Positions 1 through 64,000 of a stretch of 64,000 bases of DNA are shown here, piece by piece (position 1 is the stretch's first letter; every line of letters starts with the position of its first letter). The notes beneath the pieces were generated by a model. That model made no database searches, was not told the DNA's origin, and was given only the letters and a program-made list of their open reading frames with translations. This DNA is from Ornithinimicrobium tianjinense. Its GTDB lineage: Bacteria; Actinomycetota; Actinomycetes; Actinomycetales; Dermatophilaceae. The stretch lies in the NCBI RefSeq assembly GCF_014636495.1, contig NZ_BMEM01000001.1, positions 480,195-544,194 on the forward strand, written 5' to 3'. Both the position numbers and the translations under genes were made by a program.

Positions 1-1344
1 GGTGCGCGCAGCAGTCGCCGCGTCGACCAGCTCCTCCTCCCAGACCTCGGCCTCCTCTGACGCCCAGTCATCGTCATCGTCCGGGAGGTAGGAGGCTGGC
101 GTCGCGGTCAGGACGCCGACGCCGTTGGCGAGGTCGTCGGCCCGTGTGCGGAGACGTGCCGTACGCCGCCTGAGGGACTCGTGGATCGCGGCCGGACTTG
201 AGGCGAGCCGACGCTGCAGGACGGTGAGGGCGAAGCCGACCGTGCGCTTGCGGCCGCTGTCTAGATTGTCGGCGCGCCCCATCCCCTCGCGGACGTATGC
301 CGTGACGGAGTCGTAGAGATCCTGCTCAAGAGGTGAGAGCTCGTAGGGCACCGTCTCAGCGCGGCGCTCCGGAAAGAGGGGTGTGCCGTCGAAGGTGAGC
401 AGGTCCTCCTTCACCATGCGCCGCATGAAACGGGAGGTGTCGACCTTGCGGTGCGGTCCCTCGGATGCAGCCTTGCCGGCGAACTCGTCCCGGTCCAGCA
501 GGGAGAGGAAGGTCTGGAAGTCGGCTTCGACGCCGTTGTGCGGTGTCGCGGTCATGAGCAGGAGGTGCCGCGTGATGTTGCCGAGGCGCTCGCCGAGGTC
601 GAAGCGGCGCGTGCGGTTGAGCTTGCTGTTGAACCAGCGCGCTGACATGCGGTGCGCCTCGTCGACGATGACGAGGTCCCATTCCGAGTCGTCGAGCTGC
701 TCGAGCAGGAGCTCGTTGCGGGCGAGCTGGTCCATACGGGCGATGAGATAGGGCTTGTCGTCGAAAACTGACCGGCCCGGCGCGGTGTCACCGTCACCTG
801 CGGCGAGGACGCCGAAACGCAGACCGAACTTGAGGAAGAGCTCGTCCTGCCACTGGTGGACCAAACCACCCGGGGCGACGACCAGGCAGCGGTGCACGTC
901 GTCGCGGAGCATGAGCTCCTTGATCAGCAGGCCGGCCATGATGGTCTTCCCTGCGCCTGGGTCGTCGGCAAGCAGGAAGCGCAAGGGGCGGCGGGGGAGC
1001 ATCTCGCCGTAAACCGCGCGGATCTGGTGGGGCAGCGGCTCGACCTCGCTGGTGGCCACGGCGATCATGGGGTCGAAGAGGCCAGCACGCTGGATGCGCT
1101 GGGCCTCAGCGGCGAGCTTGAAGTCGTCCGCTGGCGCGTCGAAGGGGCGGCGCGACCCAACCGCAAGGCTCAGCCGGTCCTCGTCGGAGCGATAGAGGAC
1201 TGCCTCCTGGATCGGGCCGGTGGGCGGGCGGTAGACGAGATTGAGGGCGTCTGCCCCGTGCCACGCGACGGCGACAACGGTGACGGGGCTGTTTGGCACG
1301 ACACCGTTCACGGAGGTGCCGGCGGTGATGTCCTCGAGGCGCAC
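1..1344 (-). CDS. SNF2-type DEAD/DEAH helicase, DISARM DrmD-like (3' end outside window)
   Basis: About 448 N-terminal residues are visible and the gene runs off the left edge. The protein reads VRLEDITAGTSVNGVVPNSP at its start, then EPLPHQIRAVYGEMLPRRPL, a Walker A box LADDPGAGKTIMAGLLIKEL, a DEAH box VIVDEAHRMSA and motif III LLLMTATPHNG. This layout is that of the large SNF2-like helicases found in phage-defence clusters, including DrmD of DISARM, where they translocate on DNA. I chose the GTG at 1344 because an in-frame stop lies just upstream (1411-1413), an AAGG precedes it at good spacing, and the first residues match the family's usual start. It lies 81 bases downstream of a small gene on the same strand. 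Membership in DISARM is not shown, since no methylase, DrmA or DrmB is in view; it could be a solitary relative. Confidence 0.8.
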   Translation of the reverse strand, partial: MRLEDITAGTSVNGVVPNSPVTVVAVAWHGADALNLVYRPPTGPIQEAVLYRSDEDRLSLAVGSRRPFDAPADDFKLAAEAQRIQRAGLFDPMIAVATSEVEPLPHQIRAVYGEMLPRRPLRFLLADDPGAGKTIMAGLLIKELMLRDDVHRCLVVAPGGLVHQWQDELFLKFGLRFGVLAAGDGDTAPGRSVFDDKPYLIARMDQLARNELLLEQLDDSEWDLVIVDEAHRMSARWFNSKLNRTRRFDLGERLGNITRHLLLMTATPHNGVEADFQTFLSLLDRDEFAGKAASEGPHRKVDTSRFMRRMVKEDLLTFDGTPLFPERRAETVPYELSPLEQDLYDSVTAYVREGMGRADNLDSGRKRTVGFALTVLQRRLASSPAAIHESLRRRTARLRTRADDLANGVGVLTATPASYLPDDDDDWASEEAEVWEEELVDAATAART

Positions 1345-1425
1345 GGTCCCGACCTTATGCGTGAGGAGTCGATGGCCGTCGGGCCGGCCTTGACTTGCTT
1401 GCCCGACCGATCAATCGGTGTCGCG

Positions 1426-1647
1426 CTACCCCTGCAGAGCACCGTCGACGGCGTTCACCATCGCCTTCGCCATCTCCTGGTGCTCGCCCCGCCACTTCTT
1501 GCTACGTTCGTACTTGTCGTCGTCGACGAAGTTGCGGAGGGTCTCAAGCTGCTTGCGGGTGAAGAAGCCGGACACGACATACCCGAGCACCTCCCCACCC
1601 TTCTCGACCGGCTGGGCGTCGAACGTCACAGGGCTGTACTTGGGCAA
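1426..1647 (-). CDS. Small hypothetical protein, 73 aa, TTG start
   Basis: I do not recognise this family. The start is the TTG at 1647, preceded 8 bases away by a perfect GGAGG (complement of 1656-1660); the reading frame stays open much further upstream, but only as antisense to the helicase gene on the other strand. The product begins MPKYSPVTFDAQPVEKGGEV and is hydrophilic and charged (GFFTRKQLETLRNFVDDDKY), with no signal peptide or membrane segment. It is transcribed toward the SNF2-type helicase and probably shares its message, so it may be a small partner or regulator of that gene; that is inference from position only. Confidence 0.6.
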   Translation of the reverse strand: MPKYSPVTFDAQPVEKGGEVLGYVVSGFFTRKQLETLRNFVDDDKYERSKKWRGEHQEMAKAMVNAVDGALQG

Positions 1648-1770
1648 TAGATAGTCCTCCTGGAACCGCAGTGTTCTTGCCGTGACTATAGGCGGAACTG
1701 ATGCACTCGCGCGGGGTCGCGGGGCGAGGCATCGCGGACGGGAGGTCACCGCTATGGGGCGCCTCGTGTT

Positions 1771-4071
1771 GTGTCGGAGGGGAGTGGTAGCAATGTCCCC
1801 ATGGTGGAGCAGGGTGAACTTGCGAAGGAGCAGGCCCACTTCGATACGGCGTGGGACGCGCGGGAGAAGAGCCGCCAGCTCCTTCAGGGGGCGTGGGAAG
1901 CGGCGGGTGGACCGAACAAGGTCAGAGCACTCGTCAAGCGCAACGGTGAGCTCAAGGCCAAGCAGCTGGGTGGGCCAGAGGAGGCTGTGGCCTTTGGGCG
2001 GTTTGACAGAGACGGCGAGACGCTCTACATCGGGAACCACTGCATCGCCAACGAGGACAGGGACCTCTTGGTGATCAACTGGCAGGCGGACGCAGCCAAT
2101 GCCTACTACGCCGCCACGGTGCAGGAACCGCTGGGCGTCGAGAGGAAGCGAACGTACGCAACCACCCGTAACCAGATCGACACGTACACGGACACCCTTT
2201 TCGAGCACCTGGCCAGGTCGTTGGAAGAGCTGACCGGGCCGGAGCAGTGGGGGGTGGACGATGCCATCCTGGACGACCTCGAAGCCGGCCGCACCGGCCT
2301 CATGCGCGACATCGTGCAGACGATCCATGCATCCCAGAACGAGCTGATCCGATCCCCGATCGACCAGCTCTTGATCGTGCAGGGTGGCCCAGGTACCGGA
2401 AAGACTGCAATCGCCCTGCACCGGATCTCCTGGCTGCTCTTCAATTATCGTGACCGGCTGCAGCCCGCGGACTGCCTGGTGATCGGGCCGAACCCCACCT
2501 TCACGCGCTACATCAGGGAAGTCTTGCCGGGTCTTGGCGATCAAGACGTCAGACATGCCGATCTCAGGTCGCTCGGACCGCAGCGCGGCGTAGGTGCTGC
2601 GGAGGATCGGAGAGTCTCAAGGCTCAAGGGTGACGCTCGGATGGCGGACCTGCTCAGGCACGCGCTATGGCAACGCGTAGGCCTTGCCGAAAAGGCAGAG
2701 CGCTTGACTCTTGGAGCGGAGGGGCTCGGGCCCTCGGCCGAGAGGGAAGAGATCGAGCGTGAGATTGATCGCTTGCGACAAGGAACCTATAACGACGGAC
2801 GCACTTCCTTCCGCCGGTTCCTGCAGGATCAGGTGGCGCGCCGGAGCCGCAGCGTGGTGACGGCCGCCACGATCGACAACGCTCTGGAGCGCGTATGGCC
2901 GCAGGCGACACCACAGTCGTTCCTGCGCGACCTGTTCGCTTCACGCGAGCGGATGCTCGCCGCAGCGGGCGCGGTGGAGAAGGACTTCACGGTGAGCGAG
3001 ATTCGAAGGCTTCTTCGGGCTCCGCAGGAAAAGCTCTCGCTCGAGGCCTGGTCGGACGCGGACGTCGCTCTGCTTGACGAACTGGACTACCTGCTCAACG
3101 GGCGGCCCACAACCTTTGGGCACGTCGTTGTCGATGAGGCTCAGGACCTGTCACCCATGCAGCTGCGGAGCATCCGGCGTCGTTCTCGTAGCGGCTCCAT
3201 GACGGTGGTGGGTGATATCGCGCAGTCCACGGGGTCGTGGGCACGCGACTCCTGGGACGATGTCCGTCAGGGCCTTGGGTCTGACCTTCCTACCGTGGTC
3301 GAGGAACTGTCGCTTGGATACCGGGTTCCACGTCAGGTCTACGAGTTCGCTGCCCAGCTCCTTCCGGTCGCTGCCCCGCTCGTCACGCCTCCGCGAGTTG
3401 TCAGGGATGGCCCCCAGGACCCGGAACTGATCGAGACAGCCTCGGAGGACCTTGCACTCGTCGCGGTGCGGGCAGCTAGGCATCACGCTGGGAACGGACA
3501 GTTCGTCGGACTGATCTGCTGTGACGAGCTGCGCGACTCGGTGGTTGAGCAGTTCAGGGCACACGGCATCAGCTACTCGGACGCGAGCACAGGTGAGATT
3601 GGCAAGTCCATCAACCTGGCCAGTCCCGTGGAGGCTAAGGGCCTGGAGTTTGACGCTGTTGTCATCGTCGACCCAGCCGCCATCGTCCGATCGTCTGACC
3701 GGGGGCACCGCTTGCTCTACGTTGCTCTCACGCGCACGACCCGGTTCCTCACCGTGGTCCACGACGGGGTGGCGCTACCGATCGAACCGATGAGTCCCGA
3801 CTCGGGCCTCGATGAAGCTCCTCAAGTGCTGACCATCGCATCTCCCCCGGAGACGGCCACTGAGGAGCGGCTTACCGACGTCGTGGCCAAGGAGGGACGT
3901 GCGGATCGGCGCGCAATACCGCCCTCCTCGAGAGCTGTCGACAGGCTCACGCGCAGCGCCGCCAGAGAGATCGCGGCCGAGGTGCGTGACGCCTTGCAGC
4001 CAAGCACGTACAGGAACTTCTTGGTCGCGCTGTGTGAGGAGTTGGGCGTAGACCTTGACGGGACTTCCTGA
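1771..4071 (+). CDS. HelD-like superfamily 1 helicase (RNA polymerase-associated ATPase)
   Basis: A UvrD/Rep-like superfamily 1 ATPase of about 760 residues. Visible motifs are Walker A QGGPGTGKTAIALHR (about residue 205), Walker B VVVDEAQDLSP, motif III VVGDIAQSTGSW, EAKGLEFDAVVIVDP and a C-terminal LLYVALTRTTRFL. The N-terminal part (ELAKEQAHFDTAW, then a long helical stretch) and the overall size fit the actinobacterial HelD/HelR group, which displaces RNA polymerase from DNA and in some species protects it from rifamycins. It is divergent from the 73-residue ORF across about 120 bases. The start is unsure: GTG 1771 or ATG 1801, neither with a well-placed ribosome site. A DNA-repair helicase of the same superfamily is the alternative. 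Confidence 0.85.
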   Translation: MSEGSGSNVPMVEQGELAKEQAHFDTAWDAREKSRQLLQGAWEAAGGPNKVRALVKRNGELKAKQLGGPEEAVAFGRFDRDGETLYIGNHCIANEDRDLLVINWQADAANAYYAATVQEPLGVERKRTYATTRNQIDTYTDTLFEHLARSLEELTGPEQWGVDDAILDDLEAGRTGLMRDIVQTIHASQNELIRSPIDQLLIVQGGPGTGKTAIALHRISWLLFNYRDRLQPADCLVIGPNPTFTRYIREVLPGLGDQDVRHADLRSLGPQRGVGAAEDRRVSRLKGDARMADLLRHALWQRVGLAEKAERLTLGAEGLGPSAEREEIEREIDRLRQGTYNDGRTSFRRFLQDQVARRSRSVVTAATIDNALERVWPQATPQSFLRDLFASRERMLAAAGAVEKDFTVSEIRRLLRAPQEKLSLEAWSDADVALLDELDYLLNGRPTTFGHVVVDEAQDLSPMQLRSIRRRSRSGSMTVVGDIAQSTGSWARDSWDDVRQGLGSDLPTVVEELSLGYRVPRQVYEFAAQLLPVAAPLVTPPRVVRDGPQDPELIETASEDLALVAVRAARHHAGNGQFVGLICCDELRDSVVEQFRAHGISYSDASTGEIGKSINLASPVEAKGLEFDAVVIVDPAAIVRSSDRGHRLLYVALTRTTRFLTVVHDGVALPIEPMSPDSGLDEAPQVLTIASPPETATEERLTDVVAKEGRADRRAIPPSSRAVDRLTRSAAREIAAEVRDALQPSTYRNFLVALCEELGVDLDGTS

Positions 4072-4137
4072 TGGGGTGATGGGGGCGTGCGCAGGCGGGG
4101 TGTAGGGCCCTGCCCCAAACAGTTCTTGGCGCCGCGC

Positions 4138-4656
4138 CTAAGTCTTCGCCAGCCGTCCTGGCCAACCCGCTGCCTGCAGGTCCTGCTGGTCGATAAAATC
4201 CGCCAGGGCGCGGGACTCGTCGGGCGTGAAGTACAGCGGGTTAGGGGCCATGCGCATCCGCATGAGCTCCGAGCCGGTGAACCGGTGATCGGACTTCAGC
4301 GCAGTCCGAGGAACGGGTGTGGTCAGGATGACAGCGTCATAGCCGACGAATGGCATCGGAACGCCCTTCTTCGATGGATCAACGGTGTACCTCGGATCCC
4401 ACCGATCCACGTGAACGCCTTCAGTAACTACCCCGATCTCGACAACGGCAGGGTTCTTAGCGCCGCCCACATAAAGCACGATGAGATCGCCGACCTCGAT
4501 CAGCTCGTTGCGGTACGTGGTTCCGAGGCTCCAGGCAGATGGGTACGGCACGCCAGCAATCTCCTGGCCTTCATCCAGGGCTCGCCAGTAGTCCCACTTC
4601 TCATCCGGACTGCAGCGGACGACCCAGCTGCCGACGTCTGCGCGTTCGATCGCCAC
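4138..4656 (-). CDS. EVE (PUA-like) domain protein
   Basis: A 172-residue soluble protein. The N-terminal WVVRCSPDEKWDYWRALDEG, the central NELIEVGDLIVLYVGG and the following AVVEIGVVTEGVHVD are arranged like EVE domains, PUA-like folds that bind modified bases in DNA or RNA. EVE proteins are often found next to modification-dependent restriction and other defence genes, and here the neighbours are helicases and an exonuclease. It is convergent with the HelD-like gene (66 bases between the stops) and ends a leftward unit of its own. I see no nuclease or methylase domain fused to it. The family call rests on pattern recognition of a divergent domain and could be wrong at the level of PUA versus EVE. 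Confidence 0.6.
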   Translation of the reverse strand: MAIERADVGSWVVRCSPDEKWDYWRALDEGQEIAGVPYPSAWSLGTTYRNELIEVGDLIVLYVGGAKNPAVVEIGVVTEGVHVDRWDPRYTVDPSKKGVPMPFVGYDAVILTTPVPRTALKSDHRFTGSELMRMRMAPNPLYFTPDESRALADFIDQQDLQAAGWPGRLAKT

Positions 4657-4763
4657 GTGCCGCTCCCTTCGTGTTTGCCTTCCTCACGGAATTCTGCGCC
4701 CGTGCGAGGGCTCAAACAAGAGGTGCCTAGGAGCCACGCGGCCGGACAACTCCAGCATCAGGG

Positions 4764-7700
4764 TTAGGCCACCACGATGAAGGTGCCGCCGCTGATGCAT
4801 AGCGCAGCCTGGACCGACGTGTCGCCGACCGCTCGCCCGATGCTCTTGGAATAGGCGCTCAATTGCGGCGCGTAGAACTGCGCCCGTGCCGCCCACCCCT
4901 CGATGGGCAGATCGTCCGTCTTGTAGTCGACGACCACCAGACGCCCGTCGTCCTCCCGGTACAGCAGGTCGACGAACCCCTCCAGCACCGTGCCGTCCTC
5001 CTGCACCGTGCCGACGTAGGACTCCCGCCAGTGCTCGCGCTGGGCGGCACGACGCACGACGTCCGAATGCAGGAACGAACTGGCCAGATCCCGGACGACG
5101 TCGGCGTGGTTCGTCACGCCCTCGGCCCAGCACTGTGCCGCCACGGCGTCGTCCAGCCCCGCGCCGGTGGCCAGGTCGACGGTCTGCATCACGCCGTGCA
5201 CCGCTCGACCGATCGCCGAGCCGTAGCGGCCCTTGACCCAGGCAGGTCGCTCGACATCGCGGCCGCCCTTGGCGGTGGACCGAGCGACCTGCCCATCCTC
5301 CGGCATCGCGAGTTTCTCGCCCTGCGCAGTCTCTTCAGGAGCAGATCTCATCGGCAGTCCGGCGAGCTCGACCTCGGGGTCCGTCCCCTCCAGGCCGGAG
5401 GCGCTCTGTGCGCTGCGGCGGCGTGAGGAGGCCACGGCGTCATCCAGTTCGCTCCGCCAGCGGGACCACTCCGGCGGCGGAGGAGCGGCCGCACGGGCAC
5501 GGGTCGTCGCCGCGCCGGGTGCGAGAGCCGTGGTCGTTGGCAAGGACTCGGCGCCCGCCGCCCCACTCGCACCGGCATCGGCGAGCAGGTGCGCCAGGGT
5601 GTCCTTGCCACTGCGTCCGTCCGCCGACCGGTGCATCGACACCACGAGATGGTCCTTGGCCCGGGTCGTCGCGACGTAGAGCAGGCGGCGCCGCTCCAAG
5701 GCGCTCATCTGCTCGTCCACCGGTTCGGCGTCGGCGAAGTCGCCGGTGGTCAGGTCCTTGCCCAGCGAGATCGCGAAGCCGTCGTCGGTCCACAGCAGCT
5801 GGACACCCCGCCGGTTGTTGGGCTTCGACGACAGGCCGGAGACGACCACCATGGGGAACTGCAGGCCCTTGGCCGCGTGCACGGTCATGATCCGCACCGA
5901 GTCGACGTCCGACTCCGGCAGCACCGCCTCGCCGGCGCGCGAGGTCTCCGACGCCTGCGCCTGGGCCCACGCGAGGTAGGCGCGCAGCCCGCCGTGCTCG
6001 GTCTCCGACCACGCGCGGGCCTGGTCCACGACATACCGCAGCCGCCGCCAGGTGTCCCGCGCCCGCGGACCGTCGGCGGCCACCTCCAGCATCCGTCGGT
6101 CGACGACGAGCCGGGTCAGCACCTCGCTCGGGGTGAGCCACCGCGCCTCGTCGTGCAGGGTCTTCAGGTATGCCGTCGCGCGCGCCACCGGGTGGTCGGC
6201 CAGGGCGTCGGGCACCGGGGCCAGCACGGAGAAGGTGCCCCCGTCGCGGCGGAAGGTGAACAGGTCGTCGTCACCGCAGGCGAACAGGCTGGAGCGCAGC
6301 GCCGTGACGAGGGAGAAGGCGTCGGAGGTGTCGGCGATCGCGCGCAGGGCGGCGAAGAGGTCGCGCACCTCCTGGGCCTGGTAGACGATCGAGCTCGACT
6401 CCGTGCGGTAGCTCACGCCCGCCGCGTCCAGCGCCTCCTCGAGGAAGGGCACCGACGTGCGCGCCGGCACGAGGATCGCGATGTCGTCCTCCCGCAGCGG
6501 CCGCCACGCCGTGCGCGGCCGGCCGTCCTCGTCGCGCTCGTCCGTCTCGGCCTCGGTCGTCCACCCCTCGTCCAGGGCTTGGCGGACGGCGGCGGCGACG
6601 TCCGCGGCCTCGCGGCGGCGCACCTCGTCGGCACGAGGCTTGTCCTGGTGCGCCTCGGCTCCCAGCACGGCAACAGGAGGACCCACGGTCGAGCCGTCGC
6701 GGTGGGGCGCGAGCGCCTCGTAGGCCGGCTGCCGGTCGGCGTGCTCGGTGATCAGCTGGGCGAAGACGGCGTTGACCCAGTCCAGCACCGGCGCGCCGCT
6801 TCGGAAGTTGGTGGTCAGCGACACCTGGCCGCCGAGGGTCTCGCGCGCCTGCAGGTACATCCGGATGTCGGCCCGGCGGAAGCGATAGATGGACTGCTTG
6901 GGGTCGCCGACGACGAAGAGCGACCCGGGCGGCACCTGCACGTCGCGCCAGTCGGCCTGCCCGGCCGCCGCACCCCCGGCGATCCGGACCGCGATCTCGA
7001 TCTGGATCGGGTCGGTGTCCTGGAACTCGTCGAGCAGCAGCCGGCGGTAGCGCTGCTGCAGCGTCTCCCGCACCTCGGGGTTGTGCAGGAGCAGGTCGCG
7101 CGCAAGGACGAGCAGGTCGTGGAACTCCAGGCGACCCTCGCGTCGGCGGGCGTGCGCTGCCTCGAGCACCCGCTCGCCGCACCAGTGGACGACGACACGC
7201 AGGCACCGGTCCTTGAGCTGGGCGAGCACCCCGGCGACCTCCTGCTGCCACGCCGTGCAGTCCTTCTTGAGCTGGTTGTGCCGTCCCGCCCAGCCCTTGT
7301 TGGCGCCGTGGCGGAACTTGAGGTCCGCAACGGCGGTGAGGGAGGCGACGACATCGGCGGAGTCGGTCCCGACGGTGCGGTGGCGGTGGGCCCACTCGGC
7401 CAGCGCGGCGAGGTCGGGCAGGAGCTTGTCGGCGGCGTCCACGCAGCTGTCTGCCTCCGCCGCGAGCTCCAGCGCCCGCTCCACGAGGTGCTCGACGTCG
7501 GGCAGGCTGGGCGGCTCCGGCGCCCCGGGCCCGACGACGTGCGACTCCACCAGGTCCCAGTCGGCGTTGAGCTTGGCCACGATCGCCCGGACCTGCTCGA
7601 CCTTCACCCCCGACGCGAGCGCGAGCTCGAGGGTCGGGGCGAGAGCCTCGTCGTCGAGCAGCTGCCCGCGGATCTCCGCCCACCGGGCATCGAACGCCAC

Positions 7701-8102
7701 CGACGAGCCGACCTCGTCGAGCACCTCGACCATCGGCGGGACCCCCGCCTCGATCGGGTGCTCGGCCAGGATCCGCTGCGCGAAGGAGTGCAGCGTCCCG
7801 ATCGCCGCCAGGTCGAGCCCGTCGAGCGCCTCCTCGGCCCGCTCCCGCGCCTGGTCGTCGCCGGCCCGGACGGCCTGCTCGAAGGACGCCCGCAGCCGGT
7901 CGCGCAGCTCAGCCGCGGCGCGCTCGGTGAAGGTGACGGCGGCCACCGACTCGATCGGTATGCCGTCGCGCAGCACCAGCGTGGCCACCCGCTCCACGAG
8001 GGAGCGGGTCTTGCCGGACCCGGCCCCGGCCTCGACGAAGAGGGTCTCGTCGGTGGCTTCCCGGATCCGCTCGCGCGCGTCCTGGTCGGTGAGCCGCGTC
8101 AT
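4764..8102 (-). CDS. addA: AddA-like ATP-dependent helicase/nuclease
   Basis: A 1,112-residue UvrD-type helicase with a C-terminal RecB-family nuclease, the partner of the gene just upstream. It should process double-strand DNA ends for recombination. Seen: Walker A VEAGAGSGKTRSLVERVA near residue 25, GTLHSFAQRIL, Walker B LLLDEFQDTDP, FVVGDPKQSIYRFRRADI, VHAAKGLQFPMVVV, RRLLYVATTRAKDHL, then the nuclease motifs GFVDLLYR, VVVDYKTDD and QLSAYSKSIG. Length is slightly below the usual AddA size. The ATG at 8102 overlaps the upstream stop by four bases, so translation is probably coupled. The frame stays open to 9329, but that part is a shadow of the neighbouring gene. Actinobacteria often use AdnAB or RecBCD here; the Walker-less partner argues for an AddAB type. 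Confidence 0.88.
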   Translation of the reverse strand: MTRLTDQDARERIREATDETLFVEAGAGSGKTRSLVERVATLVLRDGIPIESVAAVTFTERAAAELRDRLRASFEQAVRAGDDQARERAEEALDGLDLAAIGTLHSFAQRILAEHPIEAGVPPMVEVLDEVGSSVAFDARWAEIRGQLLDDEALAPTLELALASGVKVEQVRAIVAKLNADWDLVESHVVGPGAPEPPSLPDVEHLVERALELAAEADSCVDAADKLLPDLAALAEWAHRHRTVGTDSADVVASLTAVADLKFRHGANKGWAGRHNQLKKDCTAWQQEVAGVLAQLKDRCLRVVVHWCGERVLEAAHARRREGRLEFHDLLVLARDLLLHNPEVRETLQQRYRRLLLDEFQDTDPIQIEIAVRIAGGAAAGQADWRDVQVPPGSLFVVGDPKQSIYRFRRADIRMYLQARETLGGQVSLTTNFRSGAPVLDWVNAVFAQLITEHADRQPAYEALAPHRDGSTVGPPVAVLGAEAHQDKPRADEVRRREAADVAAAVRQALDEGWTTEAETDERDEDGRPRTAWRPLREDDIAILVPARTSVPFLEEALDAAGVSYRTESSSIVYQAQEVRDLFAALRAIADTSDAFSLVTALRSSLFACGDDDLFTFRRDGGTFSVLAPVPDALADHPVARATAYLKTLHDEARWLTPSEVLTRLVVDRRMLEVAADGPRARDTWRRLRYVVDQARAWSETEHGGLRAYLAWAQAQASETSRAGEAVLPESDVDSVRIMTVHAAKGLQFPMVVVSGLSSKPNNRRGVQLLWTDDGFAISLGKDLTTGDFADAEPVDEQMSALERRRLLYVATTRAKDHLVVSMHRSADGRSGKDTLAHLLADAGASGAAGAESLPTTTALAPGAATTRARAAAPPPPEWSRWRSELDDAVASSRRRSAQSASGLEGTDPEVELAGLPMRSAPEETAQGEKLAMPEDGQVARSTAKGGRDVERPAWVKGRYGSAIGRAVHGVMQTVDLATGAGLDDAVAAQCWAEGVTNHADVVRDLASSFLHSDVVRRAAQREHWRESYVGTVQEDGTVLEGFVDLLYREDDGRLVVVDYKTDDLPIEGWAARAQFYAPQLSAYSKSIGRAVGDTSVQAALCISGGTFIVVA

Positions 8103-11100
8103 ACCTCGTCCTCCTCCGCGGAGCCGTCCAGGGCGTCCGGCTCCACCAGAGCCGTGTAGGCGCGCAGCGCGGCCGTGCCCCGCAACGCCTCCCACCGCTC
8201 GCGGACCGCCGCGTGCCCCAGACAGTCGGGGTTGCAGGCGGAGCACTGCGTGTAGCCGTAGTCGGCGGCCTTGGGAGCCCGCTGCGGGAAGAGGCCTCGC
8301 GCGATGCCGTCGACGAGCAGTGCGAGGGCCTCGGCATACCGCTCCATGACCGCGTCGGTGAGCGGCAGCTGCACCCGGCCGGTCGCCCTGCCGGTGAACC
8401 AGTAGAGCGCCTCCACCGGGGTGTGGGCCTGCCCGTGAGCGGCCCGGGCGGCGAGGGCGTAGGCCGGCAGCTGGAGCTTGCTGCCCCCGAGCACCGGATC
8501 CTCGTCGAGACCCTTGAACGACTCCTTCTTGCCCGTCTTGATGTCGGCGACCAGCAGCGTGCCGTCGCGGCGCCGGTCGACCTTGTCGGCCGACCCGCGC
8601 AGCAGCACCGCGCGGCCGTCCGGCAGCGGCACCCGCACCGGCGGCGTGCCGTCGAGCCCGAACTTGAGCTCGCTGGTGACCACCGCGGCGTCGTGCTTGG
8701 CCCGCCAGGCGTCGTCGTCGGTGAGCATGCGGTCCAGGACCGTGCGGACCCACTGCTCCTGCCGGGCCCACAGGCGGGGGTGACCGGTGCGTCCCTCGGC
8801 CTGGTAGCGGGCGCCGACCTGCTCGCCCAGCTCGAGCAGCCGCGCGCGCTGGGAGCTGGTCCAGGGCTGCCCGTGGCCGGGGAGCTCGCCGCGCTCGGCG
8901 GCCTCCGTGACCAACCTGTCCATCGCCTCGTGGACCAGCGAGCCGAGGTCGGTGGCGCTGATGGTGATGATCTCCTCGGGCGCCTCCACCGGCTCGACCC
9001 GCAGCAGCCGCCGCAGGAGGTAGTCGTGCGGGCAGGCGGCGTAGCTCTCGAGGGCGGTGGGGGAGACCGCCGTGGTGCCTGCCGCGTGGTCGGGGAGGCC
9101 CGCGAGGCCGGCGAGGTTGCCGTCGAAGCGGCTGAAGTCCTCGCCGCGACGGGCCCGCAGGAGCTCCTGGGTCGACTCGACGACGGGGTCGGCCGGTGCG
9201 GTCCCGGCCAGGTGGGCGCGCACGCGCCACTCCTGCTCGGTGGCCGGGTGCCTGGTCGTGCGCAGGCTTCCGGCGAACGACGGCGATCCCTGGACCGCAT
9301 CCCCGGCGGGCGTGGCGCCGCGCTCCCACTCGGTGGCCGGCAGCCCGGGGTCGCCGCTGAGTGCGCGCAGGGACGGCAGCAGCCAGCGGGAGGGGAGCCG
9401 GTGGGAGTGCCGGCGCAGGTCACCGCGGGGGAAGCTGGGCCGTCACGTGGGTCGCCGAGTCGAAGGCGGCGAGCAGCGCCCGGTGGGTGGTGTCGGCGCG
9501 GCGGCGGGTGCTGCGCAGCGCCCAACCGGTGGCCTCCCGCGCCCGCTCGGGCAGCAGCGAGTCCTCGCGCAGGCTGCCGGGGCACAGGTCCTCCGCCAGC
9601 CCCAGCACGTGGACGACGTCCAGGTCGAGCCCGACCGCCTGCTCGACCGGGGCGACGAGCACGCCGCGGCCGAACGTGCCGACCCGCGGCAGCGCCCCGT
9701 CGAGCTCGAGGCCGAGGATCTCCTCCACCCCGGTGAGCGAGGGGCTGGTGGGCGTGCTGTCGAGGGCGTGCAGCTGGGACAGCGCGCTGCGGACCGTGAC
9801 GAGGGCGTGCTGCTCGGCCGGCGGGAGGTGCCGGTGGGTGGCCGGAGGCAGGAGTGCGTCGAGTATGCCGCGCAGCCCCTCCGCGGCCTCGGTCCAGGTG
9901 GCGGCGCGGGCGAGGGCGTCGAGGCGTCCGCGCAGGGTGGCCACGAAGTGCCGCATGGCTGCGGTGGCCTCGCGGTGGCGGGTGAGCCGGTCGCGGGTGC
10001 TGTCGTAGAGGTCGTCGTCCGCGAGCTGGTACTCGATCGACCGCTGGTGGACGTCGAGGCGCTCCTGCCAGTCGTCCCCGGCCACGATGCCGGCCTCGCG
10101 GGTGATGCGCTCCCAGAGCGGGAGCGAGACGCGGGTGGCCGGCGCGTCCGGCTGCTCGAACGTGGTGACCGGCAGCTCGCCGATGGTCCGCAGGAGGTCG
10201 GCCCGGCGGTAGCCGGTGCGGGCGGTCTCCAGCAGCCCGAGCACCAGGCGGGCCACGGCGCGCTCGGCGACCGGGCGCACACCGGGGCCGTTGACCTCGA
10301 TCCCGGCGGCGGCCAGGTGCTCGTGGAGCAGGCGCGCGTAGGGGTCGCGAGCGGCATACAGGACCGCGACGCGGTGGGCAGGGGTGGTGCGCAGGACCCG
10401 GACGACCTCGCGGACGGCGCACCGGACCTCGTCGTCGGAGTCCGAGGCATGGGCGATGCGGTCGACCGTGGGAGCTGGGCGTGGCGGCGGCAGGGGAGCG
10501 TCGGGGACGACGGTGTGCACCGACTCGAGGACGGCGGCGTCGGCGCGGTGGTCGCCGGTGTGCCCGACGACCAGGTGGGTGTCGGTGAGCCGGGCGAGGG
10601 TCGCGGTCAGTCGCGCCTCGGCGTGCGTCAGCTCCTGGGGGAGGTAGATGACCACGCTGCCCAGCTCGGCGGCGCGTGCCGCGGTGAGCGTGGCGGCCGC
10701 GGTGTGGAGCAGGTCGGTCTCGTCGTAGTGGCTCTGGGCGATGCGCTCGCGGGTGGCTCGGTGGACGCGGACGACGTCGGCGCAGAGGGCGCTCGTGCCG
10801 GCGACGCTCTCGCACGCGGCGTCGTCGACGTCGCGCAGGTCGTGGTGTGCACGGGCCAGGGCCCGGGCGGTCGAGGGGTGGTCGGCGACCTCGCCGAAGA
10901 CGCCGGGATCACCCTGCAGCACGCCGCGGACGGTCGCGCCGACGAGGGCGCGGGTGGCGGGCTTGCGCCCCTCGCCGGTGAGCCGAGGGGAGGCGAGCTG
11001 CTCGGCGAGGCGCGGGAGGGTGGTAATCCAGAGACTGGCGATGGCCGGCCGGTCCGGGTGCACGCCGCGGGCCAGGTGGCGGCGGGCGACGATGCCGGCG

Positions 11101-11225
11101 ACGTTGCTCGGCACGATGATGGTGACGGGGTGGAGGGGGTCGTCCTGCTTCAGGTGGGCGACGACGTCCCTGAGCGCGTCCAGGGCAGGGCGGCCGTAGG
11201 TCGTCCATCTCACGCGTGCCGTCAC
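8099..11225 (-). pseudogene. addB: AddB-like PD-(D/E)XK nuclease, split by a one-base frameshift
   Basis: Two frames together make one protein of about 1,040 residues. The N-terminal part (GTG 11225 with GAGGAGG upstream, to the stop at 9420) starts VTARVRWTTYGRPALDALRD and resembles the inactivated helicase half of AddB, with no usable Walker A. The C-terminal part (to 8099) carries a RecB-type nuclease with iron-sulfur cysteines: SYAACPHDYLL, VADIKTGKK and QCSACNPDCLG. Removing one base from the five-G run at 9427-9431 joins the frames smoothly through HVTAQLPRGDLRRHSHRLPS. The downstream addA overlaps by four bases and is intact. Either the gene is truly broken, which would disable the complex, or one base was over-called. 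I favour the second, since both halves are otherwise undamaged. Confidence 0.82.
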
Positions 11226-11302
11226 TGGCACCCTCCTCGAGCGTCTCGTCGATACCGTACACACGCGCGTCTGCGGTCTCAGGGTGAGGCGTGACCGACC
11301 TG

Positions 11303-11698
11303 TCAGACAACGATGACGTCGACGTCGCTGACGGGTGCCGCGCCCCTCATCAGGCGGCCGTCGCGGGTCACAAGGGGGACGTCGACGCCCTCGGCCAGCA
11401 CCACATAGGCCGCGTCGTATGCCGTGAGGGCGCTCCCGAGGTCAAGGGCGCGCACGGCGAACGGCAGGCGTAGTGGCCAGCGCTGCAGCTGCAGGTCGTC
11501 GAGGTCGCGCAGAGCGTCCCGGGCCCGACCCACCGACAGGTGGCCACCCCGCACCAGTCCTCTGAGTGCGTGGAGGACCTCGACGTCGAGGTGGGCCGGC
11601 ACGTGCCACTGTCCGCCGGCGACGTCGGGCAGCGCCTCCGGCTCCAGGGCCCCGGTCAGCAGGTCCACCAGCACGGAGGCGTCCATGACGCAGCTCAT
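11303..11698 (-). CDS. vapC: VapC-type PIN-domain toxin
   Basis: A 131-residue PIN-domain ribonuclease, the toxin of a type II pair. The acidic metal-binding residues are visible: MDASVLVDLL at the N-terminus, EVLHALRGL in the middle, TAYDAAYVVLAEGVDVPLVTRD near the C-terminus. VapC toxins cleave specific tRNA or rRNA sites. The start ATG overlaps the antitoxin stop by four bases (11695-11698), the standard antitoxin-first coupled order; a second in-frame ATG four codons later is an alternative. Length is normal for the family and no key residue is missing. Confidence 0.87.
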   Translation of the reverse strand: MSCVMDASVLVDLLTGALEPEALPDVAGGQWHVPAHLDVEVLHALRGLVRGGHLSVGRARDALRDLDDLQLQRWPLRLPFAVRALDLGSALTAYDAAYVVLAEGVDVPLVTRDGRLMRGAAPVSDVDVIVV

Positions 11699-11937
11699 GC
11701 GCCCCGTGGGGTGTCAGCGTCGCGCAGGCTGCGGATCAGGTCGGTGGAGGACATCGCGGCCCGCTCTGATCGCGCGGCGACGCGCGCGAAGACCTGATTG
11801 CGCTCGGGTCGCGCCGCCTCGTCCTCCAGCAGGCGGCGCAACAGCAGGTTCAGCGAGATCCCCTGCCGAGCGGCGCGGGCCTTCAGCACGTCACGGACGC
11901 TCTCGTCGACGTCCCGGATCTGGATCAGCACAGCCAT
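11695..11937 (-). CDS. vapB: VapB/FitA-like ribbon-helix-helix antitoxin
   Basis: An 80-residue DNA-binding antitoxin. The N-terminal MAVLIQIRDVDESVRDVLKA forms the beta strand and first helix, and ARQGISLNLLLRRLLEDEA the second helix of a ribbon-helix-helix domain. The tail (ERAAMSSTDLIRSLRDADTP) is the usual region that wraps and blocks the PIN toxin. It is first in the operon and overlaps vapC by four bases. A palindrome sits on its start codon (see the operator entry), so autoregulation by the VapBC complex is likely. Confidence 0.87.
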   Translation of the reverse strand: MAVLIQIRDVDESVRDVLKARAARQGISLNLLLRRLLEDEAARPERNQVFARVAARSERAAMSSTDLIRSLRDADTPRGA

Positions 11938-11954
11938 GCATTGATGTTAATGCA
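11937..11954. promoter_or_regulatory. Putative VapBC operator
   Basis: Perfect inverted repeat TGCATT-N6-AATGCA. The left arm overlaps the last base of the vapB start codon, and a possible -10 box TACAAT lies at 11956-11961 on the minus strand. A ribbon-helix-helix dimer bound here would cover the transcription start and start codon, fitting autorepression. No binding data; inferred from symmetry and position. Confidence 0.55.
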
Positions 11955-12149
11955 GATTGTATTGATCGTCCTGCGACGGTGGTGACGTCAGTCGATGCGA
12001 GCAAGGCGGTGGACCCGCTCGTTCTTGATATTGAGACTCATGCGGCATCTACCAGCGGCCGGTAGACGTCTTCCATCTGTCTGACGCGGACAGGATGCCC
12101 TCGTGGACGAGCGGTTCATCACGGCGCTGGCTCCGGTCGCCCCGGATCC

Positions 12150-13037
12150 TCACTGGCCCGTGACGGTCTCCAGGACACTCGCCATCTCGAAGTCGCAGTA
12201 GTGATGGACCACCACCCTGCTTCCGTCGTCGAAGGTGAGCTCGCACAGCACGAGGAACGGTCCGTAGGCCTGCGTCGCGATCCCGAGTCTGCCGTCGGTG
12301 CCTCGACGCCCCTCGAACACCTGGTACCCCCAGGCGCGCCCGAGGAAGAAGGAGGCGGAGGTGACGGTGCCGTCCGGGTCGGGACGGGCGGTGACGCGGA
12401 CCGTCACCGTGTACCAGCCTGGGCGTGGCGGTGAGGCAGGGCCGAGCGAGTGCACCACGAAGTAGCCGCGCTGAGCGTGCTTGACCGCCGACTGGTAGTC
12501 ACGCAGGGCGGCACCGTAGGTCAGGCCCATCGGCTGGCCGAGGGAGGTGACCGCGACCTCGGCGGTCCCGGTCACGCTCCCCAGGCCTCGTAGCACCTCG
12601 ATGCGCGTCGGTGAGTCGTTCCTGGCCGTCCCGGAGGGAGCGGGACCGGGCGTGCTGTCCGCCGTCTCGTCCGTGGTGGTCCCCATCGCCGGCGCGACCT
12701 GCAGGCCGGCGGTGTCTGGGGCCTGGAGCTTGGCGCCGGCGACCTCGACGCTCGTGAACCGGCGGCCGAGCAGCGCGACAAGCAGCGCCACCCCTGCCAG
12801 TCCGAGCACGGCAGCCACGAGCACGGCAGAGTCCTGGTCCACGGTCACCACGCAGCCGTCGGCCGCAGTCCTGCACTGCGCCAGGGCGACCCGACGACCG
12901 GGCGGGTCCACGATCAACCACAACGCCACGAGCAGCAGAGCCAACCCGGCGACGCTCGCCCCCGCGCGCTCCCAGGGCCGCAGCATCGCTTCCTCGGGTG
13001 CCTTCTCCGCACGCGTCCCGTCGACGTGCCTCGTCAT
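12150..13037 (-). CDS. Membrane protein with C-terminal pYEATS-like domain
   Basis: A 295-residue protein with two N-terminal membrane segments (GASVAGLALLLVALWLIV at about residues 26-43 and VLVAAVLGLAGVALLVALLG at about 72-91). A low-complexity linker follows, then a C-terminal domain ending ASFFLGRAWGYQVFEGRRGT and AYGPFLVLCELTFDDGSRV ... YCDFEM. That pattern (LGxxW, VFE, AYGPFxxxxxxTFxDG, DFEM) is the signature I associate with prokaryotic YEATS (pYEATS) domains, immunoglobulin-like modules linked to membrane signalling and conflict systems. The ATG at 13037 has GGGAGG seven bases upstream; the frame extends further but into the neighbour's promoter. It is divergent from the secreted lectin gene. 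Ligand and role are unknown. Confidence 0.7.
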   Translation of the reverse strand: MTRHVDGTRAEKAPEEAMLRPWERAGASVAGLALLLVALWLIVDPPGRRVALAQCRTAADGCVVTVDQDSAVLVAAVLGLAGVALLVALLGRRFTSVEVAGAKLQAPDTAGLQVAPAMGTTTDETADSTPGPAPSGTARNDSPTRIEVLRGLGSVTGTAEVAVTSLGQPMGLTYGAALRDYQSAVKHAQRGYFVVHSLGPASPPRPGWYTVTVRVTARPDPDGTVTSASFFLGRAWGYQVFEGRRGTDGRLGIATQAYGPFLVLCELTFDDGSRVVVHHYCDFEMASVLETVTGQ

Positions 13038-13157
13038 CGCAGCACCTCCCGACTGAGTGAGGGTCACCAGGTCCGTCCAGTGTCGGTCCACGGCGGCGAG
13101 TGAGACATGGGTAGTTCTGCCTACGTCCGCCCGCCCGAGCCGATCCTGTCTCCCACC

Positions 13158-13205
13158 CCCGGGCAGATCACCTATGCCCGGGCGCACGCGATAGGGCATC
13201 TGCCC
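13158..13205. promoter_or_regulatory. Nested inverted repeats upstream of the lectin gene
   Basis: CCCGGGCA (13158-13165) pairs with TGCCCGGG (13175-13182) across nine bases. GGGCAGAT (13161-13168) also pairs with ATCTGCCC (13198-13205), and GGGCA-TC-TGCCC (13194-13205) is a palindrome by itself. The set can form alternative hairpins or present several copies of a GGGCA/TGCCC half-site. It lies about 90 bases before the lectin start and 120 bases before the divergent pYEATS gene. Function unknown. Confidence 0.45.
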
Positions 13206-13295
13206 GATGCGCGCAGGTGCCTCCCGGGTGGAGCGTGGAGGCGACCGTCCGGGAGGGGTATCCCGGAGGTCTCCACCAGATGAAGGAGTCCCACC

Positions 13296-15038
13296 ATGAA
13301 ACTCCAGCCATCCCGAGCTGTGGCGACGCAGGGGCACGTGCGTCCGCTGCTGGGGTCGATGGGCGCCTCAGCACTCGTCGTCGCCTCGCTCGTGGCCCTG
13401 CCAGCCATCAGCGCGCAGGCGGTCGACCCCGTCTGCTCGACCACGACGTACACCACCTTCGACACCCCGCTGCCGGCCGACGTCACGCTCAACGGCAACG
13501 CGGCGATCGCAGGGCCTGTGGGAGCGAAGGTGCTGCGCGTCACGCCGTCCGCGTTGAGCCAGGCGGGCAGCGCGTTCACGACGAACAAGGTGAGCTTCGC
13601 CAACGACGGGTCGTTCAGCACGTTCTTCACGTTCACCTTCACCGCTCAGCAGGCCGGCGGTGCCGACGGGCTCGTCTTCACCGTCCAGAACGACGCCAAC
13701 ACCGCCGGAGGGCCCGGCGGTGGCATCGGCTATCTGGGGATCACGCCCAGCGTGGGGGTCGAGTTCGACAACTGGTACAACCAGGGCATCGACCCGTTCT
13801 CCAGCAACCACGTCGGGATCAACCTCAACGGAAGCGTGGTGTCCAACCCGGTGACCGGCAGCCCGGTGCCGCTCGACAACCCGTCCGCTCTGCATCGGGC
13901 ATGGATCGACTACAACGGCGCCACCGACCAGCTCGAGGTCCGGCTCGCCGACTCCGACACACGTCCGGCCACGGCCCTGCTGACGAAGATGGTTGACCTG
14001 CCCGCGATCCTGGGCGGCAGCGGGGCCCCGGTCACCGACGCGTTCGTCGGGTTCACGTCAGGGACCGGTGCTGCGGCGGCCAACCACGACGTGCACAGCT
14101 GGACGCTGAACAACTGCTACCAGCCGATCGACACGCCACCGACCGTCGATGCCGGCGGCCCGTATACCGGTGACGAGGGATCACCCGTGACGATCGCCGG
14201 CTCCGTGGTCGACGACGGGACGGCGACCGCCCGCTGGAGCTACGCCGTCGACTCCGCAGACACCGGTGCGAGCTGTGCGTTCACCCCCGCCACCTCCGCC
14301 ACTACGTCGGTGACGTGCACCGACGACGGGACCTACACGTTGACGCTGACGGGTGACGACGGGACCGCCGCTGTCTCCGACACCGCGACCCTCACGGTCG
14401 CCAACGTCGCTCCCGTCGTGGCCTCCGTGGTGCCGACCTTCACGGACGCCTGCACGGTGTCGGCGACGGCGTCCTTCTCCGACGCCGGCAGCAAGGACAC
14501 GCACACGGCGTCCCTCGACTGGGGCGACGGCAGCTCCGGCGCCGCGACGGTCAGCGCGTCGACTGCGTCCGGGTCGCACACGTATGCCGCGGCCGGGACC
14601 TACGTCCTCACCGCGACGGTGTGGGACGACGAAGGCGCACACGGCACGGCCGGTGCGTCGGTGACGACCAAGAACGCGGGGTCCGCCTTCGGGGCGCCGC
14701 TCAGCCCGGAGGGCAGTGTCTTCAGGCTGGGCAGCACCGTGCCGCTGAAGCTGACGATCACCGACTGCTCGGGACACGTGGTCACCACGCTTTCGCCCAC
14801 GGTGACGCTCGAGAAGGTGGACTCCCACCCCGACGGCACGGTCAACGTGACCAGCGTCGAGGAGGTGCCGACGAACGGCAAGGTGATGCTCTGGAACGGT
14901 GAGCACTACCACTACACGTTGTCCACGAAGAGGAGCGAGTTCCTCGGCGGGGCCGCGCTGACAGCCGGGAGCTACCGGGTGACGGTGAGCGACCCGACGC
15001 TGTTCAGCCCCGCGACGATCGAGTTCCACCTGCGCTGA
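13296..15038 (+). CDS. Secreted L-type lectin-like protein with PKD-type repeats
   Basis: A 580-residue exported protein. An N-terminal signal peptide ends near ALPAISAQA (about residue 45). Residues 50-270 look like a legume/L-type lectin fold: FTFTAQQAGGADGLVFTVQN, then GGGIGYLGITPSVGVEFDNW and DVHSWTLNN, the usual landmarks of the metal- and sugar-binding strands. Two PKD-like domains follow (PPTVDAGGPYTGDEGSPVTI; ASLDWGDGSSGAATV ... GTYVLTATVWDDEGAH). A C-terminal beta-rich region has no membrane anchor or sortase motif. The ATG has a GGAG eight bases upstream. It probably binds a carbohydrate outside the cell. It stands alone, divergent from the pYEATS protein across a repeat-rich gap. 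Confidence 0.75.
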   Translation: MKLQPSRAVATQGHVRPLLGSMGASALVVASLVALPAISAQAVDPVCSTTTYTTFDTPLPADVTLNGNAAIAGPVGAKVLRVTPSALSQAGSAFTTNKVSFANDGSFSTFFTFTFTAQQAGGADGLVFTVQNDANTAGGPGGGIGYLGITPSVGVEFDNWYNQGIDPFSSNHVGINLNGSVVSNPVTGSPVPLDNPSALHRAWIDYNGATDQLEVRLADSDTRPATALLTKMVDLPAILGGSGAPVTDAFVGFTSGTGAAAANHDVHSWTLNNCYQPIDTPPTVDAGGPYTGDEGSPVTIAGSVVDDGTATARWSYAVDSADTGASCAFTPATSATTSVTCTDDGTYTLTLTGDDGTAAVSDTATLTVANVAPVVASVVPTFTDACTVSATASFSDAGSKDTHTASLDWGDGSSGAATVSASTASGSHTYAAAGTYVLTATVWDDEGAHGTAGASVTTKNAGSAFGAPLSPEGSVFRLGSTVPLKLTITDCSGHVVTTLSPTVTLEKVDSHPDGTVNVTSVEEVPTNGKVMLWNGEHYHYTLSTKRSEFLGGAALTAGSYRVTVSDPTLFSPATIEFHLR

Positions 15039-15140
15039 GGCGCATCCGAGGCCCGGCGGTCTCGCCACCGGCAAGGGCTCGTGGGCGATCCCGTGGCCGT
15101 GCCTGCACGAGTTCCTTGTTGTCGTCACGCACCCGAGGCT

Positions 15141-15824
15141 CTACCGTCCGCCGACGGCCCCGGCGCTCGCGGTCGAGGCCGTCGAGGCCCTTGTCGCCGT
15201 GCCGACCGTGCAGCTGCTCTTGAAGAGGACGAACTCCTCGCGCCCGAGGTCGAAGCGGGTCAGCACCTGGGCGAGGTAGGAGTAGAACTGGCGGGTCGAG
15301 GTGACGAGCACCTCGAACTGGGCGAAGAGCGTCGAGATGCGGGTGGCGAGGTCGGTGGGGTCGGCCTGCTCGAGCCCGGCGTCGCACAGCCCGTTGAGGG
15401 CCGTGAGGCCGGCCAGCATGCCCGGCAGCATCTCGCTGGACACCTCGCGCGCCCCGTCGGACCGCGCCAGCAGCTCCTCGACCTGCCGCTGGACCAGCTC
15501 GCCGCGAGGGGTGAGCTGGTAGCGGGCGCGGTTGGTGAGGTACTCCCGCACGCTGCGCGCCTCGGTCTCCCGGGGGCTGCGCGCCAGGTTGCCGTGCTCG
15601 ACGAGGTAGGACAGGCGCTGGTCGACGGTGTCTCGGTCGAGCTCGAGGCCCTCGCCGCGCAGCCGCTCGGTCACCTCCTCGGCGGACTGGTCCGACAGGA
15701 AGCCGCTGATGCCGGCGGTGAAGAGGCGCATGATGGCCAGGTAGGTGCCCGCCTCGTCGTTGACGGCATACCGCAGCGCCCCGAGCGTGAGGCGCTCGGC
15801 GGGCTCGAGGACGCCGTCGGACAT
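15141..15824 (-). CDS. Truncated JetA-like (DUF2397, TIGR02677) protein, Wadjet relic
   Basis: A 227-residue protein whose first 205 residues match the N-terminal half of DUF2397/JetA proteins: TLGALRYAVNDEAGTYLAIM, a winged-helix-like region with YLVEHGNLARSPR, then NRARYQLTPRGELVQRQVEE and QFYSYLAQVLTRFDLGREEF. JetA is the kleisin-like subunit of the Wadjet SMC complex that removes plasmids, normally near 500 residues. After LFKSS the match stops, and a low-complexity tail (TRASTASTASAGAVGGR) leads to the stop. The other two frames downstream do not continue the family. No JetB, JetC or JetD gene is in the window. I read it as a decayed remnant, though a new short protein cannot be excluded. 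Confidence 0.65.
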   Translation of the reverse strand: MSDGVLEPAERLTLGALRYAVNDEAGTYLAIMRLFTAGISGFLSDQSAEEVTERLRGEGLELDRDTVDQRLSYLVEHGNLARSPRETEARSVREYLTNRARYQLTPRGELVQRQVEELLARSDGAREVSSEMLPGMLAGLTALNGLCDAGLEQADPTDLATRISTLFAQFEVLVTSTRQFYSYLAQVLTRFDLGREEFVLFKSSCTVGTATRASTASTASAGAVGGR

Positions 15825-15956
15825 GCGCCACAGCCTACGTATGCCCTCGCGGCGGCCTCCGCACGGCGGCTGACGCGGAGGGCGCCGCCACGTCGTAGCC
15901 TGGCCCGGACACGAGTGGGCCGGCCGCCCGGTCCCTGACCCCGAGAAGGATGCCCG

Positions 15957-16922
15957 ATGAGCGCTTCCCCGCCCCTCGTCGTGCCACCGGTCGCCCTGGG
16001 CACGATGACGTTCGGCGACCTGACCGAGCCCGCCGAGGCGGCCCGGATCGTCGACGTGGCGCTCACCGCGGGCGTCACCTGGTTCGACACGGCCAACGTC
16101 TACGCCGGCGGGCGCAGCGAGGAGATCCTGCGCGACCTGCTGCGCGGACGTGACGACGTGGTCGTGGCGACGAAGTGCGGGATGCCGGCGGCGGACGTCG
16201 AGGGAGAGCAGGCGCTGCTGTCGCCCAGCGCCGTGCGGACCGCGGTGGAGGGCAGCCTGCGCCGTCTCGGCCGGGACCACGTCGAGCTGCTCTACCTGCA
16301 CCGGCCCGACCGGGCCACCCCGATCGAGGAGACGCTCAGCGCCGTGGCCGAGCTGGTCCGCGAGGGCAAGGTCGGAGCGCTCGGCGTGTCCAACTACGCC
16401 GCCTGGCAGATCGGCGAGCTGGTCCGGGCCGCCGAGGAGGTCGGTGCCCCACGGCCGCTGGTGAGCCAGCAGATGTACAACATGGTGGCCCGGCGTCTCG
16501 ACGAGGAGTATGCCGAGTACGCCGCCACCACCGGACTGGCCACGATCGTCTACAACCCCCTGGCCGGCGGGCTGCTGACCGGGCGGTACGACGTCGACAC
16601 GCTGCCGGGGTCCGGGCGTTTCGCCACCGCGGCGAACGCAGCGACCTATCGTGAGAGGTACTGGGATCCCCGCCTCTTCGACGCCGTGCGACGGCTCAGC
16701 GCGGTGGCCGCGGACGCCGGCATGCCGCTGCTGGAGATGGCGCTGCGGTGGGCTCTGGGTCGGCCGGTCTGCACGTCGGTCCTCGTCGGCGCGTCGCGGG
16801 CGGACCAGCTGGAAGCCAACCTGCGCGCCATCTCCCGGGGGCCTCTCGGACCTGACCTGATGCGGGCCATCGACGAGGTGGGCCAGGATCTGCGGGGCCC
16901 GATGCCCGCCTACAACCGCTGA
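15957..16922 (+). CDS. Aldo/keto reductase
   Basis: A 321-residue NADPH-dependent aldo/keto reductase of the YghZ/Tas-like kind. The catalytic tetrad is visible: Asp44 and Tyr49 in WFDTANVYAGG, Lys73 in VVATKCG and His115 in LLYLHRPD. The C-terminal cofactor-binding loop SVLVGASRADQLEANLRA is complete. The start ATG at 15957 follows a short spacer after AGAAGGA. It is monocistronic, divergent from the jetA relic and convergent with the DUF4230 gene. The substrate cannot be predicted; probably general aldehyde or ketone reduction in the cytoplasm. Confidence 0.9.
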   Translation: MSASPPLVVPPVALGTMTFGDLTEPAEAARIVDVALTAGVTWFDTANVYAGGRSEEILRDLLRGRDDVVVATKCGMPAADVEGEQALLSPSAVRTAVEGSLRRLGRDHVELLYLHRPDRATPIEETLSAVAELVREGKVGALGVSNYAAWQIGELVRAAEEVGAPRPLVSQQMYNMVARRLDEEYAEYAATTGLATIVYNPLAGGLLTGRYDVDTLPGSGRFATAANAATYRERYWDPRLFDAVRRLSAVAADAGMPLLEMALRWALGRPVCTSVLVGASRADQLEANLRAISRGPLGPDLMRAIDEVGQDLRGPMPAYNR

Positions 16923-16946
16923 GCACCTCCCCTCGCACCCCGTCGC

Positions 16947-17642
16947 TCAGCGGGCCTCGTCGTCGAAGGTGACCGTCACGTCCGTGTAGCCGAGGGAGCC
17001 GAAGAGCCCCCGCAGCATCGCGGTGGTGTTCTCCTTGGCCAGGTCGACGAGCAGGCCCTCGCCGGTGGCCGCGCTGGTCATCTGCTCGATGGCCCGCAGC
17101 TGCGCCTCCCGCTCGACCTCCGAGCCCTGGAACCTGTTGACCAGGCCCTCGTCGCGGTGGGCGATGTAGCTGTCCGCCACGTCGAGGGTCGGCTCGTCCA
17201 CGGTCGGCTGGGGGAGGGTGACCGTCACCGTGGTGCCGTCCTCGGACAGCTCGACCCGGCGCTCGTCCAGCTCGCTGAAGTCGACGACCGCGTCGACGTC
17301 GCCCTTGCCGACGTAGAGCACCCGCTCCCCGTTGAGCCACCCGGGGACGAACCGGACGTCCTTCTCCACGTCGACCACGGTCTCGTAGTGCCCCGTCGCC
17401 GCGTGGTACTCGCTGATCTCGGTCAGCGACTTGAGCACCGACGCCCCGGTGCGGTCGACCGTCTCCTCGGCGAAAGGGTTGAGGTTCGGCGGCCAGCCGG
17501 TGAAGGCGACCGCGGCGGCGAGGTAGGTCCCGACGACGAGCACGGGCACCAGCACCAGCACCGTGAAGCACCCGACGACGGTCGTGAGGAACCCCGGCCG
17601 TCCTCGGTCACGGGAGGTGGCAGGGACGGCGTCGTCGCTCAT
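16947..17642 (-). CDS. DUF4230 membrane-anchored protein
   Basis: A 231-residue protein with one N-terminal membrane segment (TVVGCFTVLVLVPVLVVGTYLAAAVAF, about residues 21-47). An extracytoplasmic domain matches the DUF4230 pattern: YETVVDVEKDVRFVPGWLNG, ERVLYVGKGDVDAVVDFSEL, VTVTLPQPTV. Function of the family is unknown. The ATG at 17642 is preferred over the upstream in-frame start because the family begins with a short charged stretch before the helix. It ends 24 bases from the aldo/keto reductase stop in convergent orientation. Confidence 0.75.
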   Translation of the reverse strand: MSDDAVPATSRDRGRPGFLTTVVGCFTVLVLVPVLVVGTYLAAAVAFTGWPPNLNPFAEETVDRTGASVLKSLTEISEYHAATGHYETVVDVEKDVRFVPGWLNGERVLYVGKGDVDAVVDFSELDERRVELSEDGTTVTVTLPQPTVDEPTLDVADSYIAHRDEGLVNRFQGSEVEREAQLRAIEQMTSAATGEGLLVDLAKENTTAMLRGLFGSLGYTDVTVTFDDEAR

Positions 17643-17765
17643 GGTTGCGCACTGTAGCGGGCGACGTGCCGCCACCGGCGAGCGACGCCGACGGGTCTCA
17701 CAGCCGCTGGGCGTAGGCTGCTGAGGTATCGGGACCGTTCAGGTCTCGCCATCAAAGGCCATGCC

Positions 17766-17903
17766 ATGACAGACAAGTCGCCGCGCCAGTCGCTCACCAA
17801 GAAGTCCGGCAAGTCGATCAAGGAGAAGCGGGCCGACAAGCGGGCCAAGGAGGGCGAGTCGTCGTCCGCGGTCGAGAAGGCTGTCCACCCCGGCAAGCGC
17901 TGA
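17766..17903 (+). CDS. Small basic protein, 45 aa
   Basis: A short gene coding for MTDKSPRQSLTKKSGKSIKE followed by a lysine/arginine-rich stretch and ending VHPGKR. About a third of residues are Lys or Arg, with no hydrophobic core, so it is probably disordered and nucleic-acid binding. Similar KSGKS...KEKRA micro-proteins are widespread in Actinobacteria without a known role. It ends five bases before the next gene's GTG, suggesting coupled translation. Confidence 0.7.
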   Translation: MTDKSPRQSLTKKSGKSIKEKRADKRAKEGESSSAVEKAVHPGKR

Positions 17904-17908
17904 ACCTG

Positions 17909-19063
17909 GTGCTGCTCTCCGTCGGAGTGATGGCCCACTCCCGCAAGGAGAACGAGCACCGCCTGCCGATCCACCCCGAGCACCTGCCCAGGGTCGACGA
18001 GGACCTGCGCTCCCGCATCTTCCTGGAGCAGGGGTATGGAGCGCCCTTCGGCCTGTCCGACGAGACCCTCGCCGCCCTCGTGGGCGGCGTGCGGACCCGG
18101 GCCGAGCTGATCGCGGAGTGCGACGTCATACTCCTGCCCAAGGTGCAGGCCGAGGACCTCGCCGAACTGCGGGACGGGCAGGTCGTGTGGGGCTGGCCGC
18201 ACTGCGTCCAGGACGCCGCGATCACCCAGGAGGCGGTCGACCGGCGGCAGACACTCATCGCGTTCGAGGCGATGAACCACTGGTCGCGCGGCGGCAACCA
18301 CCTGCTGCACGTGTTCCACAAGAACAACGAACTGGCCGGCTACTGCTCGGTGCTGCACGCCCTCCAGCTCGTCGGCTCGACCGGCAGCTACGGCCGCAAG
18401 CGGCGTGCCGTCGTCATCGGCTTCGGGGCGACCGCCCGCGGTGCCGTGACCGCGCTGAGCGCGCTCGGCGTCGCCGACGTGCGGGTGCTGACCCAGCGCA
18501 AGGTCGCCGCGGTCGCCTCGCCGATCCACTCCGTGGACATCGTGCACGTCGACCAGGACGAGGACCCGGCGCTGACGACGGTGGTCACCACCGAAGGTGC
18601 GGTGCCGCTGGCGCCATACCTCGCCGACAACGACATCGTCGTCAACTGCGTCCTGCAGGACACCGCCGCGCCGTGGACCTTCCTCACCGAGGACGACCTG
18701 ACGATGTTCCGGCCGGGCAGCCTGGTCGTCGACGTGTCCTGCGACGAGGGCATGGGCTTCAGCTGGGCCCGGCCGACGACGTTCGACGATCCGGCCTTCG
18801 TCGTGGGGGACAACATCACCTACTACGCCGTCGACCACTCCCCGTCCTACCTGTGGGCCTCGGCGACGTGGGAGATCAGCCTGGCGCTGCTGCCGCACCT
18901 GCGCACGGTCCTGTCGGGGCCGGCCGCATGGGCGGCCGAGCCGACGGTCGGCCGGGCCGTGGAGATCCAGGACGGGCAGATCGGCAACCCGGCGATCCTG
19001 GCCTTCCAGGGACGGGCGGCGGCCTACCCGCACCCGAGACTCGCCGACGTCAGGGCTGGGTAG
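17909..19063 (+). CDS. N5-(carboxyethyl)ornithine synthase-like / alanine dehydrogenase family enzyme
   Basis: A 384-residue member of the alanine dehydrogenase/transhydrogenase fold. The N-terminus MLLSVGVMAHSRKENEHRLP matches the start of CeoS enzymes, which condense ornithine or lysine with pyruvate using NADPH. The Rossmann site is AVVIGFGATARGAVTALSAL (about residues 163-182). WGWPHCVQDAAITQ, FEAMNHW and DVSCDEGMGFSW are conserved family stretches. I took the GTG at 17909 because the homologous start lies there; the ATG at 17930 would cut the first strand. It follows the 45-residue gene by five bases. The product is likely an opine-like amino acid; ordinary alanine dehydrogenase activity is the alternative. 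Confidence 0.72.
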   Translation: MLLSVGVMAHSRKENEHRLPIHPEHLPRVDEDLRSRIFLEQGYGAPFGLSDETLAALVGGVRTRAELIAECDVILLPKVQAEDLAELRDGQVVWGWPHCVQDAAITQEAVDRRQTLIAFEAMNHWSRGGNHLLHVFHKNNELAGYCSVLHALQLVGSTGSYGRKRRAVVIGFGATARGAVTALSALGVADVRVLTQRKVAAVASPIHSVDIVHVDQDEDPALTTVVTTEGAVPLAPYLADNDIVVNCVLQDTAAPWTFLTEDDLTMFRPGSLVVDVSCDEGMGFSWARPTTFDDPAFVVGDNITYYAVDHSPSYLWASATWEISLALLPHLRTVLSGPAAWAAEPTVGRAVEIQDGQIGNPAILAFQGRAAAYPHPRLADVRAG

Positions 19064-19198
19064 CCACCATCGGCCAAGGATCGCTGGACCGTAAGGTCGA
19101 CGCAGTCCGGATGCCGAGCGGCGAATAGGCTCTACCCACTGCAGGCGGCGTGTCCACCGCCCTGCGCGACCACACGCTCCCTGTCGACGAGGAGACCC

Positions 19199-20884
19199 AT
19201 GAGCCACCCGCACCCAGAGCTGGGCGCCCCCCCGAAGCTACCGCGCAACGGCCTGAGGGTGGTGGCGCTGGGCGGACTGGGGGAGGTCGGGCGCAACATG
19301 GCCGTGCTCGAGCACCGTGGCAAGCTGCTGGTGATCGACTGCGGCGTGCTCTTCCCTGAGGAGCACCATCCCGGGGTCGACGTGATCCTGCCTGACTTCA
19401 CCTTCCTCCGCGACCGGCTGCAGGACGTGGTCGGCGTGGTGCTGACCCACGGGCACGAGGACCACATCGGTGCGGTGCCCTATCTGCTCAAGGAGCGTGG
19501 CGACATCTCGGTCGTGGGCTCCCGTCTGACGCTGGCGTTCGTGAGCGCCAAGCTCAAGGAGCACCGGATCACGCCCAGGACCACCCAGGTCGCGGAGGGG
19601 GATCGTCTCAGCCTCGGTCCCTTCGACTGCGAGTTCGTCGCGGTCAACCACTCCATCCCCGACGGGCTCGCCGTCATGGTGCGGACGTCGGCCGGGTCCG
19701 TGCTGCACACCGGCGACTTCAAGATGGACCAGTTCCCGCTGGACGACCGGATCACCGACCTGCGGGCGTTCGCGCGACTGGGGGAGGAGGGTGTGGACCT
19801 GTTCCTGACCGACTCGACCAACGCCGAGGTTCCAGGCTTCACCACCGCGGAGAAGGACCTGGCCCCGGCCATCGACACCGTGTTCCGCACCGCGCCCGGG
19901 CGCATCGTGGTGTCCAGCTTCGCCAGCCACGTCCACCGCATCCAGCAGGTCATGGACGCCGCCGCGGCGCACAAGCGCAAGGTCGCCTTCGTCGGGCGAT
20001 CGATGGTGCGCAACATGAAGATCGCCGAGGAACTGGGCTACCTGAAGGTGCCGCGCGGGCTGGTCGTCGACGTCCGGAAGCTGGACGACATGCCGGCCGA
20101 CCGGGTGACCCTCGTGTGCACCGGCTCCCAGGGCGAGCCCATGGCCGCGCTGTCGAGGATGGCCAACCGCGACCATCAGATCACCATCGGCGAGGGCGAC
20201 ACCGTACTGCTGGCCAGCTCACTGATCCCCGGCAACGAGAACGCCGTGTCCCGGATCATCAACGGCCTGACCCGGTGGGGCGCCAAGGTCGTGCACCAGG
20301 GCAACGCCAAGGTGCACGTCTCCGGGCACGCAAGCGCCGGTGAGCTGGTCTACTGCTACAACATCGTCCGGCCGCGCAACGTCATGCCCGTGCACGGCGA
20401 GTGGCGCCACCTGCGCGCCAACGCAGACCTGGCGATCGCCACCGGGATCGACCCTGAGCGGGTCGTCGTCGTGGACGACGGTATGGTCGTCGACCTCGTC
20501 GACGGGCGGGCAAAGGTCACCGGCAAGGTCCGGGCCGGCTACGTCTACGTCTCCGCCGGCAGCGTCGGCGACGTCACCGAGGAGGAGCTGCGCGACCGGT
20601 TGACGCTCAGCCAGCAGGGCACGGTCACCGTCGTCGTCCTGATCGACGCCGACACCGGCCGGCTGACCGAGCCGCCGGACTTCCTGGCCCGTGGTCTGGG
20701 CACCGACGAGAAGATGTTCGAGGCGTCGGTGCCGGCCATCGAGAAGGCACTGGCCGAAGCCGCGGCGCAGGGCATCGGCGACTCCCAGGAGCTGGAGCAG
20801 CGCATCGCGCGGGCGGTCTCCCAGTGGGCCTTCCGCAAGCACCGGCGCAACCCGCTCGTGATCCCGGTCGTCATCGACGCCTGA
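19199..20884 (+). CDS. rnj: Ribonuclease J
   Basis: A 561-residue metallo-beta-lactamase/beta-CASP ribonuclease with 5'-3' exo- and endonuclease activity in RNA processing. The zinc motif HGHEDHIGA lies at residues 84-92, with further ligands in NHSIPDG and HTGDFKMD. The beta-CASP part includes VVSSFASHVHRIQQV, CTGSQGEPMAAL and HVSGHASAGEL. The C-terminal domain ends RKHRRNPLVIPVVIDA, as usual in actinobacterial RNase J. The start ATG follows GAGGAG closely. Length is typical; no neighbour suggests a special role. Confidence 0.96.
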   Translation: MSHPHPELGAPPKLPRNGLRVVALGGLGEVGRNMAVLEHRGKLLVIDCGVLFPEEHHPGVDVILPDFTFLRDRLQDVVGVVLTHGHEDHIGAVPYLLKERGDISVVGSRLTLAFVSAKLKEHRITPRTTQVAEGDRLSLGPFDCEFVAVNHSIPDGLAVMVRTSAGSVLHTGDFKMDQFPLDDRITDLRAFARLGEEGVDLFLTDSTNAEVPGFTTAEKDLAPAIDTVFRTAPGRIVVSSFASHVHRIQQVMDAAAAHKRKVAFVGRSMVRNMKIAEELGYLKVPRGLVVDVRKLDDMPADRVTLVCTGSQGEPMAALSRMANRDHQITIGEGDTVLLASSLIPGNENAVSRIINGLTRWGAKVVHQGNAKVHVSGHASAGELVYCYNIVRPRNVMPVHGEWRHLRANADLAIATGIDPERVVVVDDGMVVDLVDGRAKVTGKVRAGYVYVSAGSVGDVTEEELRDRLTLSQQGTVTVVVLIDADTGRLTEPPDFLARGLGTDEKMFEASVPAIEKALAEAAAQGIGDSQELEQRIARAVSQWAFRKHRRNPLVIPVVIDA

Positions 20885-20969
20885 TCCCCACTCCGAGCGG
20901 GCGCCCGGCGGGCGACATCGGGCCCACGAGACGGAGCGAGGGCGGGCACCGGCCGGCGAGGCCGTGGCG

Positions 20970-22817
20970 TCAGCGAGACGCCTGGGGACTCCTCGCGCCG
21001 GCACCGCCGGCGAACAGCGGATCCTCGAAGCCTGGCCGGTCCTCCGGGTGCGCCCGCACGTCGTCCATCGACCTGGGCAGGTCGAAGGGCAGACGCCCTC
21101 GCGGTTCGACCTGACCGGTGAGCGCATCCACGAGCGCCTCGTCGCTCGTGCCGTAGGTGGCGGTCAGCACGGAGGCCACCGGGAGCAGGGGAGTCAGCAC
21201 GGCCGGCCGGTCCAGGAAGACGTCGAGGACCAGCGGGCAGTGCTGCGCGATCCGGCTGAGCCGCACCGCCCGTCCGGGTGGGAAGTCCAGGGACCCCTGG
21301 TGGAACCACGACTCCAGGAAGAGGTCGGAGCGGGGCTCGAAGGGCGCTGCCAGCCGGACGACCGCGAGGTCGGCGTCCTCCGGACGGCCGACCCGCTCGC
21401 CCAGCCGGGCGACCTGCTCGGGCGCCAGGCCCTCGGCATACACGCGCCGCCCACCACCAGCCAGCGGCAGCAGACCGGACTCGTCCTGCAGCACCGTCAC
21501 CGACTCCGCCTGCGCCCGCATCCCCGCGCGGCGGAAGTTTTCGTTCCCGACGACGCGCTCGGCCTCGTCCTCGTCCACGTAGGGGTCGTCGAACAACCCG
21601 AGCCGGAGCTTCACGAGCAGCACCCGGCGCGCCGACACGTCGACCCGCTCCTGGCTCACCCGTCCCGCAGCGACGAGGTCGGCGAGGATCTCGACGCACT
21701 CCTCGCCGCCGAACTGGTCGCACCCGGCCTCCAGCAGCAGCTCCATCCGGCCGTGCGCGTCGAGGTGCTCGACGCCCCACGCGCGGGCCGGCAGCACCTG
21801 GTCGCCGACGTGGTTGTCGTTGATCAGCTCCCAGTCCGACAGGACGAGACCGTCATACCCGAGCTCGTCGCGCAGCAGGCCCTGCAGGAGCGGGCCGTTG
21901 AAGCCGAAGCCGACCTCGGGCACCGCGACGCCGCCGCGCGCCAGACCCACGGGCATGCCGTAGTAGGGCATGACGCCGGCGACGCCCATGGCCGTCGCGC
22001 GGCGGAAGGGCGCCAGGTGGTCCTCGAACCGGCCGGCCGGGTAGACCTGCTCGCGCCCGTAGGGGAAGTGCGCGTCCTCGCCGTCCATCTGCGGTCCGCC
22101 GCCGGGAAAGTGCTTGACGACGCACGCCACGCTGCCCGGTCCGACCCCGTCACCGCGGACGCCCTGCAGGAAGGCCTCGCCGAGCCGGGACACCAGCTCC
22201 GGGTCCTGCCCGAAGGTGTGCTGCTGGCGGGCCCAGCGCGGCTCGGTCGCCAGGTCCAGCGTCGGGCCCAGCGCCATCCGGATCCCGACGGCGACGTACT
22301 CGGCCCGGACGATCTCGGCATACTCTCGGACGGCCTCGACGTCGTGCAGCGCCCCGATCCCGATCGGCTCTGGCCACTGCGAGAAGGCCCCGGCCGCAAA
22401 GCTGGCTCCCGCGTTCTCGCTCGAGCCGTGCCGCGGGTCGGTCGAGACCGTGACGGGTATGCCGTGCGGCGCCTCAACCGCCAGCTCCTGCAGCGCGTTG
22501 TGCCAGCGGGCGGCCTCGCGCGGGCTCCCGAGCGCGTGCACGTTGAAGTGCGTGAGGTGCTTGCCGAGGACGACCTCGCGGGTGCCGGTCTTGCTGATCG
22601 CGCCGGGGCCGTCGAGGAGGGTGCCGCCGGGGCCCTGCTCGATGACGGTGTGGAAGAGCAGGCCGATCTTCTCGGGCAGGCTGAGGCGGCCGAGCAGGTC
22701 GTCGGCCCGCTCCTCGGGGGTGAGCCGGGGGTCCTCGAACGGGTCCAGCCGACCGTTGCGGTTCAGGTCCCTGAACCGCACGCCGCCCGGACCCGTCGAG
22801 GGGGTCAGCCTGCTCAC
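20970..22817 (-). CDS. GH3 beta-glucosidase, probably sophorose-active
   Basis: A 615-residue glycoside hydrolase family 3 enzyme without signal peptide, so cytoplasmic. It starts GVRFRDLNRNGRLDPFEDPR, and has the family landmarks VVKHFPGGGP and the nucleophile aspartate in DGLVLSDWELIND. The GTG at 22817 overlaps the upstream glucanase stop by four bases; the much longer open frame above it is a shadow. In Listeria innocua a GH3 enzyme beside the 1,2-beta-oligoglucan phosphorylase gene hydrolyses sophorose; the same neighbourhood here (phosphorylase, transporter, glucanase) suggests the same job. Specificity is inference from context. Confidence 0.85.
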   Translation of the reverse strand: MSRLTPSTGPGGVRFRDLNRNGRLDPFEDPRLTPEERADDLLGRLSLPEKIGLLFHTVIEQGPGGTLLDGPGAISKTGTREVVLGKHLTHFNVHALGSPREAARWHNALQELAVEAPHGIPVTVSTDPRHGSSENAGASFAAGAFSQWPEPIGIGALHDVEAVREYAEIVRAEYVAVGIRMALGPTLDLATEPRWARQQHTFGQDPELVSRLGEAFLQGVRGDGVGPGSVACVVKHFPGGGPQMDGEDAHFPYGREQVYPAGRFEDHLAPFRRATAMGVAGVMPYYGMPVGLARGGVAVPEVGFGFNGPLLQGLLRDELGYDGLVLSDWELINDNHVGDQVLPARAWGVEHLDAHGRMELLLEAGCDQFGGEECVEILADLVAAGRVSQERVDVSARRVLLVKLRLGLFDDPYVDEDEAERVVGNENFRRAGMRAQAESVTVLQDESGLLPLAGGGRRVYAEGLAPEQVARLGERVGRPEDADLAVVRLAAPFEPRSDLFLESWFHQGSLDFPPGRAVRLSRIAQHCPLVLDVFLDRPAVLTPLLPVASVLTATYGTSDEALVDALTGQVEPRGRLPFDLPRSMDDVRAHPEDRPGFEDPLFAGGAGARSPQASR

Positions 22818-24388
22818 TCGCTGGCGCCGAACTCCTCGAGCGCGATGACGGGGCGAACCTCGCGCTCGACCTCGCCGCGGACGAAGTAGCGCTGCAGCAT
22901 CCCGTCGCCGAGGACGTTGCCGAGCGCGCCCATGATCATCGCCTGGTCCAGCGACAGGTGACGCTGGGCGACCTGCCCGGACTCGGTGGCGATCGCGTCG
23001 TAGAAGCCGCCGGGGCCGTAGCTGTCGAAGTCGGCCTCGACCGCGCTGAGGGTGGCGATCGCCTCCTGCGGCTCGTGCATCATCGCCAGGAACGCCGCGT
23101 GCGGGGTGACCACGCCGTCGCCGAAGTCGGGCTTGGGCTGGTCCCAGTGGTAGTCGGTGTGCTCGATGTCGGAGAAGTAGCCGTCCGGCCGCAGGCCGAG
23201 CGCCTCCACACCCCACTCCGAGTAGCCGCCGTAGGGGTGGCTGGCTGGGCTGAACCCCCAGTAGCCGTACTCCTCCAGCCCGTGCAGCCGCTGCACGGCG
23301 ACGTGGTTGGGGTGGTTGCGACCCCAGCTCTCCGGCGCCCAGTCCTCCTCGGGCACGAAGACGTTGGGCATGAGCTCCTCGAACATCGAGCCGCCCCAGC
23401 CGGGCACGGTGAGCATCCCGTAGTAGTCGTGCGCGCCCTCGAAGACGTCCACGCCGAGGTAGGTCCTCCACTCGCCCACCGGGGGCATCTCCGGCCAGGT
23501 CCAGTCCGGCGGGAAGGTCCGCCACGCCTGGAAGTAGGCCTCCGGCGGCACCTGCTGCTTGGCCATCGCCAGGTAGGTCGTCACCCGCGTCTCGGAGACG
23601 ATCGTGTCGTAGTGGTGGGTGGCGGTGTACCAGACGTCCCTGCCCTCGCCGATGAGGTCGCGCGGCTCGGTCGGCGGCGGGTTGTTCAGCCGCGTGGGCT
23701 CCTCGAGGTAGAACCCGCCGTACATGAGGTAGGGCTTCCAGAAGGTCGGGTCGGCGAAGACGTCGAAGCGCATCCGCTCGAACATCGCGCCCGCGACCTT
23801 GCTGTTGGCGGGGTCGGCGTTGCGGACGACGAGCAGTGCGGCGCCCAGCCAGGCGGCGTCGACGCTGGACACGAACGGCACGACCGGGTCGCCGTTGTCG
23901 GGCCACGCGTAGATCACCGAGCCGTCCCGCGGGTCGTACCAGTTGAAGTACATCCCGCTCGCCTCGTGGTGCTCCATACCCTGGAGGGTCTGCAGCGTCT
24001 GCCGGATCCGCCGCGACGCCTCGCCCGGGGTGATGATCCGCAGATCGCGGGCGACGATGGTCGACCAGAGGTAGCCGCCCATGTTGGTGGGGCTGGTGTA
24101 GATGCCCGCCGTCGACAGGTCGCCGGTGATGTTGTCCGAGACCAGGCCCGTCGCCGGGTCGGTCATGGCGACCATCGAGTGCCAGGTGTCGCGCGCCCAG
24201 CGCAGGAGCAGCTCGCGGTCGGCGGAGGACAGGCCCGGGTCGGGTCGGCGCGGGCCGAGCCCGTTGCCCTGGGTCGCGTGGGCGGAGGTCGGGTATGCCG
24301 CCAGCGCGGCGGCCGCGAGCCCGCCGGCCAGGGCCGTGCGACGCGTGATGGGTCGGCCGGTGCCTCGGCCGTGGCGGAGGTCAGTCAT
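22814..24388 (-). CDS. Tat-exported glucoamylase-like protein, likely GH144 beta-1,2-glucanase
   Basis: A 524-residue secreted protein. The N-terminus carries a twin-arginine signal (PITRRTALAGGLAAAALAAY, cleavage near AHA). The mature part has the (alpha/alpha)6 landmarks of the glycoamylase/GH144 fold: TSPTNMGGYLWSTIVARDL, GMYFNWYDPRDG, VSSVDAAWLGAALLVVR, SWGRNHPNHVAVQ, WGFSPASHPYGGYSEWGVEALG and DGVVTPHAAFLAM. GH144 enzymes cut beta-1,2-glucan to sophoro-oligosaccharides. It lies between the sugar permeases and the GH3 enzyme in one operon, 24 bases after the permease stop and overlapping the GH3 start. Another related GH family with the same fold is possible; the fold call is firmer than the linkage specificity. 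Confidence 0.78.
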   Translation of the reverse strand: MTDLRHGRGTGRPITRRTALAGGLAAAALAAYPTSAHATQGNGLGPRRPDPGLSSADRELLLRWARDTWHSMVAMTDPATGLVSDNITGDLSTAGIYTSPTNMGGYLWSTIVARDLRIITPGEASRRIRQTLQTLQGMEHHEASGMYFNWYDPRDGSVIYAWPDNGDPVVPFVSSVDAAWLGAALLVVRNADPANSKVAGAMFERMRFDVFADPTFWKPYLMYGGFYLEEPTRLNNPPPTEPRDLIGEGRDVWYTATHHYDTIVSETRVTTYLAMAKQQVPPEAYFQAWRTFPPDWTWPEMPPVGEWRTYLGVDVFEGAHDYYGMLTVPGWGGSMFEELMPNVFVPEEDWAPESWGRNHPNHVAVQRLHGLEEYGYWGFSPASHPYGGYSEWGVEALGLRPDGYFSDIEHTDYHWDQPKPDFGDGVVTPHAAFLAMMHEPQEAIATLSAVEADFDSYGPGGFYDAIATESGQVAQRHLSLDQAMIMGALGNVLGDGMLQRYFVRGEVEREVRPVIALEEFGASE

Positions 24389-24412
24389 GGCAGGTCTCCT
24401 TGCGGGGTGGTC

Positions 24413-25243
24413 TCACTTCATGCCGGTGGTGGCGATGCCCTGGATAAAGCGCTTCTGGAAGATGAGGAAGACGATGAGGACGGGGATGACGACCACGGTC
24501 GCGCCCGCGAGGAGCAGACCGTAGTTCGTCTGGTTCTGGCCGGTGGAGATGAGCGCCAGCGCGACCGGAAGGGTGTAGCTGCGCTCGCCGGTCGCGACGA
24601 CGAGGGGCCACAGGAAGTTGTTCCAGCTGCCGAGGAAGGTGAGAATCCCCAGGGTGGCGAGCGCCGGGCCGAGCAGCGGGAGGATGACGCGGCCGAAGAT
24701 CGCCAGCTCGCCGGCGCCGTCGATCCGGGCGGCCTCGACGAGGTCACGGGGCAGGCCCAGGATGAACTGCCGCATCAGGAAGACCCCGAAGGGGGAGACC
24801 AGGAACGGCAGGATGAGGCCGGGCAGGGTGTTGACCAGCCCCATGTTGGCGACAAGGACGAAGAGCGGCACGAAGGTCACCACGCCGGGGATCATCAACG
24901 TGCCCAGGATGAGCGCGAAGATGAGGCGCTTGCCGCGGAAGCTGAGCATCGCCAGGGCGTAGCCGACCGCGGAGCAGAACAGCAGGTTGCCTGCGGTCAC
25001 GGTGAGCGCCACGACCGTGGAGTTGAAGAAGTAGCGCCCGAAGCTGTTGCGCGAGAACAGGTCGCGGAAGTTCTGCATGGTCGGGTTCTCCGGCCACCAG
25101 GTCGGGGGCACCGAGCGCAGCTCGGCGTTGCTCTTGACGCTGCCCAGCACCATCCACACGAACGGCGTCACCACGAGGACGAACGCCACGGTGAGGAGGA
25201 GGTAGAGCCACCACCGGTTGCGGAAGCTGGCCTCGCGCGTCAT
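24413..25243 (-). CDS. ABC sugar transporter permease, MalG type
   Basis: A 276-residue inner-membrane permease with six membrane segments. The cytoplasmic EAA loop, VEAARIDGAGELAIFGRVIL followed by PLLGPALAT, contacts the ATPase. The N-terminus (NRWWLYLLLTVAFVLVVTPF) and the C-terminus ending FIQGIATTGMK are typical of MalG-like subunits. The ATG overlaps the MalF-like gene stop by four bases. The operon has no ATPase gene, so a shared MsmK/SugC-like ATPase encoded elsewhere is expected. Confidence 0.93.
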   Translation of the reverse strand: MTREASFRNRWWLYLLLTVAFVLVVTPFVWMVLGSVKSNAELRSVPPTWWPENPTMQNFRDLFSRNSFGRYFFNSTVVALTVTAGNLLFCSAVGYALAMLSFRGKRLIFALILGTLMIPGVVTFVPLFVLVANMGLVNTLPGLILPFLVSPFGVFLMRQFILGLPRDLVEAARIDGAGELAIFGRVILPLLGPALATLGILTFLGSWNNFLWPLVVATGERSYTLPVALALISTGQNQTNYGLLLAGATVVVIPVLIVFLIFQKRFIQGIATTGMK

Positions 25244-26199
25244 CGGTCGTCCCTCTCGGCCAGGAAGCGGAACTGGATCGCGGTGACGATGACGATGACG
25301 ATGAAGATCAGGTAGCTCAGTGCAGCGGCATACCCGTAGTTACCGAAGCTGAACTGCTGGTAGGTGTACATCGACGCCGAGATCGTGCTGTTGAGCGGGC
25401 CGCCGTCGGTCATGACGAAGGGCTCCTCGAAGAACTGCAGGTAGCCGATGGCGGTGGTGACCGAGACGAAGAGGATCGTGGGGCGCAGGATCGGCAGCGT
25501 GATGTGCCTGAACCGCTGCCACGCGCTCGCGCCGTCGATCGCCGCGGCCTCGTGCAGGGCGTGCGGCACCCCCTGCAGGCCGGCGAGGAAGATGATCATC
25601 GCCGTGCCGAAGTTGCGCCAGGTGGCCATCGCGATCAGCGAGGGCATCGCCCACGTCGTCGAGCCCAGCCAGTTGGGCCCGTCGACGCCGACCCAGCCGA
25701 GCGCGGTGTTGACCAGCCCCGCGTCGGGGTGGAGCAGGAAGCGCCAGACCACCGCGACCGCGACGATCGAGGTGATCACCGGGGTGTAGAAGCCGAGCCG
25801 GAAGACCGACCGGAACTTGCTGATCCCGCTGTTGAGCGCCACGGCCGCCGTGAGCGCCACCAGCATCGTCAGCGGGACGCCGACGAGGACGAAGTAGGCG
25901 GTGTTGAACGCGGCCTTGCGGAAGATGGGGTCGGCGAACGCCTTCGTGTACTGGTCCAGCCCGACGAAGTCGACCGCGAAGGGGGTGCGCAGGTCACGGT
26001 TGCGGATGTCGGTGAAGGAGAAGAAGACCGACTGGATCACCGGCCAGGCGGTGAAGGTGAGGAAGAGCAGGAGGAAGGGCAGGGTCAGCAACCACCCGGC
26101 CCGCTCCTCCCGCGCCGCACCGGGGGCGCGGGAGGAGCCGGTGGTCCTGGGCGCGAGCCGACCCACCTGCGACGGGGGCGTCGCGGTCGGGGCGGCCAT
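25240..26199 (-). CDS. ABC sugar transporter permease, MalF type
   Basis: A 319-residue permease with six predicted membrane segments after a Pro/Ala/Thr-rich cytoplasmic lead (about 34 residues). The EAA loop reads ALHEAAAIDGASAWQRFRHI followed by TLPILRP. FVMTDGGPLNSTISASMYTY is the usual MalF-family region before the last segments. It begins four bases after the binding-protein stop and overlaps the second permease. With that subunit it forms the channel for the oligosaccharide delivered by the lipoprotein. Confidence 0.93.
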   Translation of the reverse strand: MAAPTATPPSQVGRLAPRTTGSSRAPGAAREERAGWLLTLPFLLLFLTFTAWPVIQSVFFSFTDIRNRDLRTPFAVDFVGLDQYTKAFADPIFRKAAFNTAYFVLVGVPLTMLVALTAAVALNSGISKFRSVFRLGFYTPVITSIVAVAVVWRFLLHPDAGLVNTALGWVGVDGPNWLGSTTWAMPSLIAMATWRNFGTAMIIFLAGLQGVPHALHEAAAIDGASAWQRFRHITLPILRPTILFVSVTTAIGYLQFFEEPFVMTDGGPLNSTISASMYTYQQFSFGNYGYAAALSYLIFIVIVIVTAIQFRFLAERDDR

Positions 26200-26202
26200 G
26201 GC

Positions 26203-27507
26203 CTACTGCCCGGTGCCGATCGAGTCGGCCTGGGACTGCGCGGCCTGCATGGCCTCCTGGCCGGACAGGCCCTCCTTGGCGACCTTCTCGATCTCGCCGT
26301 CGAAGGCCTCGGCGACCTGCTCCCAGCTGGGGAAGCTGGGCGGAGCCTGCGCCGTCTGCAGCGCGGTGCCGAACTTGGCGAGCTTGTCGTCGCTGGTCAG
26401 GGCCTCGTCCTCCCACGCCGACTGCACGGAGGGCAGGGCGCTCGTGAGGTCGTACCACGTCACCTGGGTCTCGGGCTGGGTCAGCCAGTCCACCAGCGCC
26501 CAAGCGGCGTCGCGCTGCTCGGTGTTGCTGAAGACGGCCAGGTTCGAGCCGCCGATGAACGAGCTGGACTCGGCGCCGTCCGCCGATGGCACGGGCGTCA
26601 CGTCGTACTTGTCGCCGAAGGCGTCGTCACCCTCGTTGGCGGCGAAGTCCTCGACGATGCTCATCATCCACGGGCCGGAGATGAACATCGGGACCGCGCC
26701 GCTGACGAAGTCAGCCTCGGTCTGACCCTCGGGCGGGTTGGGGTTGGCGATCTCTTCGGCGAAGAAGCTGCCGTAGTAGTCGACCGCGGCCACCATCTCC
26801 GGGGTGTCGAAGGTGTAGCCGTCCTCGGTGGCGATCTCGGCGCCGCGAGACCAGGCGAACGGCATCACGGTCTGCCAGGAGCCGGTCTGGCCCGGCTGGA
26901 GGCTGATGCCCCAGTCCGCGCCGCCCTTCTCCTTCATGGCGGCGGCCATCTCCTTGAAGCCGTCCTGGTCCTGCGGGACCTCCGTCTGCCCCGCCTCCTC
27001 GGCGATGTCGGTGCGGTAGTAGACCAGGCGCGTCTCGACATACCAGGGGACGCCGTAGGAGGTGCCGTCGACGACGGTCGTCTCCTGGGCACCCTCGAAG
27101 AACTTCGAGGTGTCGATCGAGCCGGGGGTCGGGTCGAGGGCGTCCATGCCGGCGAACTCACCCATCCAGGTGGTGCCGACCATCGCCACGTCGGGGGTGG
27201 TCCCCGCCGTGATGGAGTTGACGAACTTGTCGTGCGCGGAGTCCCACGGCACCGGCGTCACGTTGACCGTGATGTCCGGGTTCTCCTCCTCGAAGTCGGC
27301 GACCAGCTCCGGTAGCTTCTCGCCCTCGGCGCCCATCGCCCACACCTCGAGCTCGCCGCTGACGCCCTCTGTCGTCACCGCCTCACCGGTGGCGGGGGCG
27401 CCGTCGCCGTCGCCGTCCGTGGTCCCGTTGCCGTCGTCGCGACCGCACCCGGTGAGGGCGAGGGCGGTGCTGGCCGCGAAGGCGATGATCATCTGACTAC
27501 GTCGCAT
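26203..27507 (-). CDS. ABC sugar-binding lipoprotein (probable sophoro-oligosaccharide receptor)
   Basis: A 434-residue extracellular solute-binding protein of family 1. The signal peptide ends in the lipobox ALTGCGRDD (Cys about residue 20), followed by a Gly/Asp/Thr-rich linker. Typical stretches are LPELVADFEEENPDITVNVT, AGTTPDVAMVGTTWMGEFA, VPWYVETRLVYYRTDI, VPMFISGPWMMSIV and FIGGSNLAVFSN. The ATG at 27507 has AGAGAGGAA upstream. It leads the five-gene operon with its operator about 100 bases upstream. The ligand is inferred from the neighbouring phosphorylase and glycosidases; the protein alone would only say oligosaccharide. Confidence 0.9.
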   Translation of the reverse strand: MRRSQMIIAFAASTALALTGCGRDDGNGTTDGDGDGAPATGEAVTTEGVSGELEVWAMGAEGEKLPELVADFEEENPDITVNVTPVPWDSAHDKFVNSITAGTTPDVAMVGTTWMGEFAGMDALDPTPGSIDTSKFFEGAQETTVVDGTSYGVPWYVETRLVYYRTDIAEEAGQTEVPQDQDGFKEMAAAMKEKGGADWGISLQPGQTGSWQTVMPFAWSRGAEIATEDGYTFDTPEMVAAVDYYGSFFAEEIANPNPPEGQTEADFVSGAVPMFISGPWMMSIVEDFAANEGDDAFGDKYDVTPVPSADGAESSSFIGGSNLAVFSNTEQRDAAWALVDWLTQPETQVTWYDLTSALPSVQSAWEDEALTSDDKLAKFGTALQTAQAPPSFPSWEQVAEAFDGEIEKVAKEGLSGQEAMQAAQSQADSIGTGQ

Positions 27508-27606
27508 GGAGGTTCCTCTCTCTGGCCGGTGGCCGCGACGGCGAGACCGGGTGGTCTCGTCGAGGGTCGCCGTCGAGCCTCGACCGCCTCGTCCGCTGCT
27601 GCGGAC

Positions 27607-27618
27607 GTAAGCGCTTTC
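27607..27618. promoter_or_regulatory. LacI operator upstream of the sugar-binding protein gene
   Basis: GTAAGCGCTTTC, one mismatch from a perfect palindrome and 11 of 12 bases identical to the site at 28784-28795. It has the central CG typical of LacI/CcpA-family operators. It lies in the 185-base gap between the regulator stop and the binding-protein start. On the minus strand it falls between a TTGGTG and a weak TACGTC spaced 17 bases, so a bound repressor would cover the promoter. Confidence 0.7.
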
Positions 27619-27692
27619 ATGACAGACACCAACGTAGGCAGGTCGACGGGGTCGCGCAACCGGAAGGCGGAAGGTGGTTCGGTCGAGGTCGC

Positions 27693-28718
27693 TCAGGCCG
27701 CGTCGCAGCCGCACGAGCGGCGGATGACCACCGAGGTCGCGAGGCGGTGGTCCGGCGGCGCCGACCCGGGGTCGGCGAGGAGCTCGTGGATGCGGCTGGC
27801 GGCCGCCTGGCCCAGGTCACGCACCGGCTGGCGCACGGTGGTCAGCGCCGGCGTGACGTAGCGGGCGGCCATCTGGTCGTCCCAGCCGGTGACGGCGAGC
27901 CGTCCGGGGACCTCGATGCCGGCGCGGGGCAGCTCGCGCACCAGTGCCAGGGCGAGCTCGTCGTTGGCGCAGACCAGCCCGTCCGCGGACAGCACGCCCG
28001 TCGTGACCATGTCGGCCACCCGCAGCCCACCCTCCTCGCTGAGCTCGGCCGACACCGGAGGGGGCGCCTTGAGTCCGGCGTCCCGGTGCGCCTGGACGAA
28101 GCCCTCGTAGCGCCCCTGCGCGTCAGGCACCGTGTCGGTCGCGCCGACGAAGACCAGCCGGCGGAGCCCGTGGGTGCTGATCAGGTGCGTCGTCAGCTCT
28201 CGCGCGGAGTCGACGTTGTCGGTGGAGAAGCTCTCGACGCCGCTGCCCAGGTGCGCGACGGCGACGCCGACGACCGGGACCTTGCGCGCGACGTCGGCGA
28301 CGACACTGGCGGGGACGTGCACACCGCCCATGAGTGCGACCGCGTCCACGCGGCCGGCGAGCCGGCGCAGCGCCAGCTCTACCCCTGGCTTGTCGCGGGT
28401 GAGCAGCAGCACGACGCTCGCCCCGCGCTCGGCCGCGGCGGACTCGAAACCGGTCAGCAGCTCGGGGTAGTAGGGCCCGGTCAGCTCCGGCAGGACCAGG
28501 CCGTAGGCCTCCTGCTGGCGCGCGGCGAGGGACCGGGCCGCCCCGTGCGGCACGTAGTTGAGCACGTCGATGGCCTGCTGGACCTTCTCCCGCGTGCGGG
28601 GGGAGACCTTGTCCGGGGAGCTGAGCATCCGCGAGACGGTGGCGATCGACACGCCCGCGGCCTCGGCCACCTCGTAGATGGTGGCGCGGGTCCCTCCTGG
28701 GGGTGGGGCGGTGGTCAT
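27693..28718 (-). CDS. LacI-family transcriptional regulator
   Basis: A 341-residue regulator. The helix-turn-helix and hinge are at residues 11-65 (ATIYEVAEAAGVSIATVSRM, then AARSLAARQ). The effector domain is periplasmic-binding-protein-like, with YGLVLPELTGPYYPELLTGF and LAVTGWDDQMAARYVTPALT. The start ATG follows GCAGGAGGAC. It sits between the phosphorylase gene, transcribed away from it, and the transporter operon downstream on its own strand. Two near-identical palindromes at those promoters are its likely sites. It probably represses until a beta-1,2-glucan-derived oligosaccharide is present. Confidence 0.93.
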   Translation of the reverse strand: MTTAPPPGGTRATIYEVAEAAGVSIATVSRMLSSPDKVSPRTREKVQQAIDVLNYVPHGAARSLAARQQEAYGLVLPELTGPYYPELLTGFESAAAERGASVVLLLTRDKPGVELALRRLAGRVDAVALMGGVHVPASVVADVARKVPVVGVAVAHLGSGVESFSTDNVDSARELTTHLISTHGLRRLVFVGATDTVPDAQGRYEGFVQAHRDAGLKAPPPVSAELSEEGGLRVADMVTTGVLSADGLVCANDELALALVRELPRAGIEVPGRLAVTGWDDQMAARYVTPALTTVRQPVRDLGQAAASRIHELLADPGSAPPDHRLATSVVIRRSCGCDAA

Positions 28719-28783
28719 CGGCGGTGTCCTCCTGCGGTCGGAGTCAAGGATAACGATCAGCCTGTGCGTTGCGACCGGTGCAG

Positions 28784-28795
28784 GTAAGCGCTTAC
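28784..28795. promoter_or_regulatory. LacI operator upstream of the phosphorylase gene
   Basis: Perfect 12-base palindrome GTAAGCGCTTAC, nine bases before the phosphorylase ATG and about 65 bases before the divergent lacI start. Its place over the expected ribosome site and early transcript suggests a roadblock or start-site block. It matches the second site at 27607-27618. Confidence 0.75.
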
Positions 28796-28804
28796 GGTGC
28801 CACC

Positions 28805-31800
28805 ATGCCCCACCATGCCGTCAGTCTCGACGTGACCTCGACGGGGGCGCTGCGCTCCGCGCAGGCGCACGGACTCCACCTGCTGCTGCATCCTGCGTCG
28901 GAGCTGGAGGACGGCCTCGGCGGCCTGTGGCTGCGGGTCCGTGGCGACGAGGACGGAGAAGGCGACGTCTGGACGCCATACCCGCTGGTGGGGACCGGGT
29001 CGACGGGGACGGGCGTGCGGGCGGAGGGGGACGCCCGCACCCGCTCCGGAGCGCTGCCGGACCGAGCGCTCACCTGGTCCTGGCGACTCGCGCCGTTGGT
29101 CGGCGGCGCCGGCTGGACCTGGCAGGTGCTCGTGCGTAACACCGGTGACGCTCCGCTCGAGGTCGACCTGCTCCACGTCCAGGACTGCGCGCTGTCACCC
29201 GCGGCGGTGCTCGAGGCGAACCGCCTGTACCCGAGCCAGTACCTCGACCTGACGCCCGTCGACCTTGGTGCCCGTGGACCCGGGGTGGCGGTGCGCCAGA
29301 ACATGCCGGGGCCCACCGCGCCGTGGGCGCTCGTCGGGTGCCTGGGCCGGGCGGTCTCCTGGGCGACCGACGGGCTCCAGCTCAGGGGGCGCGGGCTGCC
29401 CGAGGGCGCCCCGTGGCCCGGCCTGCGCGGCGACCTCCCCGGTGTGCGGCTGCAGCACGAGCACGCCGCCGCCGCCCTCCAGAGCGAGCCGCGACTCCTC
29501 GGCCCGGGGGAGCAGTGGGCCAGCGGCTTCTTCACGGTCGTGCTGGAGGACCACCCGGGGGCGACCACCGACGCAGACGCCGCCGTCCTCGACGGGCTGG
29601 ACCTGGGCCTGCCGACCCCCGACCGCCCCGCGGTCGCCGAGGAGAGACCGACCGCCCGCAACCTCCTCGACACCTCCGCACCCCTGCTGCCGCGCGAGCT
29701 CACCGCCGAGGAGGTGGACGGGCTCGTGGGCGGCGGGCGCCACCACGTGGAGGTGCTCGACGGGCGGGAGGTCAGCTGGTTCACCGCGGGTGGGGGGCAC
29801 GTGGTCACGGCGGCGAAGCAGGCCGCTGTGCTCCGGCCGCACGGGCAGGTCCTCAGATCGCTGCGCCGGCTCCTGCCGGACGAGTCGGACGTGACCAGCA
29901 CGGTCTGGATGGACGGCACCTTCTGCTCCCACCTCACCCGGGGCCACGTCGCACTGGGGCGCGTCCTGTCCGCCCGCGAGGACCTGCTGGCGATCGCCCG
30001 CCTGCGGGGGTTGCGGATCGCCATCGACCTCGGCGAGGGCTGGCAGCTGCTCGGCACGCCGAGCCTGTGGCTCGACGAGGTCGACGAGGCGACCTGGTGG
30101 TACGCGCTGGCCGACCGCACCCTCCGCGTCACCGCCCACGCGCCCACGGCCGACGGTCGGTGCCGGGTCCAGGTCGACACGCTGGAGGGCGACCCCGTCC
30201 CGGCGCTCGTGGTCCTGCACCTGGACTGGTCAGGAGCCCCGGGGATGGTGGGGGACGTGGTGACCCGGGGGAGCGTGGTCGAGGTGACCGCGCCCAGCGG
30301 CGCCACGCTCGGGGCCCTCGGCGTCACCGTGGCCACGGATGTGGGCACTGGCGGGCGAGCCGCCGCGGTGGAGGTCTCCGACGACGGCGCGCTCTTCTCC
30401 GACGGCGCGAGCCGGGGTGAGCCGGTCCTCACCCTGCGGGTGCACCCCTCCCCGTCGTGGTCCCTGGAGCTGCAGGCCCGTGCACGGGCGGGGACGGCAC
30501 CGCAGACCGGACCGACCGAAGAGAGCACCACGGACCTGTGGGCCGGCGTCCACGACGTCGTCAGCCTCGCCGCGGAGGCCCCCGGCCGGCGGAGGGACGC
30601 GCTCGAGCGGCTGGGCAGGGTCACCGGCTGGTACGCCCACGATGCCGTCATCCACTACCTCTCGCCCAGGGGGCTCGAGCAGCACACCGGCGGGAAGTGG
30701 GGCACGCGGGACGTCTGCCAGGGTCCGGTCGGGCTGCTGCGGTCGTGGGCCCGGCACGACGAGTGGCGCGCCCTCCTGCTGCTGATCCTGCGGGGGCAGC
30801 AGGACCGGGGCGACTGGCCCCAGGCCTTCGACTTCCTCGCATCGCACCGTGTCGACGCCGTCGAGGACGCGCACGGTGACGTCGTCTACTGGCCGTTGCT
30901 CGCCGTGGGCCAGTACCTCCACGCGACAGGGGACCTGTCCGTGCTGGACGAGGAGGTGGGCTTCACCGGCGACGGCTCGCCCGGAGGGACCGCGTCGGTC
31001 GACGAGCACCTGCGCCGCGCGCTCGACGTCGTCGATAGCACCTTCCTTCAGGGCACCTCGCTGCCGGCCTACGGCCACGGCGACTGGAACGACTCCCTCC
31101 AGCCGGCCGACCCGGACCTGGCGCGTCGCATGGTGTCCACCTGGACCGCGGTGCTCCAGGTGGAGGCGCTGTCCCGGCTCGCCGAGGGGCTGGGCACGGC
31201 ATACCCGGACCTGGCCGACCGTGCCCGGGGCCTGGCGGCGGGCGCCGCGCGGGACGTCGAGCTGCACCTGATGGTCGACGGGGTGCTCGCCGGCTACGGC
31301 GTGGCCGGCACCGAGGGGAAGCTGGAGCCGATGATCCACCCGCGGGACTCGCGGACGGGCCTGACCTACTCGCTGCTCCCGATGATCCACGCGATCGCCG
31401 GCGACCTGCTGTCGCCGGAGGCCGCGCGCGCCCACCTGGACGTCATCGAGCGGCACCTGCTCGGTCCGGACGGGGCGCGCCTCTTCGACCGGCCGGTCGC
31501 CTACCGCGGCGGACCGACCGAGGTCTTCCAGCGCGCGGAGGCGAGCAGCTTCTTCGGTCGCGAGGTCGGGATCATGTACATGCACGCCCACCTTCGGTAT
31601 GCCGAGGCGCTCGCCCGGGTGGGCGACGGTGCAGGGGTCCTCGACGCGCTCGCGCGCGCCGTGCCGGTGGGCCTGCAGGACCTCGTGCCGAGCGCCGCCC
31701 CGCGTCAGGCCAACACCTACTCCTCCTCCTCCGACGCCGCCTTCCCGGACCGGTATGCCGCCTCCGACCGTTACGCGGAGGCGTTGGCGGGAGAGGTGCC

Positions 31801-32152
31801 GCTCGAGGCCGGCTGGCGCGTCTACTCCTCCGGGCCCGGCCTGTTCCTGGAGATCCTGACCCAGCGGATGCTGGGGCTGCGCCACGCCGGGCACGAGCTG
31901 GAGATCGACCCGGTGGTGGACCCGTCTCTGGGCACCGTGAGGGCGTCGGTGCCGCTGGCCGGCGGTCGCGTGGTCGAGCTGGAGATCGTGTGCGGGACGG
32001 CGGGGCACGGGGTCGCCGAGGTGAGCGTGGACGGCAGGACCATGGAGGTGCGCGCCCTGGACAACCCCTATCGCGCGGCCGGCGTCGCCGTGCGGGTCGA
32101 CGATCTCGGGGCGGGGTCAGGCCCCGTCCGGCTTCGGGTCGTCACGAGGTAG
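28805..32152 (+). CDS. GH94 1,2-beta-oligoglucan phosphorylase (SOGP-like)
   Basis: A 1,115-residue cytoplasmic phosphorylase that should cleave beta-1,2-glucooligosaccharides with phosphate to glucose 1-phosphate. The N-terminal beta-sandwich contains LEANRLYPSQYLDLTPVDLG. The catalytic (alpha/alpha)6 domain has KWGTRDVCQGPVGLLRSWAR, the proposed acid aspartate in YGHGDWNDSLQPADP, and GLTYSLLPMIHAIAGDLL. The C-terminal ARQANTYSSSSDAAFPDRY and YSSGPGLFLEILTQR are typical of this long group. Length is near that of the Listeria enzyme, about 1,100 residues. The ATG at 28805 lacks a clear ribosome site; the operator lies just upstream. A cellobiose or other disaccharide phosphorylase is less likely at this size. 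Confidence 0.85.
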   Translation: MPHHAVSLDVTSTGALRSAQAHGLHLLLHPASELEDGLGGLWLRVRGDEDGEGDVWTPYPLVGTGSTGTGVRAEGDARTRSGALPDRALTWSWRLAPLVGGAGWTWQVLVRNTGDAPLEVDLLHVQDCALSPAAVLEANRLYPSQYLDLTPVDLGARGPGVAVRQNMPGPTAPWALVGCLGRAVSWATDGLQLRGRGLPEGAPWPGLRGDLPGVRLQHEHAAAALQSEPRLLGPGEQWASGFFTVVLEDHPGATTDADAAVLDGLDLGLPTPDRPAVAEERPTARNLLDTSAPLLPRELTAEEVDGLVGGGRHHVEVLDGREVSWFTAGGGHVVTAAKQAAVLRPHGQVLRSLRRLLPDESDVTSTVWMDGTFCSHLTRGHVALGRVLSAREDLLAIARLRGLRIAIDLGEGWQLLGTPSLWLDEVDEATWWYALADRTLRVTAHAPTADGRCRVQVDTLEGDPVPALVVLHLDWSGAPGMVGDVVTRGSVVEVTAPSGATLGALGVTVATDVGTGGRAAAVEVSDDGALFSDGASRGEPVLTLRVHPSPSWSLELQARARAGTAPQTGPTEESTTDLWAGVHDVVSLAAEAPGRRRDALERLGRVTGWYAHDAVIHYLSPRGLEQHTGGKWGTRDVCQGPVGLLRSWARHDEWRALLLLILRGQQDRGDWPQAFDFLASHRVDAVEDAHGDVVYWPLLAVGQYLHATGDLSVLDEEVGFTGDGSPGGTASVDEHLRRALDVVDSTFLQGTSLPAYGHGDWNDSLQPADPDLARRMVSTWTAVLQVEALSRLAEGLGTAYPDLADRARGLAAGAARDVELHLMVDGVLAGYGVAGTEGKLEPMIHPRDSRTGLTYSLLPMIHAIAGDLLSPEAARAHLDVIERHLLGPDGARLFDRPVAYRGGPTEVFQRAEASSFFGREVGIMYMHAHLRYAEALARVGDGAGVLDALARAVPVGLQDLVPSAAPRQANTYSSSSDAAFPDRYAASDRYAEALAGEVPLEAGWRVYSSGPGLFLEILTQRMLGLRHAGHELEIDPVVDPSLGTVRASVPLAGGRVVELEIVCGTAGHGVAEVSVDGRTMEVRALDNPYRAAGVAVRVDDLGAGSGPVRLRVVTR

Positions 32153-32207
32153 CGTGCGCTGGCGTGGGTGCCGACGTGGGTGACGAGGCGGTGCGGAGGC
32201 GGCCGCG

Positions 32208-32864
32208 GTGAACCCGTCGTTCGTCCTCCGCCGCTGGGTCCTGCTGGTCGCTGCCGGGGAGTTCGCCGGCTTCATGGCGCCGGCCCTGGCCGGCAGTCTC
32301 GCTTATGCCGCCGGCGTCGCGGGCTGGTGGTTCTACCTCACGATGGTCGCCGCAGGCGCGGTGGAGGGACTGGTGCTCGGCGCGGCCCAGGGCACGGCCC
32401 TTCGACGTGCGGCGGTGCCGGCCTCCCGCGCCCGCTGGACCGCCCTGACCAGCGTGGCCGCCGCCTGCGCGTGGTCGCTCGGCATGCTTCCCTCGACGCT
32501 CCAGGGTGTCGACTGGCGCTCGCCGGCCGTGCTCGTCGCCGTCGTGGTCGGGGCGGTCGTGCTGCTGTGCTCGATCCCCTCGGCCCAGTGGCTGGAGCTG
32601 CGGCGGGTGAGCCGCAGGGCAACGTTGTGGCTGCCGATCAACGTCGTGGCGTGGGGTGTGGGCCTGCTCTGGACCTTCGCCCCGTCTCCGTTCGTCGACG
32701 AGGGCACCAGCCCCTGGGTGCTCGTCGGTGTGTTCGCGGTGGCCGGGCTGTTGATGGCGGTGACGATGGCGGTGCTGACGGGCCTCGGCCTCCGGCGCTA
32801 CGTGCTGCGGGCGAGCCGCACGGTCGAGGCGCCCTCAGCGGCCACCCGGCCCGATTGCGTCTGA
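32208..32864 (+). CDS. Multi-pass membrane protein of unknown function
   Basis: A 218-residue protein with about six hydrophobic segments, for example FVLRRWVLLVAAGEFAGFMA, TMVAAGAVEGLVLGAAQG, VLVAVVVGAVVLLCSIPSAQ and VGVFAVAGLLMAVTMAVLTG. I do not recognise the family. The GTG at 32208 follows GGAGG at about 11 bases. It lies 55 bases after the phosphorylase on the same strand and may be read through from it, but its content gives no link to sugar metabolism. It is convergent with the MFS gene. Confidence 0.65.
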   Translation: MNPSFVLRRWVLLVAAGEFAGFMAPALAGSLAYAAGVAGWWFYLTMVAAGAVEGLVLGAAQGTALRRAAVPASRARWTALTSVAAACAWSLGMLPSTLQGVDWRSPAVLVAVVVGAVVLLCSIPSAQWLELRRVSRRATLWLPINVVAWGVGLLWTFAPSPFVDEGTSPWVLVGVFAVAGLLMAVTMAVLTGLGLRRYVLRASRTVEAPSAATRPDCV

Positions 32865-32914
32865 GGTGGCGCGCTGATGTTGTCGGCGATCGACCGCGTG
32901 CGGGTCGCCAGGCC

Positions 32915-34162
32915 CTACGGTGCCAGGATTCCCGCACGACGTCGGGTCGTCCGGTTGGCATGCATCGAGTACCTGGGCACCCACCGAGCGAGCGCGCCGG
33001 CAGCGGCGCCCCCGAGCGCTCCGGTGATCCAGATGCCCACGGCGAGGGAGCCGAGGGCGGTTGCCGCGGCGATGACGAGCGGCCCGGCCGCGTCACCGGT
33101 GTCCTGGAAGAGGCGCCACACGCCGAGGAAGGCGGAACGGCTGTCTGTCGGCGCGACGTCCGCGCCGATCGTCATGATGATCCCGGCTCCGAGGCCGTTC
33201 CCGAACCCGAGGAGCGCCGCCGCGCCCGCCAGCCCGGTGACCGATCCGGTGAACGGCACGATCGCCATGGCCAGGCCCATGAGGAGCATCGAGGGGACGG
33301 CGATCCAGAGCCGGCCGTACCGGTCCATGACCTTGCCCGCTGGATAGAAGAGCACCATGTCCAGCGCTCCCGACAGGCCGAAGACGAGCGAGATGATCTC
33401 AGGGTCCAGCCCCAGGTACTCGCCCCACAACGGGATGACCGTCTGCCGGGCGCCCCGGACCGCGCCGACGACCAGAGTCGCCAGCCCCAGCGTGAGGAAG
33501 AGACGGCGCTGCTCGCGGGCGACATGGAGGACTGACTTTCCCGCTCCCGTGGGGCCGGGCTTCGTGGCCGAGTCCCGCACGGCCACCAGGACGACGAGCG
33601 TGAGCAGGACGAAACCTGCGCCCAGCCAGAAGGCGGGCCGCAGCGAGGTGGTGACGATGACCAGCGCGCCCATCAGCGGACCGAGGAAGTAGCCCAGCCG
33701 CAGCATCCCGCCCAGGGTCGACAGGACGCGCGCGCGGTTTTCCGGCGGAGTGATCTCGGTGAGGTAGGCGTGTCGCGCCAGCTGGAAGACGGCCGTCGAG
33801 GCGCCGAGGGCGAAGATGCTCAGCTGCAGGACCCACAGGGTCGGGGCTGATGCCGCGCCAGCGTAGGCCGCCAACCCGAGGCCGGTGGCCAGGATCATCG
33901 TCCTGCGGTCCCCCAGACGCGCCGCGAGGGCGCCGGCCGGCACGTCCGCCACGATCTTGCCGATCGGCAGCAGAGCTGTGACGAACCCCGCCATCGCCAG
34001 GTCGGCCCCGAGGCGGGTGGCGACCGTCGGGATCAGGGGCAGGGCGATCCCGATGGCGATGCCGAACAGCAGAGCCGGGACGAACACTCCGAGCACGACC
34101 TCCCGCACCGGGAAGAGCGGCGCGGGCGCTGCTGCCGGAGCGGTCCCTTTGACACGCGCCAT
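32915..34162 (-). CDS. MFS transporter
   Basis: A 415-residue major facilitator with 12 predicted membrane segments. The loop between segments 2 and 3 reads PAGALAARLGDRRTMILATG, and its repeat in the second half reads PAGKVMDRYGRLWIAVPS. No binding residues identify the substrate; such proteins are usually drug or small-metabolite exporters. The ATG follows AAGGAG. It is divergent from an IclR-type regulator across 54 bases holding an inverted repeat, so it is probably that regulator's target. Confidence 0.85.
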   Translation of the reverse strand: MARVKGTAPAAAPAPLFPVREVVLGVFVPALLFGIAIGIALPLIPTVATRLGADLAMAGFVTALLPIGKIVADVPAGALAARLGDRRTMILATGLGLAAYAGAASAPTLWVLQLSIFALGASTAVFQLARHAYLTEITPPENRARVLSTLGGMLRLGYFLGPLMGALVIVTTSLRPAFWLGAGFVLLTLVVLVAVRDSATKPGPTGAGKSVLHVAREQRRLFLTLGLATLVVGAVRGARQTVIPLWGEYLGLDPEIISLVFGLSGALDMVLFYPAGKVMDRYGRLWIAVPSMLLMGLAMAIVPFTGSVTGLAGAAALLGFGNGLGAGIIMTIGADVAPTDSRSAFLGVWRLFQDTGDAAGPLVIAAATALGSLAVGIWITGALGGAAAGALARWVPRYSMHANRTTRRRAGILAP

Positions 34163-34176
34163 CCAGGCTCCTTAGA

Positions 34177-34204
34177 TTGTGCTTGTGTTCACATCGTGCA
34201 CAAG
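34177..34204. promoter_or_regulatory. Putative IclR-type operator between MFS and regulator genes
   Basis: Overlapping inverted repeats: CTTGTG (34182-34187) with CACAAG (34199-34204), and TTGTGC (34177-34182) with GCACAA (34198-34203). They occupy the short gap between the two divergent starts, so binding could control both genes. Symmetry only; no experimental basis. Confidence 0.5.
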
Positions 34205-34216
34205 CGAGTGCGGCCA

Positions 34217-34984
34217 ATGAACGAGAGGGTAGCGGGGCAGCAGTCTGTCGCGCGAGCGGTCGAGGTGCTGTTCGCCTTCACCGCCGACCAGCCCTCCCTG
34301 CGGGCTGCGGAGGTCGCTTCCCGCCTGGGCCTGAACCGCACCACCGCCTGGCGCTACCTGCAGACGCTCGCGGCCACCGGTCTCGTCCGAGAGCTCGGCG
34401 AAGGACGCTTCGCCCTCGGTTCACGGACGGTTGGGCTGGCGGAGGCTTACACCGCCCAGTGGGGGGACCTGTCGGCCGCGGCTGGCGCGGCCCTGGTGCG
34501 GTTGCGCGACGCGGTCGGCGAGACGTCCGCGTTGCACCTCCGCCAGGGGTGGTCGCGGATCGTCGTGCGTCAGGTCGAGTCGCGTCACGAGCTGCACCGC
34601 ACCTACCGCGATCTCGGTGTGCCCCTGCCTCTCCTGCACGGGGCGCCCTCGCTGGCCATCCTGGCTGCTCTCCCGCTGTCCGAGCAGAGGGCCTACCTCG
34701 ACGGGGAGCTGCGGCCTAGCGCCGATCGGTCCTCGCTCGAGGCTGAGCTGGCCCGCATCCGGGAGCGCGGGTGGGCGGTGTCCCAGGAGTCACGCGTCCC
34801 CGGTGTCGCCTCGGTGGCCGCCGCGCTGACGGACAGGTCCAGGACGGTTCTCGGCTCGGTGAACATCACCGGCCCCCAGGAGCGCGTGGCGCTCATGGAT
34901 CTCGACGAGGTCGGCCGCGAGGTGGTCGCCGCGGCCGGCTGGATCGAGGCCAACGTGCTGGGCGTCGCCGACCTCCCCACGTGA
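34217..34984 (+). CDS. IclR-family transcriptional regulator
   Basis: A 255-residue regulator. The N-terminal winged helix reads SVARAVEVLFAF ... AAEVASRLGLNRTTAWRYLQ. The C-terminal effector domain includes HLRQGWSRIVVRQVESRHEL, DLGVPLPLLHGAPSLAILAA and RERGWAVSQESRVPGVASVA. I chose the ATG at 34217; the in-frame GTG at 34196 would lie inside the palindrome. It is divergent from the MFS gene, its likely target. Effector unknown, probably a small organic acid or aromatic compound. Confidence 0.87.
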   Translation: MNERVAGQQSVARAVEVLFAFTADQPSLRAAEVASRLGLNRTTAWRYLQTLAATGLVRELGEGRFALGSRTVGLAEAYTAQWGDLSAAAGAALVRLRDAVGETSALHLRQGWSRIVVRQVESRHELHRTYRDLGVPLPLLHGAPSLAILAALPLSEQRAYLDGELRPSADRSSLEAELARIRERGWAVSQESRVPGVASVAAALTDRSRTVLGSVNITGPQERVALMDLDEVGREVVAAAGWIEANVLGVADLPT

Positions 34985-35050
34985 CCGCTGCGAGCGACGC
35001 CCAGAAACAACCCCAACACCCCACCCCGCACACACCATCAGGAGAGTCGC

Positions 35051-35449
35051 ATGGCAGTCGTCGTCGGATTCATCCCCACCCCCGAGGGCACGGCCGCCCT
35101 GGCGGAGGCCACCAGGGAAGCGAGGCGCCGGGGCGCGAAGGTGGTCCTCGTCGCCAGCTACGACCCCGCTCAGGCCAAGGAGGCCGGCGCCCGGAAGCGC
35201 TTCCGTGACGCGCTCGACCGCGCGGCGGAGCAGCTGGCCGCCGAGGGGCTCGAGCACGAGGTGCGCACGATGGAGCGTGGCCGGCTCCCGAGCGAGGACG
35301 TCCTTGAGGTCGCCGAGGAGATCGGGGCCGAGGTCATCGTCATCGGGCTGCGCCGACGCTCTGCCGTTGGCAAGTTTCTGCTCGGCTCGCACGCGCAGCA
35401 GATCCTCATGGACGCGCCCTGCCCGGTGCTGTCGGTGAAGGCCGGCTGA
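35051..35449 (+). CDS. Universal stress protein (UspA family)
   Basis: A 132-residue single-domain universal stress protein. The N-terminal strand AVVVGFIPTPEGTAALAEAT and the C-terminal VIGLRRRSAVGKFLLGSHAQ carry the G-x2-G-x9-G-S type nucleotide loop, so it is of the ATP-binding class. It ends with CPVLSVKAG. The start follows GGAGAGTCGC. It stands alone between two IclR regulators, 23 bases from the convergent one, with no sign of joint function. Confidence 0.88.
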   Translation: MAVVVGFIPTPEGTAALAEATREARRRGAKVVLVASYDPAQAKEAGARKRFRDALDRAAEQLAAEGLEHEVRTMERGRLPSEDVLEVAEEIGAEVIVIGLRRRSAVGKFLLGSHAQQILMDAPCPVLSVKAG

Positions 35450-35472
35450 GGGGCCGTCTGGGGCGAACACGG

Positions 35473-36333
35473 TCAGCCGCCCGCCCGCTGCACCACGCGG
35501 GCCCGGCTCTCGGGCGTCGCGCCCAGGGCGAGCGACACTTGCCAGGCCGCGTCCCTGACCGCCTCGCCGAGGACCTCACGCCGCTCGTCGTCCAGACGAA
35601 GCGTCGGCACAGACAGGCCGAGCGCGCCGACCACCTCGCCGGCGTGATCCGTCACGGGGGCGGCCACGGCACGAATGCCGGAGGTCCTCTCACCGTCCGA
35701 GTACGCCCAGCCAAGCGCACGGATCTCGCGCAGCTGCCGCCGCAGCGCCCGTGGGTCGTCGATCGTCCGGGGGGTTGCCGGGTCGATCGGCTGCGCGAGC
35801 CACCATTCCTGGCGGTCTGCCGGCAGGTGTGACAGGAGCGCCTTGCCGGGCGCGCCGTGGTGGATGGGGATCGGCACGCCAAACTCGGTATAGGTCCGGC
35901 GCAGCTCCTGACGACTCTCGACCTGCTCGATGACCGCGCGGTGCTCGTTGGGGAGCAGCTCGTGGATGCCGACCGTCTCGTCGGTGAGGTCCCGCAGCCG
36001 CTTGGCGACAGGAAGCGCAGCGTCACGGAACGCGGCCGGGATTCCTCCGTTGCGGCCGAGCTGCAGGATCAACGGTCCCAGCCGGTAGCGCCGGTCGGAC
36101 CCCTGCTGCACCAGGTCGTTGTCCAGCATCGAGGCCAGGATGCGGTGCACCGTGCTGGTGGACAGGCCGGTGCGACGGGACAGCTCGGTGATGCCGAGCG
36201 CGGGGTCCTCGGAGTCGAAGCAGCGCAGGATCTGCACCGCCCGGTCGATGGACTGCACACCCCCGCGCGGTCGCCGGGCCGGCGGCATGCTGGTTGCCGG
36301 CTCCTTGCGCCCAGCTCGCTCGTCGTTCGCCAT
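35473..36333 (-). CDS. IclR-family transcriptional regulator
   Basis: A 286-residue regulator. A basic, proline-rich lead of about 25 residues precedes the winged helix SIDRAVQILRCFDSEDPALG and GITELSRRTGLSTSTVHRIL. The effector domain includes VGIHELLPNEHRAVIEQVES and FGVPIPIHHGAPGKALLSHL. It is divergent from the CoA-transferase operon across 91 bases that contain a short palindrome, and is therefore its likely regulator. The ligand is probably the acid handled by that operon. Confidence 0.9.
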   Translation of the reverse strand: MANDERAGRKEPATSMPPARRPRGGVQSIDRAVQILRCFDSEDPALGITELSRRTGLSTSTVHRILASMLDNDLVQQGSDRRYRLGPLILQLGRNGGIPAAFRDAALPVAKRLRDLTDETVGIHELLPNEHRAVIEQVESRQELRRTYTEFGVPIPIHHGAPGKALLSHLPADRQEWWLAQPIDPATPRTIDDPRALRRQLREIRALGWAYSDGERTSGIRAVAAPVTDHAGEVVGALGLSVPTLRLDDERREVLGEAVRDAAWQVSLALGATPESRARVVQRAGG

Positions 36334-36391
36334 GAATCGTGGCCTTCCTCTTGACCTGCTCCAGGAGCTTGCCTACGCTTCCCTTATCGCA

Positions 36392-36402
36392 GAAAGCATT
36401 TC
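36392..36402. promoter_or_regulatory. Putative IclR operator before the CoA-transferase operon
   Basis: Palindrome GAAA-GCA-TTTC within a longer, imperfectly symmetric region flanked by ATCG and CGAT. It lies 22 bases before the CoA-transferase ATG and about 60 bases before the divergent IclR start. AT-rich for this genome. The core resembles GAAA/TTTC half-sites seen at IclR-family operators. Confidence 0.5.
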
Positions 36403-36424
36403 CCACGATACAGGAAGATCACTG

Positions 36425-37672
36425 ATGCTCCCACTGGATGGCTTCACAGTCCTGGACCTGACCCGGTTCCTGTCCGGCCCCTACGCGACGATGGTGCTGG
36501 CTGAGCTCGGTGCCGACGTCATCAAGGTGGAGCAGCCGCACACCGGGGATGACTCGCGACGCTTCGAGCCGAAGTTCGGCGGCGAGAGCTACCCGGCTGC
36601 CATGCCTAACCGCAGCAAGCGGAGCATCTCCCTGGATCTGAAGTCGGCCGAGGCGCGAGAGATCTTCCTGACGCTCGTCGAGAGCGCCGACCTGGTGATG
36701 GAGAACTTCCGTCCGGGCGTGACCAAGCGGCTGGGCATCGACTATGACACCGTCAAGGCGATCAAGCCCGACATCCTCTACTGCTCCATCAGCGGTTTCG
36801 GCCAGACCGGTCCGTACCAGCACCGTCCGGGCTTCGACATCATGGCCCAGGGCGTCACCGGGTTCATGCGAATGACCGGCGACGGTGATCGTCCCGCCAA
36901 GGTCGGGATCGCGATCAACGACATTGCCGCCGGCGCCACGGCCATCTACTCGGTGATGGCCGCGCAGATGCTGCGCGAGCGCACCGGACAGGGCCAGTAC
37001 ATGGACATCTCCCTTGTCGAGGCCGGGCTGGCCTGGACCGTGTGGGAGCAGGGCGCCTACTTCGGTGCCGGAGAGGTCCCCGAAGCGACCGGGACCCGGC
37101 ACCGACGGTCCACCCCCTACCAGGCCTACAAGACCGCCGACGGGTTCGTCACCATCGGCGCGGGCAACGACCGGCTGTGGAAGCGGCTGGTGGAAGACGC
37201 GCTGGGGGTCCCGGAGTGGCAGGAAGACCCTCGCTACCTGACGCTGCAGGACCGCATGGCGCACCGTGACGAGCTGCAGGCGGACATCGAGGCGATCACC
37301 CAGACCAAGACCACGCACGAGTGGATCGAGATCATCGACGCCGCAGGCGTGCCGGTCGGGCCGGTGCTGCGCTACGACGAGACGCTGCAGGACGAGCAGG
37401 TCATCGCCCGCGGGATGATCGCCGAGGTCGAGCACCCGATCATCGGCCCGATGAAGACCATCGCCCCGCCGACCAAGTTCAGCAACCTCGACTTCTCGGT
37501 CCGCGGACCGGCGCCGTGGATCGGACAGCACACGGCCGAGGTGCTCCGTGAGGCAGGCGTCCCCGACGACAGGATTGCCGAGCTCTTCGAGCGGGGCGTG
37601 CTCTTCGACGCTCACCCCGAACTGAACGACCCCGTCGGCTCACGCGCAACGGCCGAGGCAGCGAGGAGCTGA
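36425..37672 (+). CDS. Family III CoA-transferase (CaiB/BaiF type)
   Basis: A 415-residue CoA-transferase that moves CoA between two carboxylic acids. It starts MLPLDGFTVLDLTRFLSGPY with AGGAAG upstream. Family landmarks are LGADVIKVEQPHTGDDSRRF, NRSKRSISLDLKSAEAREIF, MENFRPGVTKRLG and CSISGFGQTGPYQHRPGFD. The catalytic aspartate is in KVGIAINDIAAGATAIYSVM, and GQGQYMDISLVEAGLAW follows. First gene of an IclR-controlled operon with a crotonase, thioesterase and Tct transporter, so it likely activates the imported acid. The acid cannot be told from the sequence. Confidence 0.9.
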   Translation: MLPLDGFTVLDLTRFLSGPYATMVLAELGADVIKVEQPHTGDDSRRFEPKFGGESYPAAMPNRSKRSISLDLKSAEAREIFLTLVESADLVMENFRPGVTKRLGIDYDTVKAIKPDILYCSISGFGQTGPYQHRPGFDIMAQGVTGFMRMTGDGDRPAKVGIAINDIAAGATAIYSVMAAQMLRERTGQGQYMDISLVEAGLAWTVWEQGAYFGAGEVPEATGTRHRRSTPYQAYKTADGFVTIGAGNDRLWKRLVEDALGVPEWQEDPRYLTLQDRMAHRDELQADIEAITQTKTTHEWIEIIDAAGVPVGPVLRYDETLQDEQVIARGMIAEVEHPIIGPMKTIAPPTKFSNLDFSVRGPAPWIGQHTAEVLREAGVPDDRIAELFERGVLFDAHPELNDPVGSRATAEAARS

Positions 37673-37675
37673 CCC

Positions 37676-38473
37676 ATGACTGAGCTGACCATGACCGACG
37701 ACCTCACCGTCACCCGTGACGACGCCGTAGCGACACTGACCCTCAACCGGCCGCAGAGCCACAATGCCATCAACATCGGGATGTACAGGGCCCTGCCCGG
37801 TCTGGTGGCCGAGCTCGAAGCCGACGCTGCCGTCAAGGTGGTCGTCCTGCGCGGGGCGGGGGAGCGGTCCTTCGCGTCGGGCGCCGACATCACCGAGTTC
37901 GAGGCCGAGCGCAGCGACGCGGTGAAGGCCAAGAACTACAACGCGAAGGTGGCGGCGGCGGAGCGGGCGCTGGAGGGCATGACGAAGCCCACCATCGCGA
38001 TGATCCACGGCTACTGCATCGGCGGGGGCGCCGGGCTGGCGCTCGCCTGCGACATGCGCTTCGCGGACACCAGGGCCAAGCTCGCCATCACGCCGGCCAA
38101 GCTCGGCCTCGTCTACAGCCTGGAGTCGACCAAGCGAGTCGTGGATCTGGCCGGCCCCTCGCGGGCCAAGTGGATCCTCATGTCGGGCCAGCAGATCCAG
38201 GCCCGGCGGGCCGTGGAGCTCGGCCTGGTCGACGAGGTGGTGGAGCCCGAGGAGCTGGAGGACTACACCTACGACTTCGCGCGCGTGATCACCACGCGTG
38301 CCCAGTTCAGCGTCCGGGCCGGCAAGGAGATGGTCCGCCGGGTTCTCGGCGGTCAGGTCCGCGACGACCAGGAGACGCTCGACCTGCGTAACTCCTCGTT
38401 CGAGACCGAGGACTTCGCCGAGGGCGTGCGCTCCTTCCTGGAGAAGCGGCCGCCTGAGTTCCGGTGGTCGTGA
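37676..38473 (+). CDS. Crotonase-family protein (enoyl-CoA hydratase-like)
   Basis: A 265-residue crotonase fold protein. The oxyanion-hole segments are GERSFASGADITEFEAE and HGYCIGGGAGLALACDMRFA. The two glutamates used by classical enoyl-CoA hydratases appear absent: the first site reads TPAKLGLVYSLEST, where PE would be expected, and the second reads RAKWILMSGQQ. It may therefore be a racemase, hydrolase, decarboxylase or isomerase acting on a CoA ester rather than a simple hydratase. It starts three bases after the CoA-transferase stop and overlaps the thioesterase start in TGATG. Confidence 0.85.
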   Translation: MTELTMTDDLTVTRDDAVATLTLNRPQSHNAINIGMYRALPGLVAELEADAAVKVVVLRGAGERSFASGADITEFEAERSDAVKAKNYNAKVAAAERALEGMTKPTIAMIHGYCIGGGAGLALACDMRFADTRAKLAITPAKLGLVYSLESTKRVVDLAGPSRAKWILMSGQQIQARRAVELGLVDEVVEPEELEDYTYDFARVITTRAQFSVRAGKEMVRRVLGGQVRDDQETLDLRNSSFETEDFAEGVRSFLEKRPPEFRWS

Positions 38474-38925
38474 TGACAGCCACCCTCTGGGACGGCGCCG
38501 TGGCCCGGGCCACCGAGGCGGCCCGGTCCGACAAGCAGGAGTTCGGCGACTTCTTCCTAGCCCGGTTCCTCGGCCTGTCGATCGACTACGACGACGCGGA
38601 GCAGACCTGCACGGTGCACCTGCCCTATGCGCCGCACCTGGGCAACCCCCAGGGGTCTGTGCATGGCGGCGTGCTCGGCACGGTGATGGACATCTCGATG
38701 GGCCACCTGTGCCACCGCTACCTCTCGACCGCCATGACGATCGAGATGCAGCTGCGGTTCTTCCGGCCGCTCACCACCGACGGGATCTGCACCGGCCGGG
38801 TCATCAAGGCCGGCCGGCGGCTCGTCCACCTGGAGTCCAGGCTCACCGACACCCAGGGCAGGCTCACCGCCTTCGCCACCGGGTCCTGGCACCGCCTGGA
38901 TGCCCTGACCACCACGACCCCGTGA
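38473..38925 (+). CDS. Hotdog-fold thioesterase (PaaI type)
   Basis: A 150-residue hotdog thioesterase. The core is HLPYAPHLGNPQGSVHGGVLGTVMDISMGHLC, where the NPQGSVHGG loop carries the usual catalytic region, followed by MTIEMQLRFFRPLTTDGICT. It should release an acid from a CoA ester. The ATG shares its A with the crotonase stop (TGATG), so it is tightly coupled. Paired with a CoA-transferase it may recycle CoA or free a product; substrate unknown. Confidence 0.87.
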   Translation: MTATLWDGAVARATEAARSDKQEFGDFFLARFLGLSIDYDDAEQTCTVHLPYAPHLGNPQGSVHGGVLGTVMDISMGHLCHRYLSTAMTIEMQLRFFRPLTTDGICTGRVIKAGRRLVHLESRLTDTQGRLTAFATGSWHRLDALTTTTP

Positions 38926-38945
38926 CAGCAACGACCAGCACCACC

Positions 38946-38970
38946 CCGGTCCGCCACCGTGACGGACCGG
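38946..38970 (+). terminator. Hairpin between thioesterase and tctC
   Basis: CCGGTCCG (38946-38953) pairs perfectly with CGGACCGG (38963-38970) around a nine-base loop, in the 80-base gap before the transporter genes. There is no T-run after it, so it is more likely a transcript-processing or partial-stop structure than a full terminator, letting receptor mRNA differ in amount from the upstream enzymes. Confidence 0.45.
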
Positions 38971-39005
38971 CCAACCCGGCCGGACCCCCGGCCAAAGGAG
39001 GAAAG

Positions 39006-40001
39006 ATGCGTTCAAAGGTGATCGCAGGACTCGGGAGCGTCGCGCTTCTCGCCGCCCTCACCGCCTGCGGCAACAGCGACGGCGACGGCGGTGGCGGCGG
39101 CGGCGAGAGTGCCGCCGACTACCCCACGGAGGACATGGACTGGACCATCGCCTTCGGCCCCGGTGGCGGCAACGACATCATGGCCCGCACGATGGTCGAG
39201 ATCATCAAGCAGTACGAGCTCTACCCCGAGGACATTCGACTCGAGAACCGCGAGGGCGGCAGCGGCGCGACCGGGTGGGGCTACCTTCTCAACCAGCGCG
39301 GCAGCGGCTACGGCATCTCCACCACGTCCGGCTCCTTCATCACCACCCCGCTGCAGGCCGACACCGGCTGGACCTACAAGGACTTCACCCCCGTCGGCCT
39401 GTTCGCCACCGACGACGCCCTGTTCGTCGTGCCCGGCGACAGCGAGTTCCAGACGTGGGAGGACTGGGTCGAGCACGCAACCGCCCAGGAGAGCGTGGTC
39501 GTCGGCGGCATCAGCACAGTCAACGTCGACTTCATCCTGCACTCCCTGATCGCCGACGCCGCCGGCTACGAGATCGAGTACGTGCCGTTCAACGAGGAGG
39601 GCCAGCTCCAGACGGCGCTGTTCTCCGGCTCGCTGGACGCCATCGTCTCCAACACCGGTTCGATCCTGGGCCAGGTCGAGGCCGAGGAGGTGCGCCCCTT
39701 GCTCTACACCGGGAAGGAGGCACTGCCCGCCCTCCCGGATATCCCTACCGGTGAGGACAAGGGCATCGAGGACCTGCCGGCGATGCCGCGCGGCATGATC
39801 CTGCCGCCCGAGGCTCCTGCAGAGGCCCAGGAGTGGTGGATCAACACCATGAAGGAGGTTGTCGAGACCCCGGAGTGGGACGAGTACATCGAGTCCAACT
39901 ACCTGACCGAGAACGTGCTGTGGGGCGAGGACTTCATGGAGTTCCTGGACGCCACCAACGAGGACTTCCGGACCACCCTGGAGGAGGCCGGAGCGCTGTG
40001 A
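39006..40001 (+). CDS. tctC: TctC-family tripartite tricarboxylate transporter receptor
   Basis: A 331-residue lipoprotein. The signal peptide ends at LAALTACGNSD (lipobox Cys about residue 22), followed by a Gly-rich linker. The binding domain starts WTIAFGPGGGNDIMARTMVE and continues LENREGGSGATGWGYLL, TPVGLFATDDALFVV and SVVVGGISTVNVDFILHSLI, typical of Bug/TctC receptors. They capture carboxylic acids outside the cell for the TctAB channel, usually sodium-driven. A strong AGGAGGAAAG precedes the ATG. The stop overlaps the tctB start (GTGA). Confidence 0.92.
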   Translation: MRSKVIAGLGSVALLAALTACGNSDGDGGGGGGESAADYPTEDMDWTIAFGPGGGNDIMARTMVEIIKQYELYPEDIRLENREGGSGATGWGYLLNQRGSGYGISTTSGSFITTPLQADTGWTYKDFTPVGLFATDDALFVVPGDSEFQTWEDWVEHATAQESVVVGGISTVNVDFILHSLIADAAGYEIEYVPFNEEGQLQTALFSGSLDAIVSNTGSILGQVEAEEVRPLLYTGKEALPALPDIPTGEDKGIEDLPAMPRGMILPPEAPAEAQEWWINTMKEVVETPEWDEYIESNYLTENVLWGEDFMEFLDATNEDFRTTLEEAGAL

Positions 40002-40552
40002 GCGACTCGCCGGCCCGGCCGGAGGTCGCCGCCCCGGCGGCCCCGGCCGGGCACGCGGAGGGACGGCCGTGGGGTCGCGCAGTGTTCTTCGCCGTCCTGC
40101 TCGCCGTCCTGGTCGGCTACACCGTCATGGCCTTCCAGATGGATCGGATCACCGGCGGCGGGCGGATCGGTCCCGGCTTCTTCCCGCAGATCATCGGTTC
40201 CCTCGGCGTGCTCATCGCGGCGGGCGCGCTCGTCAACAGCCTTCGTCCTGGTGAGGCCGCCGTCGAGGACGCCGGCTTCGAGGAGGACGAGGCGGGCGAG
40301 GGTGACCTGGGGCGGCACCCGCTCGCCCTCATCGTCACGATCGCCCTGAGCGGGGTCCTGCTGCTCACCCTCAACAGCCTCGGGGCCATCATCAGCTCGG
40401 CGCTGTTCACCATCGGCCTGCTCTCGTTCCTCAACCGAGGCCGCTGGGTGGCCAACATCCTGGTGGCGGTGCTGGTGCCGATCGCCATGTACCTGCTCTT
40501 CCAGACCGCGCTCAACGCCGGTCTGCCCAGCGGGCTCCTGCCCCGCTTCTAG
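39998..40552 (+). CDS. tctB: TctB-family transporter subunit
   Basis: A 184-residue small membrane subunit with four hydrophobic segments: AVFFAVLLAVLVGYTVMAFQ, GFFPQIIGSLGVLIAAGALV, LALIVTIALSGVLLLTLNSL and VANILVAVLVPIAMYLLFQT. The GGRIGPGFFPQ motif after the first segment is characteristic. The GTG overlaps the receptor stop by four bases, and the TctA gene follows after 31 bases. The acidic stretch GFEEDEAGEGD between segments 2 and 3 is cytoplasmic. Confidence 0.9.
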   Translation: MSDSPARPEVAAPAAPAGHAEGRPWGRAVFFAVLLAVLVGYTVMAFQMDRITGGGRIGPGFFPQIIGSLGVLIAAGALVNSLRPGEAAVEDAGFEEDEAGEGDLGRHPLALIVTIALSGVLLLTLNSLGAIISSALFTIGLLSFLNRGRWVANILVAVLVPIAMYLLFQTALNAGLPSGLLPRF

Positions 40553-40583
40553 CGAAACACGACTGCCCGAGGAGAGCGTCAGC

Positions 40584-42260
40584 GTGGACATCTTCAACGA
40601 CCTGGGGGCGGGTATCGCCGCGGTCCTGACCCTGCAGAACATCCTGCTGCTCGCAGCAGGCGTGACGGTAGGGATGATCGTCGGTGTCATGCCAGGGCTC
40701 GGTCCCTCAGCCGGCCTGGCGATCCTGCTGCCGCTGACGTTCGGGCTGGACCCGACGGGCGCGATCGTCATGCTGGCGGCCGTCTACTACGGGTCGATGT
40801 ACGGCGGCACCATCACCTCGGTCCTGATCAACACCCCAGGAGAGTCAGCCACCGTCGCCAGCACGTTCGACGGCTACCCGCTCGCCCGGAAGGGCCGGGC
40901 CGGACCCGCCCTGGTCATGGCAGCTGTGGCCTCGTTCGTGGCCGGCACGGTCGGCGCCGTGCTCATCAGCTTCTTCGCCCCGCTCACAGCCTCCGTGGCC
41001 AAGACATTCGGGCCGCCGGAGCTGTTCCTCGTGGTGGTGGCCGGGCTGCTCACGCTGATCGTCATCGTCGGCAAGCACCGGATGCTCGGCTTTCTCTCCG
41101 CCCTCATCGGCTTCGCGCTGGCCACCGTGGGCATCGACGTGGGCGTGGGCCAGCAGCGGTACACCTTCGGCTCGACCGAGCTCATCAACGGCATCGACTT
41201 CGTCCCGGTCGCCATCGGGCTCTTCGGCGTGGGCGAGATCCTGCACACGGTGTGGCGCGGCGGCCACCTCGAGAAGATCGCCTACGCCAAGGTCTCGGTG
41301 CGCGACCGCGCCTTCTGGCCGACCCGGCAGGACTACCGCGAGAGCGCCGGCGCCATGGGCCGCGGCTCCCTCCTCGGCTTCTTCGTCGGCACCGCGCCGG
41401 GTGCCGGAGCCACTGTGGCGTCGCTGATGTCCTACAACCTTGAGAAGTCGGTCTCCAAGACGCCGGAGAAGTTCGGCAAGGGCGCGATGGCCGGGCTGGC
41501 CGGCCCGGAGGCGGCCAACAACGGCGCGTCGGCCGGAGCCATGGTGCCGCTGCTCACCCTGGGCATCCCGGGGTCTGGTGCCACCGCCGTGCTGCTTGCA
41601 GGCTTCCTGATGTGGGGGCTGCAGCCCGGGCCGCTGCTGATGGAGCAGAACCCGGAGTTCGCCTGGGGTCTGATCGCCAGCATGTACCTCGGCAACGTCA
41701 TGCTGCTGCTGATCAACGTCTTCATGATCCCCAGCTTCGCGAGCGTCGCGCGCGTCCCGTTCCGGATCCTGGCGCCGGTCATCATCGTGCTGTGCGCCCT
41801 CGGTACGTACACCGTGAACGGCAGCATCATCGAGGTCGGGATCATGCTGACCTGCGGCGTGCTCGGGTTCTTCATGCGCCGTTACGGCATGTCGCCGGCG
41901 GCTCTGGTGATCGCCCTGGTCCTCGGCCCGCTGGCGGAGGAGACGCTGCGCCAGACGATGGTGATCTCCGGCGGTGACATGACGATCTTCCTGCGGCGGA
42001 CCACCTCGATGTGGCTGCTCGTGGCGATCGCCGTGCTGGTGACGCTGCCGCTGCTCAGCCCGTGGATCTCCCGGATCGTGAGGGTAAGGGTCCGCAACGC
42101 AGGGCTGCGCCGGCGCCGCCGGGAGCGGACCGGGAGGGGTCGGCCGGGCCGCGCCGGTACGGTCGGTACGCACCCGCCGGAGCAACCCCATACCTCCCCG
42201 GAGGACACCCAGCACGCGACTGTCGGGGCCGAGCCCCCGCGGCAGAGGGAGGATCTGTGA
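40584..42260 (+). CDS. tctA: TctA-family transporter permease
   Basis: A 558-residue permease with about 12 membrane segments. Signature stretches are GMIVGVMPGLGPSAGLAILL, YYGSMYGGTITSVLINTPGE, FFVGTAPGAGATVASLMSYN and LLTLGIPGSGATAVLLAGFL. The GTG start has GGAGAG upstream. The C-terminal 60 residues are an unusual Arg/Pro-rich cytoplasmic tail (RRRRRERTGRGRPGRAGTVG), longer than in the second copy at 56485. The stop overlaps the oxidoreductase start by four bases. Confidence 0.93.
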   Translation: MDIFNDLGAGIAAVLTLQNILLLAAGVTVGMIVGVMPGLGPSAGLAILLPLTFGLDPTGAIVMLAAVYYGSMYGGTITSVLINTPGESATVASTFDGYPLARKGRAGPALVMAAVASFVAGTVGAVLISFFAPLTASVAKTFGPPELFLVVVAGLLTLIVIVGKHRMLGFLSALIGFALATVGIDVGVGQQRYTFGSTELINGIDFVPVAIGLFGVGEILHTVWRGGHLEKIAYAKVSVRDRAFWPTRQDYRESAGAMGRGSLLGFFVGTAPGAGATVASLMSYNLEKSVSKTPEKFGKGAMAGLAGPEAANNGASAGAMVPLLTLGIPGSGATAVLLAGFLMWGLQPGPLLMEQNPEFAWGLIASMYLGNVMLLLINVFMIPSFASVARVPFRILAPVIIVLCALGTYTVNGSIIEVGIMLTCGVLGFFMRRYGMSPAALVIALVLGPLAEETLRQTMVISGGDMTIFLRRTTSMWLLVAIAVLVTLPLLSPWISRIVRVRVRNAGLRRRRRERTGRGRPGRAGTVGTHPPEQPHTSPEDTQHATVGAEPPRQREDL

Positions 42261-43483
42261 GGGGACGCAGGTATGCGGTGGTCGGCGGGGGCATCGTCGG
42301 CGCTGCCGTCGCACACCGGCTGATCGAGGTCGAGCAGGGGGCCGAGGTGACCGTGCTCGAGAAGGAGTCGGCGCTCGCCCAGCACCAGACCGGCCGCAAC
42401 AGCGGGGTGGTGCACGCCGGGCTCTACTACACGCCCGGCTCGCTGAAGGCCCGGCTCTGCCGCCGGGGCGTGGGCATGCTCCGGGAGTTCTGCGCCGAGC
42501 ACGACGTCGCCTACGACGAGATCGGCAAGGTGCTGGTGGCTCTCGACCACGCCGAGGCCTCCCGGCTCGCCGGGATCGCCGGGCGGGCCGAGGCCAACGG
42601 CGTCCCAGGCGTGCGCCACCTCTCCGCGGCCGAGCTGCGCGAGCTCGAGCCGCACGTCGAGGGGGTCGCCGGGCTGCTGTCGCCGACGACCGCCATCACC
42701 GACTTCCCCGGCGTGGCGCGGCGGCTGGCCGGGCTCGTGGAGCAGGGCGGGGGCCGGGTACGGACCGCCACTGAGGTGACGGACCTGCGGGAGCGCCCCG
42801 GCGGGGTCGTCGTCACGAGCACCTCCGGCGGACGGACCGTCGAGGAGGAGTTCGACCACGTCGTCATCTGCGCCGGGCTCCACGCCGACCGGCTGGCCCG
42901 CAGGGTCGGCGGCTCCGAAGAGCCACGCATCATGCCCTTCCGCGGCGAGTACTACGCGCTGCGGCCGGAGCGGAGGGACCTGGTCACCAGGCTCGTCTAC
43001 CCCGTCCCCGACCCGCGATATCCCTTCCTTGGCGTGCATCTGACCCCCAGGGTCGACGGCGAGGTGCTCATCGGGCCGAACGCCGTGCTGGCGCTGGCCC
43101 GCGAGGGCTACGGGTGGGGCACCATCTCGGCACGAGACCTGGTCGAGACGCTGCGGTGGCCGGGGTTCGCCGGCTTCGCCCGGAAGAACTGGCGGACCGG
43201 CGTGCAGGAGATGGCAGGCTCGCTGAGCCGGCGCCGGTTCATCGCCGCGGCCCAGAAATATGTGCCTGAGCTATCCCCGGACGACGTGGTGGTCGGTCCG
43301 CGCGGCATCCGCGCGCAGGCCATGGACCGCGACGGCAGCCTGGTCGACGACTTCCGCATCGACCGCAGCGAACGGGTGACGGTGCTGCGCAACGCGCCGT
43401 CGCCGGCGGCCACCTCCAGCCTGGCGATCGCGGAGTACCTTGTCGACCAGCTGGTCGGCCCTTCCTCGACGGTCGGGGAGTAG
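42257..43483 (+). CDS. lhgO: FAD-dependent L-2-hydroxyglutarate oxidase-like enzyme
   Basis: A 408-residue FAD oxidoreductase of the DAO/LhgO group. The dinucleotide site is RYAVVGGGIVGAAVAHRLIE at the N-terminus. HQTGRNSGVVHAGLYYTPGS is the highly conserved LhgO signature, and YPVPDPRYPFLGVHLTPRVD and GPRGIRAQAMDRDGSLVDDF also match. LhgO oxidises L-2-hydroxyglutarate to 2-oxoglutarate; here, inside a catabolic operon, it may oxidise another 2-hydroxy acid. The GTG overlaps the TctA stop. Length is normal. Confidence 0.85.
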   Translation: MRGRRYAVVGGGIVGAAVAHRLIEVEQGAEVTVLEKESALAQHQTGRNSGVVHAGLYYTPGSLKARLCRRGVGMLREFCAEHDVAYDEIGKVLVALDHAEASRLAGIAGRAEANGVPGVRHLSAAELRELEPHVEGVAGLLSPTTAITDFPGVARRLAGLVEQGGGRVRTATEVTDLRERPGGVVVTSTSGGRTVEEEFDHVVICAGLHADRLARRVGGSEEPRIMPFRGEYYALRPERRDLVTRLVYPVPDPRYPFLGVHLTPRVDGEVLIGPNAVLALAREGYGWGTISARDLVETLRWPGFAGFARKNWRTGVQEMAGSLSRRRFIAAAQKYVPELSPDDVVVGPRGIRAQAMDRDGSLVDDFRIDRSERVTVLRNAPSPAATSSLAIAEYLVDQLVGPSSTVGE

Positions 43484-43485
43484 GC

Positions 43486-44403
43486 GTGGTCCCGACCGTG
43501 CCGGGGACCCTGACCCCGGGCCTCTGGGTCATCCTGACCACGCCCTTCCTCGCCGACGGCCAGGTCGACCTCAGGTCGGCACGACGCCAGGTGCGCTTCG
43601 CCCGCCAGGCCGGTGCGGACGGGCTCGTGGCGCTCGGAGTCTTCGGTGAGGCGGCGCACCTGAGCCTGGAGGAGCAGCGCGCCGTCGTCGAGGTGGTCGC
43701 GGAGGAGGCGGCCGGTATACCGCTCGTCCTCGGCGTCGCCGGACGCAGCACGGCCGTGGTGGTCGAGCAGGCGCAGAACGCGCTGCAGGCCGCAGGCCGT
43801 CCCGCGGCCCTGATGGTCCAGCTCAACTCTCCTGACCCGACTGTCGTCGTGCGCCACCTCACCGCGGTGCACGAGGCCACGGGCATGGGTGTCGTCGTGC
43901 AGGACTACCCCGTGGCGAGCGGTGTGGTCATGGTTGTGGATCGGGTTGTCGAGGTGGTCCAGCGCTGTCCCTTCCTCGTCGCGGTCAAGGCCGAGGCGCC
44001 TCCGACGCCGCCGGCCATCAGCCGTCTCAGCGAGGTCGGAGCGGTGCCGGTGTTCGGCGGGCTCGGCGGTGTCGGCCTCATCGACGAGCTCGCCATGGGC
44101 GCTGCCGGTGCGATGACCGGGTTCAGCCATCCCGAAGGCCTGCGCGCCACCCTCGACGCCTTCGCCACGGGTGGCGTCGCGGCCGCGCGGGACGCCTGGT
44201 CCCCGTGGCTGCCCCTGGCCACCTTCGAGCAGCAGCACGGGATCGCCCTGGCGCTGCGCAAGATGCTCCTGCACCGGAGGGGCGTGCTCGACCACCCGGG
44301 CGTCCGGCCACCGGCCGCCACCATGCCCGATCGGCTGCTGGCGCTGCTCGAGGACCATCTCGCAGCCGTGCAGCCCCTGCTCCTTGGGGAGGCGTCGCCC
44401 TGA
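43486..44403 (+). CDS. DapA/NanA-family aldolase or dehydratase
   Basis: A 305-residue TIM-barrel enzyme of the dihydrodipicolinate synthase superfamily. The Schiff-base lysine is in CPFLVAVKAEAPPTP, and the tyrosine in VVVQDYPVASGVV. The usual GTTGE segment is changed to LGVFGEAAHLS, so it is unlikely to be a true DapA. Such relatives split or dehydrate 2-keto-3-deoxy sugar acids. It starts two bases after the oxidoreductase and overlaps the SDR start (TGATG). With the SDR and FAH-family hydrolase next to it, a 2-keto-3-deoxy acid is a reasonable guess for the substrate. Confidence 0.82.
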   Translation: MVPTVPGTLTPGLWVILTTPFLADGQVDLRSARRQVRFARQAGADGLVALGVFGEAAHLSLEEQRAVVEVVAEEAAGIPLVLGVAGRSTAVVVEQAQNALQAAGRPAALMVQLNSPDPTVVVRHLTAVHEATGMGVVVQDYPVASGVVMVVDRVVEVVQRCPFLVAVKAEAPPTPPAISRLSEVGAVPVFGGLGGVGLIDELAMGAAGAMTGFSHPEGLRATLDAFATGGVAAARDAWSPWLPLATFEQQHGIALALRKMLLHRRGVLDHPGVRPPAATMPDRLLALLEDHLAAVQPLLLGEASP

Positions 44404-45176
44404 TGGACCTGGGACTCAGCGACAGGACAGCGCTTGTGCTGGGGGCGACCTCGGGGATCGGCCGGGCCATCGCGCAGGCGCTCGCCGCCGAGGGCGCCAA
44501 CCTCGTGCTCGTTGGCCGTGACGTCGACCGCGTCCGGGCACTCACGGAGTCGCTGCCCTCTACGGTGGGGGTCGCCGCGGACCTCACGGACTCGGGAACT
44601 CCGGAGAGGGTCCTGTCGGTCGCCCAAGAGACGTTCGGCGACGTCGACGTGCTCGTCCTCAACGGCGGCGGCCCACGCCCCGGGACGGCGAGGGAGCTGG
44701 GCGCGGACGGCGTCACCACCGCGGTCGACCTGCTCGTGCGGCCGCACGTGGCGCTCGTGCAGGCCGTGCTGCCGGCGATGATCGAGCGGGGGTGGGGCCG
44801 CATCGTCGCGGTGGGGTCCAGCGGCGTCCAGCAGCCGCTTCCCAACCTCGCGGCGTCCAACGTCGGCCGCGCCGCCCTGGCCGGCTACCTCAAGACACTG
44901 GCGGGCGAGGTCGCGGGCTCCGGGGTGACGGTCAACATGGTGCTGCCCGGCCGGATCGACACCGACCGGGTGACCCAGCTCGACCAGGCTGCCGCGGAGC
45001 GCACCGGCCGGACGGTGCAGGAAGTTCGCGCGGGGTCCGAGGCTTCTATCCCGGCCGGCCGTTACGGCACTCCCGAGGAGTTCGCGGCCGTGGCCGTCTT
45101 CCTCGCGAGCCAGGCGGCCGCCTACGTCACGGGGGAGCAGATCCGCTGCGACGGCGGTCTCGTCCGCGCCCACTGA
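44403..45176 (+). CDS. Short-chain dehydrogenase/reductase lacking the usual Tyr-Lys pair
   Basis: A 257-residue SDR. The cofactor site is ALVLGATSGIGRAIAQALAA, and the C-terminal QIRCDGGLVRAH is standard. The active-site helix reads LPNLAASNVGRAALAGYLKT: aligned on the usual YxxxK, tyrosine is replaced by Ser and lysine by Arg, and NNAG becomes LNGGGP. Some SDR subfamilies annotated as 3-oxoacyl-ACP reductases share this change. It may use another mechanism or have lost classical activity. In sugar-acid routes an SDR oxidises a 3-deoxy-2-keto acid before an FAH-family hydrolase, which is the next gene here. Confidence 0.83.
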   Translation: MDLGLSDRTALVLGATSGIGRAIAQALAAEGANLVLVGRDVDRVRALTESLPSTVGVAADLTDSGTPERVLSVAQETFGDVDVLVLNGGGPRPGTARELGADGVTTAVDLLVRPHVALVQAVLPAMIERGWGRIVAVGSSGVQQPLPNLAASNVGRAALAGYLKTLAGEVAGSGVTVNMVLPGRIDTDRVTQLDQAAAERTGRTVQEVRAGSEASIPAGRYGTPEEFAAVAVFLASQAAAYVTGEQIRCDGGLVRAH

Positions 45177-45247
45177 CGCAGCATCCCTCACGCCCAGCAC
45201 ACGCCATACCGGCGTCAAGAAGTCCAACGACCTGAGAAGGAGTCCAC

Positions 45248-46102
45248 GTGAACCTGGCGACGATCATCGAGGACGGCGTCGAGCTGGCCGTTCTGGTCGA
45301 CCCTCACCGCGGTGTGGTGACCGCCTCGGACCTCGACCCGGCCGCCGGGGGTGACCTGCTGGCCCTGATCCGGCAGGACCGGGTCGAGACGCTGCGCAGG
45401 ATGGCCGCGGAGGCCCCTGCGCACCGGTTCCGGCCACGGGAGTCGGTGACGTTCACCGCGCCCTACCGCCACCCGCGGCTGATCTGGGGGATCGGGCTGA
45501 ACTACCGCGACCACGCCGCTGACCTGTCGGAGGACGTGCCCGAGGAGCCGGCGTCCTTCGTCAAGGGTGACCACACGATTATCGGGCCGAACGAGCCCAT
45601 TCCCCTGCCACCGCAGAGCGAGCGCACCACGAGCGAGGCAGAGCTGGGCATCGTGATCGGCAGCTACTGCCGCAACGTGGAGGAGGAGGACGCCCTGGAC
45701 CACGTACTCGGAGTGGTCCCCGTCCTCGACCAGACCGCGGAGGACATCCTCCAGCGCAACCCCCGCTTCCTGACCCGGTCCAAGAACTTCCCCGGGTTCT
45801 TCTCCTTCGGGCCAGAGATCGTCCCGCTGGAGACAGTCCTGGCACAAATCGGCAGGCTCGAGGACGTCGAGGTGTCAACCGTGGTCAACGGCTCCGACCG
45901 CCGGACCAACGTCGTGGCCAACATGCGGTTCTCGCCGGCGTTTCTCATCAGCTTCCACAGCAAGGTGATGCCGCTGTACCCCGGCGACATCCTCTCGCCC
46001 GGGACGCCGGGAGCAATCCACGTGCGGCCGGGCGATGTCGCCGAGTGCCGCATACCCGGGGTGGGCACGCTGCGCAACGATGTTGTGGCGGCAGGCAGTT
46101 GA
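45248..46102 (+). CDS. Fumarylacetoacetate hydrolase-family protein
   Basis: A 284-residue FAH-family hydrolase. LIWGIGLNYRDHAADL marks the start of the catalytic domain. The metal-binding acidic residues appear in TTSEAELGIVIGSYCRNV and VVPVLDQTAEDI, and PLYPGDILSPGTPGAIHVRPGD closes the site. Members hydrolyse C-C bonds of 2,4-diketo acids or act as hydratases and decarboxylases. The GTG is preceded by AGAAGGAGT. It lies 71 bases after the SDR, a pair also found in L-rhamnonate and L-fuconate routes (diketo-deoxy acid hydrolase), suggesting a similar step here. Confidence 0.88.
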   Translation: MNLATIIEDGVELAVLVDPHRGVVTASDLDPAAGGDLLALIRQDRVETLRRMAAEAPAHRFRPRESVTFTAPYRHPRLIWGIGLNYRDHAADLSEDVPEEPASFVKGDHTIIGPNEPIPLPPQSERTTSEAELGIVIGSYCRNVEEEDALDHVLGVVPVLDQTAEDILQRNPRFLTRSKNFPGFFSFGPEIVPLETVLAQIGRLEDVEVSTVVNGSDRRTNVVANMRFSPAFLISFHSKVMPLYPGDILSPGTPGAIHVRPGDVAECRIPGVGTLRNDVVAAGS

Positions 46103-47388
46103 CCAGGAACAAGGCAGGCCACGACCTGTCGCACAGGAAGAACGGAGAAGGGGCCCTGGATGTCGACAGCACAGGGACCGACAGACGGACAGGCCCGTTG
46201 GCGGGCACGCTGGTGGTCGACCTGACGCGTGCGCTAGCGGGTCCGCAGGCGGCGATGATGATGGCTGACCTGGGGGCGCGGGTGGTGAAGGTGGAGTCGC
46301 CGGGAACTGGGGATGACACGCGCTCGTGGGGTCCGCCGTTCGTGCCGGGCTCGGACGGTGATGAGGTGGCGACCTACTTCCTGTCGTGCAACCGCAACAA
46401 GGAGTCGGTGGCGCTGGACCTGAAGTCCGATGACGGGCGGGCTGTACTGGCCGAGCTAGTGCGGCGGGCGGACGTGCTGATGGAGAACTTCCGTCCGGGC
46501 ACGCTGGACCGGTTGGGGTTCCCACCGCAACTGCTGTCCGAGCTGAACCCGCGTCTGGTGGTGCTCTCGATCTCCGGGTTCGGTCATGACGGTCCCGAGG
46601 GCGGCCGGGCCGGTTACGACCAGATCGCCCAGGGAGAAGCGGGGCTCATGTCGTTGACCGGCTCAGGACCGGAGGACCCGCAGCGGGTCGGTGTCCCGAT
46701 CGGGGACGTGCTCTCGGGCATGTACGGCGCCTACGGGGTGATCGCAGCCTTGCTGGAGCGTGAGCGCACGGGTCGCGGGCAGGTGGTGCGGACGTCGCTG
46801 CTGGCCTCGATCGTGGGGGTGCACGCCTTTCAGGGGACCCGGTGGACCGTGGCGAAAGAGGTGCCGCGGGCCCAAGGCAACCATCATCCTTCGATCGCCC
46901 CCTACGGCTTGTTCCACTGCCGCGACGGGGCGGTGCAGATCGCCTGCGGCAACGAGGGCCTGTGGCGGCGGCTATGCGACGAGTTCGGCCTGGAACCAGA
47001 CGGGGCGGGCATGGCGACGAACGCCCAGCGGGTCGCGCATCGGCCGCAGGTGATCGCGCTGCTCGAGAAGACCTTTGCCGACCTGGACAAGGCAGACCTG
47101 CTGCAGCGGCTCTCTGTTGCCGGGGTGCCCTCGGGACGGGTGCGGACGTTGGAGGAGGTGTACGAGTGGGACCAGACCCGATCCCAGGGCCTGCTCGTGG
47201 ACGTCGAGCACCCGACTCTGGGGACCGTGCAGCTGCCCGGGCCCCCGCTGCGGTTCTTCACCCCCGACGGCTCCGAGACCACGCCCGTACACCACGCCAG
47301 CCCCCCACTGCTCGACCAGCATGGCGACAGCATCCGCGCCTGGCTTTGGGAGGGTGACGATCTGGGCAAGACCCTCCGGCGCGACTAG
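46099..47388 (+). CDS. Family III CoA-transferase (start uncertain, possible frameshift)
   Basis: A CoA-transferase of about 395 conserved residues beginning TGPLAGTLVVDLTRALAGPQ, with LGARVVKVESPGTGDDTRSW, NRNKESVALDLKSDDG, MENFRPGTLDRLG, the catalytic aspartate in RVGVPIGDVLSGMYGAYG and GRGQVVRTSLLAS. The only in-frame upstream start is a TTG at 46099 overlapping the FAH stop, giving an unlikely 35-residue lead. An ATG at 46160 with GGAGAAGGGG before it is out of frame by one base; adding a G to the run at 46173-46175 would give MSTAQGTDRRTGPLAG. Wobble positions are noticeably richer in G and T than in neighbours, hinting at a different origin. Last gene of the operon. Confidence 0.83.
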   Translation: MTRNKAGHDLSHRKNGEGALDVDSTGTDRRTGPLAGTLVVDLTRALAGPQAAMMMADLGARVVKVESPGTGDDTRSWGPPFVPGSDGDEVATYFLSCNRNKESVALDLKSDDGRAVLAELVRRADVLMENFRPGTLDRLGFPPQLLSELNPRLVVLSISGFGHDGPEGGRAGYDQIAQGEAGLMSLTGSGPEDPQRVGVPIGDVLSGMYGAYGVIAALLERERTGRGQVVRTSLLASIVGVHAFQGTRWTVAKEVPRAQGNHHPSIAPYGLFHCRDGAVQIACGNEGLWRRLCDEFGLEPDGAGMATNAQRVAHRPQVIALLEKTFADLDKADLLQRLSVAGVPSGRVRTLEEVYEWDQTRSQGLLVDVEHPTLGTVQLPGPPLRFFTPDGSETTPVHHASPPLLDQHGDSIRAWLWEGDDLGKTLRRD

Positions 47389-47589
47389 TCGACGCGTCGT
47401 CCCGCCCCATCCCCGGCTGCGACGCGTGGCCGAGCCGGCCATCGAGGGCCGCGTCGTGACCGCGATGGAGGCCCTTGGTCCCGGTTGCTGTCAAGTCCGG
47501 TGAGTCGTCACCGTCCGATGTGACCTGTGACGGGTACGGTCGGTGGACGTGGGCCGATAGTGCCGACCACCGCTGTGCGAAGGACTGGT

Positions 47590-48909
47590 GTGGAAGACAT
47601 TCGAGTAGCGCTGACCGGTGCCGCCGGCGGGTATGGTCGGACCCTCCTGCAGCAGCTCCGCCTCCGGAGCGACATGCGGGCGACGGTGCTCGTGGACCCC
47701 GACACCGACGCGGTGGAGGCGATGCTCGCCAGCCTCGGCGTGCCGACGGACGAGGTAGAGGTGTGCCGCACCCCCGACGACGCGCAGGCCGCGGTGTCGT
47801 CCGGTCGCGTGGTGGTCGCCGTCCCGGAGGCGCTCGACGAACGGTCCTACGACGTGCTCGTCGAGGCCACGGGCCGTCCTGCCGCCGGGTTCCGCTTCGC
47901 GCGCGACGCCCTGCTCCACGGCAAGGGGGTCGTCATGGTGAGCAAGGAGGTCGACAGCGCGGCCGGCCGTCACCTCGCCCAGCTCGCCCGACGGTGTCGG
48001 GTCGGCTACCTGCCGGGCCGCGGCGACCAGCCGGCCAACCTCCTCGAGCTGCTGGACCGGGTGCAGGACCTGGGGCTCGACGTCGTGGCGGCGGGTAAGG
48101 CGGGCGAGTACGACCTGCACTTTGACCCCACCAGCGGTGTCGCCGCGCTCAACGGCCGGACGGAGCACGCCCCCGGGCTCGCCGGGACCCTCGTGCCGGA
48201 CGCCGACCTTCGCGGCTCGCTCGCCCGGCGTGCCGGGTCCGTCGGGACGCTGCTTCGGCATGTCGCCGCCGACTACTGCGAGATGGCGGTCGTGTCGCAG
48301 TACTCGGGCCTGGGGTCCGACGGCCTGACCATGCACTACCCGCTCGCACGTCCCGCGGAGCTGGCCGACATCTACGCCGAGCACGCCGACGGTGGGCTGC
48401 TGACCTCGACCGGGGTGCTCGATGTCTTCGTCATGCTGCGGCTCCCCGGGGAGGCCAGCTTCGCCGGTGGCGTCTTCGTCGTCGTCCGTACCGGAGACCC
48501 GCAGACGTGGGCGATGCTGCGGGACAAGGGGCACGTGGTCAGCCGGGACGGGCGCTACGCCTGCATCTACCACCCCTACCACCTGATGGGTGTCGAGACG
48601 CCCGCGTCGGTGGCGCAGGCGGCGTCCGGCGTGGTGCGCGCGCCGCAGCCGCACGGTGTGAGCATGGCGGCGCGAGCCACGCAGGCGATACCGGTCGGTT
48701 CGGTGCTGCGCGTGGCGGGCCACCACCATGAGATCGCCGGCTGCGAGCCGGTCTTCGTGAGCACGCAGTCGTCCCCGGCGGAGGCCTGCCCGTTCTACCT
48801 TCTGGACGGGGCGCGCACGCGCCGGAACATCCGGCCGGGGGAGGTCCTTCGGCTGGACGACGTCGACGGTGTGGACGCGGAGGTGCTCGACGCGCTGGTC
48901 AGCGGCTGA
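47590..48909 (+). CDS. SAF-domain homoserine dehydrogenase-like oxidoreductase
   Basis: A 439-residue NAD(P)-dependent oxidoreductase of the group described as predicted homoserine dehydrogenase with C-terminal SAF domain (COG4091 type). The N-terminal Rossmann motif is RVALTGAAGGYGRTLLQQL, VLVEATGRPAAGFRFARDAL marks the second strand pair, and the C-terminal RATQAIPVGSVLRVAGHHHE is the SAF part. The GTG at 47590 has GAAGGA five bases upstream; the longer frame starts without one. Such genes often lie with DUF1537 kinases and class II aldolases, as here, suggesting oxidation of a four-carbon sugar acid or an apiose-type intermediate. Its stop overlaps the convergent isomerase stop by 11 bases. 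Confidence 0.78.
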   Translation: MEDIRVALTGAAGGYGRTLLQQLRLRSDMRATVLVDPDTDAVEAMLASLGVPTDEVEVCRTPDDAQAAVSSGRVVVAVPEALDERSYDVLVEATGRPAAGFRFARDALLHGKGVVMVSKEVDSAAGRHLAQLARRCRVGYLPGRGDQPANLLELLDRVQDLGLDVVAAGKAGEYDLHFDPTSGVAALNGRTEHAPGLAGTLVPDADLRGSLARRAGSVGTLLRHVAADYCEMAVVSQYSGLGSDGLTMHYPLARPAELADIYAEHADGGLLTSTGVLDVFVMLRLPGEASFAGGVFVVVRTGDPQTWAMLRDKGHVVSRDGRYACIYHPYHLMGVETPASVAQAASGVVRAPQPHGVSMAARATQAIPVGSVLRVAGHHHEIAGCEPVFVSTQSSPAEACPFYLLDGARTRRNIRPGEVLRLDDVDGVDAEVLDALVSG

Positions 48910-49714
48910 CGTGCCGGCGCCAGGTCTGCAAGGACTCGGCCGTGGTCGTCGTGGGCTTGTACTCGAGCGCCACCGCGCCCTGATAGCCGCGGGCGAGCAG
49001 CGCGTCGACGAAGGCCGCCACGCGACCGGCTCCGCTGCCCGGTTCGCCCCGGGAGGGTGACTCGGCCACCTGGACGTGCCGGACGTACTCGAGCGTGCGG
49101 GCGTCGGGCAGGGGGTCGAAGCCGTTGCGCTCCAAGTGGTACTGGTCGAGCAGGAGAGCGACGTTGGGCAGGCCGGACGTCCGGCGCACCGACTCGATCA
49201 CTTCCACGGCGTCCTGCGTCGAGCGCAGCGGGTAGTCCGGCGCGCCGCTCAGCGGCTCGATCAGGACGGTTCCGCCCACCTCGTCGAGCCTCGTCGCTGC
49301 CGAGCCGAGCGACCGCAGAGCGGTCCGCGCCTGCACGTCCTCCGGCAGGTCCGGTAGGCACAGTCCGTACGGGGCGTTGAACAGCTTCACCCCTAGGCGC
49401 TGCGCGAACGTGACGGCGGTGTCGAGGCACGAGCCGAACTCGGCGGCACGGTCGGGGTGGGACAGCACGCCCCGGTCGCCCTGCGCCATGAACCCGGCGA
49501 AGAGGTTCATCGCGGTCAGGTGCACTCCTGCCTCGACGATCACCTCGACCAGGCGGTCGACCTCGGTCGGTCGGGGGACGGCGCGGCCGTCGAAGGGCCA
49601 CCACATCTCCACATCCTCGAAGCCCGCGGCCCTGGCCGCGGCCGGACGCTCCAGCAGAGGCAGCTCGTTGAACAGCATGCTGAGGTTGGCCACCCAGCGC
49701 ACGGCGGCCGTCAC
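48899..49714 (-). CDS. otnI: 2-oxo-tetronate isomerase-like TIM-barrel protein (OtnI/Hyi family)
   Basis: A 271-residue xylose-isomerase-like TIM barrel of the hydroxypyruvate isomerase family. It starts VTAAVRWVANLSMLFNELPL and has metal-site stretches TVLIEPLSG, ALLLDQYHLERNG, RHVQVAESPSRGEPGSG and VALEYKPTTTT. OtnI converts 2-oxo-tetronates to 3-oxo-tetronates before phosphorylation. The GTG at 49714 overlaps the aldolase stop by four bases. It is the last gene of a four-enzyme tetronate set (PdxA2, kinase, aldolase, isomerase), which supports the assignment over glyoxylate-linked hydroxypyruvate isomerase. Confidence 0.82.
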   Translation of the reverse strand: MTAAVRWVANLSMLFNELPLLERPAAARAAGFEDVEMWWPFDGRAVPRPTEVDRLVEVIVEAGVHLTAMNLFAGFMAQGDRGVLSHPDRAAEFGSCLDTAVTFAQRLGVKLFNAPYGLCLPDLPEDVQARTALRSLGSAATRLDEVGGTVLIEPLSGAPDYPLRSTQDAVEVIESVRRTSGLPNVALLLDQYHLERNGFDPLPDARTLEYVRHVQVAESPSRGEPGSGAGRVAAFVDALLARGYQGAVALEYKPTTTTAESLQTWRRHVSR

Positions 49715-50385
49715 GTGGGCGTCTCCTCGGCGGTAGCGAGGCCCCAGGGCTGGCCGTGGTGCCGGGCCAGCGCGCGGCACTCCTGCTCGGAGAGCAGACG
49801 GGCCCGTGGCCTGTCGCCGATCAGCACGGCCGTGCGGGCGGCGACCTCGACCTCCACCGCCCGATCGACGGCCTGCTGCACGTCGACACCCGTGACGACC
49901 GGTCCGTGGTTCTGCAGCAGCACTCCGTGGAAGTCCAGGGTGAGGTCGCCGATGAGTTGGGCCTGAGAGGGGTCACCGGGGGCCCGGTAGGGGACGAGGG
50001 GCAGGTTGCCCAGGCGCATGACGAGGTAGGGGGTCAGCGGCGGCAGGGCGCTGTACGCGGTCCACGGAGGAAGGCACGAGGCGGCCACCGCATACGTCGA
50101 GTGCAGGTGGACCACGCAGGTCACCGAGGGGTCGCGGAGGTACATCGCGGCATGGAGGGACGCCTCCTTCGACGGTCGTGGTCCTGAGAGCGGATCGAGG
50201 CCGTTCGGGGACAGGGCGGTGACCGCCACGGATCCCTCGTCGAGGTCTGCCAGCGCGACGCCGGTCGGGCTGAGGTAGAGGCGGTCGCCCTCGCGGACGG
50301 AGATGTTTCCGGAGGAGCCGGGTGACAGGCCGAGCTCCGCCAGGTGCTTGCCGGCCCGGCACATCTGCTGGACGACGGTGCTCAC
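49711..50385 (-). CDS. otnC: Class II aldolase, 3-oxo-tetronate 4-phosphate decarboxylase-like (OtnC)
   Basis: A 224-residue class II aldolase/adducin fold protein. LSPGSSGNISVREGDRLYLSP forms the phosphate site, PSKEASLHAAMY holds the catalytic glutamate, and the zinc histidines are in CVVHLHSTYA and LLQNHGPVVT. OtnC decarboxylates 3-oxo-tetronate 4-phosphate to dihydroxyacetone phosphate. The GTG overlaps the kinase stop by four bases and the gene overlaps the isomerase likewise, so the three form one coupled unit. A fuculose- or ribulose-phosphate aldolase is the fallback reading without the context. Confidence 0.87.
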   Translation of the reverse strand: MSTVVQQMCRAGKHLAELGLSPGSSGNISVREGDRLYLSPTGVALADLDEGSVAVTALSPNGLDPLSGPRPSKEASLHAAMYLRDPSVTCVVHLHSTYAVAASCLPPWTAYSALPPLTPYLVMRLGNLPLVPYRAPGDPSQAQLIGDLTLDFHGVLLQNHGPVVTGVDVQQAVDRAVEVEVAARTAVLIGDRPRARLLSEQECRALARHHGQPWGLATAEETPT

Positions 50386-51644
50386 ACCAGCGCCTCCCAT
50401 GCGGTGAGGAAGAGATCGGGGCTTCCGAAGTTGCCCGACTTGAGCACGAAGTTGTGGTGTCGGCCGGCTGCCGTGGTCCCGCCCAGCCAGGAGACCCCGG
50501 GGGCCAGGGCCTGCCCGACGGCCAGCCGCCGGACCCCGAGCGCCCGCATCACGGCCCCCGACGTCTCGCCTCCCGCCACCAGGAACTCCGTGGCGCCGGC
50601 GTCCGAGAGAGCGACCGCGAGCTGGGCGTGCGCGTCCTCCACCAGACGGCTGGCGTCGGTGCCGAGGTGGCGGGTGCGCCGAAGGTCGTCGGTCGAGGCC
50701 ACGGAGTAGACCAGCGCGGGGCGACGGGGCTCGGCCCGCCAAGAGGCCGAGAGGGCGTCCACCAGCTGAGCCAGGTAGGCCGAAGGACGAGCCAGGAGCT
50801 GCTCGACGTCCAGCCGGACGGAGGTCACCCGGCCGGCCGCCCGGCGGACCTGCTCGCGGGTCGCCGTCGAGGCGCTCCCGGAGAGGATGACGCGGTGGCC
50901 CGGGACGCTGCGCAGCGCGCGGCGCTCGCCGGCTCGACGCGGCATACCCAGGGCGAGGCCGGAGCCACCGGTGACCAGCCGGTCCGACCGGGTCGCCTCG
51001 GCGATCGTGGTGAGGTCGCGGGGGCGCACGGCGTCGACGACCACGAGCCGGCAGCCCGCGCGCGCCTGGTCGTCCAGCGCCCGGCGGAGGACGTCCGGGC
51101 CGCCCTCGACCCGATCCAGAGTGACCAGACCCACGTGGTGCCTCGTCTGCGCCGCCAGCAGCCGGGGGACGTGCGAGTCCCGCATCGGTGTCAGTGGGTG
51201 GTCCTTCATCGGGCTCTCGTGGAGCAGGGTGCCGCCGACGAAGAGGTGACCCTGGTAGACCGTGCGTCCGTTGTCCGGGAAGGAGGGGACGACGACTGCG
51301 CGGTCGGCCCCGGTGAGCTCCAGGAGCGCGTCGGCCACCGGGCCGATGTTGCCCCGCGGCGTGGAGTCGAAGGTGGAGCAGTACTTGTCGTAGAGCTGCA
51401 CGCACCCCCGCTCCAGGAGGAACCGCCCGGCCCGGACGGAGAGGTCGCGTGCCTCCTGCGGCGGGGCCGACCTGGTCTTCAGGGCCACCACCACGGCGTC
51501 GTCGTCACCGCCGCCGAGGTCGGAACTGTCCTCCGGGACACCGAGCAGGACAGAGGTCCTCAGGCCCCGCGAGGCCCAGTTGCCCGCCAGGTCGGTGGCC
51601 CCGGTGAAGTCGTCGGCGACCGCTCCGAGCCGCTGCCCCGTCAT
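50382..51644 (-). CDS. Four-carbon acid sugar kinase (DUF1537)
   Basis: A 420-residue DUF1537 kinase. It begins MTGQRLGAVADDFTGATDLA. The highly conserved substrate segment is YDKYCSTFDSTPRGNIGPVA, with VVVPSFPDNGRTVYQGHLFV after it. The C-terminal ATP domain has FLVAGGETSGAVMRAL, GVSWLGG and LKSGNFG. Members phosphorylate D-threonate, L-threonate or 2-oxo-tetronates. Both PdxA2 (D-threonate branch) and OtnC/OtnI (oxo-tetronate branch) adjoin it, so one kinase may serve both or prefer one; hence no specific symbol. The ATG at 51644 follows the PdxA2 stop by 10 bases. Confidence 0.9.
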   Translation of the reverse strand: MTGQRLGAVADDFTGATDLAGNWASRGLRTSVLLGVPEDSSDLGGGDDDAVVVALKTRSAPPQEARDLSVRAGRFLLERGCVQLYDKYCSTFDSTPRGNIGPVADALLELTGADRAVVVPSFPDNGRTVYQGHLFVGGTLLHESPMKDHPLTPMRDSHVPRLLAAQTRHHVGLVTLDRVEGGPDVLRRALDDQARAGCRLVVVDAVRPRDLTTIAEATRSDRLVTGGSGLALGMPRRAGERRALRSVPGHRVILSGSASTATREQVRRAAGRVTSVRLDVEQLLARPSAYLAQLVDALSASWRAEPRRPALVYSVASTDDLRRTRHLGTDASRLVEDAHAQLAVALSDAGATEFLVAGGETSGAVMRALGVRRLAVGQALAPGVSWLGGTTAAGRHHNFVLKSGNFGSPDLFLTAWEALV

Positions 51645-51654
51645 CGGCCGTGGC

Positions 51655-52668
51655 TCAGCCGCCGGCCGGCTGCGCCGCCCGGGCGAGGGACGCCCGACGA
51701 CCCAGGTTGGTGGCGATCTCGAAGGCACGCCGGGTGGGGCCGAGGCTCGCCACGCCCTTGCCGACGATGCCGTATGCGGTGCCGTGGGCGGGGGTGGCTA
51801 TCGGCACAGGCAGGCCCCCCTGAACGGTCACGCCCTGGTCGAAGCCGAGGAGCTTCATCGCGATCTGGCCCTGGTCGTGGTACATCGTGACGACGCCGTC
51901 GAAGCGCCCGTCCCGGGCCTCGATGAAGATCGTGTCGCAGGGGAAGGGCCCGGAGGCGTCGATGCCCTCGGCCCGGGCCAGCTCCACGCCAGGCTCGATG
52001 TGGTCGATCTCCTCACGCCCGAACTGGCCGTTCTCGCCCGCGTGCGGGTTGAGCGCGCAGACGGCCAGACGGGGACTCTCGGCGCCGTTGTCCCGGACGA
52101 CCTGGTGCAGCAGGCGCGTCGCGTCCAGGACCGACCGCGCGCTGATCCGCCGAGACACCTCCGAGAGCGCCACGTGCGAGGTGACGCGCGAGGTGGTCAG
52201 GCCAGGCACGAAGTTGAGCTCGGACGTGGTGCCGTCCCAGCCGAGCTCCTTGGCGAACCACCGCAGCTCGTCCTCCTCGTGCATCCCCGCCCAGTGCAGG
52301 GCGCTCTTGTTGAGGGGGGTGAACATGATCGCGTCGACCGAGTCCGACCTGTAGAGGTCGAGGCAGTGCAGCAGGTCGGTCATCGCGCGCCGGCCACCCT
52401 CCACGGTGGCCCGGCCGCGGGCAACCGGGCGGTCCCCTAGCTGGGGCGGCACCAGGGTCACGTGGCCGGCGGTCGGCTCGGGGGAGGTGGGCACCTGCAC
52501 CCCGGCCTCCTCGCAGGCCGCGTCGAGCTCGGCCGGGGTCGCGAGGAGCCGCACGTCGGCCTGGTCCAGGGTGTCGGGCTCGGCCAGGAGGCGCACGGCC
52601 AGCTCAGGGCCGATCCCGGAGGGGTCGCCCATGGTCATCGCGATCCGGGGGCGCAGTGCGTCGGTCAT
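51655..52668 (-). CDS. pdxA2: 4-phospho-D-threonate 3-dehydrogenase-like (PdxA2)
   Basis: A 337-residue PdxA-family dehydrogenase. IAMTMGDPSGIGPELAVRLL opens it. Metal histidines lie in VTSHVALSEVSRR, NPHAGENGQFGREE and TMYHDQGQIAMKLLGFDQGV. PdxA proper oxidises 4-phosphohydroxy-L-threonine in vitamin B6 synthesis; beside a DUF1537 kinase the PdxA2 type oxidises and decarboxylates 4-phospho-D-threonate to dihydroxyacetone phosphate. Its ATG overlaps the upstream CoA-transferase stop by four bases (52665-52668), tying it to that gene. Confidence 0.88.
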   Translation of the reverse strand: MTDALRPRIAMTMGDPSGIGPELAVRLLAEPDTLDQADVRLLATPAELDAACEEAGVQVPTSPEPTAGHVTLVPPQLGDRPVARGRATVEGGRRAMTDLLHCLDLYRSDSVDAIMFTPLNKSALHWAGMHEEDELRWFAKELGWDGTTSELNFVPGLTTSRVTSHVALSEVSRRISARSVLDATRLLHQVVRDNGAESPRLAVCALNPHAGENGQFGREEIDHIEPGVELARAEGIDASGPFPCDTIFIEARDGRFDGVVTMYHDQGQIAMKLLGFDQGVTVQGGLPVPIATPAHGTAYGIVGKGVASLGPTRRAFEIATNLGRRASLARAAQPAGG

Positions 52669-53870
52669 CGTGTGGTTCCTCTCGCGGCGTCAGTGGTGTC
52701 GTTCGCGGTGTCGGCCGGATCCTCGGCGTGGGGGAGAACGGTGTCGTTGTCCGCACCCAGCACGGGCCCGGCGGAACGGCGCACCGTCGGCGTCCGGGAG
52801 AACCGCATGGGGGAGCCGAGCTGGCGGACCTTGCCCATGACCGGGTGCGGGGAGTCCCAGAAGAAGTCCCTGGCCAGGAGGTGCTCGTCGGTGAACACCT
52901 GGGCGTAGTCGCTGATCGGGGCGCACGGAACCCCGGCCTCGTTGAGCAGCTCCACGATCTCGGCGGTGGTGCGCGTCGAGGTCTCGGCCTCGATCTCGGC
53001 GATGAGCTCCTCGCGGTGCTCAAGCCGCTCCCACGCGCCGGCATACCGGGGGTCCTCGAGGAGGGACATCAGGCCGAGCGTCTCGCAGAAGGCCTTCCAG
53101 TTGCGGGGTGTCGTCGCCCCGATCGTGACGTAGCCGTCCTGGGTGACGACCGCCTGGTAGGGAGCCTGGTTCTGGTGCGCCGACCCGTTCGGGCCGCCGA
53201 CACGACCGTCTGTGAAGAAGCCACCCGCCTCCCAGACGGCCAGGGACACACCACTCTCCATCAGGGACACGTCGATGTACTGGCCCTCGCCGCTACGGTC
53301 GCGTTCCCGCAGGGCGGCGACCACCGCGAGCGCGACGTACAGCGCCGCGGTCAGGTCGCAGATCGGTACGCCCACCTTCGCCGGCGGCATCCCGGGGTGA
53401 CCGGTGATGCTCATCAGGCCGCTGCGTGCCTGGGCCATGATGTCCAGCCCCGGAAGGGGGCTCAGCGGTCCGTCCTGCCCCCAGCCGGAGGCGGAGGCGT
53501 AGACGAGGCGCGGGTTGACCTCGTGCAGGTCACCCCAGCCCAGGCCGAGCCGCGACAGCGTGCCAGGCCGCAGGTTCTCCACCAGTACGTCGGCCCGGCG
53601 CGCCAGCTCGAGGAAGGCCGCCCTGCCCTCTTCGCTCTTGAGGTCCATCGTGACCGACTCCTTGTTGCGGTTCAGCAGCGCGAAGGGGGCGCTCTCGCCC
53701 TCGACGTGCGGGCCGGTCGCGCGGGTCTGGTCACCTCCCTGCGGGTTCTCCACCTTGATGACCCGGGCCCCGAGGTCGGCCAGCTGCATCGTGGCGAACG
53801 GCCCGGCCATGAAGACGCCGATCTCCAGAACGGTGACCCCTGCGAGCGGGGCGGTCGAGGTGTCGGTCAT
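52665..53870 (-). CDS. Family III CoA-transferase (CaiB/BaiF type) heading the tetronate operon
   Basis: A 401-residue CoA-transferase: PLAGVTVLEIGVFMAGPFAT, LGARVIKVENPQGGDQTRAT, NRNKESVTMDLKSEEGR, VENLRPGTLSRLGLGW, the catalytic aspartate in KVGVPICDLTAALYVALAVV, then GEGQYIDVSLMESGVSL. I chose the ATG at 53870 because GAGGA lies seven bases before it; another ATG two codons earlier is possible. First gene of the leftward operon with PdxA2, kinase, aldolase and isomerase, and divergent from GntR. A CoA-transferase is not part of the known tetronate routes, so either the substrate enters as a CoA ester or two pathways share a regulator. Confidence 0.9.
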   Translation of the reverse strand: MTDTSTAPLAGVTVLEIGVFMAGPFATMQLADLGARVIKVENPQGGDQTRATGPHVEGESAPFALLNRNKESVTMDLKSEEGRAAFLELARRADVLVENLRPGTLSRLGLGWGDLHEVNPRLVYASASGWGQDGPLSPLPGLDIMAQARSGLMSITGHPGMPPAKVGVPICDLTAALYVALAVVAALRERDRSGEGQYIDVSLMESGVSLAVWEAGGFFTDGRVGGPNGSAHQNQAPYQAVVTQDGYVTIGATTPRNWKAFCETLGLMSLLEDPRYAGAWERLEHREELIAEIEAETSTRTTAEIVELLNEAGVPCAPISDYAQVFTDEHLLARDFFWDSPHPVMGKVRQLGSPMRFSRTPTVRRSAGPVLGADNDTVLPHAEDPADTANDTTDAARGTTR

Positions 53871-53947
53871 GGGCATCCTCCAGCAACAAAAGTTCTTCGG
53901 CCGCATCGTTGCGTTCCGGTGTGACCTGGGCTATATTCTCTCGCACA

Positions 53948-53964
53948 CTGTATACCAAGTACAG
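53948..53964. promoter_or_regulatory. Putative GntR (FadR-group) operator
   Basis: Inverted repeat CTGTA-N7-TACAG in an AT-rich patch of the 113-base gap between the divergent CoA-transferase and GntR genes. The symmetry and length suit a FadR-group dimer. It lies 20 bases before the GntR start, so autoregulation and control of the tetronate operon from one site are both possible. Inferred from position and symmetry. Confidence 0.55.
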
Positions 53965-53983
53965 GACCGTTCGGAGGTGACGC

Positions 53984-54736
53984 ATGACGACGCTCGCGAC
54001 CCGCAAGCTGTCCGAGACGCCGAGTCTTGCGGTGCTCGCCGCCGAGCGGATCGAGCGCGGGATCCTCATCGGGGACTACGTCCCCGGGCAGCGCCTCACC
54101 GAGGAGTTTCTGTGCGCCGAGCTCGGCGTGTCCCGGCCCCCCATCCGCGAGGCGCTCCAGTCCCTGGCGCGGATGGGGCTCGTGGAGCACCAGCCGCGGC
54201 GGGGCGCCAGGGTGACTCCCCTGACGCAGCACGACGTCTACGAGATCGTCACGCTGCGCAAGGAGCTGGAGCTTATGTCTCTGCGGCTCGCTCTGCCGGA
54301 CCTGCGCCCCGACCGGGTCCAGCGGTGTCACGACCGCCTCTCGGACATGGAGATGATCGTCGACACCGGGGACGAGGCCGCGATGATCGCCGCGGGGTTC
54401 GACTTCCACATCGCGCTCGTGGGCCTCGCCGGTCACTCGCGGGTCGAGGACACCTACCACCGGATGGCGATGCAGCTGCAGCTGTGCATGGCCATGAACA
54501 ACCAGGCAAGGAGGACCATCGAGGACCTCGAGGGCAACGTGCAGCGACACCGCGACCTCCTGGCCGCGGTGCTGACGGGCGAGCTTGAGGTGGCGTCCAC
54601 GGCGCTGCGCAACCACGGGGACGGCACCTTCCTCCTCGAGGTCGTCGACACCCTGCCCGGCGCCACCACGGAGTCGCGGGAGTGGCTCCAGCAGCTGAGG
54701 GCCGGCGGCGCCGGCGTGCCGCTGCAGACCACCTGA
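53984..54736 (+). CDS. GntR-family regulator, FadR/FCD group
   Basis: A 250-residue regulator. The winged helix is RIERGILIGDYVPGQRLTEE with ELGVSRPPIREALQSLARMG. The C-terminal FCD domain has IVTLRKELELMSLRLAL, FDFHIALVGLAGHSRVEDTY and the late NVQRHRDLLAAVLTGELEVA, where His residues usually bind a metal that holds a carboxylate ligand. It is divergent from the CoA-transferase/tetronate operon and 47 bases upstream of the second Tct transporter, so it most likely controls both sides. Confidence 0.9.
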   Translation: MTTLATRKLSETPSLAVLAAERIERGILIGDYVPGQRLTEEFLCAELGVSRPPIREALQSLARMGLVEHQPRRGARVTPLTQHDVYEIVTLRKELELMSLRLALPDLRPDRVQRCHDRLSDMEMIVDTGDEAAMIAAGFDFHIALVGLAGHSRVEDTYHRMAMQLQLCMAMNNQARRTIEDLEGNVQRHRDLLAAVLTGELEVASTALRNHGDGTFLLEVVDTLPGATTESREWLQQLRAGGAGVPLQTT

Positions 54737-54783
54737 CACGTCCACTTCGACGACATATCACCACCTATCAAGGGAGATAGAAC

Positions 54784-55785
54784 ATGACCGCACACAAGCG
54801 CACCCGTGGTGCTCTGGCCGCGCTCGGGACGGTGAGCCTCATCGCGCTCACCGCCTGCGGGAACGGCGGGGACGCCGGAGACGGCGGAGACGGCGGATCG
54901 ACCGGCGGAGGCGGGTTCGAGCCCGGCAACGTCACGATGATCGTCCCCTTCGCGGCGGGCGGCGGCAGCGACATTGCCGGCCGGGCGACGGCCGCCGGCT
55001 TCGAGGAGGTCTCGGACGCCACGATCACCGTCCGCAACATCGACGGCGGCTCGGGTGCCGTGGGCTACTCGGAGTTCCTCGGGGAGGCCGGCAACGGCAA
55101 CGTCCTCCTGGCGACGGAGACCGCGCTGATCGCCCTGCCGGCGACCCAGGACGTGGAGTTCACCTACGAGGACTTCACCCCGATCATGATGCTGGGCGAG
55201 GACTACACCCTGATCGTCGTCAACGCGGACTCCGAGCTCCAGACGTGCCCCGACCTGGTCGAGAAGGCCAAGAGCGAGGGCGCCGACGTCGGCATCTCCG
55301 GGGCGACCGGCCTGGACAACATCGTCTTCACGCTGATGGAGGAGGAGACCGGCGCCAGCTTCAACCGCGTGCCCTTCGAGTCCGGCGCCGAGCTGCTCAC
55401 CGCCCTGCTCGGCGGACAGGTCGAGGCGATCTCGGTCAACCCGGGTGAGGTGAGCGGACAGATCGAGTCCGGCGATGTCCGTCCGCTGTGCGCCGCGGCG
55501 CAGGAGCGCTACGAATACGAGATGCTCGCCGACGTCGAGACGGCCGCCGAGCAGGGCATCGACGTCTCGTTCGCGCAGTTCCGCGGCGTCCTGGCCCCGG
55601 GTGACATCTCCGAGGAGGCCCGTGACTACTGGATCGGCGTCGGCGAGGAGTTCGTGGAGACCGATGCCTACACGGAGTACATCGAGAGCAACATGATGCA
55701 GCCGACGGCGGCCTTCGGTGACGACTTCACCGCCGTGCTCGAGGAGAACGACCGCATTCTGCGCGAGGTCGTCGGGCAGCAGTGA
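54784..55785 (+). CDS. tctC: TctC-family transporter receptor (second copy)
   Basis: A 333-residue lipoprotein receptor. The signal ends at IALTACGNGGD (lipobox Cys about residue 25), then a Gly/Asp-rich linker. The binding part has VTMIVPFAAGGGSDIAGRAT, VRNIDGGSGAVGYSEFL, FTPIMMLGEDYTLIVVNADS and GISGATGLDNIVFTLMEEE. It differs widely from the first copy (39006), so the ligands are probably different carboxylates. A ribosome site AAGGGAG lies in the loop of a small CTATC/GATAG hairpin before the ATG. A strong hairpin follows the stop. Confidence 0.9.
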   Translation: MTAHKRTRGALAALGTVSLIALTACGNGGDAGDGGDGGSTGGGGFEPGNVTMIVPFAAGGGSDIAGRATAAGFEEVSDATITVRNIDGGSGAVGYSEFLGEAGNGNVLLATETALIALPATQDVEFTYEDFTPIMMLGEDYTLIVVNADSELQTCPDLVEKAKSEGADVGISGATGLDNIVFTLMEEETGASFNRVPFESGAELLTALLGGQVEAISVNPGEVSGQIESGDVRPLCAAAQERYEYEMLADVETAAEQGIDVSFAQFRGVLAPGDISEEARDYWIGVGEEFVETDAYTEYIESNMMQPTAAFGDDFTAVLEENDRILREVVGQQ

Positions 55786-55790
55786 CAGCC

Positions 55791-55826
55791 CCGGCGGGCA
55801 CCCCGGACAGCCGGGGTGCCCGCCGG
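55791..55826 (+). terminator. Strong intercistronic hairpin between tctC and tctB
   Basis: Two perfectly complementary 16-base arms (55791-55806 and 55811-55826), all but A/T-free, around the four-base loop ACAG, starting six bases after the tctC stop. No T-run follows. Such structures after a binding-protein gene usually protect the upstream message or stop part of the polymerases, giving more receptor than membrane subunits. Confidence 0.8.
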
Positions 55827-55860
55827 CCGGACCAACCCCTTCAAGGACGGAGTGTGTGAC

Positions 55861-56472
55861 GTGACGGGTGCAGACGAGCCCGCGCTCGCGGAAGAGCGCA
55901 GCGGCCCGTCCCGGGCGGACGTGATCGGGACGGCCATCGTCCTGGTGGTCGGTCTCGTGGTCGCGGTGATGGGCTGGGGCTACGGCTTCCAGGCGGACAA
56001 CGGCCAGGTCGGTCCTGGCTTCCTGCCGGTACTGACCGGGAGCTTCATCGTCGTCGCCTCCGCGCTCGAGCTCCTCCGCATGTTCCTCGCGCCCACCGCC
56101 CCGGTAGAGGGCTCATTTATGGAGGGGGTCGAGAAGGTCGAGGCCCGCGCCAAGGAGGAGCTGGCCAGGGCTATGGCCGAGTCGGGCGGTGGGGAGAAGG
56201 AGGAGCTCGACGTCTTCGGCCGCACCCACCGGCAGCGCGGCCGAGCGGTCCAGCTGGTCTTCGGCGTGATGTTCGTCGCGATTCTGCTCATCCCCCTCCT
56301 GGGGCTGCTGCTGTCCATGACCCTGATGACCTTCGTGATCCTGCGGTTCATCGAGAGCAGGGGGTGGCTCATGTCGGCCGCCGTCAGCGCCGGAGCCTTC
56401 CTCTTCTTCTTCCTCATCTTCCGACTCGCGCTCGGCCTGCCGCTTCCCACCGGCATGCTCGGGCTGGTCTGA
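55861..56472 (+). CDS. tctB: TctB-family transporter subunit (second copy)
   Basis: A 203-residue small subunit with four hydrophobic segments: VIGTAIVLVVGLVVAVMGWG, VGPGFLPVLTGSFIVVASAL, LVFGVMFVAILLIPLLGLLL and MSAAVSAGAFLFFFLIFRLA. The DNGQVGPGFLP motif is the TctB hallmark. A long charged cytoplasmic loop (about residues 88-130, EGVEKVEARAKEELARAMAE) makes it larger than the first copy. The GTG at 55861 has GGAG nine bases upstream. TctA follows after 12 bases. Confidence 0.87.
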   Translation: MTGADEPALAEERSGPSRADVIGTAIVLVVGLVVAVMGWGYGFQADNGQVGPGFLPVLTGSFIVVASALELLRMFLAPTAPVEGSFMEGVEKVEARAKEELARAMAESGGGEKEELDVFGRTHRQRGRAVQLVFGVMFVAILLIPLLGLLLSMTLMTFVILRFIESRGWLMSAAVSAGAFLFFFLIFRLALGLPLPTGMLGLV

Positions 56473-56484
56473 CAAGGCGCGCAC

Positions 56485-57987
56485 ATGCTGGACAACCTCG
56501 TCCTCGGCTTCCAGACAGCCATCACCCCCGAGAACCTGCTCTTCTGCCTCGTCGGCGTGGTCCTGGGGACAGTCATCGGGATGCTTCCCGGGCTGGGCTC
56601 GGCCACTGGTGTCGCCATCCTGCTGCCGGTCACGCTGAGCCTTGACCCTGTCACGGCGTTGATCATGCTCGCGGGCATCTACTACGGCAGCCAGTACGGC
56701 GCCTCGACCAGCGCCATCCTCATCTCCACGCCAGGAGACTCCTCCAGTGTGGTGCTGTCCCTGGACGGCTACCAGATGGCGAGACGGGGCCGGGCGGGAG
56801 CCGCTCTGTCGATCTCGGCGATCGCGTCCTTCATCGCGGCGATCGTGTCGCTGGTCGGACTCATGGCCCTGGCGCAGCCGATCGCCCGGTGGGCCCTGAA
56901 CTTCGGTCCGCCGGAGAACCTCGCCATCATCCTGCTCGGTCTGGCGACGATCGTGTCGTTCGCCGGGGAGAACGTGCTGCGGGGCATCACCATGGCGGCG
57001 CTCGGGCTGGCGGTCTCGATGATCGGCGTCGCCTCCGGCTTCTCCACCGCCAGGTTCACCTTCGGCAGCATCAACCTGCTCAGCGGACTGCAGTTCGTGG
57101 CCGTCATGCTCGGCATCTTCGCCATCGGGGAGGTGCTGAACCAGATCAGGGCGGGGGGTGTGACGCCCATACGGGCCAGGTTCCGCGACCTGCTCATCAC
57201 GCGGACAGAGCTGCGCAGGTCGGTGGCGCCGACGCTGCGGGGCACCGGCCTCGGCTTCATCGTCGGCGTGCTCCCCGGTGCCGGCGCGACCTTAGCCTCC
57301 TTTATGGCCTACGGGGTGGAGAAGCAGGTGAGCCGCTACCGCCACGAGATGGGCAACGGCGCTCCCGAGGGGGTGGCCTCGCCCGAGGCGGCCAACAACG
57401 CGGCCGCCAACGCCAGCTTCATCCCTACGCTGGCGCTCGGTATCCCGGGCAGCGGGACGACCGCGATCCTGCTGGGTGCGTTCATCATGTTCGGCCTTCA
57501 GCCGGGTCCGCTCCTGTTCGCGCAGCAGCCGGACCTGGTCTGGGGGCTCCTCGTCTCGTTCTTCTTCGGCAACCTGATCCTGCTGCTGCTGAACCTGCCG
57601 ATGGCCCCGGTCTTCGCCCAGGTGCTGCGGGTCCCCTACGCCTACCTCTACCCCCTGGTGCTCTTCGTCAGCCTCGTCGGAGCCTTCGCGCTCGGCAACA
57701 ACACCTTCACCGTCTGGGTCGTCTTCTTCGCGGGGCTGCTGGGCTACTTCATGAAGCGGTTCGACTTCCCCGCAGCGCCGTTCGTCCTCGGACTGGTCCT
57801 GGGCCCCCTCCTGGAGCGGGCCCTGGTGCAGACCTCGGCGATGGGGCACGGCAGCCTCCTCATCCTCCTCCAGCGCCCGGTGTCGGCCGTTCTGCTCGTC
57901 GTGGCGCTGCTGGCGCTCTCCCTGCCCCTCATCTCCTCCGTCATCGGGCGCTACCGCCGTCGCCACCCCGCCCGCCAGGACATCTGA
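56485..57987 (+). CDS. tctA: TctA-family transporter permease (second copy)
   Basis: A 500-residue permease with about 12 membrane segments. Signatures are [60 protein letters not shown] and [20 protein letters not shown]. It ends with a short basic tail ([13 protein letters not shown]), unlike the long tail of the first copy. Together with its receptor and TctB it should import a carboxylate for the downstream enzymes, which follow after 19 bases. Confidence 0.93.
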
Positions 57988-58006
57988 CTACTCACAGGAG
58001 AGATCC

Positions 58007-58552
58007 ATGACCCCATCCGCACACCTGGTCTCCTATCGCGGCAAGAGCCCCTCCGTCAGCGCCGATGCATGGCTGGCACCCGGGGTCGTCCTGGTCGGGG
58101 ACGTCCGCGTCGAGGCCGGCGCCAGCATCTGGTTCGGCACCGTCGTGCGCGCCGAGGACGGAGCCGTCGTCATCGAGCAGGACGCCAACATCCAGGACGG
58201 GTGCGTCCTGCACGCCGACCAGGGGCACGTGCTCACCGTGGGGGCCAACACGTCCGTCGGGCACCGGGCCGTGCTGCACGGCTGCACGGTAGGACGTGAC
58301 GCCCTCGTCGGCATGGGTGCGGTCGTGCTCAACGACGCCGTGATCGGCGCCGGCGCGATGTTGGCCGCCGGCGGCGTGGTCCTCGAGGGGACCCACATCC
58401 CGGACGGGGGGCTGGCCGCGGGCGTCCCGGCCAAGGTACGTCGCGAACTGAGCACGGAGGAGCGTGAGCAGGTGCGGCAGAACGGACGCATCTACACCGG
58501 CCTGCGGGACGACTACGCCGCCATCCTTCCCACGACGTCCGAGCAGCGGTGA
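58007..58552 (+). CDS. Hexapeptide-repeat protein, gamma-carbonic anhydrase/PaaY/CaiE-like
   Basis: A 181-residue left-handed beta-helix protein with repeated hexapeptides (VVLVGDVRVEAGASIWFGTV, VIEQDANIQDGCVLHAD, VGANTSVGHRAVLHGCTVGR). The histidines in VLHAD and VGHRAVLHG match the zinc ligands of gamma-carbonic anhydrases. PaaY is a related thioesterase and CaiE a related carnitine-operon protein. Because a CaiB-like and a CaiD-like gene are close, a role with CoA esters is more likely here than CO2 hydration. The stop overlaps the crotonase start (TGATG). Confidence 0.83.
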   Translation: MTPSAHLVSYRGKSPSVSADAWLAPGVVLVGDVRVEAGASIWFGTVVRAEDGAVVIEQDANIQDGCVLHADQGHVLTVGANTSVGHRAVLHGCTVGRDALVGMGAVVLNDAVIGAGAMLAAGGVVLEGTHIPDGGLAAGVPAKVRRELSTEEREQVRQNGRIYTGLRDDYAAILPTTSEQR

Positions 58553-59328
58553 TGGAGGGCCACGACATCCTCGTCGAGAAGCAGGACGGGGTGCTGACGG
58601 TCACCTTCAACCGGGTCCGCCAGCGCAACGCGATGACCTGGGAGATGTACCACGGTCTGTACGACGCCTGCGAGCAGGCTGACGCAGATCCGCAGGTCCG
58701 GGTGATGGTGCTGCGCAGCTCCAGCGAGAAGGCCTTCATCGCCGGGACCGACATCGCCCACTTCCAGTCCTTCGACGGAGGGCAGGACGGGCTCACCTAC
58801 GAGACGAGCATCGGCCGCTGTGTCAACCGGCTCGAGGACGTCGACGTCCCGACGGTCGCGGCGATCCAGGGTTACTGCGTCGGGGGCGGCCTGGCCATCG
58901 CGAGCGTGTGCGACCTGCGCGTCGCCACGCCCTCGGCCCGCTTCGGTGCGCCGATCGCCAGGACGCTGGGCAACTGCCTGTCCATGAACACCTACTCGAT
59001 CCTGCTCAGCCAGGTCGGGCCCTCGGTCGCGCTGGACATGCTCCTGCGCGCCCGCATGGTGACCGGCGAAGAGGCGAAGGCCCTCGGTTACGTGGCCGAG
59101 CTCGTCGAGGACGAGTCGCTGGAGGCCTGCCTCACGGAGGTGACCGACACGCTGCTCGCCCACGCGCCGCTGTCGATGTGGGCGGCGAAGGAAAGTCTGC
59201 GCCGATTCCGCCGTGCCAACGTCCCGTGGGGCGACGACATCGTCCAGCGCGTCTACTCCAGCCGGGACTTCGAGCAAGGGGTGGAGGCCTTCACGAGCAA
59301 GGGGCAGCCCTCCTGGGAGGGCAGATGA
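58552..59328 (+). CDS. Crotonase-family protein (enoyl-CoA hydratase-like)
   Basis: A 258-residue crotonase. Oxyanion-hole parts are SSEKAFIAGTDIAHFQSFDG and QGYCVGGGLAIASVCDLRVA. The first catalytic glutamate position reads GAPIARTLGNCLS and the second reads VALDMLLRARMV (Asp), so the classical hydratase pair is not kept. It resembles CaiD-like and other non-hydratase crotonases. It sits between the CaiE-like protein and a sugar isomerase, overlapping both neighbours by a few bases. GTG 58549 directly before the ATG is an alternative start. Confidence 0.85.
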   Translation: MEGHDILVEKQDGVLTVTFNRVRQRNAMTWEMYHGLYDACEQADADPQVRVMVLRSSSEKAFIAGTDIAHFQSFDGGQDGLTYETSIGRCVNRLEDVDVPTVAAIQGYCVGGGLAIASVCDLRVATPSARFGAPIARTLGNCLSMNTYSILLSQVGPSVALDMLLRARMVTGEEAKALGYVAELVEDESLEACLTEVTDTLLAHAPLSMWAAKESLRRFRRANVPWGDDIVQRVYSSRDFEQGVEAFTSKGQPSWEGR

Positions 59329-60283
59329 CCGAGGTTCCTTCACCCTGGTCGGCGGCTGACTGGCCCATCGGCATGTCCACGCTGCCGCTGTCGAGCAGCT
59401 TCACGGACGGCCATGACGACTCCGCCGCCCTGCGCATGAGTGGCTACGGGACCTGCGCGAGATCGCGGCCCTCGGGTTCTCCCACGTCGAGCTGACCGAC
59501 GCCTGGCTCCCGGTGGCCGACCTGGAGCGCTCCCGACGGGAGGAGCTGCGATGGGCCCTGCAGGAGGCCGGGCTCGGCGTGGTGGCGATGACCGTGTCGC
59601 GCCGCTCCGTCCTCGACCCCGACCTCGGCGAGGTCAACCTGGCCTACTCCCACCGGGCCGTCGACGCCGCCGCCGAGCTCGGCACGGGGGTCGTCTGCCT
59701 CGGGCTCCACCGTCCGCTGACCGAGGCCCAGCGCGCGGCGCACTGGTTCTGGCTGGAGCCTGGCGCGAGCGACCCGCTCGACACGGACACGTTCGAGCGC
59801 GTCGTCACGCGTTTCCGGGAGATCGGCCGGCACTGCGCAGATCTGGGGCTGCAGCTCTCCCTCGAGATCTACGAGGACACCCTGCTCGGCACCGTCGACG
59901 GCGCGCTGCGCCTGCTCGAGGCGATCGGTCTGGACAACGTCGGGCTCAACCCGGACGTGGCCAACCTCGTCCGGCTCCACCGGCCTAAGGAGGGGTCCTG
60001 GTTCGAGGACCTGAGCAGGCTGCTCCCGGTGTCCAACTACTGGCACGTGAAGAACTACCTCGTCGACCACGACCCCGCGACAGGAGCCTGGTCCAGCGCG
60101 CCGACCACCCTCGAGCTGGGCGTGCTCAACTACCGGGCGCTCCTGCAGGTCGCCCTCGACCACGGCTTCGCCGGCCCGTTGTGCTGCGAGCACTACGGCG
60201 GGGACGCGCTGGGCGTCGGGGCGACGAACCTGGCCTACCTGCGGCGCACCCTGTCCACGAAGATCAGAGAGGTGATCGCATGA
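59325..60283 (+). pseudogene. Sugar phosphate isomerase/epimerase, split by a frameshift
   Basis: The ATG at 59325 overlaps the crotonase stop (ATGA) and gives MTEVPSPWSAADWPIGMSTL, but this frame ends at 59495 in nonsense (SGYGTCARSRPSG). The next frame carries the rest: EWLRDLREIAALGFSHVELT, LGTGVVCLGLHRPL, LQLSLEIYEDTLLGTVDGAL, VGLNPDVANLVRLH and CCEHYGGDALG, a TIM barrel of the AP-endonuclease-2-like isomerases. Adding one C to the run at 59428-59430 joins them as SAAPAHEWLRDLREIA. It may correspond to EryC-like tetrulose phosphate racemases, given the downstream isomerases. A sequencing undercall is likely, because the stop still overlaps the kinase start correctly. Confidence 0.8.
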
Positions 60284-62010
60284 CCTGGCTGCTGAACGAC
60301 CCGGCGGACTTCGCGCGGGAGGCGCTCGAGGGCTTCTGCGCCGCGCATCCGGAGTACGTCCAGGCCGTCCGGGGAGGAGTCCTTCGGGCCACCGCGAGCC
60401 CGGAGGGCGAGGTGGCTCTCGTGGTCGGGGGCGGGTCCGGGCACTATCCCGCCTTCGCCGGCTGGGTGGGTCCTGGTATGGCGCACGCCGCCGTGTGCGG
60501 CAACCTCTTCGCTTCACCGTCGGCCTCCCAGGCCCACTCCGTGGTCTCGTCCGTCGACAACGGCGGCGGCGTCGTCCTGGCGTTCGGCAACTATGCCGGA
60601 GACGTGCTCCACTTCGGCCAGGCCGCGGAGCGGCTGCGGGCCGAGGGCGTCGACGTCCGGGTGGTCACCGTGTCGGACGATGTGGCGTCGAACACTCCCG
60701 ACAAGCACCGCGACAGACGGGGCATCGCCGGCGACCTGCCGGTCGTCAAGACCATGGGCGCCGCCATCGCCCGCGGCGCGGACCTCGACGAGGTCGAGCG
60801 GCTGGGCTGGAAGGCCAACGACGCGACGCGGACCCTGGGTGTGGCCTTCGACGGGTGCACCCTGCCGGGACAGGACGCCCCGCTGTTCTCGCTGCGGGAG
60901 CGCCGCATGGGCGTCGGCCTGGGGATCCACGGCGAGCCCGGGGTCCGTGAGGAACCGCTGGCCAGCGCGGCCGAGGTGGCCGACCTCCTCGTGGACGGCG
61001 TCCTCGCCGAGGAGCCTTCGCGAGGAGCCGGTTACGCGGGGCGGGCCGCGGTCATCCTCAACGGGCTGGGCACGGTCAAGTACGAGGAGCTCTTCGTCGT
61101 CTACCGCCGCGTGGCGCAACGTCTCCAGGACGCCGGCATCACGCCGGTGCAGCCTGAGGTCGGCGAACTGGTCACGAGCCTGGACATGGCCGGGCTGTCG
61201 CTGACCCTCGTCTACCTCGACGACGAGCTGGAGAGCCTGTGGGTCGCTCCGGCCGACACCCCGGCCTTCCGCCGGGGCGAGGTCCGCCCGTCAGCTCCGA
61301 GGCGACCCCCGTTGGTCGAGGAGGAGGGCGGCCAGGAGCCGGTGCCGCCCTCGTCCGAGGCGTCCCGCCGTGCCGCGCGCACGCTGCTCGGGCACCTCGA
61401 GGCGGTGGCCGAGAGCGCGAAGGGGCACGAGTCTCACTTCGCCACCCTCGACTCCGTCGCCGGGGATGGGGACCACGGCCAGGGGATGTCATTCGGGTCC
61501 AAGGCGGCCCACGAGGCCGCCCGCGCGGCCGTGGCCGAAGGCGCCGGCGCCCGCACCACCCTGGTGCGCGCGGGCGCGGCATGGGCGGATGCGGCCGGCG
61601 GGACCTCGGGCGCGCTCTGGGGCGCCCTGCTGACGGCGGCGGGCGGCGCGCTCTCCGACGAGTCTGACGAGACCACCAAGGAGGACGTCATACGGGCCGC
61701 GGAGGCCGGTGGTCAGGCGGTCCTGCGTCTGGGCGGTGCAGCTGTCGGGGACAAGACGATGGTGGATGCGCTGGTGCCCTTCCTCCGCACGCTGCGGTCC
61801 GAGGCCAGTGGTGGTGCTGACGAAGCCTGGCGCGCAGCGGCGACGCACGCCCACGAGGCAGCGGAGAGCACGGCCGACCTGGTCGCGCGCCGGGGCAGGT
61901 CACGTGTCCTGGGAGAGCGCAGCCTGGGTACGCCCGACCCGGGCGCCATTTCGTTCGCAGTACTCATGAGCGCGGTCGCCGAGCGGCTGGGCAGGGAGGA
62001 GACATCATGA
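60280..62010 (+). CDS. DhaK-DhaL fused kinase, probably an erythrulose kinase
   Basis: A 576-residue ATP-dependent dihydroxyacetone kinase-type enzyme. The DhaK part holds [34 protein letters not shown] and the substrate-binding histidine in [11 protein letters not shown]. The DhaL part has [20 protein letters not shown] and ALVPFLRTL. LerK and DerK kinases for L- and D-erythrulose in Mycobacterium belong to this family. The following RpiB-like and TIM-like genes match the DerI and LerI partners of that route. The ATG overlaps the isomerase stop and the stop overlaps the next ATG, both by four bases. Dihydroxyacetone itself is the alternative substrate. Confidence 0.87.
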
Positions 62011-62495
62011 ACCTTCGTATCGCCGTGGGCGGGGACAGCGCCGGGGTTGGCTACAAGGACGCGCTCGCCGAGGACCTCCGCCGGGACGCGCGCGTCTCCG
62101 ACGTCGTCGACGTCGGCATCGCCGAGGGAGACGACGTGGACTACCCCCATGTCGCGGTGCGTGCGGCTCGACTCGTGGCCTCCGGCGAGGTCGACCGGGC
62201 CCTCCTGGTGTGCGGCACCGGCCTGGGCGTCGCGATCTCGGCCAACAAGGTGACCGGCGTGCGCGCCGTCACCGCGCACGACTCCTACTCCGTGGAGCGC
62301 TCGGTGCTGTCGAACAACGCCCAGGTGCTGTGCCTCGGTCAGCGGGTCATCGGGCTGGAGCTCGCGCGTCGGCTGGTGCGGGAGTGGCTCGGCTACGAGT
62401 TCGACCCGACCTCCGCCTCGGCACCCAAGGTGGCGGCGATCGACAACTACGACGAGGGTTTCGAACCGGACCGTACGGGGACAGCCTGCTCATGA
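62007..62495 (+). CDS. RpiB/LacAB-family isomerase (DerI-like)
   Basis: A 162-residue RpiB fold isomerase: [40 protein letters not shown] and the anion-hole motif [20 protein letters not shown]. The usual catalytic cysteine is present in VCGTG and the [20 protein letters not shown] stretch is complete. In tetrulose catabolism, DerI/EryI converts D-erythrulose 4-phosphate to D-erythrose 4-phosphate. Position between the kinase and the TIM-like gene supports this over ribose-5-phosphate isomerase. Both neighbours overlap by four bases. Confidence 0.87.
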
Positions 62496-63271
62496 CCATC
62501 TGGGTGGGGACGTCGTGGAAGATGACGAAGACACTCTCCGAGGCGGAGGACTTCGCGCAGGGGCTCGCAGCACGCCGGCGCGAGACCGGCTGGCCGGGCG
62601 TGCAGGCCTTCGTCATCCCCTCCTTCACGTCTCTCCACCTCGTGGCCGGCGTCCTGGAGGGGAGCGGCGTCCTCGTCGGTGCCCAGAACGCACATTGGGA
62701 GGACGACGGTGCGTGGACCGGTGAGGTCTCCGTCCCGCAGGTAGCCGACGCGGGAGCGGTCCTGGTCGAGATCGGCCACTCTGAGAGACGCATGCACTTC
62801 GCCGAGACCGACGACACCGTGCGAATGAAGGTGGCTGCCACGCTGCGCCACGGCCTGACGCCGCTCGTCTGTGTGGGGGAGCCGGAGGAGGTGCTCCGGG
62901 AGGGGCGCAGCGCCGACTTCGTCAGCGCGCAGCTCGAGGCCGCCCTCCAGGGCGCGGTGGACAGTCCGGACGACGCCACGGTCCTGGTCGCCTACGAGCC
63001 GGTCTGGGCGATCGGAGAGCATGGACGCCCCGCACGGCCGGAGGAGATCAGCGGCGTGTTGGGGCTCCTGCACTCCCGCTTCGGAGACCGCGTCTCGGGC
63101 TTCCTCTACGGTGGCTCGGTCGCCGAGGACACCGTCGCGCGCACGCTGGAGGTTCCGCACGTCGACGGGGTGTTCGTGGGTCGGTCGGCGTGGGCGCTGC
63201 CGGGTTTCCTCGGGATCCTGGATACCGCCGCCTCCTCAGCGCCGCACGCGCGTCGCCCTCGACTACCGTGA
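62492..63271 (+). CDS. Triosephosphate isomerase-like protein (LerI/EryH-like)
   Basis: A 259-residue TIM homologue. The catalytic lysine is in [11 protein letters not shown], where classical TIM has GNWKM, so the asparagine is Ser. The histidine is in [10 protein letters not shown] and the glutamate in [22 protein letters not shown] closes the phosphate site. The Asn-to-Ser change is what I expect of the LerI/EryH group, which interconverts L-erythrulose 1-phosphate and D-erythrulose 4-phosphate. The housekeeping tpiA would lie with gap and pgk, not here. The ATG overlaps the RpiB-like stop by four bases. Confidence 0.87.
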
Positions 63272-63334
63272 GCCGGACCACATACTGACCCACGCGGACC
63301 CGCGGGGCAGGCAGCCGGCAGGACGGAGAGCGAC

Positions 63335-64000
63335 GTGCGTATCGGCATCCTCACCGGGGGCGGCGACGTCCCGGGTCTCAACCCGTGCATCAAGGCCGTG
63401 GTCAACCGGGTCTACGAGCACGGCCACCAGGTCACCGGCATCCGCCGCGGGTGGGGCGGCCTGCTGAGCACGGACCTGGACGACCCCGCCTCGCGGGCCG
63501 CCAACCTGATGGAGCTCGACCCCGTCGCTGTCCGCACCGTCGACCGGACCGGCGGCACCTTCCTGCACAGCTCCCGCACCAACCCCGGCCGGGTGAAGAC
63601 GGCCGACGTGCCCGACTTCCTCACCGGCTCGGTCAGCGGTGACGGCCCGCACGACCTCACGCCCCACGTGCTGAGGGTGATCGAGGACGCCGGCATCGAC
63701 GTGCTCATCCCGATCGGTGGCGACGACACGCTGTCCTACGGGCTGCGCATGCACGAGGAGGGTGTGCCGACCATCGCCATCCCCAAGACGATGGACAACG
63801 ACGTCAACGGCACCGACTACTGCATCGGGTTCTCCACGGCGGTGACCCGCGGCGTGCAGTTCATCCACAACCTACGCACCTCCACGGGCTCGCACGAGCG
63901 GATCGCCGTCGTCGAGCTCTTCGGCCGCTACTCCGGGGAGACCTCGCTGATCACGGCATACCTCGCGGGGGTCGACCGGGCCCTGATCCCCGAGGTGCCC
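63335..64000 (+). CDS. pfkA: Phosphofructokinase, PPi-type signature (3' end outside window)
   Basis: The first 222 residues are visible. [20 protein letters not shown] opens the nucleotide fold. The phosphoryl-donor loop reads [13 protein letters not shown] and the substrate loop [18 protein letters not shown]. The aspartate in GGDD (instead of GGDG) and lysine in PKTMDND (instead of PGTIDND) are the marks of pyrophosphate-dependent enzymes, as known in Amycolatopsis. [17 protein letters not shown] also fits. The GTG follows GGACGGAGAG. It lies 63 bases after the TIM-like gene and may be in the same operon, linking tetrose catabolism to central sugar metabolism, or have its own promoter. Confidence 0.9.

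Follow-up and report, generated by a model that had tools for sequence, protein, structure and literature searches.

The 36.3-63.3 kb interval of the window, the whole 64,000-nucleotide stretch of Ornithinimicrobium tianjinense DNA analysed here, probably (roughly 0.6) comprises two systems, an autonomous operon for another acid (35473-47388) and a composite acid-sugar cluster (47527-63271). With similar confidence, the latter would convert an acid sugar, probably of the C5 or branched C6 type, to L-erythrulose and on to erythrose 4-phosphate, and would degrade a tetronate via DRL-OtnK-OtnC. The coding density is well beyond chance, as judged from the codon-position GC pattern and from Pfam matches above the gathering score. 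An earlier note had read the interval as one pathway; this fails for the left half, a separate operon that is kept on its own, while the right half is a genuine grouping. The features are as follows.

35473..47388, strand unspecified: left operon with its IclR regulator, order conserved in relatives
36425..37672, + strand: family III CoA-transferase 1 of the left operon (PF02515 426 bits; Asp in GFDIMAQ)
38464-38925, left operon: 4HBT thioesterase
42257..43483, + strand: L-2-hydroxyglutarate oxidase family, LhgO-like (NF008726 527 bits, cut-off 299)
46198..47388 (approximate start), + strand: family III CoA-transferase 2
47527..48909, + strand: DRL-family (DXR-like, homoserine-dehydrogenase-related) oxidoreductase (PF21135 86 bits, cut-off 27)
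48899..49714, - strand: hydroxypyruvate isomerase/OtnI-like TIM barrel (TIGR03234 214 bits, cut-off 353; NF043033 146 bits, cut-off 325; both below cut-off)
49711..50385, - strand: class II aldolase family, OtnC-like decarboxylase (PF00596 146 bits; family level only)
50382..51644, - strand: 3-oxo-tetronate kinase OtnK, DUF1537 (NF043035 451 bits, cut-off 350)
51655..52668, - strand: PdxA-family dehydrogenase, E[LM]/T/I substrate-site subfamily (PF04166 260 bits)
52665-53906, - strand: family III CoA-transferase 3 (PF02515 440 bits; 76% in congener G013)
53984..54736, + strand: GntR/FCD regulator of the CoA module (64% in G013, 56-59% in Brevibacterium)
54784..57987, + strand: TctC-TctB-TctA importer 2 (PF03401, PF07331, PF01970)
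58007..58552, + strand: gamma-carbonic-anhydrase/PaaY/CaiE-like protein (NF050158 154 bits, cut-off 250)
58549..59328, + strand: crotonase 2, PRK06144 subfamily (NF004796 347 bits, cut-off 272; PIARTLGNCLS motif)
59325..60283, + strand: AP_endonuc_2 TIM barrel (5tnv-like), candidate 3-oxo-acid decarboxylase
60280..62010, + strand: DhaK-DhaL kinase, candidate L-erythrulose kinase (NF011049 732 bits, cut-off 492)
62007..62495, + strand: RpiB family, candidate D-erythrulose-4-phosphate isomerase (PF02502 148 bits)
62492..63271, + strand: TIM family, candidate L-erythrulose-1-phosphate isomerase (PF00121 209 bits)

The genes listed in the earlier note are present, nearly all of them correctly named at family level. 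They include two TctCBA sets, a thioesterase of the 4HBT family, a gamma-carbonic-anhydrase/CaiE-like protein and three family III CoA-transferases, all three with the Asp of GxDxxxQ, which we take to be the catalytic residue of this family. Both crotonases do have altered sites, as the canonical glutamate pair is missing in each. In what we take to be the numbering of the canonical enoyl-CoA hydratase pair (E144/E164), crotonase 1 (ECH1) carries Ala and Trp, and crotonase 2 (ECH2) Ala and Asp; among ECH2-type sequences E144 is missing in 15 of 15, and position 164 is Asp in 12 and Glu in 3. The interval also holds genes beyond that inventory, namely those for the DRL-family dehydrogenase (47527-48909) and for LhgO, DHDPS, SDR and FAH proteins.

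The left operon is a separate system. It encodes the IclR regulator, CoA-transferase 1, crotonase 1, the 4HBT thioesterase, the first TctC-B-A importer, an LhgO-like DAO protein, DHDPS-family, SDR and FAH-family proteins and CoA-transferase 2. Neighbourhood conservation, the test set by the earlier note, goes against the left half, as the operon is conserved alone, with its gene order retained, in 7 of the 12 relatives fetched; in G013 it lies ~1.4 Mb away from the other cluster. It is highly improbable that a single route spans the entire 36.3-63.3 kb, importing one acid, handling it as a CoA ester and splitting it. Although physical proximity, the overlap of CoA-transferase 3 with pdxA and the presence of a 63% relative of CoA-transferase 2 inside a CoA-transferase-3 module of genome G572 would agree with such a route, they are set against the independence of the operon in relatives, its distance in G013 and a search for left-half proteins (CoA-transferases 1 and 2, crotonase 1, thioesterase, LhgO and FAH), which found them in 0 of the 32 actinobacterial PdxA loci among the best 80.

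Central to the right half is the PdxA-family protein. For the substrate and phosphate residues of E. coli PdxA, which we take to be H136, T137, K274, N283 and R292, the window protein has E134, L135, K272, T281 and I290, and the three metal-binding His are retained; 2hi1 and 6e85 keep the N and R of this site. All 82 close family members examined show the columns E[LM]..K..[TS]..[ILV], a figure biased towards the window's type, as only the best 80 loci were kept and one of the two peptide patterns by which they were drawn (AGMHEED) ends directly before the first signature column. All 11 plasmid relatives, a small set independent of the peptide pattern, side with the E[LM] type, and all nine distant PdxA relatives taken from related genomes have HT..K..[NS]R. 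Judged by these residues, this is a PdxA subfamily with an apparently rebuilt substrate site, spread across actinobacteria and proteobacteria. The PdxA2 of the earlier note is right as to family; the protein does not look like the D-threonate enzyme, 4-phospho-D-threonate dehydrogenase, since its substrate-site residues are E/L/T/I instead of H/T/N/R. The D-threonate kinase partner (NF047819) scored 145 bits against a cut-off of 450. All ten annotated plasmid records examined that contain this PdxA label it PdxA of vitamin B6 synthesis.

Partners of this PdxA were tallied by tblastn (>60 bits and >30% identity) in the best 80 loci, 32 actinobacterial and 48 other. Among these best 80, the actinobacterial loci contain TctA in 25, AP_endonuc_2 in 20, DhaKL in 18, TIM in 18 and RpiB in 16 cases; the other 48 contain none of the four tetrulose genes, and TctA in 19, of which 18 are nearer Tct-1. 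At least two of the four genes are present in 18 of the 32 actinobacterial loci from the best 80, with RpiB and TIM mostly adjoining DhaKL, and 10 of the 32 have no tetrulose gene in the stretch examined, 4 of these 10 with a Tct-2-like TctA and 2 with a stretch of <20 kb. The link drawn earlier from an imported acid to a four-carbon unit and erythrose 4-phosphate is thereby supported, as actinobacteria tend to keep PdxA, TctABC, AP_endonuc_2, DhaKL, RpiB and TIM in company. On alphaproteobacterial plasmids PdxA, TctABC, AP_endonuc_2 and DhaKL co-recur: GntR stands next to PdxA-Tct-AP_endonuc_2-DhaKL in Pararhizobium, Shinella, S. meliloti and Ensifer (a compact form of the cluster on pSymB of Sinorhizobium meliloti), the Paracoccus sp. 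TOH plasmid has OtnC-OtnK-DRL-TctABC-PdxA-DhaKL-TIM-barrel (AP_endonuc_2) in a single run, and P. liaowanqingii has the PdxA/DhaKL/AP_endonuc_2/TctABC/DRL set without OtnK and OtnC. RpiB and TIM are not adjacent in the alphaproteobacterial clusters. Proteobacterial PdxA loci further contain a rhamnonate-dehydratase-like enolase, a sugar-lactonase-like amidohydrolase, DHDPS and aldehyde dehydrogenase, neighbours that suggest an aldonate setting.

From gene content, families, co-location and residue signatures, all directly observed, we infer every reaction, substrate and CoA-step role given here for the right half. TctABC-2 would import the acid sugar, and the PdxA-subfamily enzyme would oxidize it at the 3-hydroxyl, either releasing CO2 itself or leaving decarboxylation to the AP_endonuc_2 TIM barrel, to give L-erythrulose. 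This would be phosphorylated by the DhaKL kinase and converted by the TIM and RpiB homologues to D-erythrose 4-phosphate, following the logic of the tetritol/L-erythrulose route LerK-LerI-DerI (PMC10733421, partial text). As in that route, a DhaK-type kinase, a TIM homologue and an RpiB homologue share one operon; the set here stands instead with TctABC and a PdxA-family enzyme, and no scanned protein scored above any cut-off for a tetritol dehydrogenase. Degradation of D-apionate employs an oxidoisomerase and a xylose-isomerase-like TIM-barrel decarboxylase, after which an erythrulose kinase and isomerases act, and Carter et al. reportedly traced it in 2018 via 3-oxo-isoapionate to L-erythrulose. 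Compared with these enzymes, the cluster shares a TIM barrel of this type, here a candidate decarboxylase, and the subsequent kinase and isomerases, but its kinase reaches only 88 bits against the OiaK cut-off of 700, its TIM barrel has no NCBIfam match, and a PdxA-family dehydrogenase replaces the oxidoisomerase. The route around this PdxA, found in several bacterial groups, looks undescribed.

The tetrulose set of the earlier note (DhaKL, RpiB, TIM) is present together with AP_endonuc_2, the gene of which looks broken or misassembled in this sequence. The reading frame has its first start codon at 59513, although it already resembles the intact G013 protein from 59441 on, and nothing in the stretch significantly matches residues 1-36 of the latter. 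The route may therefore be dead in this strain.

The L-threonate/D-erythronate pathway is LtnD-OtnI-OtnK-OtnC (PMC12540250, partial text). The window shares with it an OtnK above the equivalog cut-off, an OtnC-family aldolase and an OtnI-like protein, but a search for PF14833 (LtnD/DenD-type dehydrogenases) gave no match at E <= 0.001 in the 3.3-Mb genome, with matches in 9 of 14 genomes as a control, and therefore no LtnD-type L-threonate dehydrogenase was found. A tetronate set of PdxA, DUF1537 kinase, class II aldolase and Hyi/OtnI-like protein is thus confirmed, but not as the "complete" set claimed earlier, with no LtnD type found and OtnI below cut-off; OtnI was not found in the G013 cluster or the G397 stretch. 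DRL lies beside OtnK-OtnC in the window, G013, G397 and Paracoccus TOH, and near them also in Comamonas and on a Klebsiella plasmid. We propose that DRL acts as the tetronate dehydrogenase feeding OtnK: in LtnD's place, it would yield with OtnK 3-oxo-tetronate 4-phosphate, from which OtnC would form dihydroxyacetone phosphate. Weighing against a combined cluster, OtnK, OtnC and DRL were found beside this PdxA in 0 of the 32 actinobacterial loci from the best 80. The DRL (DXR-II) of PDB 3upl/3upy, presumably from Brucella, shares the Pfam catalytic domain (phmmer E 8.7e-25), whereas window-type DRL is linked to OtnK-OtnC in the loci examined. Related DLO families are described in PMC3847144, the text of which does not contain the term "catabol".

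The PdxA-subfamily enzyme might instead act on an unphosphorylated tetronate to give dihydroxyacetone, with DhaKL as a conventional dihydroxyacetone kinase and a different tetronate isomer left to the DRL branch. OtnK, OtnC and DRL do accompany PdxA in the window, G013 and Paracoccus, Polaromonas L103 combines it with OtnK/OtnC/OtnI-like genes, and the alphaproteobacterial sets, in which RpiB and TIM are not adjacent, are also compatible with conversion of a C4 acid to dihydroxyacetone. We nevertheless consider this unlikely, as 16 of the 32 actinobacterial loci among the best 80 contain RpiB, superfluous for dihydroxyacetone, and 18 contain TIM, and as DHDPS and aldehyde dehydrogenase, known from pentonate routes, occur at several proteobacterial PdxA loci.

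Within the acid-sugar cluster, CoA-transferase 3, crotonase 2 and the CaiE-like protein would form an accessory module using the same importer, which may interconvert, hydrate or decarboxylate a related hydroxy acid as CoA ester for entry into the cluster. The gene trio, for a family III CoA-transferase, a crotonase and a hexapeptide protein, resembles carnitine CaiB/CaiD/CaiE in its close spacing; it differs in that CoA-transferase 3 reaches 122 bits against an L-carnitine CoA-transferase cut-off of 413 and the CaiE-like protein 118 against a CaiE cut-off of 305, the crotonase lacks E144, and the importer is TctABC. The four-base overlap of CoA-transferase 3 with pdxA (51655-52668), stressed in the earlier note, is real in the window but not kept in G013, where the CoA-transferase adjoins crotonase 2, ~12 kb from pdxA. 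The tie of this module to PdxA likewise stands in part: the CoA-transferase/crotonase pair, this PdxA and the importer are joined in the window, G013 and five Brevibacterium loci (three with all four tetrulose genes, one with AP_endonuc_2 only and one with none in the stretch examined), but the module, with Tct-2 and GntR counted in, is alone in G022. Observations of the link are confined to this genus and Brevibacterium; among nine CoA-transferase-3 relatives outside the own genome, from genus and class searches with stretches fetched, only G013 has this PdxA type.

Such patterns raise the possible but doubtful alternative of three adjacent catabolic operons, a CoA, a PdxA/tetrulose and a DRL/OtnK/OtnC module, for different substrates in a catabolic hot spot. 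The solitary module of G022 would suit it, as would the 15 of the 32 actinobacterial loci among the best 80 in which PdxA is accompanied by two or more tetrulose genes but by no CoA-transferase 3, and DRL-OtnK-OtnC in G397, Comamonas and the Klebsiella plasmid. The modules have, however, been re-joined in other orders: G013 carries CoA-transferase 3, crotonase 2, Tct-2, GntR, PdxA, the tetrulose enzymes, DRL, OtnK and OtnC shuffled within ~18 kb, in Brevibacterium pdxA separates tctC from tctB in the CoA-linked importer, and the single Paracoccus run unites PdxA, DRL, OtnK and OtnC. In trees, the CoA-module importers form one clade within the PdxA-linked importers (TctC 100/99, TctA 84/85), and those of the window, G013 and Brevibacterium group together; their PdxA proteins do not, G013 falling with Brachybacterium-type PdxA at 98/97 and the window PdxA having a weakly supported placement.

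As a specific form of the acid-sugar reading, the right half might be an island for acids from plant vitamin C breakdown, which we regard as improbable. A branched dianion that arises, with its lactones, from 2,3-diketogulonate has been proposed to be 2-carboxy-L-threo-pentonate (PMC6225978, PMC5398285, partial texts). It would be imported with the lactones by TctABC, delactonised by the amidohydrolase found in several clusters, and relieved of one CO2 by the PdxA-subfamily enzyme and a second by the TIM barrel to give L-erythrulose and then erythrose 4-phosphate; L-threonate would reach dihydroxyacetone phosphate via DRL, OtnK and OtnC, with an oxalate-type or other acid part handled by the CoA-transferase module. 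If true, this would account for the presence, within one cluster, of the di/tricarboxylate importer, the lactonase, two decarboxylation-type enzymes, the L-configured tetrulose enzymes and the tetronate branch.

The neighbours of this PdxA subfamily point to acid-sugar degradation and, in actinobacteria, to a tetrulose as product. If so, the cluster would provide a new entry to erythrose 4-phosphate and a functional hint that DRL-family oxidoreductases take part in tetronate catabolism, and the pathway could be tested directly in tractable hosts, Sinorhizobium meliloti among them.

Gene calling from codon-position GC, combined with Pfam and NCBIfam scans, revealed an ordered series of catabolic genes spanning 35.5-63.3 kb. 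The gene list of the earlier note was right at family level, and the scans added to it a DXR-like oxidoreductase (DRL, 47527-48909) as well as LhgO-like, DHDPS-family, SDR and FAH genes. CoA-transferase 3, pdxA, the 3-oxo-tetronate kinase OtnK, an OtnC-like and an OtnI-like gene form a tight minus-strand run, with a gap of about 10 bases from pdxA to the likely OtnK start at 51644. The starts of OtnK, CoA-transferase 2 and TctC-1 were assigned by eye.

Gene overlaps and the gene at the window's edge
52665-52668, minus-strand run, 4-base overlap
50382-50385, minus-strand run, 4-base overlap
49711-49714, minus-strand run, 4-base overlap
63335-64000, phosphofructokinase-like gene (named by eye), directly past the TIM gene and continuing beyond the window

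A single pathway across the whole interval, as first proposed, is rejected, since the left half forms an operon of its own whose order is kept in 7 of 12 fetched relatives. The DHDPS-family query matched 3 of the 30 genomes of the genus and at least 10 other genomes among 393 of the class, a lower bound given that the top five candidates per genome were scored. Neighbourhoods were compared for 12 of the 13 loci found with this query, and seven keep the order CoA-transferase 1, crotonase 1, thioesterase, TctC-B-A, LhgO, DHDPS, SDR and FAH (L140, L142, L143, L144, L145, L147, which has no LhgO, and L151), with an IclR gene in six of the seven and CoA-transferase 2 in five. The remaining five comprise three partial operons (L146, L148, L150) and two loci, congener G022 among them, in which DHDPS is the sole left-operon gene. 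In a second congener, G013, the left operon lies at 1.71 Mb and the PdxA cluster at 3.11 Mb. A search of the 32 actinobacterial PdxA loci among the best 80 described below for CoA-transferase 1, CoA-transferase 2, crotonase 1, the thioesterase, LhgO and FAH found none of them. The operon itself (35473-47388) combines two CoA-transferases, a crotonase without both glutamates, a thioesterase, an LhgO-like oxidase, DHDPS, SDR and FAH, and may be worth separate study.

The grouping of the right half, in turn, is genuine. With PdxA as query, 58 genomes, including the organism's own, returned one close relative, in G013 (68% identity), and nine others at 32-37%. Beside this PdxA, the G013 cluster carries the right-half importer TctABC-2 (A 83%, B 51%, C 71%), GntR (64%), CoA-transferase 3 (76%), crotonase 2 (52%), the AP_endonuc_2 TIM barrel (50%), TIM (36%), RpiB (68%), the DhaKL kinase (54%), DRL (50%), OtnK (46%) and OtnC (48%). 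Its gene order differs from that of the window, OtnI was not found in it, and a sugar-lactonase-like amidohydrolase and a DeoR regulator are additional. The overlap of CoA-transferase 3 with pdxA had been read as making the two one physical unit; as it is absent from G013 and from the Brevibacterium loci, it no longer counts as evidence for a fixed CaiB-PdxA pair.

An 84,980-genome collection was then scanned with two PdxA peptide patterns, and the best 80 loci (32 actinobacterial, 48 other) were compared. Among the 32, a Tct-2-like TctA occurs in 25, AP_endonuc_2 in 20, DhaKL and TIM in 18 each, RpiB in 16 and CoA-transferase 3 in 5, all Brevibacterium. None of the 48 others has AP_endonuc_2, DhaKL, TIM, RpiB or CoA-transferase 3; 19 have a TctA, which in 18 is nearer the left-half Tct-1, and one, Polaromonas L103, has OtnK and OtnC. 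In Brevibacterium pdxA sits between tctC and tctB, and the five loci have all four tetrulose genes (three loci), AP_endonuc_2 alone (one) or none (one). Plasmids carry related arrangements: OtnC-OtnK-DRL-TctA-TctB-TctC-PdxA-DhaKL-AP_endonuc_2 with a divergent GntR in Paracoccus sp. TOH, the same minus OtnK and OtnC in P. liaowanqingii, PdxA-TctCBA-IlvD-DRL in Roseomonas, and GntR|PdxA-Tct-AP_endonuc_2-DhaKL in Rhizobiaceae. On a plasmid of Streptomyces sp. NBC_01445 (L159), AP_endonuc_2-DhaKL-RpiB is accompanied by a GntP-type transporter and an LtnD-like dehydrogenase (both named by eye), which replace Tct and PdxA.

Judged by its residues, the window PdxA is a distinct subfamily. Aligned with E. 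coli PdxA, in which H136, T137, K274, N283 and R292 are substrate/phosphate-site residues, it retains K274 and all three metal histidines, but has E, L, T and I in place of H136, T137, N283 and R292. The signature E[LM]..K..[TS]..[ILV] occurs in 82 of 91 PdxA sequences (window, G013 and the best 80 loci), a count that is biased because the 80 loci were partly drawn by AGMHEED, which ends directly before the first signature column; the nine distant relatives have HT..K..[NS]R. All 11 plasmid relatives found by tblastn are without HT and [NS]R. The earlier assignment as the D-threonate enzyme PdxA2 does not hold, as these substrate-site residues differ and the D-threonate 4-phosphate dehydrogenases 6e85 and 2hi1 retain N and R. 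A terephthalate-type PdxA was not adopted either (4aty match just 94 bits). Proteobacterial neighbours, in varying sets, are LysR, an enolase-superfamily acid-sugar dehydratase, a fuconolactonase-like amidohydrolase, MFS, TRAP or Tct carriers, DHDPS and aldehyde dehydrogenase. Together with the residues, these neighbourhoods point to unphosphorylated aldonates as substrates.

The CoA module also occurs apart from PdxA. CoA-transferase 3 relatives (E <= 1e-140) occur in five other genomes of the genus and at least four others of the class sample (top four candidates per genome scored), and of these nine only G013 has this PdxA type in the fetched stretch. G022 carries TctABC-2 (C 80%), the CaiE-like protein, crotonase 2, CoA-transferase 3 and GntR as a stand-alone set, and in G002, G014, G025 and G646 the CoA-transferase 3/crotonase 2 pair has different neighbours; those in G002 include a D-2-hydroxyacid dehydrogenase resembling YdiJ, an aminotransferase resembling BhcA and a GntP carrier, none of which reaches its equivalog cut-off. 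A plasmid search with CoA-transferase 3 (1e-100) gave one match, 48% identical. Carnitine-type CaiB/D/E was not adopted, the scores being far under cut-offs.

Loci in which the pair lies among other genes and without this PdxA are L118, L119, L120, L121 and L124. At L118 the neighbours include a D-2-hydroxyacid dehydrogenase (YdiJ-like) and an aminotransferase (BhcA-like), which hints at a hydroxy-acid/glyoxylate-type role.

In trees, the importers of the seven loci combining CoA-transferase 3 with PdxA, and that of G022, form one clade within the PdxA-linked importers (TctC 100/99, TctA 84/85). One branch splits CoA-transferase 3 of PdxA-linked loci from the rest (67/97, in 99% of bootstrap trees); the crotonase 2 tree gave no such separation. 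The PdxA proteins of the seven loci are not one clade: that of G013 joins the Brachybacterium type (98/97), the Brevibacterium proteins stand apart, and the window protein's position is weakly supported. As the combined loci represent two lineages only, this genus and Brevibacterium, their independence is limited. A PIARTLGNCLS-like stretch is common to crotonase 2 and the 14 relatives compared with it, and all of them lack E144, which makes a canonical hydratase mechanism unlikely.

DRL, OtnK and OtnC also occur without PdxA, in G397, in Comamonas and on the Klebsiella pneumoniae plasmid pRHB39-C10_3 (L155), typed conjugative. The plasmid has them as an OtnK-OtnC-DeoR-GntP-DRL cassette in which DRL is annotated as homoserine dehydrogenase. 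A phylum search with DRL (1e-40, top four candidates per genome scored) matched at least one other genome of 395. LtnD was not found in the organism's own genome, nor OtnI near DRL-OtnK-OtnC in G013 and G397; DRL-OtnK-OtnC would convert a tetronate to DHAP without LtnD and, in those two genomes, without OtnI nearby.

The window's AP_endonuc_2 gene looks broken, as a pseudogene or through assembly error. The match to the intact 314-residue G013 copy sets in at its residue 37, at position 59441, which precedes the earliest start codon in that frame (59513, in the region 59325-59520), and the missing beginning is likely in another frame (by eye only).

LerK, LerI and DerI convert L-erythrulose to erythrose 4-phosphate (PMC10733421), and the window's kinase, TIM and RpiB set corresponds to them. 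Erythrulose could in turn arise from a pentonate by PdxA-type oxidation of the 3-hydroxyl with loss of CO2, a step inferred from PdxA chemistry. The AP_endonuc_2 TIM barrel, the usual PdxA neighbour in actinobacteria and one found with the LtnD-like dehydrogenase (by eye) too, could act as decarboxylase on the 3-oxo acid. A pure D-apionate route was considered and not adopted, and nothing in the mechanism is less certain than the CoA step. As far as the open-licence literature searched goes, the gene set of the right half is undescribed.
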